Origin: Mya arenaria
Lineage: Eukaryota > Mollusca > Bivalvia > Myida > Myidae
Length of the DNA: 64,000 nucleotides
NCBI RefSeq assembly: GCF_026914265.1
Contig: NC_069135.1
Span: 8,883,001 to 8,947,000, forward strand
Direction: 5' to 3'
This document shows positions 1 through 64,000 of the stretch, in pieces (position 1 is the stretch's first letter; each line of letters begins with the position of its first letter). The notes under the pieces were generated by a model. It was not told the DNA's origin and searched no databases. It saw nothing but the letters and a program-made list of their open reading frames with translations. A program made the translations under genes and the position numbers.

Positions 1-1
1 A

Positions 2-151
2 TATATTGTGGGTATTCCGCGTGAAAAGTTCCACTTCCGGGCCGGAGTGTCGGCGGAGTGCGCCGTCACTCACATAACAGAGGCCGCTGTGTGGTGCAGA
101 GTCATGCACGAGGATGTCCGGACAAGCCATGGACTGATACTGCCTTTCAAG
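2..151 (+). CDS. RTK ectodomain exon, end of a probable IPT/TIG fold
   Basis: This is the partial first visible exon. It encodes [16 protein letters not shown] followed by GLILPFK, a cysteine-strand-cysteine pattern like the last strands of IPT/TIG domains in Met and plexins. The donor is at 152 (AAG|GTCGAT), a weak match. The phase 0 end joins phase 0 at 330. If the intron were retained, the frame would close with TGA at 200. The IPT assignment rests on a short stretch and is tentative. Confidence 0.6.
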
Positions 152-3100
152 GTCGATCAGCAAACTCAGGATGCCTCGTTGTTTAGACGGAATAGAATAT
201 GATCGACCGTCATACCCTCTTGATTGAATTATTACCGTTTCATTTTGTGTGGGTTTTTTAAAATAACAAAATAAACAATCATTATGTCTCAATAGAATGA
301 GTCGAATCGACGCTATTTTTCTACACTAGGGCACAGTGGGGAACAGACAGTATGACCTTGGGACGGTGCGGGTGGAACCGCTGGCGTCCAACGCCTACCA
401 GACTACGACATCCTCCACCAACTTCGATACTTTCATCATCACCGGCTGCTCCCTCGGCAGCATCATTCTTGTGGTCGCCATCATTTGCCTCGCCATCAAA
501 TTCTACAAGTAAATAAAGAATTAGCTTTTTTCTGTCTCTAATCACTGCATACGCTTATTAATAGTTGTAAAATTAAGAAGCCGAGGTTTAGTAGTTAAAC
601 GTCTATTCTGTATTGTCATCGTTAATGGGTAGATATACGTTATTGTTTTATTCTGTTTTGCCAGTTTTCATCTCTGAAATTTCATTCCGCGTCTTTATAT
701 ACTGCCTTTATTATTTATATATCACTGCCCACCTCTGTTACAGTTGTTTATCTACCGCTTATACTTGTCCATGTTCACCTCTGAAAATATGTCTATACAT
801 CTTTAATCTATACATCACCATTGATTATTCTTATCTGGCATTGCACATCTATATACCCTTATTGATTACTCTTATCCGGAATTACACATCTATACACCGC
901 CATTGTTACTCTTATCTAGCATTGCACATATATAGACCGCCATTGATTACTCTTACCTGGCATTACACATATATACACCGCCGTTGATTTCTCTTATTTG
1001 GCATTGCACATCTATATACCTATATTGATTACTCTTATCCGGCATAACACATCTATACACCGCCATTGATTACTCTTATCTGGCATTGCACATCTACACA
1101 CCGCCATCGATTACTCTTACCTGGCATTACACATATATACACCGCCGTTGATTTCTCTTATCTGGCATTGCACATCTATATACCTATATTGATTACTCTT
1201 ATCTGGCATTGCACATCTACACACCGCCATCGATTACTCTTATCTGGCATTGCACATCTACACACCGCCATCGATTACTCTTATCTGGCATTGCACATCT
1301 ACACACCTCCATCGATTACTCTTATCTGGCATTGCACATCTATACACCTCCATGGATTACTCTTATCTGGCATTGCACATCTACACACCGCCATCGATTA
1401 CTCTTATCTGGCATTGCACATCTATACACCTCCATGGATTACACTTATCTGACAATGCTCGTCTACTCTTATCTGGCATTATACATATATACACTTCAGT
1501 TGATGTTCTTATCTGACATAACACATCTAAACATCTCATTTGATGTTCTTATCTGGCATTACACATAAATAGACCTCCATTGATTTCTCTTATCTGGCAT
1601 TACAAATCTATACACCACCATTGATTACTCTTACCTGGCATTACACATCTATACACCGCCGTTGATTACTCTTACCTGGCATTACACATCTGTACACCGC
1701 CGTTGATTACTCTTATCTGGCATTGCACATCTATACACCGCCGTTGATTACTCTTACCTGGCATTACACATCTATACACCGCCGTTGATTACTCTTACCT
1801 GGCATTGCACATATATAGACCGCCATTGATTACTCTTACCTGGCATTACACATATATACACCGCCGTTGATTTCTCTTATCTGGCATTGCACATCTATAT
1901 ACCTATATTGATTACTCTTATCCGGAAAAAAACACATCTATACACCGCCATTGATTACTCTTACCTGGCATTACACATCTATACTCCGCCATTGATTACT
2001 CTTAACTGGCTTTGCATATCTACACACCGCCATTGATTACTCTTATCTGGATTGCACATATATACACCTCCATTGATTATTCTTATCTGGCATTGCACAT
2101 CTATACACCTCAATTGATTACACTTATCTGGTATCACACATCTTTAAACCTCCATGGATTACACTTATCTGACAATGCACGCCTACTCTTGTCTGGCATT
2201 ACACATCTATACACCTCATTTGATGTTCTTATCTGGCATTACACATATATACATCTCATTTGATGTTCTTATCTGGCATTGCATATCTAAACACCACCAT
2301 TGATAGTACTTATCTGGCATTACACATCTATACACTTCCATTGATAGCACTTATCTGACATTACACATCTATACACCTCCATTGATTACTATAAACTGGT
2401 ATAACACATCTATACACCACCATTGATTACTCTTAACTGGCATTACACATCTATACACCTCCATTGATTACACTTATCTGGCATTGCACATATATACACC
2501 TCCATTGATTACTTTTAACTGGCATTACACATCTGTTCTTATCTGGCATTACACATCTATACACCTCTATTTATTACACTTATCTGGCATTACACATCTA
2601 TACACCTCCAGTGATTACTGTTACCTGGCATTACACATCTATACACCTCCATTGATAAATCTTATCTGGCATTACACATCTATGCACTTCATTGATAACT
2701 CTAACCCGGCATATCACATCTATACACCCCCATTGATAACACTTATCTGGCATTACACATCTTTACACCTCCATTGATTACACTAACCTGGCATAACACA
2801 TCTGTTCTTATCTGGCATTACACATCTATACACCTCCATTGATTACTGTTATCTGGTATTACACATCTATACACCTATATTTATTACACTTATCTGGCAT
2901 TGCTCGTCTACTCTTATCCGGCATTGCACATCTATACACATTTATTGATTACACTTATCTGGCATTACACATCTACTCTTATCTGGCATTACACATCTAT
3001 ACACCGACATTGATTACACTTATCTGGCATTACACATACACTCTTATCTGGCATTACACATCTACTCTTATCTGGCATTACACATCTATACACCTCCATT

Positions 3101-6100
3101 GATTACTGTTATCTGGCATTACACATCTATACACCTCCATTGATTACTGTTATCTGGTATTACACATCTATACACCTATATTTATTACACTTATCTGGCA
3201 TTGCTCGTCTACTCTTATCCGGCATTGCACATCTATACACATTTATTGATTACACTTATCTGGCATTACACATCTACTCTTATCTGGCATTACACATCTA
3301 TACACCGACATTGATTACACTTATCTGGCATTACACATCTACTCTTATCTGGCATTACACATCTATATACACCGACATTGATTACACTTATCTGACATCA
3401 CACATCTACTCTTATCTTGCATTACACATCTATACACCGACATTGATTACACTTATCTGACATTGCTCATCTATCTTAGCCATTTATCAAACACATTTTG
3501 TCATTTGTTTTATTTGCCATAATTAATTACTGTACCGCCATCGTTAACATTTTACCTCTACTTTGTTTACTATATTGTTATTGTTCACAATGTATGATTG
3601 TCATGTATTAGACTATATGTACTGGCGGGTGATGGATGGTATCATAGACCCCGGTGGTCTGTAAAAGTATTTTACTTAGTATTGCTCAACATTGATGAAG
3701 TGCAAGTGTCCTCGTTATGTAGGACCAATAAGCAGGTTACGGGCAACCATTACCAGGTAAGGTACCGAAGAGGGACGGCCGGAATCATGGACCTGGAGGG
3801 ACTCTCTGAGAACCAAACTTCCGAGTCTGCGCAGAACAGGCAGAACGGTATGAGGGTACGGGGAAAAATTTGGGTGAACAGAGACATGCCTTAGTATTTT
3901 AATCAAAGGATGTTGTCATGCATTGTTACAATATTGTTTTATAACTGAGTCTGGAAAATCAAAGTAACACCATTAACGTAATACGTGAGTCATACTTCAT
4001 GTACCTACAGCTTGTCATGTTAACTAAAGCTCTAACATCCTTTACGCTTTGTGTTTCCCTGATTAATTTCAGATCTTACGGTATAGAGCATTTCTCGAAA
4101 TACACGTTGTTAAATTGAAGTTTTGGGTAAACTCAGTGTGTCTAGGATGAATTGTTGTAGATTACCAGCGGCGTATCGGACAGCCACTTGGGGCGGACGG
4201 AGGCGCCTCAAAGGATACTACGCCGTTACTGCAAGTCCTTGATGACGTCACGGTGGCGACCCTCCTAGAGAAGGGCCTGCTGATTGATAGCGACCGCCTC
4301 GTGCTGGGGGAGATGGTGGGGCAAGGTGGGTTAACAGATCTAAGTGTGTCTTAGTAGTCACAGTGCATGTATATGCTTCAAAACAACCATGCAGATTAAC
4401 ATAGAAATAGAAATGGTTATTCCATGCAACAGCCTGTATAAGCGGGAGGCATACCTACACTTATTCAAATTATGCTAGTAGCATACCTAATAGTATGGTC
4501 GTTAATTACAAACCAAAATATTTATACCAGAGTGAGGTTTTATTTGCAGGAAATTTTGGTCGAGTGTACAGAGGCTACCTGCGTACAGTTGGAGAAAAAG
4601 AAGAAATGGCGGTGGCGGCCAAGACTATGCATAGTAAGATCTTTATAGCAATAGATGAAAATACTTCATTTACTTTCGATATATAGTCCATATGAATGAC
4701 AACACAGTTCTGAACAGCATTTAGCCCCATTTGTATATGAGGTTTGATGTTTTATTATCTTCAAATACGGGGTACAATTGACTCCAATATGTCCAAAGAT
4801 ATAATAATGTCACCATTTGGATGTCTCATGCAATAAAAAACTGGACGCTTTGAGTGGTCAATTCATTACGGAAACGTTAAATGGGTACCAAACATAATGT
4901 TAACATAAGGGTGTCTACTTTACGTTTCCATAGCCATGGTAAAACTTCATATACGACATTATCTGTCGACAGGAAACAGCCCACAGGATCTGGACGTGCA
5001 GATGTTCGTGAGGGAGGCGCTGATCATGAAGGACTTCCAGCACACGAACGTAATGACGCTCATTGGGGTCTGTTTCGGCATTGAGCGGCTCCCTCTAGTC
5101 GTGCTTCCCTTCCTGGAAAATGGCGACCTCCTCACCTACATCCGGGATGTCAACAGGGTGAGAGGTCTGAGTTTGAACCAATGGATGGCAACAGTTGTAT
5201 CTGTCTTTAAATCTTCCCGCATATAACCTAAGATTTGTAAAATGCATCACTACATGGAAGTCACGTATCTGTAATATCGGTCTTTATGGGAGCGTATTCA
5301 CTAACGACTGAAGTCTGAGTTTGAGACTCGGACTTAGAAATGGAACTTTGTGTCGTGAATTATCTTTAATACATTTACCTTTTACAGAAACTGTGTTAAT
5401 AATTGTTCTTTTACACGGTATTTGCAACATTTATGACCAGTATCAGTATTACCATTAAATGTATTTTAAATCCAATTGTACAATACAATGGAAGTATTCT
5501 GTCTCGAGTATTGAGTGTCAAACTCAGACTCAAGACGTTAGCGAATACGGCCCCAGCACTTTAACTTCTGCCTTTGAGCACACCATACCAATTGAATTAG
5601 ACTGTCTTTGGTACAAACAGGTGCGGATAATCAAACCCCATTAGACGATTGTAGCAAGGTGCCCTCCCCTAATGTTTCAGAAGCCTACAGTCCGGGACCT
5701 GACAGTGTTCAGTGTTGATATTGTGAGCGGAATGGAGTATCTGGCCCAGCTAAAATTCGTGCATAGGGACCTAGCGGCAAGGAACTGCATGTACGTACCT
5801 AGGCTAGCATTGGCAACACACATTTTGCTGGTAGTGTAAATGTACTCGATTCCTATAACAAACTTGACGAACTCGGCGGTGGTGGTGTTGGTGATGATGG
5901 TGACAAACATATATGAAAATAAATATATTGTGAAAATTGTCATTTGTTAATTATGTGGTCTAACAATGCTTAAACTTATCGTTCACGACGCTGGGGATGA
6001 TATTTCAAGCTACCCTTTGTAATGCATGCACCAAGTGTGCATGTCAGTCTGTATTTAATGTATTTTAAGGGAGATTTTTCGTTCTTTTTTTAACCTTTTC

Positions 6101-7732
6101 GATGTGTCGTTATTTCCAGTGTTGAGTCTGCCCATTTCGTCTAATTATGTAAGACTTGAAGCAGGAACTATAAAAAATGTTTTACTTGTCGCTTAGTCGT
6201 TCACCTTTCTGGCAGTGTTAAAAGTATACGAGTAATCAATTGTTTGACCTGTGGTTTTGGGGATTTCTGCATGACCACATTGTCTGTTTGATATATATAT
6301 ATCAATTGATAAGTATAAGTATTTATTAAGTATCTTTTTAATAAAACAAGAGGATATTTATTGACTTTCTTTATTATTACTATCTAAACCCTATATCAAA
6401 GTACTAAAGGGCAATAGTTCAGTGTCCAAGCTATGTGATTGATACATGTGAGTTTAAATTAAGCCAAACGCCTTTATCACTCGGCCATCGTACTGTGGAA
6501 GAGTGGTTTCAGCGATATATTTATAAATTCCATTTTGCACTATCGATCGAAAAATATACAATAAATTCAATTGTCCATTGATACTTGGTACATCTGTCAT
6601 GTAGTTAATTACGAATACATGTATAGGTATATCATCTATTTTGAAGGAAATTCCACCTTGTTTCATCTTTAATAAGGTGTAATTTTATTTTTGTGTTGTA
6701 AAACAACAGAAAGGATATTACACTGTTTAATTGTTTTCGCTTTATACAATTAAATGTTCAATATTTCAATCTTACGTCATTCCGATGTCATATACATCAG
6801 TCTAGTATCATAATAGTTATTTCATATCTTGACTTACCCAGGGTCGGGGACGACATGAAGGTGCGGGTGTCCGACTTCGGCCTGTCACGTGACGTGTACG
6901 AGAAAGAATACTACAGCACACGTGACAAGACAACTAAACTTCCGATCAAGTGGATGAGCCCGGAGAGCCTCGAATTCGGACATTTCAGCTCCAAGTCAGA
7001 CGTGGTAATGCCTCGAATAGTTAATAGTTTCTATTGTAAGCTTTTATGATCAGCTCAACACCATACTTTCTACGATACCGCTCGTGTAGAATATTGTGTT
7101 TTGAAAGATGTGTGATAGTTTACTTCAGTGTAACTGTCTACTGCTTAAAGAGGTTTTGAAAACGCCGCCCGGCTGAGATGCCTTTTGTGAATCTTCATAA
7201 AGAGGGACTGATTCGTATTACATATACCATTGTAAGTGTTTGTATTCTACAGTGGTCGTTCGGTGTGACACTGTGGGAGCTGTTGACACGCGGCATGTGC
7301 CCGTATCCGACCGTCGACAATTGGGACATGATGCGTTTTCTCAAGGATGGACGCCGCCTCGAGAACACGGAGTTTTGCCCGGAGGAAATGTAAAATTTAG
7401 ATGTAACATTTTGGATGTTTGTTTTCAAGTATGAACTATTGTAAAAAAGGCTTTTGCTATGAAATGCTCATTGCAATTGTATGGCGCAAATAAGTAGACA
7501 CGTTATTTTACTTATTTTACAAAACCCACTTGTATTTGTTTCTACCATACACCAGTCATGTATACCTGATTCGATCACTCCCCACAGGTACCAGATCATG
7601 TTGCGGTGCTGGTCTTGGGAACCAGAAGCACGCCCTACCTTCGCGGAACTGGCAACAAACATCCAAGAACTCCTCCGCCGCCTGGAGCGGGCATCTGTGA
7701 AGTGCCACAGATGGGAATCCAACCGCGAGTGA
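2..7732 (+). CDS. Met-like receptor tyrosine kinase, 3' part of gene (10 exons)
   Basis: Membrane receptor that would phosphorylate tyrosines after ligand binding. I read exons 2-151, 330-508, 3723-3847, 4161-4325, 4550-4633, 4973-5157, 5681-5790, 6842-7004, 7253-7389 and 7588-7732. All have AG/GT borders and matching phases, and they join into one frame of 480 codons plus TGA. The order is end of ectodomain, one transmembrane helix, juxtamembrane segment, complete kinase. Family: the juxtamembrane PLL stretch before the kinase and the activation loop DVYEKEYYS resemble Met/Ron, while [11 protein letters not shown] and LTRGMCPYP also fit the Axl/Mer/Tyro3 group. Met-like is preferred because the first exon resembles the end of an IPT/TIG domain. 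The 5' part lies outside the window. The family and kinase assignment are firm; the subfamily is less so. Confidence 0.88.
330..508 (+). CDS. RTK transmembrane exon
   Basis: The exon enters in phase 0 after CACTAG and leaves in phase 2 at AA|GTAAAT. It encodes a short Thr/Ser-rich stalk and then a hydrophobic segment, [19 protein letters not shown], followed by CLAIKFYK. This is a single membrane-spanning helix with a basic cytoplasmic end. It sits exactly between the ectodomain and juxtamembrane exons. Confidence 0.85.
820..3475. repeat. Intronic minisatellite, 41-bp unit, about 65 copies
   Basis: Imperfect tandem copies of a 41-bp unit containing ACTCTTATCTGGCATT, GCACATCTATACAC and CGCCATTGAT fill the intron between the transmembrane and juxtamembrane exons of the kinase gene. 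Copies are most alike at about 1060-1450. Local deletions and a larger duplicated block (about 2840-3100 repeated at 3140-3400) show later rearrangement. 41 is not a multiple of 3, so the apparent open frames are accidental. Confidence 0.95.
3723..4325 (+). CDS. RTK juxtamembrane exons and kinase glycine-loop start
   Basis: There are two exons, 3723-3847 (phase 2 in, phase 1 out) and 4161-4325 (phase 1 in, phase 1 out). They encode a polar cytoplasmic linker containing NHYQVRYRR and [10 protein letters not shown], then [10 protein letters not shown], the start of the kinase glycine-rich loop. An internal CAG|GTAAGG inside the first exon resembles a donor. Using it would give phase 0 and break the join to 4161, so the longer exon is preferred. 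Confidence 0.75.
4550..7732 (+). CDS. RTK kinase domain exons and C-terminal tail
   Basis: Seven exons complete the kinase. Visible elements in order are: glycine loop (GQG)NFGRVYRG; the ATP-anchoring lysine in AVAAKTM (the usual VAVK is changed to VAAK, lysine kept); the helix C glutamate in [11 protein letters not shown]; the hinge [11 protein letters not shown]; catalytic loop [19 protein letters not shown]; twin activation tyrosines in EKEYYST; the [10 protein letters not shown] region; [16 protein letters not shown]; and [12 protein letters not shown]. All catalytic residues are present, so the kinase should be active. The tail after the kinase is short, about 20 residues ending WESNRE, without the long multi-tyrosine docking tail of vertebrate Met. 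Confidence 0.92.
5791..6841. other. Intron of the kinase gene, no feature seen
   Basis: This is AT-rich intron sequence between the catalytic-loop exon and the DFG exon. I see no coding signal or repeat beyond short AT runs. Confidence 0.7.
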
Positions 7733-7830
7733 GGCCCAAGCGCTATAGCCACACTGACAACGGCGAGTGAGGCCCAACACTACAGCCTCATTGACAATCG
7801 CGAGTGTGCCCAAAACTACATTCTCGACTA
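7725..7830 (+). repeat. Degenerate tandem repeat over the kinase stop codon
   Basis: About 2.5 copies of a unit of roughly 38-40 bp (CGCGAGTGAGGCCCAA...CTGACAA) start at the last codons of the kinase gene and run into the 3' UTR. In the first copies the unit carries TGA; in the last copy the matching codon is TGT. See findings for the open frame after the stop. Confidence 0.7.
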
Positions 7831-9071
7831 TGAAGCCTTTTCTGTGTCATTGTTTTACAGTGTTGATTACAGTTTCAATCCAAGTGTATTCATCGGAAAC
7901 ACTGCATACTCGAACTAATGCTGAGGTCCTTTTGTCTGACATTGTATCATTATAGCCTCTATCAGACATTACTGCTTTGATAATTTCAACTGATTTTTCC
8001 CCCGAACTGTGGTAATTTGTTGGAGAATATATATAATAGTAGCTGTTACTGCTGAACACGTGGATGTTTATGATATTTAAATTATAATGTATATGAGGCA
8101 TGAGTAGGTTATGCACAAATCAATTGTAACCGGGGCCCCAAGGTCCGGGATATAGGCGGGGACTTTGACTTTCGGTCTAGCCAATCCCAGGTTAAACCCG
8201 GGGACAAACTGCTGGTAAACTCCCCGCCAATTTACCACGCACCCCTGGGACATCCTAGGTATGGCACATTCCTCGCTATTATTGTCGGCGCGGGAGGGGT
8301 TACAATTGACTGGTGCATTATTGTTCGCATGGTCAAACATATAGATACATGTTTTATATTGTAAATATTTTTTTCACATTTTATATCAAAACATTACTTT
8401 AGCACCCTCATGTATATTAGTCATCTCTTAAAAAGTATAGCTATGAATATTAAAGGGGTTAAAATACAAAAACTAAAAACCATTATTGATTATCTGCAAC
8501 AAATGGTCGAAGCAACCGAGTGCTTTGAAATTAAAACACTATTGCAAACGAGTTTTTAACAATTGTAATTACTTTAATTACCCCAGTAATTACATGGCAT
8601 CTGAATGCGAATCGGTGTACAAATGTTACTACCTATTGTGATATGTAATTTTGAAAAGTGAATAGCAAAAATGTCTTTGACATACGATCTGATTATAAAA
8701 AGAAGGGAACACGTAACAAATGTTCAGAAAATTGTAACTTACCTAATTTGAAGTGATTACAGGGTGTTTTGTTTTGAATTTTTTGAAGCCTTTTACGACG
8801 TTCAGATTTAGGTTTAGTCTATAATTCTGTCTCTAACTAACTGCCGAAAGTATGGAAAAACCTAGTAAAGTCATTTCAAATGTTTTAAAATTATCTGGAA
8901 ATGCATTGGATTAAAGTTGTAACATCCAATTTTGTCGCCGTTGGCTATAACTAGTTTACAGTTTCATAAGCTTATTTATACACTTCTTAAGAAAAATATA
9001 TTGTTAAAACGTTTACATCAACGGATATCAATAAGACCGCATTACGGACGAGCGACCCGACGAGCGTCAGG
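7733..9071. other. Region between kinase gene and next gene
   Basis: This is AT-rich sequence holding the 3' UTR of the kinase gene and a GC-richer dispersed repeat at about 8125-8335. No other coding signal was seen. The frame of the next gene stays open from about 9003 to its first ATG at 9072, so an upstream coding exon cannot be excluded. Confidence 0.6.
8125..8335 (-). repeat. Dispersed repeat, copy 1
   Basis: The segment shares GCGGGGACTTTGACTTTCGG, a block around CTGCTGGTAAA and general layout with 42368-42690. On the minus strand both copies keep an open frame with the same words (YQQ...VP...RPKVKVPA). This is probably an interspersed mobile element; the class is unknown. Confidence 0.7.
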
Positions 9072-11899
9072 ATGTTGACTGGTATGGAGAACGCGCTGAA
9101 AGAGGTGGACATGCAGATTGTCTATCGCCGTCTCGAGGCGCGGAAACGGTAACTGAGATCATTTTAAAACTGTGATAAAGTCTGTGTTTCTTGTGCTAAT
9201 AACTTAATATTCTGGCCCTAATTTCTCGACACTTCTTAAGCTTAACAGGTTTAAGTAGTTTATTTCAATTAGCCTAAACACATACTTAAATTTAATTTTG
9301 ACAAATGAAAAATAGTTTATTTGGATTATCATAAAGATAATGAATATCTTAAGTCTGAAAACTATTTAATATGTAAATATTACGCAATAAATTTAAAAGC
9401 AAAAATAGTGAGCTTAGCTATCCTATTATAAGGGATTTAAGAAGTTTCGAGAAATTGGCGCCATTGGTAATTGGTGATTACGATTTGTTCAACAATTGAC
9501 GTTGACTAAATAAAAAAGTATTTAAATAGTTTAATCATCAGTTGACAATTTGTGATTTCAGGAACATCACTGATGGCGGGCGACTCTCGCGGCGGCACAT
9601 GGCGATGGCGTACCGGGGCTATCACGGGTTGGAGAGTCAATACCATGCGCTGCAGCACCTCTCCCAGGACACCATGACTGCCACCAAAGTCCGCAACGAC
9701 AACATTCAGAACAGGCACGCGGAAGAGATGAAGACGCTCATCCAGCACGAGAAAATTACCAAGGAGCGCACAGAGCGCGTGTTTCAGGCTCTACGTGAGG
9801 ATTTTACAGCACAGCTGGCTTATCAGTACGTGTCTAAAAACCAGAGTTTCAAAAGGAATTACAAGTCGCAGAAGCAGGATCGAAAGCCGAGGCCGGTGTC
9901 CGACAATCCTCAGCTGTATGCGGAGGAAATAGAGAAGCGGAAGTCCGCCAGGGCGGTCGGACCGCGAACGCTAGGGTCACTCCGACAGATTGAGTCGTAT
10001 AAGGATGAGCTGAAACTGAATTTACCTCCGATAAAGGATTCGCAACATGGCAGTGACGGTCTCTCTCCAAGGGTCAATATGATGGGTGGAAAGTCGTACC
10101 AGGAACTGCAACACGAAACGGAAGAGCATGAAAATAAACATGACCACAAAAAGAAATTTACCACATTTCCAAACATAGAGAACGCACTGGGCGTAGAGAT
10201 CAAGTACCGTTTGAGACAGGATGACGACAAAGAAAGCATGATATCCGCGCCAGCTGCAAACCTGGATGCCGAGAGTAACTACACCGGAAACAGCTCCCCG
10301 CTACCACATGAAGCCGTTCACCTGGATATGGCTCAAAATCTATTGCAACTGAAGCGCGCTGAGGAGGCGCGGTATGAGCGTCAGCGCCGCAATCTGCCGC
10401 CCACACCCCTCGGCGGACGCAAACACATACTTCCGCCACGTGATGATAAATCTGAGAAGAGAGAGGCTTGGCGTAGGATTCTCCCCGATACTCCGTCACG
10501 GTCATCTACAATTTTCCCGGGTACAGTAGATTATCATTTTGGAACAGACCATGACTTGAAAGTTTCGAACACATCATGTTCAAATATATAAAATAAATCG
10601 AAACTCCAAAAAGAAGTATGTCAATGTTAAACAAAATTATTGTTATTTTACAATCCTCTGAGTACTGTCAACTATTTATTTACAGGTACGGCAAAGAACT
10701 CCATAGGCCTTAAGAAGTTACTGGATGCGGAGATTTCTTTCGTGAGAGACCACTGGTCCCACTCGAACCATCGACAGGAAGTTGTGGAGCTAGCCAAGGA
10801 ACGCAACCGGTTGAAGCTAGCGGAACACCCACTGCCCACGTTCGACCAAAAGCGTTCTACGTCTGCTATTCTGCGTGAATACAAGGAATATAAGCGACAA
10901 GAAGAGGAGAGAAGAGTGGCATTGACACACATACTGGAAGGGGAGCAGCGGGAAGGCGAACCGGTGATCGTCCGTCAAATCTCACCGCAACCACGACCCG
11001 CTTCGCCCATGGCAGCGCGCCGGACGGACTTCATCAACAGGCTGAAGACGCCCTCCACGAGACTCCGTCCGCCCTCTGACACAAAGTCACGCCCTAGCTC
11101 TGAGCTAGCACCGACAGCCGGCAAACTAAAGAGGACGGATAGTGAGAAATTCCCCTCGGTCTCCAGAACGTCCTCGTACAAGGAACTTCCGGAAGAAGAG
11201 CTGACCGAGCTTCACAAGAACGCCATGTTGACGACAGCTGAACGGTTAGATATTGAAAAAAAGAAACAAGAGGCTGGAGAAGTCCATGGGAATAAAAAGG
11301 AAATGCGTGGTAAAGGCCAACGAAAGCTTCCCCGTACTCCAAACCAGAAAGCCGACACTGATCATCAAATCGACGTTGTCGTGAAATACCAGGCAAATAC
11401 TTGTGTAGCGCATATTGACAAAGACAGTGACATGATCAATCGAGTTAAGTTAGCAAACCTCGGAGAAGAGGACGGTTATGTGAAACGTAAAGGCACGCCT
11501 TTAAGTAAGGTAACTGCAGAGACGGACATAAACGCTGAACACAACTCTTACACGCCTTTAATCAAGTACCGAGAGGGCTCGGCCATCAGCAATGTACCCT
11601 TCCCGGAAGAAAGCATCCACCGGATGAAGGTTGCAAGCGCGCTCCACGACAAGGACCTCTGGCCAAAACTCGCAAAAAAGATGCATTTTAACTATGACAA
11701 CTTCACGCGGTCGGCGACGGCGGACACCGCAAAGCGACGCCTGGAGCTGAAGGCGAAACAGCGCCGGAAGATCAAACAGAAGAATGCGCAGCTGGAGGAG
11801 GAGCGCCGCCGGAAGTTGAAAGAGGCGGAGGACGCAAGTGAGCGTCCGCCAACCCGCGTGTCCTTCAATGAGAACGTGATTGTGTTTCAGACTATTTGA
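9072..11899 (+). CDS. Unrecognised charged protein, about 749 residues, three exons
   Basis: Exons 9072-9148, 9562-10520 and 10686-11899 join in phase (2, then 1) into 750 codons including TGA. The start ATG is followed at once by a second Met (MLTGM); the frame is open upstream, so an earlier start is possible. I do not recognise the family. The N-terminal 110 residues are helical and charged (RHMAMAYRGYHGLE, EEMKTLIQHEKITKERTERV). The C-terminus has a basic coiled-coil-like segment (KAKQRRKIKQKNAQLEEERR). A short motif R-(R/K)-x-L-P-x-T-P recurs at about residues 300, 330 and 557. No signal peptide or membrane segment was seen, so it is likely intracellular. ATTAAA and AATAAA candidates follow the stop at about 11920 and 11963. 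Codon use is more GC-rich than the surrounding DNA, as expected for a real gene. Confidence 0.85.
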
Positions 11900-14196
11900 C
11901 ACTATTGCTACAAAACTTTAAATTAAAGATATTTTTTTTCACATTTGAAAAAAAACACTCTTAAATAAACACAGAAAACTGTAGCGGTTTGAAAAAAATG
12001 CTTTAAAAAGGGCCATATTTTCATGTGAACGTGCTTGCGTGCGGACGTGTGTTTTGTGATACGGCCGTTAATATGGAATATAACATGAATTATATTTAAT
12101 ATTTACTTTCTTTTACTGTAGTTGGTTAACATAAGTAAAACTATAGACTGTCGACGTATATAGTGCCAATACATGGCCGATTACCCGGGTAATTCCCCCG
12201 CTGGTTAATGATCATAGGGTAATGAGAAGGCAGCGGCAATTAGCGTAATTTTTGCTTGTACTCTGCGTTTACTCCATGCCTGACGATATCTATATATCTT
12301 TAGCACAAATATGTTTCTTAACTAAAATTTACCATGTTCTTACATGTGAATGTCTTCTCTTATCTAGGTGATGAATTGAAACTCTTTGGTTCCAATAAAT
12401 CATTAACGATTCTAAGCAAATATATAACAAAAATATCTCCATACTAGTCGTTGTATATAAAATCCAGCAATGATTTCTATCTATCGAGAGGCAGTGATTA
12501 TCCGAGTAGGATAGGTAATTAACTCCAGGTGATACCACAGCGAGTCGTGGTGTTTCGGTACCGCCAGGTTTCGGGAATGATGCCCGTGTTTTAATGGACC
12601 AGTCATGACGCCCGTTACGTGAAGCTAGCTTGCAACGTCGCTGTGTTTAATAACGGAGTTAGTGAAGATATCACGGAATTTGAATTGTTCCTAGGACGTT
12701 GAACGTGATTCTCAGGTAAGTCTGTCTAGTTATTCACTGTAACGGTTGTATCAACGTTTGGCAGATAGTGTAGCAGATATTGTTCACTTATTTATCTATA
12801 GGCACGTGGCGGTCAGAGCAAAGTGCGTTTGAAAAAAAGAACCTTACGCATAATCATGTAGGTCCGTGGCATAATAATACCCTGTTTTATTTTTCCGGAG
12901 AAAAATCTAAAACACCTACATGATGAAAGGCATAACAGACTCGAAGGAACTGTAAAGATGTAAGGACTAATTAGTTCCATATGTTCGAACCAATGTGCGT
13001 CACGATCGAATCTGGTGAAATACCTGATATTATGGCATAAAAATATATTAATAGGAATATAATTTGAAGCCTTACAGTGGTAAAAAAGAGAACATAATCT
13101 AAGTGCAAGAAACAAATGAAATGTATCATTCAATGTAAGACATTGAACATATGTTTGAAAGGAATGCAGGCGAACTGTTGCTTATTATTCTGTTATCATG
13201 GAAACAGATAATAATATAGCGGGTCGGTGCTCAATATGTGCCAATACTGTAGTGTTAGTTCAGCTAGGCAACAGTAGCTCTTTATTATACAAAAATATAC
13301 ACATTCTTTCAAAGCGTTTACGTTTATGCACGGTGGCATGTCCTATAATAATAATAATAACAACAAGGATCCGAACTTACTGACTAAATGTGCCAAACTA
13401 AAAGCATAATTCTCTTGATATTTTTGCTTTGCGAGTGATAAGAGCACGATTCCGCCCATTCAATGATTTGTACAAAGACAAATTGTACGAGTTGTCTGTG
13501 CATTCGAAGGATCACCACTGTTAACGGTTAACATTATTATAATAACTACTTTAAATAGTCCATGCTACGCAGATATGCATACATGAGTAACACCAACAGC
13601 AGCAGCAATAACAGCAACAGTAATATCATCATATACAACGGTAATGACATTAAGAATAGCGAAACATATCGAAGCATGGATAGGGATTACTTCTGTCCAC
13701 TTGCAGATCCAGTGGGTTTGGCCGCACCCGGCGCGCTCCCTTCACCTGAAATGGTCCAAGTGAACCATCTATGACAATATGGTAGAAAGCATATGCATAG
13801 GAAACATCATAACATAAAAGCCATTTTTGACTTGACACCCACCCAGGTCAAAGGTTAAGCCTATAGTTTTTTATGTCTGGCACTTGTGGTGGGGACAGTC
13901 TGAGATGCGCCCCCCCCCCCGAAGTTACGCACCCCTTAGTTAAAATCTTTGTACCGCCTCTGACGTTTACTTAAATGTTTTGAATAAGCTTTCAAGCTGT
14001 AGTTGGAGGTTTTCAATTGAAAGTATGTTAGTCGCTGTTAACGGACTATTATGGTCTAAAATCATAACAATATAAATATAAAAAAATGGTTAATAATAGT
14101 CCGTTAACAGCGACTTACATACTTTCAATTAAAAAACCTCCTAGTACAGCTTGAATAACTTAGAATAACTTATTATGCTATTTTGGTTATGTTTAG
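11900..14196. other. Intergenic and 5' region of the Ig-domain gene
   Basis: This stretch is mostly AT-rich. A perfect donor (CTCAG|GTAAGT) at about 12717 after a moderately GC-rich stretch may mark the end of a non-coding first exon of the downstream immunoglobulin gene; this is unproven. The first half of that gene's first visible Ig domain was not found here. A C-run lies at about 13911-13920 and a fold-back element at 13985-14160. Confidence 0.4.
13985..14160. mobile_element. Fold-back (MITE-like) element, about 175 bp
   Basis: Two arms of about 68 bp are inverted copies. The left arm, from AAGCTTTCAAGCTG through TTGAAAGTATGTTAGTCGC to GTTAACGGACTATTA, is mirrored by TAATAGTCCGTTAACAGCGA onward to CAGCTTGAATAACTT. 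An AT-rich loop of about 40 bp separates them. It lies just upstream of the acceptor of exon 14197. Confidence 0.85.
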
Positions 14197-15118
14197 GCAC
14201 TTCTATCCAGGGAATATGGACCCTACATGTTTGTACACGCTGTTGGCCGAAACCACAACGCTGGAGGATTCCGGAAGTTGGCGGTGTGAGCTAGTCAACC
14301 CATTTGGTTGTACTTCCACTACATGCCATGTGAAAGTGTTCGGTAAACTGCATGACTGTATACAGATACATTGTTGAACAATTTTGATATATTATTAGTA
14401 GCCTGTGGCTCTTCAGTAATACTAATACACGTAAAAGATATACTGTAGACATAACTATCCAAAATGCTTCTGTGTTTGGTGTTAAAGGCTTGCTTTAAAT
14501 TCATATGTTCGGGCGTTTGTATATGTGGCATTGGGTTTTATGACCTGCAGATCCGGATCGTGACGTGAATGTGGCTGTTCAGGAACTTCCAGTGTGGAGC
14601 GAGCCGCTGGGGAACACGGAAGCGGCCGAGGATTCCACAGTAGACCTCATCACCTGCACTACTGACAAAGGGGAGCTTCGCGTGAAGTGGTAAAACCTTT
14701 AAATTAAGTTAAAACACAATATCCGACTGTCTTTATAGAGAAAAACGGTTAACCTTAAACAATACAAAACTGGTGTTTACAGCTGGTTAACGCTTCGTGA
14801 CTCCCAGATTCTCAATAAAACTGAACTATTACTTGTTCACGGGCCTAGTATACCAATGCGCTTGTCTATTTCCACAAAATGACATAACTAAGCTAGTTAA
14901 CATAATCTTTCATGTATCTCTTCCTTTATATAGGTTTCGTAACGATATACCTTTAGACGACTTCAGTCCGGACTGTGAACGTTTTGTGAAAACGTCATCA
15001 GAAGGTGTACACACGTTGACGATAAAGCGCGTGAAAAAACGAGACGCGGGAATATTCAAGTGCAAAGTCAGTAACGACGTTGGGTGGATATCATGCGACG
15101 CCAAGTTCATAGTGAACG
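14197..15118 (+). CDS. Ig domain 1 (second half) and Ig domain 2
   Basis: Exon 14197-14342 supplies LEDSGSWRCELVNPFG, the C-terminal half of an I-set domain. Exons 14551-14689 and 14934-15118 make the second domain, with STVDLITC, then RVKW split over the intron, and DAGIFKCKVSNDVG. The first half of domain 1 must lie upstream but I could not place it. Confidence 0.8.
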
Positions 15119-18100
15119 GTAATAGTCCACATTTACATGGACGTGTCAACTCTATATCACATAATTGTTAAATCGTACTAAATGTTAGTGTTGTTAATCT
15201 GACCGCAAACCGTATCGATTGTCGAATCGGAAAATAGGACCTAAAACGGTATCGATACTCGAATCGGAAGGACTATTCCGATTTATTATAGGAGAATTGT
15301 TAAAGCAATATATTTTATTATATATGTCATTTAATAAAGCATGAACTAGGCGCACGTACATATTGGGAAATATGTATTTGTATGTATTTCTGAGTCTGTT
15401 GACTTTTAATAATAGCTTGATACAATTCAGCTGATGTCTTTCCTTTGTGTTTTGTTGAATGATGCACGCTAAATTGTTTAAATCTGTCCTGGAATGCATT
15501 AGGAATTGCAAAGTATATAGGCAAAAGATCATTTAAAGGGACTGTACACCAGATTGGCACCAACATTTTTTTTTCTGAAACGAATCAGGACAATTATTTA
15601 ATAAAATTTTTTACTCTTTGATATCATAATTGTAAAAATAAATACCAAAATGTAAAAAAAATATGCGTCGGAGTCCGGGTTCGAGCCGGTGTCGCCAAAA
15701 TTGCAGTCCAGTGTTGTATCCACTGTGCTACGAAGGTTAACCCTAAACAGATGGAATATTTAAGCTATTTACCTAACTTGGTAATATCACGTGATAACAT
15801 CGACTAGCCAATCACGCATAAGGATTGATTTCTACTAGGTAGACATACCTAGTTTTTTATAATGGGAAAATACGAAAAAACTGCAAAAAATAAATTAATT
15901 GTAAACTATGTGGTACTTCAGTCATTAAGTTTCAATGCATTGTACACATCGATATCAAGTTTATGTCAGTTTTCGACATTTTTCTTTTTTTCCCGCTATT
16001 TCATCATACAAAGTACAGTCCTTTTAATACGATTATATCGCACAAAAACATACATGTAATAAAATCGTCGCGCACAGAATTAATATATATGCTCTATGTT
16101 TAAGCTGAAGCTGTAATTTATGCAAACCAGATTGTCTCTTCCAGATAGTCGTTATATCACTAATAAACAGTTGTGATACCTGGTGCTTTACATTAATGCA
16201 ATTTTGAATTATTTTCATTTTTCTTTTTATCGTTTTTCCTTCAGCAAACTCAGTAATTCCTTACAATGACATAGAAAACGCCTTTCCGGTGACGCGGCTC
16301 ATTCTGGAGCAGCGGAAGGAGTCCGTGACGTCACTTGAGCGCGAGGTGGAGCTCCTTAGCCACGACCTATGCGATACGGCGGCCATCCAGAAGTTCATGC
16401 TCAAGTGGAAGGTTGATCGGGACACACCTCTTCACTTCCCTATCCATCTAAAGAGCAGATGTGCGGTGGAGGGAACGATGGCGGTCCTCAGCTGCCTGGT
16501 GGCCGGGGAGCCGCCTTACAAGGTCCGCTGGTTAAAGGGCTCCACCGAGATCTTCGAGAGTAGTACGCACTATATTGACGTGAGTGCAATCTTAAAAACG
16601 CACTATGCATAACATGATACACAATATAGTCCGAATGAGCAGTTATGAAAATGATAGGAGTTGATGCTTTTTATTATTGTGGATAATGAATTATTAAAGC
16701 CACCCGTAACAAACTTCTTTGCCTTATCTGGTACAGGATGAACTAGCTTTAACTCCATTTTTGTAGCAACGTGGGCCAATGTTGAGCCTGACGCTGCCAA
16801 GCTGCGCCGAGCAGGACACAGGAAACTACACGTGCACCGTGCGCAACCGCGGCTCCAAAGTGTCCTCTACATGCTACCTTCAAGTCGAACGTGCGTAAAA
16901 CGAGTTTTAAGTTTTGATTAATTAACATTTATCAGTTTTCCTCTTCAATTTGAAATCTCAATGACAAATCAAAGACATACAGTAATTGACTATATTTGCG
17001 AAACAAAGGGCGTGTTGTACTATTTAGTGTATAATATGGTCTCTAAATGACATTTTTAAGTATAAAAAGTGAGATCCGAAGCCAATAGAACAACAACTTT
17101 TTTAATCAATGCAGTTATTTTATACCACCTTTTCATGTATTCATATACCTTGTGGGTCTGCTCTTCTAGCCGTGTGGGAGATCACGAACGAGGTTCCGGT
17201 AAAGCCGATGTTCATGGACGGCCTGAAGCGACAGACACTCAACGAGGGCGACATGATCGTACTCCGTGTCCAGGCAACCGGAAGTCCCAAGCCAGGCTTT
17301 AAGTGGTTGGTGCAGATGTGTATATTTTGTCATACGTTTTTAGACGTCTTCAATATAATTTATATATCATGAGTTTATAATAGTTAGATTATAAAATATA
17401 TATATATATAACGCAATCATTATGTCCTGAGTTTTGTTTCCCCAAATCAATGTTGTAATTTACATGTTTCGAATGATGACTATTTCTCATGGACTATTTA
17501 ACACTGAAATGTGTATGCTCTTGCAACATAAGCTTTAATTTGCTTTGCGACTAGGTACAAGGACGGTCTGGAGCTGAACGACAGTGAGCGTGTACAGACG
17601 GAAGTGTCAAAGAAGGGGCATGCGCAGTTGGTGATCGCATACGCCAGTTACCTTGACAACGGGCTGTACACATGCGAGGCCCACAACTTCGCCGGGCGCG
17701 CGCAGACAATGTGCAACGTAAGGGTGAGAGGTAAGTGACTGTACAGTTATAAACTGTAAATATGCATTCGTAACCTAGAGCTTGTTACGGTAAGGTTGTA
17801 TTATAACTGAATTTTGGAATTTCGAACAACAACGTATTTAGTTTAATCGATGAATAATTCAAATGTCGAACCTCAACTGTTGATTTCAGATCTGTTTGAA
17901 ATGGAATTACTAAGGGAAAGGGAATACACATACACCGAAGTAAAGACCGAGGCTGATACCAATATTGTTAATGGTGACAGCGAAACAAACGACGGTGTTG
18001 ATGCCCCTGTATACTCTACCCGCCAGGAGAGTGGCATTTTCGAGCACGCGCCTTCGTTCCGCTTTCAGTTACCGAAGCAACTAACGGTGAGCGGCCGGGA

Positions 18101-21100
18101 ACGCTTCTGTCTGGAGGTATGCTGTGGAGGCAATCCGAGGCCCACCGGTAAGTATTGCATGTCTTTGAAATGTATATCAAGGATTTCCAAGAAACCTAAT
18201 TGTCCATATTTGAGCATTTTTAACTGTACAAATCATTTTCGGGTTTCAGTGCGCTGGTTCAAGGAAGAACGACAGCTGTATGAGGGAGAAAACTACAATT
18301 TCCTGTACATGGGGGACTGGGCGGGGCTAGAAATCATCGACCCCATTCCCCGGGACGCCGGAAAATACACTGTCAAGATATATAACGACATGGGTACAGT
18401 GACATCATCGTGTGACGTCACTATGGACCTCCCGCTCGTGGAGGGCAAGGATATACCGACGCCCACAATTGAGGCTATAGAAGAACTGAAGCAAACGTAA
18501 GTCGTGTATGTCCTTGTGGCTACATGTAATGATATTTGCGTGTGCAAGGGATATATACACAACGCAATTTTACTTAAAGGCGTCCCATTTTATCAAAATT
18601 GTTCGGAATGGCTAAAACTAAATTATCAGAATTTCATTTTGATTTAGTTTTGAGGTTTATATTATAAATGGTTAACTAAACATTTATCCTTTGCTACATG
18701 TTTGAACACTTTGTATCAGAGATGTTTGAAATTTCATTTCCAATTTTGCTTTAAAAATGTTTCCACCCTATACGAAATCTTTTGTGTCAAAATGTCGCAA
18801 ACTGTCCAATCACCAATGTCTCGTGGCTTCTTGATTATTTATTTTCATATAAGAAAAATATTCAATAATTTATTGAAATTTATAAAGTCACTTCCTTGTT
18901 TTATAAATGCAATTATCCTTCTATCACACCTCATTGTTGTGTTGAAAGTATCAAACATTTTGACACCTGGACCCATTCCATTTTTTTACACTTTTGCGTT
19001 AAAAGGAAATGCCTTTTGAGCCAAAATCTGATAAACCATTCTTTGTAAAGCTTTACAATATTGCATTGTGTATGTTTTGTCATTGCAAAAGATTGAACCT
19101 TAAATCATTATTTTATAAATTTTGCCTTTGTTCTTCAAACCCGCTTTTTTGCGATTTTTTGTAACAGATTAGTTATTGAATTCTTATGTTTTTATTATGT
19201 TTTTTGATTTGAGTCATATCATTTTCCATATATAGAACAACATGTAAATGAACATATCTTTAGTTAAATACCAGTATTCTATTTGTATGTATATAATTCT
19301 TAAAGGCACATGCTCTATTCTGACAAATGTATTTGTTTATATTTACGTAAAAAGAAAACAACAACAATACTTTGTAAAGTCGCATTAGGCCTCTTAACTA
19401 TTTTCTACAACAATCATAACTTTATTTAAACGTATGTGATGAATATGAACATTCAGGGATTAAAATTTAAATGAAACACATTTTGCCAAAATTACCAAGT
19501 TAGTTTATTTGATTCATAAAAACGTTACTGATATCAAATGTCACTGTTGTGCGGTGGTTATAGTCCCCGTCTGCATTCTTGCTACCCGAAGAACTTTTTA
19601 AGTGTGACTTTTTTATTTAATTAATTGCATGTTATACGTAACATATTGGTATATAGGTTCGTCAAAAATGAGAAATATTTGATATATGATTACTTTAAGA
19701 TTGCAGCTAATGTGCCTTTAAGCTGTGCAGCTTTGTGTAGGACGTATTGCCGGATTGGCAGAATTGTCCCTGTTTATGCCGTTTCTCTTTATTACAGTGT
19801 TATGAAAGAACTCCCAGTATCTGAGCAAATAGTTGAGGACAACTTACCAGTCGCAGAAATTGTTCCCAGTTATCACTTATGTAAGTTCGTCTTTTTGGCT
19901 GACAAAATTGTCGGCTCTAAATCAGAATGGCTTTCAAAAATAACTCTTCGCTTGATTACAATATCCCTGTTGACTGGTTTCTGATATATTTGCGACGTTG
20001 AGTTGATTCAAAGATCTGACCGTCTGCAAAACATTGACTTTACAATAACATGATGATATTAATCTCGCACCAGGCAATACAGAGGCTGACTGGACAACCC
20101 ACATAGAGAAAGGTATTCCGTCTGCTGCCAACTGTATATATTTATATAGAACCTCACACTATTACATGCTCATTCTCCTTGCCACAGGCCTGCCCCAGAA
20201 ATCCATCCGTTCGCACTGGCATGTACACACACCCTCAAACATCGTCATCCTGTTGATACAGCTCTTCCGATTCCCTTTAGCACAACTGTTTGTGATGTGA
20301 GGTCCTCGTAGCATAGAACTCTATTTACTCCACCCTGTCTCTTGTAGGATCTACCTTCAAATAGAATAGAGCCCAGAATGCGTTGTCCATGCTGTATGCT
20401 TTTTATGACAGAAACAACAGTTACAATAATATCGACACAGACATCACCATCACCAACAACAACAATCAAGACAACAACTTAACGACGACGGTAGCAACAT
20501 CAAAAACATTATCAAACAGCAACAACAACACCAACAAAAACCAGCAAACCCTTCAGCAGCATCAATTACGCTTTGTTATATCCAACAGAGGTGGAGGTGA
20601 TTGACGCGGACGAGGCTCCCAGCTTCCCACACGCGCTTCCACAGACGCTCAGCCCGCACGAGAACGACGAGTACGTGCACATCGAGTGCCAGGTCCGCGG
20701 GGAACCCATGCCCCAAACTGTTTGGTGGGTTGCCACCGTTGTTTATAATCTTCTTTAAAACTCTTTGTTCTCGATTTTTAACACAAGGGTTAACACATCA
20801 CATACAAGCTGAACGCTGTTGTATCTGAAGGCAATTATTTTATTTAAAGGCTAAAAGACGACAAGGATATTCCAGAAGGTGATAATATCCACTGTTCCAT
20901 GGACCCGAAAACTAGGATTGCCTCCCTTGTAATCGATAAAGCCACAATCAATGACAGCGGAAAGTATGCGTGTGTGGCGTATTCAGAGACGGGTGGCCAT
21001 GCTTCCACAGTTTGTGACATACAAGTTTTACGTATGTATGACACACAGAATTGCAGAAGTGGTATCAAGTAAATTAAATGATGACATATAAACAATAAAA

Positions 21101-21539
21101 CAATTTCATACGCAATTGAGGTCAAAATCATTTAATAAAAGAGCACGGGTTCATTATAATTATACTAGTTTCTGTAATAATACATGGACACTTTCTATTT
21201 TTTAAACTTGACACTTTTTTTGTTATTGACAGCCATGGAAATGACATTCGTGGACAGCGAGTGCGAGGTGTCCTCTGCCAAGCGGCTGGTACCAGAGTTC
21301 AAAGTCGCCCTCACTGACCTTGAGACAACACAGGGCTCAGAGGTCAAACTCGAGTGCGTGGCAGAAGGCTTTCCCGTGCCCAAGGTCAAATGGTACAAGA
21401 ATGAAACACCAATCGAGCCCACAATTGGCAAATACACAATAACGGTAAGAACCATGATTGAGTATAATTTTGGTTAGTGTATGCATTAGATGTTTTTAAG
21501 AGTTAAAACTATGAACAACAGCAGCAACAAACAACAATG

Positions 21540-21591
<52 letters not shown>

Positions 21592-24500
21592 CAATAATAA
21601 AAATTATTATTATAAATCATTATTATAAATAATAATAATAATAACCAAATAGACAACAACATATTGCCATCTTCTAGAGCAGCGTGGAGGGAAGCCACTC
21701 GCTGATCATAGCAAGCATGCACGTGTCAGACGCGGACTGCTACAGATGCGAGGCGGTGAATGAGGTCGGCTCCGTCCAGTCCAGTGCGCACGTAGTAGTA
21801 CAGGGTACGTGCGAGGCGTACTATTTCCGTTCGCTTGCGGTATTTTAGTCATTCAGGTCATTCAGTGAAGATTGTTACTAACATTCTCGTTTGAGTGTCA
21901 AAGTTCTGTAAAACAGTTTTGTAAAAAGCTTGAATTTAGATTGAGTTTTTAATATTCTAAAAGCAGAATCTGAACAACTCATCATAATTCGTGCTTTCAA
22001 TACTACCGTTATTTGACTTATTTCTATGAGAATTTTAAAAGTCTTGAACAGGAAACTCTTAAAAATCATTTCATTCAGTGTTAGGTTATTATCTTGATTT
22101 TGTTTATTAATATGTGTATCGTGTCCCTGCATACAGATTGCTTATTTATTTTCGTCTACAGTTGTTCATTATCCCAAGTAGCGTACATGTATACAAGTTG
22201 TTTATATTTCATCGTCTACAGTTGTTCATTATCCCAAGTAGCGTACATGTATACAAGTTGTTTATATTTCTTCGTCTACAGTTGTTCATTATCCCAAGTA
22301 GCGCATCTGCATACAAGTTGTTTATATTTCTTCGTGTACAGTTGTTCATTATCCCAAGTAGCGCCCCTGCATACAAGTTGTTTATATTTCTTCGTCTACA
22401 GTTGTTCATTATCCCAAGTAGCGCCCCTGCATACAAGTTGTTTATATTTCTTCGTGTACAGTTGTTCATTATCCCAAATAGAGCCCCTGCATACAAGTTG
22501 TTTATATTTCTTCGTGTACAGTTGTTCATTATCCCAAGTAGTGCCCCTGCATACAAGTTGTTTATATTTCTTCGTGTACAGTTGTTCATTATCCCAAGTA
22601 GTGCCCCTGCATACAAGTTGTTTATATTTCTTCGTGTACAGTTGTTCATTATCGCAAGTAGCGCTCCTGCATACAAGTTGTTTATATTTCTTCTGCTGTG
22701 ACCATTAAAAAAAGGAGTTCCATACGGGCATTTTATCTTCGCCCGTGGGCAAGATAAGAATATCTAGCATGGTTAAATTATTGGATCTACTTATCTGAGG
22801 TGGGAGAAAAACATTGCTAAGTTATTAACAGTGCTATCTGTTGTTGTGTTCAGTAAGAGATGGAATTTATGCATGTTCGGATTATTTTAATACTTGCTGG
22901 GGAGATATTTGATCCTCAGATCATTAAAAGTAGTGCATTTCATTATGAAATGGTACTCAGTATCAACCTCTAATTGACATATTTTACAAATTCTATTTTC
23001 ATAGGGGTATTATAATGTCTGCCTGATTCAATTTCTAAATTATGGGCGGAACACCTAAGCTAGCTAAAGCACTTCGGAACTTTCTTATTTTTACATTATT
23101 TAAGTATGGTGCATGTCTATAATCCGTGTTCAAATTTCTGAATAGGCTAAGTTTATGAGATTCTGATATTAACCTTGTCCAATCTTGCATGTATTGGTCT
23201 TTAAGTCTTTGCACAATGTTGATCAAGAATATATTTTCATTTTGGACAAGTTGATCTATCCATACATAGCTATACCCCGTCACATTTAATATATGTTTAA
23301 CCCGTGTTGTCCAGTTGCTGTGCCCCAGTTCGTCCATATATTTGAGCATATTATAAACAAGGCGCACAAATCTATCATTTGGCATATTTTATTACTTTTT
23401 TCATAGTTTGTATATACATCGGAAATCTTCCACAATCACCAAAAACTGCTATGTTTGTTGTTTTCTGAGGGACACACATATATCTTTTACACGCGTATAT
23501 TTGGACAGATTCAATTGTGTTAAGTTTTTCAGTACCCCATAATTCTGAACCATATGTGAATATTGGCGCTATTTTTGTATCAAAAATCTTAAAATACGAT
23601 TTTTTGTTAAGTTGGCCAAATTTGTATAGTTTTGATAGCATTGAAATAGGTGCTCGCTTCCCAGTAGTTGCGTGTTCATTTGCCATTCTTGGGAATGATA
23701 GTTGTTGTGAAAGGAAAACACCAACATATGGGAATCCGTTTACAACTTCCAATCGTTCCTTATTAAAGTACCACTTTTCAGTCTTCGAAGTGTGCCCCCA
23801 TTTTTGTAGACCATGACTTTTGTTTTTTTAGTATTGACTGTAAGGTTAAACTCCTGTGTAAAATCTGATAGTTTATTAAGTATTCTTTGAAGGCCTACTA
23901 CAGTGTCAGCCATTGAAGCTAAATCGTCTGCGAATAGTAGGCATAATATTTCTCGCCAATCAGGGAAGAGCTGAATAATTTTGAGTTCGCTATTCTCTAT
24001 TTGTTTAACAAACTCATTGACAAAGAAAACGAACAATATCGGAGAGCAAAGGCAACCTTGTTTTAAACCGGTTGGGCAATCAAATTCATTCATTAATTGA
24101 TGTTATTATTAGATCGGACTCTGGCTCTAACTTTAGTATACATTGCTGTTAGGGATTTATATAATCTACCGTATACACGATTGGATGAAAGGATTTCAAA
24201 CAATTTATGTCTACTGACTAAGTCAAATGCCTTGAGAAAATCGACATATGCTACGTACATTTTGCCCCCCTTTCAGCTCAATTTATTTTCAATCAAACCC
24301 TGTAAAATAAACGCGTTATCAATTGTACAGTACCCCTCTCTAAAACCAGCTTGTGGCTCTCTTATTTTGTCAAAAATATTCGCAAAAAAAGTCAATCGTC
24401 TATTAATATTACTTGTATAAAATTTCCCTAACACGTTGAGTAATGATATACCTCTGTAATTGCTGGGGGATGTGCACTCCCCCTTCTTGTATATAGGTAC

Positions 24501-27500
24501 GATTATTGATTCACACCATTGATCTGGGAACTGGCCCTCCTTAAATAATTTGTTAAAAATTGTCCGTATAATCGGTAAAATTAAATCAATTGAATGAATA
24601 TAGAACTCTGGGATTAATAAATCATTTCCACCGCTTTTACCCCGTTTTAGGTTTTTTACTGCTCGTAATATTTCATCATCAGTAATTTCATCATTAAACA
24701 AATTATCTGCTATATCATTGCTGAACTCAAAATTGGTTGGTTCAGGCAAGACATTTTCTTCATTTATATTACTTTTAAATAGGTTTTCAAAGTGCTCTTC
24801 CCATTGTTGTATTGATATTGGGTTACCACATTCGGTCTGAGTTGTCATTCGTTTAAGTTTTACCCAAAAGTACTTTTGATCATCGCATGTCGATATAAGT
24901 TCATTTAATTCTTTATCATAGAATGTTTGTTTATTCTTGTCGCATGTATTTCTAAACGCCCGTTTTGCTACTAAGTATTTATTTAGATTTGCAATTATGT
25001 TATTTCTTCTGAATAATCGCAATGCTTTATTTTTAAGGTATTTCATGGATACACATTCGTAATCAAACCATTGGGGTTGTTTAGTATTTTGTTTAACAAG
25101 TTTTTTTGCACAAACCTCGCCGCATCTTTTAAGATCAGCATTAAAATCGTTTATTACCCTATATATGCTTTTATTTCCGTTATTAATTTCATGTATATAT
25201 TGTTGGGTATAATCTTGATTAAATCAATTTGTAATCTGATTTCTAAATTCTAATGTGTTACCCCACTAAAGTTGAACTTCTTAAATGGTGTAGAGTCTAT
25301 GTTGACCTCTTGTATATATGCATCACATTTAAATGAGAACATCAGCGGCATATGGGCTGAATTACTCTGTTCACTTATATAGAAATTGCTAATAGTGTTA
25401 AAAATTTCGTCAAAACAAATAACGTAATCGATAACACTGCATCCATTTGGACCAATGTATGTGTAATCTCCCTTGAATTTATCAGCAAACAGTCTACCAT
25501 TGAATATCTTTAAACCAAACGTTTTGCAAAATTCTATCAATTTAAGGCCAAAGTAATTAGTCTTAGAATCTAGTGACGATCTAGCAGGAATGTGTGAATC
25601 ATCTAAAATATCTTCATATGGTTCTAAAATGTTAATATGTGGGTTAAAATTTAGTGTTTCTGTTAACGAACCAGTGGTGTGTTTATAAATGGGAAAAGTT
25701 GCCCATGCAACACATTTATTGCTACTTTGAAATCTGTTGCTGTCTATCTGTTTCCAGAACAGTCTGAGATCGACAGGTCCGCCGGCCAGGAGCCTCATTT
25801 CGCGAATCCCCTGCACAGCGTTACCGGGGACGAAGGGGAGACGGTAGTTCTCTCTTGTTTAGCCAATGGAGAACCCATCCCCGTTATCACATGGTAAAGC
25901 ATGGGTTTAGTTTGTCATTGTTTTGCACTCCAAAAAAGACTTCGTATGTTTGAACTAACAATTCAAATGAAATTGAAGTAGTTTTGCTCCTGTACATGTG
26001 AACCGAATGCAGTTAATATGTGTTTAATCCTGTACATACAGCGCTAAAACAATTGAAGTAGTTTGCTCCTGTATAATTATGTTACTCCAATTTAATTTTA
26101 TTTTGCTCCTAAACATATAGCTCCAAGCCAGGTTCAATAGTTGGTCTCCTTTACATAACACATCAAACAACGGTAACATTTTTGTTCCTATTAATAAACC
26201 GCTTAAAACAATTTGAACATTTTTGCTCCTGTACATTTACCTCCAAATCAGATGGAACATTTTTGCTCCTGTAAATATATTTACCTCCCAAACAGATGGA
26301 ACATTTTTGCTCCTGTAAATGTATTTACTTCCAAAACAGATGGAACATTTTTGCTCCTGTAAATATTTTTACCTCCAAAACAGATGGAACATTTTTGCTT
26401 CTGTACATTTACCTCCAAAACAGATGGAACATTTTTGCTCCTGTAAATATATATTAACCTCCCAAACAGATGGAACATTTTTGCTCCTGTAAATATATTT
26501 ACTTCCAAAACAGATGGAACATTTTTGCTTCTGTACATTTACCTCCAAAACAGATGGAACATTTTTGCTTCTATAAATATATTTACCTCCAAAACAGATG
26601 GAACATTTTTGCTCCTGTACATTTACCTCCAAAACAGATGGAACAGTTTTGTTCCTGTACATTTACCTCCAAAACAGATGGAACATCTCCTGTACATTTA
26701 CCTCCAAAACAGATGGAACAGTTTTGCTCCTGTACATTTACGTCCAAAACAGATGGAACAGTGTTGTTCCGGTAAATATGTTTACCTCCAAAACAGTGGG
26801 TATATGTTTGCTCCTGTTGATATATTTACCTCCAAAACAGTTGGAACAGTTTTGTTCCGGGTAATATACTTACCCCCAAAACAGTGCGAAATGACTCATT
26901 TGTTTCATTGTAAATTAAAGTGCATGAGGCAGGGGAGACAACTCTTTTTTAAAGAAATATGTATACTATAATTAAATAATAATATCTTACATTTAATTAT
27001 GATGTCAGTTGTTTCATTTGTATGAGTGTCTGGACATATTTCCGCATTTGTATCTATCGGATCAGATGAAACTGCCTCATTAACTATTCATGAATACGAT
27101 ATATCCCTAACCAAATCTCCCACGGTACACGACGTAGCATAGCCTGTAATGTATCGGGGGTATCCGGCGATGATATATCTCTTTTAAGCAATTGAACTGT
27201 ATGTGTATTTTTGTTTCCGTACATATAACGTCCAACTCAATTGAAATAGTTCTGCAATTGTACATAACCACAAACACAATTAAAATATATTTAATCCTAT
27301 ACATATAACCCCAAAGTAGTTTGAATATTCTGCTCATGTAGATATAACTCCAAAACTATTCAAATCTATTTGCTCCTGAACCTGAATTGTTTGGTGTCGG
27401 TGTGTCTTTATTCTTCGTTGGGTTTCAGGCGTCGGGGTGACGTAGAGCTGAAAAGTGGCGACAGGATCGAGATATCTTGCGAGGGAGGGGCGAGTTCTCT

Positions 27501-28752
27501 CACAGTCCGCGGTCTCGTTCCAAACGACGGGGGTCTGTACATCTGCTGCGCGAAGAACGCTAACGGACGAGTGGAATCGTCTGCTTGTCTCAAAGTTAGA
27601 GGTTAGTTTGAATAAATTTTGAATTTACCATCCAAAAAATAAATATATGATATTACGTCTGCCATGTTTATTCAAACACAATACATGTCAATTCACGTTG
27701 AATAAGTCACAATGTCCTTTGCAAAATATTTTGACATAATCATTCCCCTAAATTAAGTGCATGAAAACCATTTGCAGAAAAATCAAAAACTGTTCCGGAT
27801 GAGCCAAATGCAGTGATGATCAGCAAGGAGCGAACGCCAGTTCAAGAGGAAGGAAATCAGAAGTCAGAAAATCCAGAAGAGGTTTCAATGGAAACTAAAC
27901 CAAAGCACGAAGGCAATAAGGCTGTCATAGGAGATCTGATCAGTGTAAAGACAGAAGAAAATGTTGAACACATCAATATGGAAACTAAGTCGACAGTTAT
28001 AGCCGAGACTATCGGAAGTGCGGCGCCGGGACTTCTTTTCGACTTCAAGCGGATGCCAAAGGTGGTCACACAGCCACTCAACACGTGGCTCAAGGTCGGG
28101 GAGGGCCTTAAACTCCAGGTGGAGGTCGTCCAGCGACCAGAAACACGCGTGACATGGTACCACAACAACATGCCCATCGATATAGAAGGTGAATATATAT
28201 GCACACGATGGTAAATGGTGAAATTTCTGGTTTTATCCTATCATTTTTGTAGCAAAAAAACGACGTAATGGCATTTTGGAATAGCTGTAATCTCGTCGTT
28301 GGTGTCGTTGACTGTGGCATAACGGAAACACTTTCAAGTTATTTCCGTTAAAGTGTATACACGTGTAACCAATAACCAACGTATACATGTTAAGCAAGGT
28401 CCATAAGTTGATCCCATTGATCGACTTCAAGAAGACGAGCATTGACATCCGAGTTTGCACCTGCTCATAATACATTCCAATGCGAAACTTCCATTATCTT
28501 TTTTGACATTTGTACGTCCAATGTCCAAGTATATGTATATGGCAAAATCGAAGGAAGATAAGTAATCTTATGTTGTCATTGCCTCTTTGGAACTTAGAGT
28601 TGCTTGCTTTATTGCAAAACTAAATAAATTATCTACTTTTTGGTCACAGATACAGTACACATTTGTATAAATACATTAAATGTATGTTTGTTTATTTTTC
28701 AGGTTCTGAAAGATTTAAACTCATGATAAAAGAAAGATGCTATGAAAATTGA
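14197..28752 (+). CDS. Multi-Ig (I-set) protein, titin/obscurin-like, 19 exons
   Basis: Exons 14197-14342, 14551-14689, 14934-15118, 16245-16579, 16767-16890, 17170-17305, 17555-17730, 17890-18147, 18250-18496, 19798-19880, 20074-20112, 20589-20724, 20850-21031, 21233-21444, 21678-21804, 25758-25893, 27429-27601, 27778-28188 and 28703-28752 join in phase into 1,097 codons plus TGA. They encode the end of one Ig domain, seven whole ones and a truncated ninth. Each domain shows the first Cys, then Trp (often at a TG|G exon junction), then the D-x-G-x-Y-x-C signature, for example EQDTGNYTC, DNGLYTCEA and NDSGKYAC. Domains are separated by phase 1 introns. No transmembrane segment was found in the visible part and linkers are acidic, favouring an intracellular muscle or cytoskeletal scaffold, though an extracellular role is not excluded. 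The 5' end is not identified. Confidence 0.85.
15540..15740 (-). mobile_element. tRNA-derived SINE
   Basis: On the minus strand the segment starts with a tRNA-like head. It has a box A-like TAGCACAGTGGATACAACAC and a box B-like GGCTCGAACCC about 30 bp further on. An AT-rich body follows, ending near TGCCAATCTGGTGTACAGTC. This order is typical of RNA polymerase III-derived SINEs. The ends are approximate and no target duplication was identified. Confidence 0.6.
16245..16890 (+). CDS. Helical linker plus Ig domain 3
   Basis: Exon 16245-16579 begins with a charged, helix-prone linker (LILEQRKESVTSLEREVELL) of about 60 residues and runs into an Ig domain (MAVLSCLVAGEPPYKVRWLKG). Exon 16767-16890 completes it with EQDTGNYTCTVRNRG. 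The linker is unusual among simple Ig repeats and may be a coiled coil or a partner-binding segment. Confidence 0.8.
17170..18496 (+). CDS. Ig domains 4 and 5 with acidic linker
   Basis: Exons 17170-17305 and 17555-17730 form domain 4 (VLRVQATGSPKPGFKW, DNGLYTCEAHNFAG). Exon 17890-18147 carries an acidic linker (EVKTEADTNIVNGDSETND) and the start of domain 5. Exon 18250-18496 completes domain 5 with RDAGKYTVKIYNDMG; the usual second cysteine is replaced by Val, so this domain lacks the classical disulfide pair. Confidence 0.8.
18497..19797. other. Intron of the Ig gene, no gene seen
   Basis: Strongly AT-rich sequence. Open frames here lack coding character and no clear repeat was recognised. 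Confidence 0.6.
19798..21804 (+). CDS. Linker exons and Ig domains 6 and 7
   Basis: Two small exons, 19798-19880 and 20074-20112, encode an acidic linker. The second was placed because skipping it would create a TAG at the next junction. Exons 20589-20724 and 20850-21031 form domain 6 (EYVHIECQVRGEPMPQTVW, NDSGKYACVAYSETGG). Exons 21233-21444 and 21678-21804 form domain 7 (VKLECVAEGFPVPKVKWYKN, DADCYRCEAVNEVG). Confidence 0.8.
20405..20565 (+). repeat. CAA/CAN-rich simple sequence in an Ig-gene intron
   Basis: An ACAACAACA-type, A/C-rich stretch lies just upstream of the acceptor of exon 20589. It gives an artificial Asn/Thr-rich open frame. Confidence 0.7.
21538..21640. repeat. AAT trinucleotide microsatellite
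   Basis: A run of about 17 AAT triplets, then interrupted AAT/ATT copies, in the intron inside Ig domain 7. Confidence 0.95.
22130..22695. repeat. 60-bp minisatellite, about 9.5 copies
   Basis: Highly alike 60-bp units (TTGTTCATTATCCCAAGTAG, CGCCCCTGCATACAAG, TTGTTTATATTTCTTCGTGT, then ACAG) sit in the intron after Ig domain 7, directly before a retrotransposon remnant. Because 60 is divisible by 3, several frames stay open on both strands; these are not genes. Each unit contains a pyrimidine-rich stretch ending in TACAG. Confidence 0.95.
23740..24093 (-). pseudogene. Reverse transcriptase fragment with FADD catalytic box
   Basis: This piece encodes CPTGLKQGCLCSPILF and LCLLFADDLASMADT, then the thumb-like continuation ending KVMVYKNGG. 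It is separated from the upstream RT piece by a frame break at about 24095. Confidence 0.8.
24273..25046 (-). pseudogene. Reverse transcriptase fragment, N-terminal palm/fingers
   Basis: This is the longest intact piece of the retrotransposon, about 257 codons. It runs from a charged linker through AVKNLKRGKSGGNDLL, PDQWCESIIVPIYKKGE and NYRGISLLN to GFREGYCTIDNAFIL. The catalytic FADD lies in a separate, frameshifted piece at 23740-24093. It is not functional. Confidence 0.85.
25758..28752 (+). CDS. Ig domain 8 and truncated Ig domain 9
   Basis: Exons 25758-25893 and 27429-27601 form domain 8 (ETVVLSCLANGEPIPVITW, NDGGLYICCAKNANG). Exon 27778-28188 holds a Glu/Lys-rich linker with two METK motifs, then the start of domain 9 (TRVTWYHNNMPIDIE). 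The last exon, 28703-28752, adds GSERFKLMIKERCYEN and stops before the D-x-G-x-Y-x-C strand. The gene therefore ends mid-domain, or a frameshift hides the rest. Confidence 0.7.
25975..27380. repeat. Minisatellite, about 40-45 bp unit
   Basis: The core at 26225-26880 has about 15 good copies of CCTCCAAAACAGATGGAACA followed by TTTTTGCTCCTGTA and a variable AT spacer. Diverged copies (TGCTCCTGTACAT...) spread on both sides through the intron inside Ig domain 8. Open frames in it are accidental. Confidence 0.9.
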
Positions 28753-31700
28753 CCAAGGAGTCTTAGAGGAGACCTTGGTAGTTAGTTTCTAAATGCGTTT
28801 CGAAATTGGATTGAGTGAAAGAAAGCCATTGACCAAAGATCGAGCTGAGCGCATAATGAACCGTTGATATATAAGCCTGAATTTCTTTAGTATTTTGTTT
28901 ATTCTCGGACTATTCAGTCGTCATTATAACGCATTAACTGCCTAAAATGTAACGTTTTTTATTTTGTTGTTGAAGTAAAAATTTTCATGAAAATGTCTTT
29001 TGTTTTCTTTGAGGATATGCTTTAATTAAAAGAAAATTGGATATGAATTTAACTTCAAAAATGAAACATGTTACAATGTTAGGCTATTTTTATACAGTAA
29101 ATAATATGTTTATTTTATGTTGAGTAAATTGTAATCAATTAATTGAGCGTTCTTCATTGCATTAAAATGTCTAATAAGGGAAACATATGTGTAGAAATGT
29201 GTAGCGCAAAACAACTAATTCGGTCATATTTGTAGTTATATTTCCCAATTGTATCTTTGTGCAAAACTAAGGCGGACAACAGCATTTAACTTAATTTAAG
29301 TTGTCTATCTTGTGCTACATGCGTCCAATATGGCGAACATTATGACTAGTGCGCATGCGCAAATCATCTTTCGCAATACTGCACGAACGAAACAGGACGC
29401 TTGTTTTCGAAAGTAAAGGACAAGGATCGTCTCGTGCAATAAGGACATTACGTTTACAACTCGATGTGATCCAACCAGATCAAACAACATAGCAGTGTAT
29501 ATTTTGTAAATATTATGATGATGACTTACTTTTGTCTTGAATGATTCCCACAATACCGTGTTCCAATAATTCATGACCAAATTGTTTTTTCCTCTTATTA
29601 TTCTTTAGTTGTTTTGAATAATTCCTGTGCGGGATGTTGAAATAAAAATATTGAATGTGTGTCGAGTTTTTTTTACTGAAATAAACGATTAAGGCAGTCA
29701 TGAACCCTTTTCAAGAAGGCTCATTATATTGTTTATTAATGCATGCGTGCATGCATGTGTATTGGCACTTAAAGTGACACTCTTATTCAAAATCAATACA
29801 TACATATGTATAACAAAAATATATTTTGAGTGTTAAATTTTTAACTGCTTACTAATTAATGCATTTATGGCAAATATTAATTACTCATAACATGATTCTT
29901 ACCGTGTATTTAATAGCTGAAAATCCAAAAATATTAAATGATTGGTGAATGCTAAAAGATTTACAGTGATCTACTATAGTCTCGTATTTCTGCACATTTC
30001 TTTAAAATTAAACTCGGAATCCTTCATAAGAACCATTTTTTTCGACATTTATCCATCCTTTCTGGTATATTTAAACAATTGTATTAATTCTGGTAAATCT
30101 TGTTTGGAAGTAATAGTGTATCTTTAAGGTCACCAGTTGCCAATGATTTTATAAACCTAATTAAATACAAATTAATGATATAACAGATATATCATATTGA
30201 TATTAGATTATTTTTTTTCGAAAAGTACAGACTTCTGAAAAATATTGATCTTTTTCGATGTTAATAGTCAGGATAAATCCTGAAATAAGAATTGAGCGCT
30301 TTCATTTTAGGATGGTTATATATTTCTCAAAGTACCGAACATAAGCATTGATAGTATGGGGTACCTTGAAAATGATTTAAAAAAAATAAAAATCGATCTA
30401 CACTCTCTCTCCCGGTTTGGGACTGAATCCCTCATACTCAAACGGTAGTTTCGATCTGTTCCCATTCCTGCAGATGACACAGAAAAGGTCAATATTTTAG
30501 TTAATTTCTATCAATTGCAAGCTCTAAGATGTTGCCAAAACAAGAGCTGCCTCCGATCGACCACAATACTATTACCAAATATCAACAACCCACATACAAC
30601 AAGAAGATATCATTTCTTTCATAATGTCATTAACTACTAGCAAAGCGACAGATTCTGACAAACTCAACATAAGGGTGCTGAAGAAAATCCCCGCTAAGAC
30701 TAGTGACCATTTCTCTATAATTTTAACTACTCTGTTTTAACATGTCAAATTCATACACAATGGAAATTCGCTAGCACATGTGAAATTTTCGAAAAGAATC
30801 TTCAACACTAACTAATATTGTCCAATTTCTCTGCTTGCCAAAATCCGCATGTTTCCACAAGTACATGTTCGGTTTCCTTATTTCAACGATCGAATCCCCC
30901 CATACAGAGTATGGCATAATAGTAGGCCATAACATATACTGGAACATAAAGGTATTCATGGTCCTATTCTTTGTTGATATTCAAATCATCTTTTAGACAT
31001 CTCACAGAGAATAATCTGTCACGGATTAGAATCAACACTTTTACACCACATGGCTGGTTGAACCTATGCGCCAAATGTTCGGTTATTACTTTTTATTAGT
31101 TTCATCACTGGTATTATTGAACACACCCAGTCGGCAATACGTCTCATCGTGAACGGTACAAGTTAATATGTTGTTATTGAAGAACATGTATGTTAATGCT
31201 AAAACTCCCTTATAGTTCGCATTAAGTTGACCAATGACTAGTTTCTTTCAATCCACGAAAACAGATTCACTTATTAAAACACACAAAAACAGAAAATCCA
31301 CCACCCTGTCCGTTTAAATAACACACAGACATACAAGAGGTATACATACGAATAACCTAGTAAATAAAAAACAAACTTATTCACCCTAATGGAAACGTTT
31401 TATACCTTATAATACATGTTACATACAGTAATACAAACCGAACCATAATCAACCATGTTCACAACTTATATCCACCTCAAAGAGACTCTAGCAGGTCTTC
31501 CTCGGGTTTCTCTGTATTTCGAGTAAGGACAAGGCACCACATTCTCGAAATTATGTAGTTATTACTCAACTGAATACACTAATTAAGCACAGTGTATATA
31601 TATATACTCTAAACAGAAAGAATATATATTATGTTATTCAAATTTTCCATACGCTATCGTAGTTTTTCTACCAGCATACCTTTTCAAGTAATTAATCATA

Positions 31701-31769
31701 AGATTGCATGTACTAGTTTATGGATATACAAGTTTCTTTCATTCAAAACCTCTCGCGTAGCTTTACACC

Positions 31770-32350
31770 ATTCTTCATTGTACGCATAGTTTTTAACCAT
31801 TTCATACCCGTTCACGTAGTTAATCGACCATTCAAATAATTCTTTTTCAACTATTCATACCTATTTACGTACTTTATATACCAATAATACCTTTCATTTA
31901 GTTTTCTTCACCATCCATAACCATTCACGTAGTTAACCTACCATTCCATAACAAGTCACGAAGTTAATCACCCATTCATGATCGTTTACGTAGTTTATCT
32001 ACCATTCATAATCGTTGACGTAGTTTATCTACCATTTCTTAACATGTCACGAAGTTAATCTACCATTCATGATTGTTTAGACAGTTTATCTCTAATTCGT
32101 GACCTTTCACGTATTTATCTACCAGTCATAACCTTTCACGCAGTGTATCTATCATATCTAACCTTTCACGCAGTTTATCTACCATTCATAACCTTTCACG
32201 TAGTTTATCTATCATTCATAACCTTTCACGTAGTTTATCTATGATTCATAACCTTTCACGTAGTTTATCTATCATTCATAACCGTTCACGTAGTTAATCT
32301 ACCATTCATGATCGTTTACGTAGTTTATCTACCATTCATAACCTTTCACA
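31770..32350. repeat. Minisatellite, about 30-bp unit
   Basis: About 18 imperfect copies of a 30-bp unit (ACGTAGTTTATCTACCATTC, ATAACCTTTC). They are best preserved at 32150-32350 and increasingly diverged to the left. Confidence 0.9.
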
Positions 32351-33326
32351 TTTTAACTTTCTACTTTTTCCCTGTTTACCAATCGACATTCAAACAAAGT
32401 AAATTAATCATTGCTAATACTTATCATTTATGCATAATATGTCTGCTCTCACTTACAATAGTAGTGCCAAGTAATGTTACAATTGCATTCTTGAAATGAT
32501 GAAGTTCTGTTTAATCTCAAAGCAATATTTATTATAAAAGGTAAGAAAAGTAGAAAATAAATAATATCCGCTCTGCGCAACCTTAACCTATTCTTAAGAT
32601 ATTATTAAGGATACATGTGTTCTGCAATTTATATTCAGGAAATAAATGAAAACCCACTAAGAGCACCTTATTGACGTCAGCTTAAGTTAACAATTAGTAA
32701 CGTTAGTGTTACTATTCTTTTTATTAGTTTACTTAAATATTTTTCCAAAATATTGAATTGTTAATCATCATTATAAAACACTGGAATTATCAAAATTCTC
32801 AGATCACACTCTCGCGCAACACTGTGCCAACGAGAGTGTCTGTTATTATAAGTTTATATAACCTCCTTCAAAATCGTTGTAAATTAAATAAAGTTCAAAC
32901 TAAAGCACTAGAAATGCCATATCCCGTGCATTTGAAAACTGTTTACTAGAAAGCTGTTTATAATCCTTTCTGCGATTAGCGGGTATTACACACAATTACA
33001 AGCAGCATCTGCCATAAATCTCTTTGACACTTGTAGATTCAGTGAGCAGAAAACGTATTTATGAGCTTAAACATTCTTGCAGTGATCGTGTGCATAGGGT
33101 TTGGTTTTTTATGATATTGCACTGGAATGAGTGCAGAGATGGGAGCACCTTACAGCAAAAGGTAAAAATGTTCAGAACTTAGAATTAGTGGTTTACAATG
33201 GTCGGCACTTCAAATGATCTGGCGCTGTAGTCACATCATGTGTTATTTCTAAAATATATTTATGAACATAACCAATGAAAATATCAGTCAAGCGGTAAAA
33301 GATTAGCTAAGGGGTTTGTAACACGT

Positions 33327-33523
33327 GTATTTTGACGATGGCATTAGAAAATACGTATAAAATACATAAATGACGGATTCACTTAGCGCCTCAATCCACA
33401 GTTGCCATATTCAAAACAAGCCTTGTGTGCTGTTTTTCAAATATTGCAACTATGGAGGCGCTAGTTGGATCCGTCATATATGTTTTTATACGTTAATTTC
33501 TAATTCACTATCGTCAAGTTATT
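33327..33523. mobile_element. Fold-back (MITE-like) element, about 195 bp
   Basis: Imperfect inverted arms of about 80 bp are visible. Left arm words TTTGACGATG, ACGTATAAAA, TGACGGATTCACTTAGCGCC and GTTGCCATAT are mirrored at the right by ATATTGCAAC, GGCGCTAGTTGGATCCGTCA, TTTTTATACGT and TATCGTCAAG. It lies about 350 bp upstream of the promoter of the large secreted gene. Confidence 0.8.
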
Positions 33524-33877
33524 TTCTTCTCCATCACAAACTTGTAAATAATTTAAAACCCTTAACTGAGTTCTCTTACATATAATGAATATACAATACC
33601 ACAGATGACAACTATAACGAAAGAGCTGCATCATACTAGATGGGTTTCTGTCACGTCGACGACTGGTATTCTGTGAGCACATACGTCCATATGACACAAC
33701 GAAGTTAAACCTATTTAACATGCTAATAAGTCCATACCTACCAATAATCAGCTTGCAATTTCACGGTTATGAGTGATTAAAGGTCTGTGTGGCTTGTTTC
33801 GGAATTCTTTGATATATGAGCAGCCACAGCTGTGGTTAACAAGGAAAGGATTACATCAGGGATGCCACATGTCCAGG

Positions 33878-33884
33878 TATAAAA
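33878..33884 (+). promoter_or_regulatory. TATA box of the large secreted gene
   Basis: TATAAAA sits about 160 bp before the start codon at 34045, followed by a GC-richer stretch fitting a 5' UTR. The transcription start would be near 33908-33912 by the usual spacing (inference). Confidence 0.65.
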
Positions 33885-34044
33885 CCGACCGGGAGAGAGG
33901 TCCATCGCCAGTCTCCCTCGGATGATTTGTGGTCATAGAGTTGGACATCTACATTTCAATAAGAAGAATTGCGTCTGATTTTCTTTAACATTAAAACATA
34001 CAGGAGATATCGGTAGTTACTTACTACCTCTCTAACCGGGCACC

Positions 34045-34247
34045 ATGGCTTCAAACGTTGCCATAGTGCTGGCGACTCTGGTGCTATACCAAACATGTGG
34101 TAACTATCGTTAATACATCAGTTCATTTAACGTTATCTTACAAAATATAAGGTTGTTAGTATGTGAGTGAACATATGATGTGAGCATCTGTCTTGTCTCT
34201 TGCAGTGGAGGGAACATACCTACCTTCCTCAACGGGTACTAGCGGCG
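34045..34247 (+). CDS. Signal peptide and linker exons
   Basis: Exon 34045-34099 starts ACC ATG G and encodes MASNVAIVLATLVLYQTC, a good secretion signal. Exon 34206-34247 adds VEGTYLPSSTGTSG. Both end in phase 1. The start is supported by the TATA box upstream and the lack of another in-frame Met before a hydrophobic stretch. Confidence 0.8.
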
Positions 34248-37200
34248 GTGAGTGATACTTTTATTCTATTTCAGACACATAAAATGTTAGCACTAAACGA
34301 ATATATAACAAGAAGTTTGGTTTCACTTAACATAACACATCAGTGCGTATACAGTAGCGTATATGATAAACGTTCTACAGAAAATAGAAGAGCCCAAAAG
34401 AGTCTTTCTATTATCTGTTAACGTTATAAATATGTACCATCATATAAAGTAGATGCACTTATTTGTAACCAATATAAGAATCGGGTCTTCGGAGCCAATG
34501 ACGTCAAAATTTAATTAACCAACTTTTCAAATTAAGTTAACTATTCCTGGATCGGTCAGTAGGGACCACGACTTACTGTTCACTAGGTGTAATTTTTCGT
34601 AGGTTCGAACATCACCATACCATCGATTTTTCTTAATTGAATTTACTTAAAAAATCATGTAGATGTAACCTGGTCAGTCAACAAAATATCAATGACCAAA
34701 ATTTATATTGAATATAAATCACGATGATTCTAATTGGTTCACAAAAAATCCCTAAAGTAATTGATAGAAGATAATTCAGGGAATATCTTAATGAATAAGA
34801 ATGGGGGGGGGGGGGGGGGGGGGGCGAGCTAGCCAAGAATTTTACCTAATATGTCCTTAATCTCTTATGTAGGATTATGTGTCCAGCAAGCGGGGAACTA
34901 AATGGTAAAATCATGTCTGTTAACGTGTAAATCTACCAATCTTAGTGATAAACTGATAGGTGTTTTCATTGGGTAGGACTTTAGGGAAATGATCTTATGC
35001 AAAGCGGAAGGTACAGCATCCTTAAAACAATTTCAATATGTGTTAACTAGCTGAACATCCTTTTTCGACTTTGTCTTTAACCCAATAACTTTATTTCAAG
35101 TTAATCCAAATAATACATGGATAAGTTCGATAAATTGTAGTCTGATAACTCGCCAAGTCGACATTAAACAAGTCGGCAAGACTACATGATCACATCGTCA
35201 CTCTAGACTGTTTTATTATAAACTGAATATTTTTACTTTATTTTTAATCGAAAAAAGTTAAACTTGTTATGAAGCAATCGGCTTTGTCAAATCGAAAAAT
35301 TCGGCATTCCTGTAAAACAAACAAGTCGACATAAAGTCACATCATTTTGACAACTAATTGTGATATAACATGTGAAATCTACATAAAACAAGTCAACAAA
35401 TGTCACGAGAACAACAATATATATATATTAAATTCGCTTTCATAAGTTAATTGCCTGATCAACAATAATCACGAAAAATAACATTTAATCAGGATCACTA
35501 TTTAGAATTTTCATTCACAATGGTCATGTCATTTTCATGTGCAAATGAGTCTTGTTTCCTACAGACTCTAATGCGGGTTATTGGGAGATGTGGGGCCGTT
35601 GGTCCGACTGTCCTGTATCTTGCGGGGGAGGCTACAGATTCCGGAAACGCACATGCATATACCCGGAACCCAACAACCCTGGGAATGCTTGTACTGGGAC
35701 CGCACTTGACATGCTTGAGTGTAACACCGATGCATGTCCTGGTAAGTCAGGAACTCGGCTCGGGGATTCGTGCAATTTTACTATAGTATATTTTACTTAA
35801 GTTCGAATATTCTGACCACCTTGCACCAGCCTTTTTTGGATTTGATATTACAAAAATGCAAATTAAAATATGGTTCGTTTCATTATTTGATATAGTTTCT
35901 TAATGTTCTAAAATGGCGATCAATGCCACAATAATTAATGTGTATTAATGACGAAACTTTATTTTCTTTATAGGTAGTGGCGGCGAAGACAACAGCTCTA
36001 GCGACGGTATGTTGCATTTTATTCAAAGAATCCGTAAATAAACCGCACACAAATTTTAAATGTTTTCTTTTACATAGCATGTGGTACATTTGTTTAACGT
36101 TTACACCAGTAAAGGTTAAGCAATTATCGGCGGTATGATTCGCTAAGTTTGTACTTATACGTTAATTGTAAAGGAAGGTCGGGGGAAGGAGTTTGGCTCT
36201 AACTTCTCGAACGTATTGTTAAGTACTGGAAAACTGAAACTGTATCACACTTTGATTTGAAGAATGCTGTTTTACCTTCATACAGGTACAGTTCTTTAAA
36301 TAAAAACGATACGTGAGAATAAATAATTTGGTGTAATGTCCCTTCAGCAACACGAGTGCTTTGATTATTTTTATTGCATTTTTTCACAATTCAAAACATT
36401 CGTTCACAATTATTTTGCGTTCTTGAGTTTCAACAAAACTTATTCATAATGTATACATACACATATATTCACATAGCGTAGAGCTATATTATAAATATGT
36501 GAATGAGCTTAGTATGGTTTAAGACAAACGTCAATTTTTGCGTAATATAGATCAATGAAAAACACGCATTTCTTCTGGAATAATTACGTATTTTTGTAAA
36601 AAAATACCGAAATTTATACAATGCAAGGTTAGACATACTTTTTTGGCTTCGGGCGATCGATCGATAGCGCTCCCTGACTTTTCGAGGATCGATAAAAGTG
36701 ATCTCCACTCAAAGGTATCTGAGCAGTGAAAGTTGGAGTAAGGTTGTGTGGATTTTTCGACATGCATTGCTGGAAGATGCATACCGTGTAACATTTACCG
36801 TATATGTACGCAGTTTGTTTGCAAAATAAATAATCTCTTGATCCAGGTAAGTTAGTTTTAAATGTAGCGTCGACCACGTCTATTTGCATTTACTCAATCG
36901 ACTATTATGTTTATTATAGCTAATCAGAAAAGTATGTTGCATTTCCTTCCATGATAGAAAAAAAACCTAATATGTTTTATTTCGATATAGCAAAATATTT
37001 TTTTAACTCAGAGTATAATGTTGAACTATGACATGTAATTACAAAATGTAGAATAGTAAATATATCAATCGTTTTAGCTAATGATACTTTTATTTAGGTC
37101 TTGACAAGAGTCCTGAATTGCGGCAAAGACGCTCGATGCAAAATAAATGGGCCACAAAGTTCGGCAGCACGCACAATAAACATGTTTCAAAGTTTGGCAG

Positions 37201-40200
37201 CACGCACAATAAACATGTTTCAAAGTTCGGCAACATGCAAAATAAACATGTTTCAAAGTTCGGCAGTAAGCAAAATAAGCAGGCTCCACAGTACAGCAAC
37301 ATGCAAAATAAGCAGGCTCCACAGTACGGCAGTAAGGAAAATAAACATGTTTCAAAGTACGACAACATGCAAAATAAGCAGGCTCCACAGTACGGCAACA
37401 TGCAAAATAAGCAGGTTCCACAGTATGGCAACATGCAAAATAAGCAGGCTCCACAATACGGCAACATGCAAAATAAGCAGGTTCCACAGTACGGCAACAT
37501 GCAAAATAAGCAGGCTCCACAGTACGGCAACATGCAAAATAAGCAGGCTCCACAATACGGCAACATGCAAAATAAGCAGGCTCCACAATACGGCAACATG
37601 CAAAATAAGCAGGCTCCACAGTACGGCAACATGCAAAATAAGCAGGCTCCACAGTACGGCAACATGCAAAATAAGCAGGCTCCACAATACGGCAACATGC
37701 AAAATAAGCAGGCTCCACAGTACGGCAACATGCAAAATAAGCAGGCTCCACAGTACGGCAACATGCAAAATAAGCAGGGTCCAATATATCCCAGCTGGCA
37801 TCTTCGGCAGTCTGTAAAGGGTAATGATTTTTGAGGATTAGTATAATACAGTTTCATCAAACACTTCGACAATCCTATTTCCAAAATATATTGCGTTATG
37901 TTTCATTTAAAATGGTAAAAAATAGTGAATTTATCTTTGTTTAAAGTCTTCATTCGAAGCAAAATGTTGCCTTCCGACGTAGCATATATAACGCAATTTA
38001 TCACGTGGTATACATGTTAAAACAATGTATATTATTATTATGTTACGTTCGCAGCAATAATAAATGTATATAACGATAAGTTTTAGAAACACATTATATA
38101 AACCTAATTCCTAATGGAAACCTTTCACTGATAAATCGATCCATGCAATTACTTAAGTTTATAATGCACATTATATCTACTTAGAACTGAAGATTATTAT
38201 GGAGTTAGTATTTTCTAAGAATAATTTATCTCGAAACGTGAAACAGTTTCTGCCACACCGTAAATTAATGTTTCCGGTGATTCATCTATTAATTACAATA
38301 CTAATGCATTGAAACTTAAACAGTCGTAAATTATTCTACCATTTTCAGGAAGTCAAAATGGTCATTCTTTTGGAGCAAGCGATGGTAAAGACGGTCACGG
38401 CGGCTCGAGCGAAAGTACGTTTTTACGCCAAATAACTTCTTAAAATTGATGCCCTATCTATTTTGATAACCTAAAACGATTAAAATTGACATGGGAACTC
38501 ATAGATAGTAACAGTATTATATTGCGTTGGTCACCATCATAGTGAAAACTGAGGTTCGGACTGTAGATGGTAATCATTTGCAGAATGAGGCTACTTCCTG
38601 TATAGATATATAGCTGTTGACCATTTAATTGACTGCAAGTAAAATCGAAGTATTCATCCGTTTCCGCTAACTGTAAGATTCTAAATGGAATAATTTATTT
38701 TGCAATCCTTTTAAGTAATATATGAATTACAACGTCATGGAATTTAACAATAATTAATTTTGTTATATATAATTTAAACAAAAATTTAATATCTGATATT
38801 GAGATCGATACTACATTCTTTGCTTAAACTTGCTGAATAAAATAATTCAGGAAGTCGAAACGGTCACTCTTTGAGAACAAGCGATGATAAGGACGGTTAC
38901 CGCCGCTCAAGCGATGGTGGTAAGTATTTACTTAATTCAACCACTCGTGTGAAAAAAAATTCTGTTTGATTATTGACGATGTATAGAAATTAAAAACATG
39001 GAAACTCTTGATTCGTGGTAGACTTTAATAATTTTGATGTCTTTGAATGGATATATGTTAACAAAATGAATATGTTAGAATTATACCTACAACAATATTG
39101 TAATTACTAGTTCCTTGTACGTTCGATATAAACTGAACTAAATTAAAAACACAACATTGAATTAGTCTAACTCTGTAAATATTTATAAAGGTAAAACAAA
39201 AATTGAATATAATCATCATGTTCATGAAGTCAAAATGGTGAATGATACCACCATTTTCAGGTAATCAAATCGGTAATTCCGCTGGAACAAGTGATCACAA
39301 AGACTATAAAGGTGGCCCACACGATAGTAATAGTCTATGTACAGTTACTGAAACAGCTTCCAAACACATTTTCCTTCTTGATACTTTAAAGCACTTAAAC
39401 CTCCGATTTCAATGAAATCATTAATTTCAAGAAATCAAAACGGTAGATAAATATTTATATGAAAAACTACAGTAACAATCTCAGTAGCCGCAAGTTTAAA
39501 CATTAACCCCGTTTAATGGCACGGGGTAAACGCCAAAGAGAAAGAACACAATGAAAGAATTAAAGACGTAAAGACTGTACGGATGATTAAGTGATAGTGA
39601 ATGTTTATGATATGTAAAACGAATAGAAATAATAACGTTTCTTTCATGCTTTACGATGAAATATGGGGTTTTAACAGCGAAATAACAACAGTGAAAATAT
39701 CAGTTTGATATTTTCACTGCAAAATAAGGAGTGAAAATATCAACTTTCAGAACTACTTTTAAATTCCTTTGTTGTTACATGTACTTGCCTTGATCAAAAC
39801 AGAACACTGGTCTTCAGTAAATTATGTCAAAAAATGTTAACAAAAAATAAAGAAATATTTTATAAATTTTAATAAATATATAATTGGAAATTAACAACTT
39901 ACCGTTTATTACCGGTTATCCCGTTTATCAAACATTTGACTGATCTTTGAAGCTGAATATGTTCGAACATTTGCTTTCATACCAAACAATTTACAAACAA
40001 AAACAACTGTTCGAACATAAATAAAATCATATATCATCGTTCAAATTTATTTTGAACTGTTAACCGTTGTAGTACGTAAAATGAGCTTCCTGGAGAATTC
40101 ACACAACAATTTACAGATAGATCCGATATTTTTTTACCCCACCCACACCTCAAAATGTGTCAACAAACTAGCGTGGCATTTACTCTTTATCTGGAAAACA

Positions 40201-43200
40201 AACATTTTAAAGCGAAACAGACAGGTCTCTGACAGTAAAATGACTGAATGTTTATTAACTTACTATAAAAACACACGTACATGCAGTCTTAAACTAAGAA
40301 GAATGGGTAAAATCCAATGAGTATCCACATTTGTTTTGCTAACACATTTGACCTTCCAAATTTTCATTCTTTAAATAGCGGCGTAGTTAATTGGTTATGT
40401 ATTCATGCCCATCTTAAAACAAAAAGGGTTTTCATTATTTTTTGGAACATATGTGCACTAATAATACTTCATTGTTAACTGTTCATAAAGCTTTGCAATA
40501 AAAAACGAGCGAATATTAAACTATAAGAATGAATGGCAGAGAACTATTTCTCAGCAAACCGAAAGTAGAAAAGTTGACAGCTATAATTATGCATGAGGGG
40601 CGCCCCACGGGTAGCGGCGTAAAGCCAACCCTTTTCAAAAAAGGGGGTAATTCAGAAATAAATAAAAAACAAATAAAACTCCGAAAATAATCATAAAAGA
40701 AACAGAAAATTTGTTTATTTCAGTGTAAGATCGTATTTTTATTTCACTCGTGATCATAAATAAAATACATTTTCACTCGTGGCTTCGCCACTCGTGAAAA
40801 TATGTTTTTCTATGACACTCGTGAAATAAAATACGATCTTACACTGAAATAAACAAATATCCTCTATTTCTTTTTTCTTTTTTGAATATGTAGCTTTCGA
40901 GTATTTATAAAGAATAACTAAAGGATATCATCATTTCCAGGAAGTCACAAAAGTCATTCAATGGGTAAAAGCGATGATAAAGACCATAACGGCGGCTCAA
41001 GTGATCGTAAGTATTAACGTAAATCCCTCAATATCGAACTACTGGAATATAAGTATCATTTACCCTTGTGCGAAGAAGATCGAATACTCCGATCGGAGGG
41101 CCCGTGCGGTTGCCGATAACTGAGATTGCCGAGGGTCATTCCCGCATACATGTGAATTATAATTTTCTTGCTTTCCTAAAACGTACAATTGCAATAACAG
41201 TATATGTTGTAAATGCTGTGTTTATTTAATCCACCAATGACGCCACGACGCGCAGCAATTAGAATCAATATTGTCGTCAAATAGTTCCAAAGTAAAATTG
41301 CCCTTTTTTATGTAAAATACTTGTGGTATCATAAATAACATAAATTTGTCTTTATTTGATAGTGCCGTTCCGAATCGGCAAACTATTAGACGTGTTGGGT
41401 TAAGACATAATTATAAAACAGATGATGCACGTTAGTTGGCTTCCCGAGGGTGGGGACACAGTATATTTATATACCTGGTAAAACACTGAAACACGTGTCT
41501 TCTATGCAAGACAATATTGCCAGCATTTGACAATTTACGATGAATTTAATATAAAGAAACTTAAGTGAATAAACTTACTAATTTCACGAAGTGGAAATGG
41601 TCATTCATTGGGATCAAACGATAATAAAAACTATAACGGCTGCTCAAGCGCTAATGAATATTTACCTAGTAAAAACAAAAGACATACTTTATTTCTCAAC
41701 GAGCGTATCCCGTGTTTGATAAATTAAAGATGTATTAAGGCCACACCAAATTAATGTTTTGTTCCTCGGATTTTTGCCAAAAAAAATTGGAGCGAGCGAG
41801 CGAAAAAAAAAATAAAAAAAAAGTTTGTCAGTTTTTATAAAAACCGAAGCGAGCGAAGAGCGAAAAATATATTTTTCCTTATATTCAATATAAATAAGAA
41901 AGATTGTTCAAAATAATTGCCCTTAAACCCATTTTAATGCCATCTTGAACTGAACCTCTAATGGACATTGGGAAAATGTCTGAATACATACTATTTATTC
42001 ATCCGTGTTTAGTACAAACATTATATGGATAAATCTAATTTCTTATATAATTAAAACGTACTTTAATATGACGATCATTCATAATAATAAATAACCCTGC
42101 TTTTAGTAAAAAGTTTGAAACGACTTATATAAATCTACCTGAATCAGTTTAACATAATATGCAACTGTTTTTAGACATAACTTAGGATTGATTTTGGATT
42201 TGTAAAAAATTATCACTTACACAGGCATCATCAAACATCAGACTCCATATAACATAAGGCTAAATTTTGTTTTTATTATCACAGGAAATGCAATGACATG
42301 TGTTTATTAAAACAAAAAGAACAAGGGTATTTTTCAGAGTACATTTTTTAGTTATTTAGATGTTTTTACGCACCAACCAATTGTATATGCCCCCAAATCC
42401 CCACAAGTCCAGAATAGCGGGGACTTTGACTTTTGGTCTCTCAAAACCGGGGTAAAATACCCGACCTGCAGGGACACACTGCTGGTAAAATCCCTGCCAA
42501 ATGGGCCCGCAACCCCGAATACCTATGTTAGGCCCATTCTCAACTATTTTCAATATGAAGACAAAACCACATTCACTAGGCACTGCGGTGCCACCTGAAA
42601 GGTAAAAACACAGCCCATTGCCTCTGCTGTCCCCGGTATACCCCTGGAACAAGGGCGAGGGGTGGGCGGGGCAGTCTTTACAAGAGCATTACAATCCCGG
42701 ATTATGCTGCAAATAAAAACAAAATATAAGGTGATAAACTTAAGCTTACTTATGTTGAGGTATATCCAGACCAGTGTTTATATCGCTATTTGTGAAAAGA
42801 TATGTATTAAAAACTGTTGTTTTGTCAGAATTTGATCAAAAATGAGCTTGATACATCAATTTGGACCAAACAATGACTCATATTCCAGTTAAGTTGACCT
42901 GTCATTTTCGGCATCGTCGTAACGAGGTAAAATTTTGATCCCTTCTTTTATGACTTGAATAAAATAGTACTAAGTTGATCATTCCGATTTCCATTCAAAA
43001 CGAGTCACTAATTACGCAATATAATCGCTACCAGTCTTAGATACACATGCTTTATTGCATAATGATTGCTTTAAATAATGATCCTTTAGTGCATGAGACG
43101 ATCAACAATGACGTCAAGCATGCTCAAAACATATTTATTGTCAAAAATAAGATTTAATTTCCAAACTTCGAGCCACATTGTTTATACCGGAAGCCGCCAT

Positions 43201-46200
43201 TTTGATTGAATTAATTGAAACCCATGCTAAACCGATCGATATACAGTATAAAAACACTACGCATCGGTAACTTCCCTTTACAAAAAACACGAAAACTAGC
43301 GTAGAAAAATTATACTTGATTATTTTTAACCTTTAAATAAATTATTACCTGAAAAAATCTGCTTGGGGATCAAAATGGAGGTGCGGGCGCACAAAAAAAA
43401 TAATTTTTTTTTTTTTTACATTTTCAAAAAAATAGGAGCGGTAAATCCGCGGAACGAAATATCAATTTGGTGTGGCCTAAAGATATCAAAACAATCAATT
43501 AATAAAATGACTTATTTCAGGAAGTCAAAATGGTCACTCTGTTGAAACAAGCGACGAAAAAGATCACTACGGCGGCACAATTGATAGTAAGTAAACTGTT
43601 TCAATTAATTTCCAATTACCAACTGCAAAAGCCGAATTTTCGCTCTTCTGGAAGTAACATTTGTAAAAAGTTTCATTGTATTTCCACATTAAAATAAGCA
43701 CATGAAATCACCATTTTCAGAAAGACGAAACAGTCACTCCGTTGGAAAAAGCGGCGCCAAAGAAAACAACGGCGGCTCTAGAAATAATAGTTTGTAATTT
43801 TTTTCTTTTTACTTCTATTAACCAACTGCTTAAGCCGAGTTTCCCTCTACGAGAAACATTCGTTCTTGAAATTTCAATGAAGTTCCACATTAAAAAGGCG
43901 CATGAAATCACCATTTTCAGAAAGTCGAAACAGTCACTCCGTTGGAAGAAGCGGCGACAAAGATAACAACGGCGACTCTAGTAAAAGTAGTATGTAAATT
44001 ATTTCTCTTTACTTCTAGTAACAAACTGCTTACGCCGAGTTTCCCTCTACATGAGATATTTATTCTTGATAATTTCGATGAAATTCAACCTAAAGATAAA
44101 AACATGAAATTACCATTTTCAGGAAGTCGAAACAGTTACTCCGTTGGAACAAGCGGTGACTTTAGTAAAAGTAGTATGTAAATTATTTCCTTTTATTTCT
44201 ATTAAGCAACTGTTTATGCTGAATTTACCTCTACGATATATATTCATTCTTGATAATTACGATAAAGTTCCACATTGAAATAAGAGCATGAAATCACCAT
44301 TTTCAGGAAGACGAAACAGTCACTCCGTTGGAAGAAGCGGCGACAAAGATAACAACGGCGACTCTAGTAAAAGTAGTATGTACATTCTTTTCTTTTACTT
44401 CTATTAACCAACTGTTTAAGCCGAGTTTCTTCCTACGAGAATTATTCCATATTGATAATTTTAATGAAGTTCCATATTAAAATAAGAGCATGAAATTACC
44501 ATTTTAAGGAAGTCGAAACAGTCACTCCGTTGAAACAAGCGAAGACAAAGATAACAACGGCGACTATAGTAATAGTAGTATGTAAATTATTTCCTTTTAC
44601 TTCCATAAACCAACTGCTTAAGCCATGTTTCCCTCTACGAGAAACATTCGTTCTTGAAAATATCGATGAAGTTTCACATTAAAAAGGCGCATACAATTAC
44701 CATTTCAGGAAGTCGAACCAGTCACTCCGTTGGAACAAGCGACGACAAAGATTACAACGGCGACTCTAGTAAAAGTAGTATGTTGATTTGTTCCTTTTAC
44801 TTTTATTATGTAATTGCTTATGCCGAATTAACCTTTATGAAATATATTCATTCAAAAGCCAAATCATCAAGCAACTGAAAATATCCATTCTTGTTAATTT
44901 CAATAAATGATTACTATGGCGGCTTAAGTATCAGGTTACACAAATCAATCGATCGATCTTTTGTGGGAAATCCTTTCCACTTCTTTAATTTAGATTTAAG
45001 ATAAACTGAAATAAGTTGATGAATACAATCACTAATTTCATAAAGTCAAAACGATCATTCTTTTTGAACAAGGGATGGTCAAGCGATAGAGAGTATTTCT
45101 ATATCAATCAAAGTCTGGACAATATCGGTCGGAGGTTTAAAATTAGGTAACACGCCTTGAATTAGTGCCCTTTTCTTCAACCAATATATCGCTTAAGGGC
45201 GAGTTACATTGTATGTTGGTTGTTTGTGCTGTGTCGGTGTTAAAAGAGTACGATGTTGAAATGATAGCTGGAAGACTAATTAAAATAAAAGAGCGTTTTC
45301 ATATGTGAAACGAATTTTAAAACAAACTCTGCACAAACGGAATGTTTTTTTCGATCGTCATTATTGTAACACATGAAATGCACATGAATTTAATGTATGT
45401 AATCAAGTGTTTGAAAATTAACAATTAAAATAGTTATAAAGTTATTAAATACTGCATTTGTATTGGGTTAAAAGATTCACGCTTCTAAATTTACGCATAT
45501 TCCTGTATAAGCTTCAGTTATGTATGCACTAAGTACTGCTTCAAATCTGATAATCTGTTGGCTATTGGATAAAAACATTAGCATTTTAGAAAAAAAATCA
45601 TACAAATGATTATATGTTCATTTTTTTCTATTCCAGATTCAAATCACTTCTTGGTGCATACTGACTGGAAGCTAAAAGGATATGAAAAAAGAAGTGAAAC
45701 GAAAATGTGTTTAGATAGAAATATTCTTAAAGTGTTGACTAACATTGACATGTACATAACTATATATGTATTTCCCACATGTGCCGATTTATTGAGCTTT
45801 CCCAACGATAAGTACGTATTGCGCTCTTGTACAAATGTAATTTTAAAGTTATTTATCATGTTTGTTGATCAGAATAAGAGGTTTAAATCAAATTTTGTCA
45901 TTTTGTTTATTTAAAAGGTACCAGTTAAAATACAGCAACTCATAAAGAGTTGTTGTTTTAACAGAACATCTTAACACTCGGTGATGTATTCCCTGTGTAA
46001 TTTAAAAATAACATGGGACAAGAACTGGTTAGGGCTTTCATATTATTTTCAGAGTGTTTCCTAAATAATAGACATCGGCTAACATGATTGGCTGTATACA
46101 GCTCTCCGGATGCGTTTTTTTTGCAAATAAACCTATCGAAGCGTACTCCTTAGTCAGTTAAACAAAATGTTATTCATATTTTAACGTCTCTTCTTTGGCT

Positions 46201-49200
46201 TCTGATGATCCAAGCATATATATTTCTCAAAATAATTGGATTATCACCAATTTCAGAAAGTGAAAGCAGTCAATCCACGGCTACCAGCGATGCTGTTGGC
46301 TCAAGCGATAGTGCGTATATGCATTTAGATTTTTTTACTATTAACGCGTAAAAGTAAAGCAATCACACTTTTAAAATGAATGGAACTATAGAAGTGAGCA
46401 TTAAACATTGACAACGCGATAGCTATAAAAATTGAGTGGAATGAAAACAGTAATTTCAGGAAGTGGAAATGGTCACTCTATGGGTACCAGCGCAATGGTG
46501 ATTATTTACAGAAAAGGACTTTGGAAGCCATCAGGCTTTACACTTTATAACATCTATAGCAATACACTTTTTAAATTATTTAAACTAGAGCTTTAAACAT
46601 TTATGTGATTTAAACATAAGAAATACACATTCAGAATAAATAATACCACAATTTTCAGGAAGTGGAAATGGCCACTCCATGGGTACCAGCGTTGACAGTA
46701 GCTCAAGCGATGGTGATTATTTAAATTAAATGGCTTTGGGGAAACTTGTTTTGTTCGATTTTTTTCTAAAGCACCAAGCTGTGCACTTTATAATGTTTAC
46801 ATCTATAGCAATACACTTTTTAAATCATTTAAACGAAAGCTTTAAACATTTAAGTAATTCAAACATAAGTAATACACATTAAAGATTAATAATATCATCA
46901 TTTTCAGGAAGTGGAAATGGTCAGTCCATGGGTACCAGCGAGGACAGTAGTTCAAGCGATGGTGATTATTTACATTAAGCAGTTTTGGGGAAACATTGTT
47001 TTGTTCGATTGTTTTTCTACAGTATTAGGCTTTACATTTTATGATGTATGCATCTATAGCAATTCACTTTTTAAATTATTTAAACTAAAGCGTTAAACAT
47101 TTTAGTGATTCAAACATAAGCAATACACATTAAGGATTAATAATACCACAATTTTCAGGAAGTGGAAATGGTCACTCCATAGGTACCAGCGTTGACAGTA
47201 GTTCAAGCGATGGTGATTATTTATATTCAATGGCTTTGGGGAAACATGTTTTGTTCGAATTTTTCTAAAGCATCAGGCTGTACACTCTATAATGTTAACA
47301 TCTATATCAATACACATTTTTAAATTCATCAAATGATTCAAACATAAGCGATACACATTAAAGAATAATAAAACCACCATTTTCAGGAAGCGGAAACGGT
47401 CACTCCATGGGTACCAGCGAGGATAGTAGTTCAAGCGATGGTGATTATTTACATAAAGCAGCTTTGGGGAAACTTTTTTGTTCGATTGTTTTCTAAAGCA
47501 GCAGGATTTACATTTATAATGTATTCATCTATAGCAATGCACTTTTTAAATTATTTATACCTTACCGTATAACATTTAAATGATTCAAACTTAAGCAATA
47601 CAAATTAAAGACAAATAGTACCACCATTTTCAGGAAGTGGAAACGGTCACTCTATGGGTACGAGCGATAGTCAAGAAAAGAGCAGTTCAAATAACGGTAA
47701 GTTTATTGAAAGTACAAAATGCGTCAATAATATGGTTGATTCTCCCCCTTGTTTTTCAAATGATGTTGTCATTTGCCTTCAGCCGCCGTGACCGTCTTTT
47801 GGGTTAAACCGTATATATTGTACGTTAAGCAGAGCCATAAGTTACATATACGACCGTCTTTTGAATGAAGTGTCCATAAAGTACATAAAGATACCAATAA
47901 TTTATTCGTAATTTTGTTTCTAGGCGATTCGAGTTGCACTGACTGCAATATGTGTGAGTACAGCCGGCATATTTCCCCATTATCCCCATATTTTTACATT
48001 GATCCCCATATTTTCCCGATGATCCCCATATTTCCCCATATTTCCTCATATTTCCCGATTGATCCCCATTGATTCCATATTTCCCTATTGATCCCCATGT
48101 TATCTAGGCACTGTTCCTAAATCATGTTGTATCATAAAACAAACATAACTCCTTAAATGGTTTACTGTTTAAATATTATTATTTGAAGCTGTTTATTTAA
48201 ATAGAACAGATTAAACTGCATGACTGCCACGTTAATTGTTTAGCATAGCTTTTTGCAGTTATATATCCCTTTTTAACGACCCCTACTGGCGTAATTTTGA
48301 CACACTTTTGTCCATTTTAGCTCAATCCATGAATTCTGGCAGTGAATCAAGTAAGTGGTTTTGAAAATTTAGATTATTGTTAATACCATTTCGACATCAA
48401 CACTTGTTCATTATTTATTTTTTCATTGAAATAAACACTGTTGTGATACTTATTTTTTGAGTATATATCGAGTAAAACTATTTTTAACATATGTGTGTGT
48501 GTTATTCAGGTGGAGAGAGTGGCAGTAAATCAAGTAAGTTTTTTGAAATACAATAAAGAACTCTTTAACTATATAGTTGGTCATCAATTAGTACGTTAAC
48601 GTAGATGCTTTTTCGCGTTCATTACAATTACACAAATAACAAAGAATATTAAGTAGTATCGCCAGTATTTTATAGATGTTCTTTGCAAACTGATTCATGT
48701 TTTCACAACGAAGGATTTGTTACAACATTGTCATCGTACTACACGTGCCTATGGTAACACGATAACACTTGCACTTCAGGTGGCAATTCCTTGTCATCGT
48801 TGTTTTCCTATGCCTCTGGAGCAACAAGACCTCAAGAAGGCTAGTATAATACACAACGAATATAATATTTCCGTTCAGTCGAACGTTTGCTTGAATCAGT
48901 TATGCTCTTCTCTTGGAAAGATCCTCAAAGGGTTTGTAAAGTTCACGATTGATTTATAACTATAGAAACATAATCAGCATATAAGAGCGTTAACGAAATG
49001 CTTCAACCATGCATTCATAGAACTAACAAAGCCATTCTAACAATGCTTTGCAGAGTGCGGACAGGACCCCATCACCGAGGTGTGTTGTAACGGAAAGCCG
49101 TCTCAAAGGCGCGGCCTGAAGACGTGCTGTTGTGGGGACCAGGGTACCTTCGACCCTAACTACTACATTTGCTGTGACGGACAGGTCCATGACAGGAAAA

Positions 49201-52200
49201 CGTTTGAAGGAGGGATTTACAATGACACTGACTGCTGCAGTATGTTTTATTTTCAATAAAAAAACATGAGCTGGAAGGAGTTAAGTTGTAATGAAACGAT
49301 TTTATTGGACAATGGTTTATTCGCAGCGAAGAACTATACTTCATCGTATACAAAGTTATTTATGCGTTTTCGGAAACACTTTATTTTAATATTCAGCCAG
49401 GACAGGTCGAATATGTTTGACAGCAAGTTTTCGCACACATAAAGTATTATTCCCCATGGTCTTCCCTCTTTCAGCATGCGGTATAACTAAGGCCGATATT
49501 GTGTTCATCGCGGACCAAAGCTCGAGCATCGAGAGGGAGAACTGGCATCTACTTCGTACCTTCATTGCCGCAATCATCGACGGTAAGAACATGATGACAA
49601 CCATACTCAAACTCAAGCCTTTTCCAATTAATGGATAACTTAATGTTACCTGTCATAATGCTCATGCATTTTAAAGGCAATCTTTGCACATATATGTGTT
49701 GAGGTGTTATAATTGACACGAAAGTCCTACATAAAAAAAACGTGTGGTTAAAGCTTGAAATTGTCAATATATGTTGGTTTCAGTCCTAATAAACTAGTTT
49801 AAACACCAAATTAACTTCCGTTTCACTGACCGTTCGACGGCGGTAACTCAAACATTTGCTATGACACATTGCACGGTCTCAAGTTACCATAACCGTTAAC
49901 CACAACGTAAATCCAAAGGGAACTCGTTTTAAAAGCCTTTGGATACAACATAGAAATTAGAGGTTATCACACTTGTCTTGCAGCTCATAAAAATCATACT
50001 GTCGTGGATAATATATCAAAATTTCAAACTTTTCTTAACACAATTAATCATGTTGCCAATGATCAAAAATCAATATATTATACGCACAAACCTAACACAA
50101 ATTTATCTCACTGGACACGGGTACGGTTCCGATTTAATTCTCTTAAGCAATTTAGCACATTCACTTACGAAACAAAAACACTGCCTCCCAGGGCCCCTGC
50201 ATACGCAAGCCAATGAAATAACGTAACACCGTGGAAACCAATCTAAATATATTTTCATATATTAAACATTCCTTTCCGGCCACAGCCCAAAACAAAGCGT
50301 TAAGTTATTTTCTTCTCTGATTTTTCTATGCTTATGAACTTTAACAGATTTCTAGATGTGACACAACATATATTTCGATGCATGTTTGCCAGTGTTGTTC
50401 TGTACGTTCTGTGTCTTCTAGGCTTTGAACTTGGGCCTAATACATGGTCGTCGTTTGCTAATGGGTTTGTTCCTGTAATTTTTCACTATCTTAATAGTCC
50501 TTTCCAATCGGCTATCATCATCAGTCATATCTCATCATTGGCAGGTATGCAGAATAACGTACGTGTCGGCCTGATGACTTACCGTCACAATTGTTCGATC
50601 ATCTTCCACTTGGATAAGTACGAGTCGTTAGCTGAAATTAGACAGGCCGTCATGAATACGCCATACGTGGGAGGCGGTACCTCCACAGCACCAGCCATCG
50701 ACAAGGCCCGCACGGACATGTTTGTTGTATGAACACCATTTGCTTTGCATTGAACTATTCATTAAATGCAAGGTTTAAATATACTTCGCATACAACGTAA
50801 TATCTTTGATTCTTCTAAATTTGATTTTTAAACTATGATGACAATGAAGTTTGGAAATTCAAATTGAGGCGTTGCTTTATATAAGCCATGTTCAAAAAGT
50901 GGTATCCCTTATTGTGGACATCATGTTCCTATTTTCATGTTACCCAGGCGTCGCGAGGGGATAGGCCAGAGGCGGCGAACATCATCATCCTGATAACGGA
51001 CGGCAGGTCTGATAACCGGAATGCTACCATCAATGCCGCTATCAGGGCCAAGTATGTGTGCTTTGTACTAAGTAAATATTTAAAGTTATGGATATTTATC
51101 TCCATAGGGACGACGCTGGGGCATTGTTAAAGACCATGCCAAATTAACGTATTTGCAGCTTCGACAACGCAGTTCACTCACTTTTCTGAGTATGTTAAAC
51201 ACAAGCTACTTCTTATATAGCTAGTTGTGTCCTTAATCCACAATGCGGTAAGAGCGCATTTAATTACTCATAATGTTACGTGTAAGCTTTTTTTCGCTAT
51301 TGAGCAGGAAGGCTTGAGCCATGAATTCATTTAACGTTAACAGCCGCTTACGTTAGCTGTTTTTTGTTTTGATGGATACAAGATTAATTGATGATAGTAA
51401 TCATTAGAAATGGAAACTATTTCTTAATAATATAATGTTACAAATTAGGTGATTTGATATCGGCCGAGGTCAGGAGCCCTGCGCCCGAAGTGTGGTTATT
51501 TCGTTAATCGTTTGCCAATAGTTCAAAATTGTTTTCACATTCGTCGTCCATTTGACGGTTTCCAAACATGCTTTGAACAAGGCACACGATTTTTAAAACA
51601 GCCGGTAAACGAGGAACAACATCGTGGTTAAATTTTATAATTTACAGAATTCTCGTAAAAGGGCGAATTAAGACAGCCAATGTAAAATGGAATATTTCTC
51701 TAATCCCGTATTTGGCGTGTTTAGATGCCAAGCACTACGGCAGAAACGTTTAAGCCGACTTTCGTTTGTATTGGGAGAGTTTTACCGTATCTTGTCGTCA
51801 ATTGTACAGTTTTAGTACTTTACTTGTTCCAGTTTCGTGTCAAATACGTACTGTTGTTTTAGAGTGTAAACTGTATGAAGAAGATATCAAACTTTTTTTT
51901 TAGGTCAAAACAGGTTTTTTTTCAAAACATCCTTACATTTAGGAACGTGTTTCAAGAGAAACAATCCCAATCAAACAGATAAAAAGTCATACTCTGGAAC
52001 AACTCCGAATTAGAATGTTAAAATGAAACAGTACATTATAAAGAATGGCACGAAAAGGGAATACTCTATCTTCGACTTAAGAAATAAGAAATTATATCCA
52101 TTTGATAACATGCAATTCCGAACGGTGACTGTTTTAAAAACTATAACTGATCAATAACATACCGCAATACATATAAAAGGAACTAAAATACATGATATTA

Positions 52201-55200
52201 CAGTGCCGGCTAGAAATATATAAGTCCCCCCAAAAAGATTTCAGTCATAGTGTCTGTATAGCAAACATAATTAAAATATTACTTTTAAATTAAACATAAA
52301 CGAATACTTTAGAATGAAAAAAACAAAAAACATTTTAAACGAAACACTAATTTAAATAAATATACACTGTGTATGCAACGAGCTGTGGAATAACTTTAAG
52401 TGCTTTTTCCAGTCGTAAAGCATTCATATTGGGCTAAATAACCTACAATAAATATAAGGAATATACCTTATAAGAAATTATGGCAGTATTAACTTTATAG
52501 AAATACTCCTTAAATATTACTTTTTTTCTGTTTGAAATACAGAGAAATAATTCCTAATTCAGTAATTTAAAAAAATACCTCAATATCCGATACAATATTG
52601 AGCGTGAAAAAAGCTATTATGAAAAATAAACAAAATGTCCATTTACATCATAACTATCAGATATATAATACAATTTTAGAAAGCCGGTCTGTCTCTCAAA
52701 AAGGAATTATAGGCCCTTTTGCGCCCTTATCTTTTTTATCAAAACATTTTTTAATGCAAATGATATATTTGATATACATAACAAATGTTTAGCTATGTGA
52801 ATCCATTTGAATAAAACAAACTATATAGATTAGTGTCCAATTAGTAGCATTGTAGCGCATACAAGCGGGGAACCAACTCTGTGTTCTCGAGCGTTCTGTG
52901 TGCTTACATATTTTATATTATTTCTCTATTACAGAGAAAGACGGATATCCGCTTTGTCGGTATTTTTCGACAAATTCGATAAAAACATATTTGAGCACTA
53001 TTTCTCAAAATAATGTAAGATTAACCTCTATTCAAAAGGGAGGCAGGTATCCGGATCATTGGGATAGGTATCGACACGTTCGACAGTTCGACGGCCGGCC
53101 CGGAAGACGAGCTGCAAGATGTTGTCTCGGATCCACAGGAGGATAACCTCTTCATGACAGAAAACTTCGAGATTGCTCTCATGAAGTTAAAAAGCGATGT
53201 CTTTACCACCATCTGCCACGGTAAGTCCCACCTGCGACTCATTTTTTGCATTTTATAATTTCCTGCTTATTAAAAGCTAAACAGAGTAGCGGGTAACATA
53301 CCACCGAATCTTCAAGGGCTCTCAATATTTTTGATGAAATTACCCTTAAATCGGCTAGACACCAGATGGTTAAAAATTGGCAAATACATTATTTTCAAAC
53401 AACATGCCTAGAATTTTCAATAAGTTTTTTTTACGTATGAGGCCGATGATTAAAAGGAAATTTTGCCAGTTTGCAAATAGAGCTTAATGGTCTCCCGTTT
53501 TACAGTGCTTGTATTTAGCTTGTGAAAGTCACGTGATTAGTATAGATGCATATACCGACGCTAGGTTTGATTAACTAGGATTTATGTGGTAGAGGTTACA
53601 CACCACCATTGTTATTCCCTATATAATTCAATGTAAAATTATAATTTTCAGACAACATTTAAAGGCATTTCGAGCGAATGCAGGCTATGATAACCACATA
53701 TATTCTTAAAGTACAAGCTTTAAATTACCTTTTAAGCCAATAAAAAAGGGAAGTCAAGTTATTCCTAAGAAAAATCACTCCACTTGAAAAACAAACTCTA
53801 AAAATTGCACCGTCCGCCATGACAGATCTTCCAAAATGACCTTTCAACTATAGGGCAGCGGTTTATGCTTTAATCTCTACTCTAAATGATAAATCAAGCA
53901 AGAATAGATACTTAAGGTATAAAAGTTTCAGGAATAATGAGAGTTTTGATTTACAGTGTATTGAGCATGTGAAAACATGTCTATCAATCATAAGAACTTT
54001 TTTTTATTGAGAATTTTCCACACAACGGAAGTACATATGACGTAATGGTGACGTTATTCCTAGACAAGCACAGTTATTTTTGAAGTGGAAAACACTACGA
54101 AATATGGTTAGTGTAGTAAGCGATGTGATACATCAGTAGGTAAGATTTAATGTGGTGTCACATTTTATATCAAGTTTTGGACCATTTTCTTTTATCTTGG
54201 ACAAGTATCATCTGGTATCAAGTCCTTTTAATGCCGTATTTTTCTGCTCAAATGCAGAACTTTGCATTCTCGTTATTCGAGTAATCCAGTAAACCAAATA
54301 TATTGAGATATTGAAATTAACTGGAACGTTCCCGAAACTGAAAAGGACCAACTATTTAATGATTATATGAAATGACCATTAATCTTACTCACTGATAGGT
54401 TCATTAACACGAATGTTAAATTTTGATGCCAGGTTACCTAAAATAATTTTGGTATTATTTTGATTGATGTTTTCCAACGTGTAAATTAATGAATAAATGA
54501 CTTAAAGTACATTATTTTGAATGTCTTTGCTGTACGTGTATTTTTGTTTTACTTTATTTCAGGTCTAACGTAAAATGATATATTTGGCAATATTTAACTC
54601 TAGAAGACAAACAAACTTGATTGCTATATGATGTTCGGCATTTCTTTTACATTTTCTTTTGTCTGCATACAGACATCTTTCAAATGATACCAAAAATATA
54701 TTGAGATACCACGCATTTGAAATTATCGATTTCCTAGTATTCATTTTTAATAGAATATAATCACCGGTAGCATTTATACAATGGTATTCTGTCGTTTCTA
54801 TTTCAGATCCACCGATTCCGCCACCGAAACGTAAGTTGAGATTTACACATTGCTTCTTGCACTTATTCGTGTTGTATTTAACATAAATTTCTAAAAAGCA
54901 AAATACTTCACAATTAGATCAATCTTCAAGGTTTAATATCTATGTTTAAAAAATGTTCGTCTTTTGACCTATAGCCCAAGTTTGACGCTAAGTTTGAAAG
55001 TCAGAATTTAGTGTCAATCAACTAAAGGTGACCTTTTTATCTAGTGAGCCGATGCGGTCTGCAAGTTTACAACCGAACAAAGGAGATCTGTTGCTTGTGG
55101 GTGGTGAACCCTCTGGTAGCCGGAAGTCGAACACAGTGTTGTGGCGTAACTGCCATAGACCCAGAGAAGTCGGTGTGCTGCAAGAGCGGCACCCCGCATA

Positions 55201-58200
55201 ACAAGTTCGCTGGCGATTATACCAAGTGCTGCTGTTACACCGCTTATGATCAGCGTTCCAGCGTCTGCTGTTCTGGAGTGGTGAGTGACTACATGGATTT
55301 TGACTGAATAATGTTTTTCGTTGTATTTGTTTCAATTTAAATCTACTTGAACTATGTACTTAATATACCTAAGCGTTTGATAGACATCTTCGAAAATGTA
55401 TATACCGTTTGAACGACCATGCACAAACATATTTTCATCGAGACATACTCGACGTGAATACCATTTGTAGTCACACCAATATGGCCAATAAAACGAATTT
55501 TTCACAGATTTTATCAATCTGCAAGTGTGATAAAGATGATTTCCCTAAAGTATGTATATTTTCCCAAATAAAGTCTCTGACGTCAATTCTATTTTGGCCA
55601 CATGCCGCATGCAACGGAAATGACGTCATGTCCTGTTTCGCGGGCGGGGTTGTTTGCACAAAATCTATTTTTTGCCGAAGAATATCGATTATTGCTAATG
55701 TATATTACCTAATATCGATTGTCATGTTACCACGTTAATACCAATGATGAAAGAGGATATATACCATTCATAAAATGATAACAGTCATCGTCATAGAATT
55801 GACATCATTTGCAGTAAACAAGTTTTCATTTATGTTGTGATTTCCTACTTGGTGTTAACAGAATTAATGTTTTTTAGGTTCAACCAAAGGTCGGACAATA
55901 CACACACTGTTGTGGAAATTCTAGCTATGATCCTCTCAACCAGTTTTGCTGTGGTGGTAAGTATAATATTTATGTATGACAAGTTCATTGTCGTGTGGGC
56001 CCTTGTCTTGTGCTATTTAACATGGTTGATTTTTGAATATTTGACCACTTGGTGCGTCCTTGCAGTAACTATGTTGTGTTGTGACAATCTGGTCACGTTC
56101 AATACATGTTAGACTTTGATCCGTTCGCAAAAAACAGCCCACTGTTTTGGCTGATGTCTCGCCCTGTAGTTGATTAGTTAAGGTTTCGATAAAGCACAAT
56201 TTAAAATAAAAATGGCTGTAATGTTTTTTTTACAATAGGAATGCTGTACCCGGAACCATTTCACCCAAACTGTTATGATTGTAAATACGGTCATCCAAAG
56301 CCACGATTCGACGAGAATGAGAAAGTGTGTTGTCGCGGAAAAATGTTCGACGCTATAGCTGGAAATGTGACATGCTGCTGTGATGGCAAGCCTTTCGATC
56401 CAAACAACAAAATATGCTGCAATGATTTTCTTCAATCAAGGGCGAGTGGTCCGACGTCGCAGTGCTGTGCAAATAAAAACATGGACCCAGATAACAGTTT
56501 ATGCTGCGATGGAGTTATACAACCGATCACGGACAGAGATTACACCCGGTGTTGCGGTGATCAAAGTTATATGACGAACAAAGAGCTATGTTGTGACGAT
56601 AAGACCATTATTCCAAAGACAGACAGAGATGACAGTTGCTGCTGTGCAAATAAATCCATCGACCCAAGGAAACATATTTGTTGTAACGATAATAAGCAGA
56701 CCCTATACATGCGGGGGACGCAATGCTGTGATACTGAAAGTTTCGACTCTACAACCCATCTTTGCTGTGATGGTAAAATACAGAAACTTGAAGGCGGCTT
56801 TCTTTATACAATGTGTTGTGGAAAAAACAGTTACAACGCAAAAACACATATGTGCTGCGAAGGTAATTTGAGGAAGAAGACTGAAGAATCGGACAATGCG
56901 TGTTGTGGGGATAATGAAACATTTGATACCAAAACATCTGTTTGTTGTGAGGGTAAACGTGGTCAATATTACCCGCAAAGTACACGGTGCTGTGCAGATG
57001 AAAGCTACGATTATACGACTGCTGTTTGCTGCGGGGGTAAAGTGTACAGTCAGTCAATTGGCACAGATTTGCGGTGTTGCGAGGACAAACCTTATGATTT
57101 AAATAGTAAACTATGCTGTGATGGTACTCGTGTCGTTAAGAAAACAGTCGACAATGACAACTGCTGTTGTGGAGACAAGACCTTCAATACAAATGATGGC
57201 ATTTGCTGCGACAATAAACCTCAGCCCCTCAAAGGATCAAACACACAATGCTGTGGAACAAAAAGTTACAACGCCGACACATTTATCTGTTGTGGGGATA
57301 AAGTTATCAGCATTGAGCAACCGGGCGATAACTGGTGTTGTGGGAAAAAGACAATGAATACTAAGACACACATTTGCTGCAGCGGACAGCCGTCGCCCAT
57401 TCTTGGAGACAACACCCGATGTTGTAAAGACGAAAGCTACAACGCGGACACACACTTGTGTTGCGAGGAAAAGGTGCGAGAGAAACGTAATGGAAAGCCT
57501 AACGATAATGGTTGCTGTGGTAAAACGACGATCAACACAAATGAAGAAATCTGCTGTAAGGGCGAGCCTTCGGCTGTTGACAATATAGAATTTGGGCAAT
57601 GTTGTGACGTGTCTGCTTTTGACATGCGTTATGAATTATGTTGTGACAAGGAAATTGTAACTAAAGCCAGTGCAACGGATGACTGCTGTTGTGGAGACAC
57701 CACAATGACCACTGCCAACCAGATTTGTTGTGATGGCGTTCCGCAAGAAAAGAAAAATGGCCATTTTACAAAATGTTGCAAAGAAAAAAGTTATGACTCG
57801 ATATCAGAAATTTGCTGTGACGATATGTCAATTAAACCGAAAACGAACGAAAATGATGATTGTTGCTGTGGTAATAAATCTATTAATACAGAAACGCAAA
57901 TTTGTTGCATTGGAGAAGTACGGGACAGAAAAGGAGCAGGAAAGAAATGCAAGTGCTGTATGCATGAAAGCTACAACCCTGCAAATCAGATTTGCTGTGA
58001 CGGAAGTGAATTGCGAGACAAAGAAAACTCTGATGATAACTGTTGTTGTGGTAGTTCAACGATGAACTCTGAATCACATATCTGTTGCAATGGCGTACCA
58101 CAGGAATTGTTTGAAGGGTTAACTTTATGCTGCGGCATGAAAAGCTACGACGAAAGTCTCTACCTTTGTTGCAATTCAATGCTTGTAGCTAAAATAGAGT

Positions 58201-61200
58201 CAAAGGATGATGTGTGCTGTGGAAATAAAACTATAAATTCTAAACGCCAATTCTGCTGTGAAGGAACGGTTTGTAAGAACTTTGGAGACCACACTGATTG
58301 CTGCGAAGATCAAAGTTACGATAGACAAAAATCCATGTGCTGTAATGAGGAGATAACCAAGAAGAAAAATGACGATGACGATTGCTGTTGTGGTGATACA
58401 ACAATGAATGTTGCGACGCAAGTTTGCTGTGATGGGGTGCCACAGGACATTGTTGGCTCCGAGACGATGTGTTGTGGTAAGAAGAGCTTTAATCCAGAAG
58501 ATACTCTCTGTTGTGATGGTGATAAGGTACCGAAGCGCAACAGCTCGGACAACTGTTGTTGCGGAAAGAAGCCAATGAATTCAAAAACAGAAATATGTTG
58601 CGACATGGAGGTACAGGAAGCCTACCTTGGGCAATTTAAAACAAAGTGCTGCGGGAAAATAAGCTATAATCCTATAAAGCAGATATGTTGTGACAACGGG
58701 GTGCGTGATAAAGACGAAGATGAGGACGATTGTTGCTGTGGAAGCGGAACTTTCGATTCAAGGACTGACATTTGCTGTCAAGGGACAACAAAGCAGCCAT
58801 TGTATACTGGTCCAACAAAGTGTTGTGGAACTACGAGCTTTGATGAAAACAATTTCCTTTGTTGTATCGAAGAGCTAACTATGAAAGCAGATGTCGATGA
58901 CAACTGTTGCTGTGGAAATACAACCATCAACACCCAGACTGAATTTTGCTGTTCTGGGGTAAGCTGTACAAAGTATGATGATTATACTGACTGTTGTGGA
59001 GCTGCTAGCTATGACACAAGAACACATGTGTGCTGCAAAAACCAGGAGATAAGGCCAATGTCAAAACCTGGTGATGACTGCTGTTGCGGGCAGGAAACAT
59101 CAAATTCAAGATTAGATATATGCTGTGACGAAACTTCTCAACCATTGATTAATGGTAATTATACCAAATGTTGCGGTTCAAAGTCGTATGATTCTGTTGT
59201 GGCCATTTGTTGCGATGAATTGATTAGAAATAAACGACCAAATAAGCAAGAAGACGACTGTTGTTGTGGGGAAACAACAATGAACACACAAACGGAAATG
59301 TGCTGTAATGGAGTTCCACAGCCCCTTGAAGACGGTTCAAATACTAAATGTTGCCAGTTTGTGAGTTATGACGAAAACGACTTCCTTTGTTGTGATGGCA
59401 TTAATCTTACCCCAACCGCAGAGTCAGGTGATAATGCTTGTTGTGGCAAAACTACCATGGATACAAGCTCAGAACTCTGTTGTGAAGGTACACCTTGCAA
59501 TAAGGTCGCTGGAGACAAAACACAATGTTGCAGCTCGGTGAGTTACGATCCAAAGAAACACATGTGTTGTGACCTAATGTTGTTTGACAAAACAAATGAT
59601 ATCGACGACTGTTGTTGCGGAAATAAAACATTTTACACAAAGTCGCAACTTTGCTGTGAGGGTATGCCTGTTGATAAGCCTCCCCGTGCTGGAGAGTTCA
59701 GCTCATGTTGCGCGAATGTGGCTTATGATACACGTTCAAAACTTTGCTGTGATGGAGAAACAAGAGATAAAGAAACCAAAGATGATTCTTGTTGTGGTTC
59801 AACTACCATGAATGCAAAACAAAGGATTTGTTGTGATGGTGTATCATGCAAACGAACTGCTGGAGACAAAACGAAATGTTGTGCACAGTCCAGCTATAAT
59901 CCTGATACGGAAATGTGCTGTGACGAAACTGTTAGAATTAAGAGAAATACCAGTGATGACTGCTGCTGTGGAGATACGACAATGACCGTCGATGAAGAGA
60001 TATGTTGTCATGCTAAGCCCCAACCAGCACCTGGAAACGATTTCTTCAGATGTTGTGGAAGTGTAAGCTATAAACCTAAAACGCATGTGTGTTGTGAAGA
60101 TGATATGCCTATTTCAAAGGAAAAGCCTAATCACAACTGGTGTTGTGGATGTTGCACAACCTACGACACCGAAACGGAGGTATGCTGTAACGACGTTCCA
60201 CAGCCAAAGACAGGACCAAACACTAAGTGCTGTGGTGATGTTAGCTTCGAAAGTACATCGGAAATATGTTGTGACCAAGCTGTGCGCAACAAGAAAAGTG
60301 ATAAAGATGACTGTTGCTGTGGAAACGTAACAATTAATACACAATTAGAGATATGTTGTGAAGGTGTGCCTCAACCTGGTGGCCAGAATGACGATTGTTG
60401 TGGCATAGGGAGCTACAACAAAAACACGCACATGTGTTGTAATGGGAAAAGGATTTTGAAACGAAACCCATCCGACAACTGTTGTTGTGGAGAAACAACA
60501 ATACATACAGATACAGAAATATGTTGCGATGGAACACCGCAGGAGAAACCAAATGGAGATAAATCCAAATGCTGCGTTGATGTTGCATTCGATTCAGAAA
60601 CACAGGTTTGTTGTGAAAATCTGATTTATAACAAAGACAATCCCAAAGATAACTGGTGCTGTGGTAACAAAACTATCGATACAAAGAAAGAAATATGTTG
60701 CAACGATGAAACGTGTGATGCAGTTGCAAAAAATAAAACACTTTGTTGTAAGACGGAGAGTTTTGATCCTGATAAAGAAATTTGCTGCGATGGGGAATAT
60801 CTGCGATCAAAGAATCGGCCGGACGATAATTGTTGTTGTGGTGATTTAACAATTAAGACTCCAGATGAAATATGCTGCGCAGGAAAAAGGGCCATATCTT
60901 ATGGACCAGAAACAGAATGTTGCGGAGAAAAAAGCTTTGATCCAAATACACATTTGTGTTGCGATGGTAAAATCATTGAGAAAACTGACGCATCGGACGA
61001 CTGCTGCTGTAAAGACAAATCATTTGATACAACCATGCAAATCTGCTGTGGCGATAAGGTGCGTGATCTTAAAACAGGCGGTAAGGAGTTCACAACCTGT
61101 TGCGGAGATAAGAGTATGAGCACCAAGACGCATTTGTGTTGTGATAATGAGATGGTAATAAAACGTGACGAAAGTGACGACTGCTGCTGTGGTGATACAA

Positions 61201-64000
61201 CTATGGACGCATCTGAGGAGGTTTGTTGTCAAGGAACGCCGCAACCTAGATATCAACCCGTCACAAAATGTTGCGACCACATCAGTTATAATCCAAAAAC
61301 GCACATGTGTTGCCATGATAAAGTAACAGCAAAATCTGATGAATCTGATAATGCCTGTTGTGGTAACACAACAATAAACACAGAAAACGAAGTGTGTTGT
61401 ATTGGAAATCCTCAGCCAAAGACGGAGGATGCTACTAAGTGTTGTTTAGATGTAAGCTACAATTCAAACAGTGAAATATGTTGTGACGATGGTGTAAGAA
61501 CGAAAAACAGTACAGATGACACTTGTTGCTGTGGAAAAGACTTTACGTTTAACCCCGTGGTTGAAGTTTGTTGTCAGGGTATGGTGCCAGCTAAGAGGAA
61601 GGGTGGTGAGGCGTGCAAATGTTGTGGTTACGAAAGTTATGACCCAGCAGACGACATATGTTGCAATGAGGCTATCGTTGCAAAACGAGACGAATCGGAT
61701 GACTGTTGCTGCGGCGACACATCCATTAATTCGCGCAACGAAATTTGCTGTTTAGGAAATCCAAGAGTACGAAAGGGCGGTGACAGGACAGATTGTTGCT
61801 TAACCGAAAGTTTCGACATGCTAAACGAAATGTGTTGTGATGGCGATGTCATATCGAAAAAAGATTCCCAGGATGATGGATGCTGCGGAAATACAACGTT
61901 TGACGCAAATAAAGAACTATGTTGTGACGGTAGACCACAACTTTTTGATAAAAAGAGCGTATGGAAATGCTGTGGAAAGAACTCGTATGATATGGATAAT
62001 TCTGTGTGCTGTGACGACGAGGAATTGCGACAATCAAGAAATAATGGGGACGATTGCTGCTGTGGAAATACAACAATGAATACTGCCAATGAGGTGTGTT
62101 GCATTGATACGCCGCAGACGAGCTTTGGTCCTATGACTAAATGTTGTATGCGGGAAAGTTATGATCCTCTAGAGGAAATATGCTGTGACGGAAATAGCCT
62201 TCGTGAAAAGAGGAACTCTTCTGATAACTGTTGTTGTGGATCAACGACCATGAACACTAAAGATGAAATATGTTGTGAGGGTGTGCCTGTACCTAGATAT
62301 GGCACAAATACTCAATGTTGCCATAATGAGAGCTATGATGCGGATAATTACTTGTGTTGTGAATTCCATACTGAAATGCTGAGTCTTGTCAGCACAATAA
62401 AGAAAAGAAACCAAAACGATGATTGCTGTTGCGGTTATACAACTATGAACACACAGGATGATATTTGCTGTGACAGCATTCCACGAAGCCGTGTCGATGA
62501 ATACACATCCTGTTGTGGAAATGAAAGCTTTTCTATGTCGAGCGCCATTTGTTGTGATGGAGAAGTTAGACAAAAGCGATATATACCTGATGACAACTGT
62601 TGTTGTGGAAACACAACCATGAATGCGCAGACCGAAATATGTTGTGATGGAATGCCACAATCGTCTTATGATGAATATACGAGGTGCTGCCTTCAACAAA
62701 GCTTCGATCCTCGCACACAAATATGTTGTGAAAATAGAGTAATTAACAAAACAGCTGAAGACGATAACTGCTGTTGTGGAGAGAAATCGATCAACACCCG
62801 TACAGAAATTTGTTGTGACGGCGTGGTTGTTCAAAATGCAGTTGGTGGTGATAAAGCAAGATGTTGTGGACGAGTTAGTTATAACTCTGACAATGCACTC
62901 TGTTGTAACATGACAGTCATTATAAAAGATGGAGAAAATGACGATTGCTGCTGTGGTAGCACAACTATGAATGCAGAAAACGAGGTATGCTGTGATGGCG
63001 TTTCTCCGCAACCTAAATTTGATGGTAGTACATTATGCTGTAATCAAGAAAGCTTCAACCCAAAGACAACTTTATGTTGTTCAGAAAGTCTTGTTAAAAA
63101 AAATGACGAAGATGATGACTCCTGTTGCGGTTCTGCACCAATGAACTCGGATTCAAATATCTGCTGTAACGGGGTTGTTTGTGACGGAAATATAAAGTCT
63201 CATGATTGTTGTGGCGAACAATCATATAACATTGAATCAGAAATATGTTGTTTCGATGAAAACATAAGGACAATCGCGGTATCTGGTGATAATTGTTGTT
63301 GTGGAAATACAACAATAAACACAGTGGACCAGATTTGCTGTGAAGGGGTGCCACAGGATAAGGTTGCAGATGATGCTACAAAATGTTGCGGAAAAGAAAG
63401 CTACGACCCAGACAGCGGGATATGCTGTGACAGAAATGTTGTTCCTAAACGGAACCGCATAGATAATTGGTGTTGTGGAAATACAACATTTGATACGACG
63501 AAAGAGGTTTGTTGCATGGATACACCACAACAGTCATACGGGGATGAAACAAAGTGTTGCGTACGAGAAAGCTACAATTCCAAGCATTATATCTGTTGTG
63601 ACGGTGACAGTATTCGTAAAAAGGAAAATGACGAAGATAATTGTTGCTGTGGTGATATAACAATTAATACTGAAGAGGATGTTTGTTGTGACGGCCATAG
63701 ACGTCCAAAGAAAGGCAAATCTACAAAATGTTGTCATCATGAAAGCTACGCTGAAAGTGAACACGTTTGCTGCCGAGACGGAACACTAAATGACCGTAAG
63801 AATAAAGACGATGATTGTTGTTGCGGAAACACCACAATGAATGCAAACGAACACATTTGTTGCGATGAAAACGTACAGGAATTGGTTGGTGGACCGTACA
63901 CATCATGCTGCGGAAAGCATTGCTTTGATACTCGGTCACATATATGCTGTCACGATGAAATTCGGCCAAAAGCTAAGGTTCCAGATGACAATTGTTGTTG
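34045..64000 (+). CDS. Giant secreted TSP1-VWA-galaxin-like matrix protein, 5' part (34 exons, open at edge)
   Basis: All 34 exons join in one frame, almost all through phase 1 introns, giving at least 3,679 residues with no stop before the window ends. Order: signal peptide; short linker; thrombospondin type 1 domain; Gln/Asn-rich 11-residue repeats; 17 small Gly/Ser-rich exons; Cys/Ser linkers; one galaxin-like module; VWA domain; proline linker; galaxin-like modules; then a giant exon of galaxin-like repeats. Galaxin is a Cys-Cys-rich protein of the coral skeleton, and relatives occur in molluscs. TSP1 and VWA are extracellular adhesion modules. I infer a secreted, disulfide-cross-linked structural protein (shell, periostracum, byssus or mucus). 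Exact function is not shown by sequence. Exons are detailed in the following entries. Confidence 0.85.
34805..34824 (+). repeat. Poly-G run of about 20 bases
   Basis: About 20 consecutive G residues lie in the intron before the TSP1 exon. They are prone to assembly length error and potentially G-quadruplex forming. Confidence 0.9.
35565..35741 (+). CDS. Thrombospondin type 1 domain exon
   Basis: One phase 1-1 exon encodes a full TSP1 repeat. It has YWEMWGRWSDCPVSCGGG with the layered Trp residues, FRKRTC, and the later cysteines in NACTG, LECNT and ACPG. TSP1 domains bind matrix glycosaminoglycans and proteins outside the cell. Confidence 0.92.
35974..37820 (+). CDS. Gln/Asn-rich 11-residue repeat exon, with a small Ser/Gly exon
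   Basis: Exon 35974-36006 encodes GSGGEDNSSSD. Exon 37098-37820 (723 bp, phase 1-1) encodes about 20 tandem copies of an 11-residue unit, consensus NMQNKQAPQYG. The first few are variants (STHNKHVSKFG), and it ends PIYPSWHLRQSVKG. The 33-bp unit is a multiple of 3, so the minus strand and other plus frames are also open. This frame was chosen because both splice junctions match phase 1 of the neighbours and the product is low-complexity and hydrophilic. Tyr, Gln and Lys richness would suit cross-linking. Confidence 0.8.
37130..37795 (+). repeat. Coding minisatellite, 33-bp unit, about 20 copies
   Basis: Nearly perfect copies of GGCAACATGCAAAATAAGCA plus GGCTCCACAGTAC lie inside the exon at 37098-37820. 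The last dozen are nearly identical, with C/T differences in GCT/GTT and CAG/CAA. This suggests recent expansion or gene conversion. Confidence 0.95.
38349..47696 (+). CDS. Array of 17 duplicated small phase 1-1 Gly/Ser-rich exons
   Basis: Exons: 38349-38414, 38851-38919, 39261-39326, 40941-41006, 43521-43586, 43721-43789, 43921-43989, 44123-44173, 44307-44375, 44509-44577, 44709-44777, 46257-46310, 46659-46712, 46908-46961, 47159-47212, 47387-47440 and 47634-47696. Each encodes 17-23 residues on the plan (G/R)S-x-NGHS-x-GTSDDKD-x-NGGSSD. All begin after TTTCAG-type acceptors and are 3n long in phase 1-1, so any copy can be gained, lost or skipped without a frame change. Exons 43721-44777 repeat at about 200-bp spacing and 46659-47634 at about 225-250 bp with alike introns, showing tandem duplication of exon plus intron. 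One exon, 44123-44173, carries an 18-bp in-frame deletion. Donor quality varies. Confidence 0.85.
38415..40940. other. Introns around repeated exons, 38.4-40.9 kb
   Basis: These are AT-rich introns between the first four repeated exons. The intron at 39327-40940 carries a 149-bp fold-back element near its 3' end; no other gene was seen. Confidence 0.6.
40710..40858. mobile_element. Near-perfect fold-back element, 149 bp
   Basis: ATTTGTTTATTTCAGTGTAA at the left is mirrored by TTACACTGAAATAAACAAAT at the right. Internal CACTCGTG words are also mirrored around the centre GGCTTCGCC near 40785. This is a MITE-like or foldback element sitting just upstream of exon 40941. Confidence 0.9.
41588..41653 (+). 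pseudogene. Decayed copy of the small repeated exon
   Basis: GAAGTGGAAATGGTCATTCA and the following 46 bp match the repeated exon over its full 66-bp length. The acceptor CAG has become CAC and the donor GT has become AT, so it should no longer be spliced in. Confidence 0.8.
41737..43479. mobile_element. Element of about 1.74 kb with terminal inverted repeats
   Basis: Left end AAGGCCACACCAAATTAATG, then TTTTGTTCCTCGGATTT, is matched in inverse at the right end by AAATCCGCGGAACGAAATAT, then CAATTTGGTGTGGCCT. The inverted repeats are about 35-40 bp, followed by A/T-rich and GCGAGCG-rich subterminal sequence. No transposase frame was seen, so it is non-autonomous. It splits the array of repeated exons between 41653 and 43521. 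Confidence 0.8.
42368..42690 (-). repeat. Dispersed repeat, copy 2, nested in the 1.74-kb element
   Basis: It is related to 8125-8335 (shared GCGGGGACTTTGACTTTTGG and GACACACTGCTGGTAAAA). The minus strand keeps an open frame with YQQCVPAG and ERPKVKVPA. This may be part of the carrier element rather than a separate insertion. Confidence 0.65.
44778..46256. other. Intron with one decayed repeated exon
   Basis: AT-rich sequence. An open frame at 45606-45914 with an AG upstream (TTCCAG at about 45635) was considered as an exon but has no family resemblance and no fitting donor. Confidence 0.5.
45041..45092 (+). pseudogene. Decayed copy of the small repeated exon
   Basis: AAAGTCAAAACGATCATTCT and TCAAGCGATAGA match the repeated exon family. 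The acceptor reads TTTCAT instead of TTTCAG, an internal block is missing, and no donor follows. Confidence 0.7.
46460..46497 (+). pseudogene. Frame-breaking shortened copy of the small repeated exon
   Basis: The acceptor and first 33 bp match the family, but a deletion removes about 16 bp before the donor. The exon is 38 bp, not a multiple of 3, so its inclusion would shift the frame. It is probably skipped. Confidence 0.7.
47924..48533 (+). CDS. Three tiny Ser/Gly/Cys linker exons
   Basis: Exons 47924-47953 (GDSSCTDCNM), 48321-48350 (SQSMNSGSES) and 48510-48533 (SGESGSKS) are 30, 30 and 24 bp, all phase 1-1. The GTGAGT donor of the first was preferred over an overlapping GTGTGA because the latter gives a stop in the next exon. 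A further open stretch at about 48780 (SGNSLSSLFSYASG) follows an acceptor but has no donor in the right phase, so it is left out. Confidence 0.65.
47966..48105. repeat. Degenerate short tandem repeat, GATCCCCATATTTCCC-like
   Basis: About nine irregular copies of a unit of roughly 15-18 bp (GATCCCCATATTTCCC) lie directly after the small exon 47924-47953. Confidence 0.85.
49054..49239 (+). CDS. Galaxin-like Cys-Cys module before the VWA domain
   Basis: One 186-bp phase 1-1 exon encodes CGQDPITEVCCNG, KTCCCGDQGTFDPNYYICCDG and DTDCCS. Paired and tripled cysteines at about 15-residue intervals with FDPN-x-x-ICCDG match the galaxin repeat. It shows that galaxin-like modules flank the VWA domain on both sides. 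Confidence 0.85.
49475..53220 (+). CDS. von Willebrand factor A domain (4 exons)
   Basis: Exons 49475-49582, 50545-50726, 50948-51051 and 53039-53220 (phases 1-1, 1-0, 0-2, 2-1) form one complete VWA domain. Metal-ion site residues are present: ADIVFIADQSSSI (DxSxS), the Thr in VGGGTSTAPAI and the Asp in IIILITDGRSDN. The fold continues GIRIIGIGID and ends ELQDVVSDPQEDNLF. VWA domains mediate adhesion in collagen VI, matrilins and shell-matrix proteins. The last acceptor was placed at AAAAG|GGAGGC because the stronger-looking GGCAG six bases on leads to TAG. Confidence 0.9.
51052..53038. other. Intron inside the VWA domain, no gene seen
   Basis: AT-rich sequence of about 2 kb with no convincing exon or recognisable repeat. 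Confidence 0.6.
53221..54806. other. Intron, no gene seen
   Basis: AT-rich sequence. A block at about 53350-53650 (AGACACCAGATGGTTAAAAA onward) faintly resembles interspersed repeats of other molluscs, but this could not be verified. Confidence 0.5.
54807..54830 (+). CDS. 24-bp proline linker exon
   Basis: A micro-exon in phase 1-1 encodes DPPIPPPK between the VWA domain and the second block of galaxin-like modules. It follows TTTCAG and precedes GTAAGT, both strong sites. Confidence 0.75.
55045..55956 (+). CDS. Galaxin-like modules, two exons
   Basis: Exon 55045-55280 (phase 1-0) encodes SRCGLQVYN, KEICC, TQCCG, PEKSVCCKSG, TKCCCYTAYD and SSVCCSG. Exon 55878-55956 (phase 0-1) encodes QYTHCCGNSSYDPLNQFCCG. 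Alternating TKCC/THCC and SYDP...CC words are the galaxin-like pattern continued in the giant exon. Confidence 0.88.
56239..64000 (+). CDS. Giant single exon of galaxin-like repeats (at least 7.76 kb, open at window edge)
   Basis: From the TACAATAG acceptor at 56238 the frame, with codons starting at 56241, is open to 64000. I translated every line and found no stop. This gives about 2,587 codons in one exon. It contains about 44 units of about 58 residues (spacing about 176 bp). A typical unit reads DDNCCCGNTTMNT, TEICCDGVPQ, TKCCG...SYDP, THICCDG, then a charged KK-rich spacer. CC or CCC pairs therefore recur about every 12-18 residues. Units vary in sequence but hardly in length. Many Lys, Asp and Asn residues surround the cysteines. 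There is no transmembrane segment. Every long minus-strand open frame over this region is a shadow. The exon's end is beyond the window. Confidence 0.93.

Follow-up and report, generated by a model that had tools for sequence, protein, structure and literature searches.

The forward strand from position 34045 to the edge of the window (the whole 64,000-nucleotide stretch of clam DNA analysed here) appears to hold one bivalve gene encoding a very large secreted matrix protein, the likeliest use of which is in the matrix of the shell or periostracum; judged from the sequence, we put the probability of this reading at roughly 0.6. The + strand model has 35 exons, is open at the window edge and runs for 3,699 codons. 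It reads in the order signal peptide, TSP1, twenty copies of an 11-residue Q/N/K/Y repeat, 17 short Ser/Gly exons, a galaxin-like unit, VWA and a galaxin run. All the modules named in the original prediction were found where it had placed them and on the same strand, TSP1, VWA and galaxin by Pfam and the 33-bp minisatellite with its 20 units. The claim of a single frame from the signal peptide to the window edge was also borne out, there being no stop in the joined codons, with the correction that phase 1 applies to 31 of the 34 introns. The other three follow 50726 (phase 0) and 51051 (phase 2), both inside the VWA, and 55280 (phase 0), inside the first galaxin units. The positions of the features are given in Table 1.

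Table 1. Features of the proposed gene, with coordinates in the window (all on the + strand)
Feature	Position	Strand	Basis or remark
TATA box, TATAAAA	33878..33884	+	167 bases before the start codon; putative promoter role
Exon 1, signal peptide MASNVAIVLATLVLYQTC, start context CACCATGG	34045..34099	+	frame and hydropathy scan
Exon 2, short linker	34206..34247	+	best splice score of 34.0-49.3 kb
TSP1 exon, phase 1-1	35565..35741	+	PF00090, E 8.7e-11
Small Ser/Gly/Asp exon	35974..36006	+	splice score and frame
Q/N/K/Y repeat exon; furin-like RQRR/S at residues 111-115	37098..37820	+	sequence
20 tandem 33-bp units; NMQNKQAPQYG in 11 of 20; HVSKFG-type units near front	37133..37792	+	coding minisatellite
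11 Ser/Gly/Asn exons SG1-SG11, 51-69 nt, each phase 1-1	38349..44777	+	tandem 202-bp units 43515-44853
Decayed Ser/Gly copy, no AG acceptor or GT donor at the usual places	41588..41654	+	sequence
Decayed, shortened Ser/Gly copy	45042..45089	+	sequence
6 further Ser/Gly exons SG12, SG14-SG18, 54-63 nt	46257..47696	+	tandem 251-bp units 46550-47667
Truncated Ser/Gly copy, 38 nt	46460..46497	+	inclusion breaks frame
Three small linker exons	47924-47953, 48321-48350, 48510-48533	+	all phase 1-1 in splice scan of 47.7-49.0 kb
Possible linker exon, GC donor	48780..48839	+	omission keeps frame
Galaxin-like unit before VWA	49054..49239	+	PF24748 in joined piece; collinear with homologues
VWA over 4 exons	49475-49582, 50545-50726, 50948-51051, 53039-53220	+	PF00092, E 1.7e-36 (joined exons)
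Proline-rich hinge exon	54807..54830	+	gene model
First galaxin units, exons 55045-55280 and 55878-55956	55045..55956	+	gene model, Pfam
Giant galaxin exon, open at window edge	56239..64000	+	2,587 aa, 177 cysteine clusters
43 complete super-repeats, 56-65 aa, four cysteine clusters each	56463..63992	+	repeat parsing

Every acceptor is AG, and GT is the donor in all but one of the 34 introns; the exception, after 48839, is GC. The first exons of the model were picked by eye. A splice scan independent of the model was run with hand-entered splice matrices; each of the seven top-scoring exons that it proposed in 34.0-49.3 kb is phase 1-1 and open and belongs to the model. At a score of 12 or more, 8 of the 16 candidates in this region are phase 1-1 and open; the figure is 1 of 7 for its minus strand and 1 of 28 for the + strand at 12.5-33.8 kb. 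The corresponding values at a score of at least 10 are 12/28, 4/16 and 2/43; at a score of at least 8 they are 17/42, 8/35 and 5/60, ie the contrast with the opposite strand fades. Of 758 random AG...GT pairs of 50-70 nt, 67 are phase 1-1 and open. Because most of the exons are symmetrical, frame agreement is weak evidence for the use of any single one of them.

Between 33.8 and 56.3 kb the + strand offers nine ATG starts that open a hydrophobic stretch and lead to a phase-1 donor. Comparable hydrophobic starts are common: the minus strand has 28 over this interval, and the + strand has 17 at 1-33.8 kb. Only the start at 34045 combines, among the nine, the CACCATGG context with a TATA box less than 200 bases away at a promoter-like distance. 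The starts at 50382, 55867, 55927 and 55972 are about as hydrophobic, and all lie 3' of the galaxin unit at 49054. A weak hydrophobic start at 46205-46310 reads in frame into SG12, and is a possible alternative first exon. Elsewhere in the window, immunoglobulin I-set domains at 14.8-28.2 kb mark one or more upstream genes on the + strand, and Pfam gave nothing for two long ORFs at 9530-11899. Reverse-transcriptase pieces in separate frames are present on the minus strand at 23740-25223, perhaps from a broken LINE-like element. Minisatellites occur at 806-3478, 22125-22693, 26215-26884, 31853-32349 and 47968-48069, with units of about 41, 60, 44, 30 and 10-40 bases, respectively.

The TSP1 match is above the Pfam cut-off (42.3 bits compared to 21.6, joined exons scanned). 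In the exon that follows the small Ser/Gly/Asp exon, the nine repeat units that differ from the commonest peptide represent seven variants. The Q/N stretch lies behind the RQRR/S site and is basic (pI 10.2); its 229 residues include 16 Tyr, 28 Lys and 47 Gln. From its sequence this repeat looks young.

The Ser/Gly region comprises 17 intact exons and three decayed copies, and has no match to a Pfam family. Several of these exons have only ordinary splice scores, and their use is putative. Among 11 of the 17 copies every exon gap is a multiple of three, which none of the 52 intron gaps is; the gaps were counted pairwise, and those in the exons may stem from two or three events. Over whole introns, which give the preferred estimate, divergence among SG6-SG11 is modestly lower in the exons (0.11) than in the introns (0.16). 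A larger contrast obtained with fixed flanks (0.10 against 0.25-0.27) was set aside for the whole-intron figures. Among SG14-SG18 exon and intron divergence are alike, at 0.14 each. Nonsynonymous differences exceed synonymous ones among SG6-SG11 (43721-44777; pN 0.12, pS 0.037), and the opposite is seen among SG14-SG18 (pN 0.155, pS 0.41), both from small numbers.

One VWA domain lies inside the window, and the gene continues beyond 64000. Its motifs DQSSS, GGGTST and LITDG, at residues 821, 886 and 919, follow the DxSxS, T, D pattern of the metal site, and we take them to be the kept metal-binding residues.

The giant exon scores 1,614 bits against the Galaxin_repeat family PF24748 (cut-off 28), in 26 stretches. 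When cysteine clusters (CC or CCC) no more than 60 residues apart are joined, the galaxin run after the VWA contains at least 184 of them and is open at the window edge. Within the giant exon the clusters are 13-18 residues apart in 173 of 176 cases, and the super-repeats show the galaxin pattern of repeats of about 30 residues with two dicysteines. The super-repeats were cut at cysteine clusters, which fills the first cysteine column by construction; the columns beyond it are filled in 42 or 43 of the 43. Their mean identity is 0.37-0.41 (about 39%) at each spacing from one to seven units. Since it is flat across these spacings, the array looks old, with no sign of recent local duplication. 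The idea that expandable segments sit beside fixed modules thus suits the Q/N minisatellite and the tandem Ser/Gly exons, but not the galaxin array, which lacks such a signal. The giant exon is acidic, with a net charge of -159 and a pI of 4.6, and has 27 N-glycosylation sequons. AlphaFold2 predicted a confident all-beta chain of hairpins for the galaxin repeat (pLDDT 96), and the models had no significant match among solved structures. A likeness to adenovirus and reovirus fibres was not significant (best E 0.32, 1.5 and 2.5 in separate searches) and was dropped. The strongest of the viral rows, at E 0.057, belonged to an uncharacterised protein of a giant virus.

Homologue searches of about 5.8 billion proteins, in part of which only candidates sharing most words were scored, gave 38 rows (32, 3 and 3). 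The galaxin repeat is present in five of these, all with VWA and all from clams (four species of Neoheterodontei). The 33 rows with no galaxin repeat, mostly collagen VI, VII and XII chains carrying VWA, were set aside as shared-domain matches. The relatives are uncharacterised proteins of Mercenaria (P0001, 1,995 aa), Mya (P0002, 1,653 aa), Mactra (P0003, 1,631 aa) and Dreissena (P0004, 1,643 aa), with a fifth, P0033, of 5,282 aa from Mactra antiquata. The galaxin-VWA-galaxin piece of the model is collinear with P0001-P0004 from end to end over 363-367 residues, at a best identity of 36-40% in each, and it is 35% identical to P0033. The join between the galaxin unit, the VWA and the array is therefore supported by homologues. 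No TSP1, Q/N or Ser/Gly region was found in the five relatives (by Pfam for P0001-P0004, precomputed Pfam for P0033, and BLASTP and composition for all five), and the searches as a whole returned no relative of the Q/N or Ser/Gly parts.

Each of the five relatives has 31 cysteine clusters in its last galaxin run; the run here has at least 184 and is about six times longer. P0001-P0004 have three or four VWA domains each, against the single one inside the window. P0033 is similar in that VWA alternates with galaxin units; it differs in matching Pfam F5/8C, in giving ten VWA alignments and in carrying a long charged tail after the last galaxin run, and no TSP1 was found in it. Against the start of the relatives' last run, the start of our array gave 427 in P0001, 405 in P0002 and 418 in P0003, compared to 397, 377 and 403 for the best later position in the array; it was not favoured in P0004 (375 against 377) or P0033 (332 against 377). 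Since the array start fits the last-run start best in P0001-P0003, the VWA here may correspond to the relatives' last VWA, and the array that follows would be the part that expanded.

The shell or periostracum is our best guess for the site of use because both VWA and galaxin are recorded in mollusc shells. One study counts VWA in a small set of domains that mollusc shells cannot do without, and in a clam it lists galaxins with the shell effectors (PMC9768464). A galaxin-like protein of a freshwater mussel is reported from RNAi to have a role in the prismatic and nacreous layers (PMC10045328), and a snail shell proteome is reported to include a galaxin homologue (PMC9365450). In such a protein the galaxin array would form a disulfide-hardened, negatively charged beta rod, serving as a framework of the matrix and offering a surface to calcium carbonate or to basic partners. 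Two observations on coral galaxin, from the part of the paper available, count against this picture: the protein is reported not to bind calcium, and certain dicysteines may pair internally to give small loops instead of cross-links (PMC2726143). The VWA and TSP1 modules would bind other matrix components. The repeat rich in Lys, Gln and Tyr could, from its composition, be a cross-linking arm of the transglutaminase or tyrosinase type, which cleavage at RQRR might free or expose. The Ser/Gly exons would act as springs of adjustable length, as each of them forms a symmetrical phase-1 cassette and can come or go with no damage to the frame.

A single modular secreted gene is supported by the frame, the splice signals, the start with its signal peptide and TATA box, and the galaxin-VWA-galaxin homologues. 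That the TSP1-Q/N-Ser/Gly half joins onto the galaxin-VWA half is suggested by frame and splice signals only, no protein with both halves being found among the five galaxin-VWA relatives. The region could instead be divided into two adjacent genes, one for a TSP1-Q/N-Ser/Gly protein (34-47.7 kb) and one for a galaxin-VWA protein starting before 49 kb. P0002 and P0003 do open with a signal-peptide-like stretch directly followed by galaxin units, and the weak start at 46205 is also in line with such a division. However, no start in 46.3-49.05 kb came out of the scan as both hydrophobic and followed by a phase-1 donor, the four starts that equal 34045 in hydrophobicity are all behind the galaxin unit at 49054, and the linker exons at 47924, 48321 and 48510 read in frame into that unit. 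We consider two genes unlikely.

The protein could also be used elsewhere than in the shell. The Q/N stretch, with its basic charge and its Tyr, Lys and Gln content, presumably resembles mussel adhesive repeats, and might be the adhesive part of a byssal or adhesive gland protein. However, three of the four species with relatives are burrowers, and the literature matches to galaxin with byssus, as far as their text was available, were a biomaterials review and an acidification survey, which makes this use quite improbable. In its length, its acidity, its tandem array and its repeat spacers the protein is closer to the usual structural matrix protein than to one of defence. These features weigh against a role in the mucosa or haemolymph, with VWA and TSP1 attaching to surfaces or microbes and the galaxin part serving as an antimicrobial or an agglutinin, as does the lack of any other Pfam domain in the pieces scanned. 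Such a role would have precedents in the squid protein EsGal1, described as antimicrobial (PMC7853314), and in a mussel gill galaxin said to be modulated after Vibrio exposure (PMC7772429), but we find it very doubtful here.

A more speculative version of the matrix reading, to which we give a low probability, is that one gene specifies a whole composite fibre: an adhesive head, a basic cross-linking arm released by furin, elastic spacers adjustable by splicing, and a galaxin cable of several thousand residues built on a beta-hairpin fold with no solved relative. If this were so, the galaxin repeat would be a disulfide-laddered filament module that animals lengthen as a material, with this clam at the extreme. 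An array of more than 2,600 residues, with regular dicysteine spacing and a confident predicted fold that has no significant solved match, offers a way to test the role of the repeat. The presence of an old array and young, still changing repeats in one gene would allow the rates of change of load-bearing and flexible parts to be compared, and the constant 31 clusters of the five relatives would make the expansion here datable.

Galaxin is a classic skeletal protein, although its structure and mode of action are, to our knowledge, unsettled; we know of no other modules in the coral protein. Coral galaxin is similar to the array described here in its repeats of about 30 residues with two dicysteines, its acidity (pI 4.5), and in being secreted with a dibasic processing site (PMC2726143), and differs in size, with about 300 mature residues compared to more than 2,600 in this array alone. 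Cysrichin, a galaxin-like shell protein of the bivalve Hyriopsis cumingii, also has dicysteine repeats, but it is of 163 aa, with five repeats and a pI of 8.15, and other modules are not mentioned in the available text (PMC10045328). A coral skeletal matrix protein has TSP1 and VWA together, as does our model; it has three VWA domains, successive TSP1 and two F5/8C domains, and galaxin is not mentioned in the portion of the paper available (PMC4890752). The pairing of F5/8C with VWA in P0033 parallels that coral protein. The original prediction that no described protein combines these modules holds for the whole set as far as searched; it fails for the parts, since VWA and galaxin occur together in the five predicted clam proteins and TSP1 and VWA in the coral one (PMC4890752). 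No description of a VWA-galaxin protein was found in the literature searched, which was mostly that outside subscription journals and available in part, and neither the locus names of the relatives nor a dicysteine repeat with galaxin gave a match there. On these sequence comparisons, the galaxin-VWA-galaxin combination is already present in a clam family that we found undescribed, and what is new in the present gene is its front half and its giant array.
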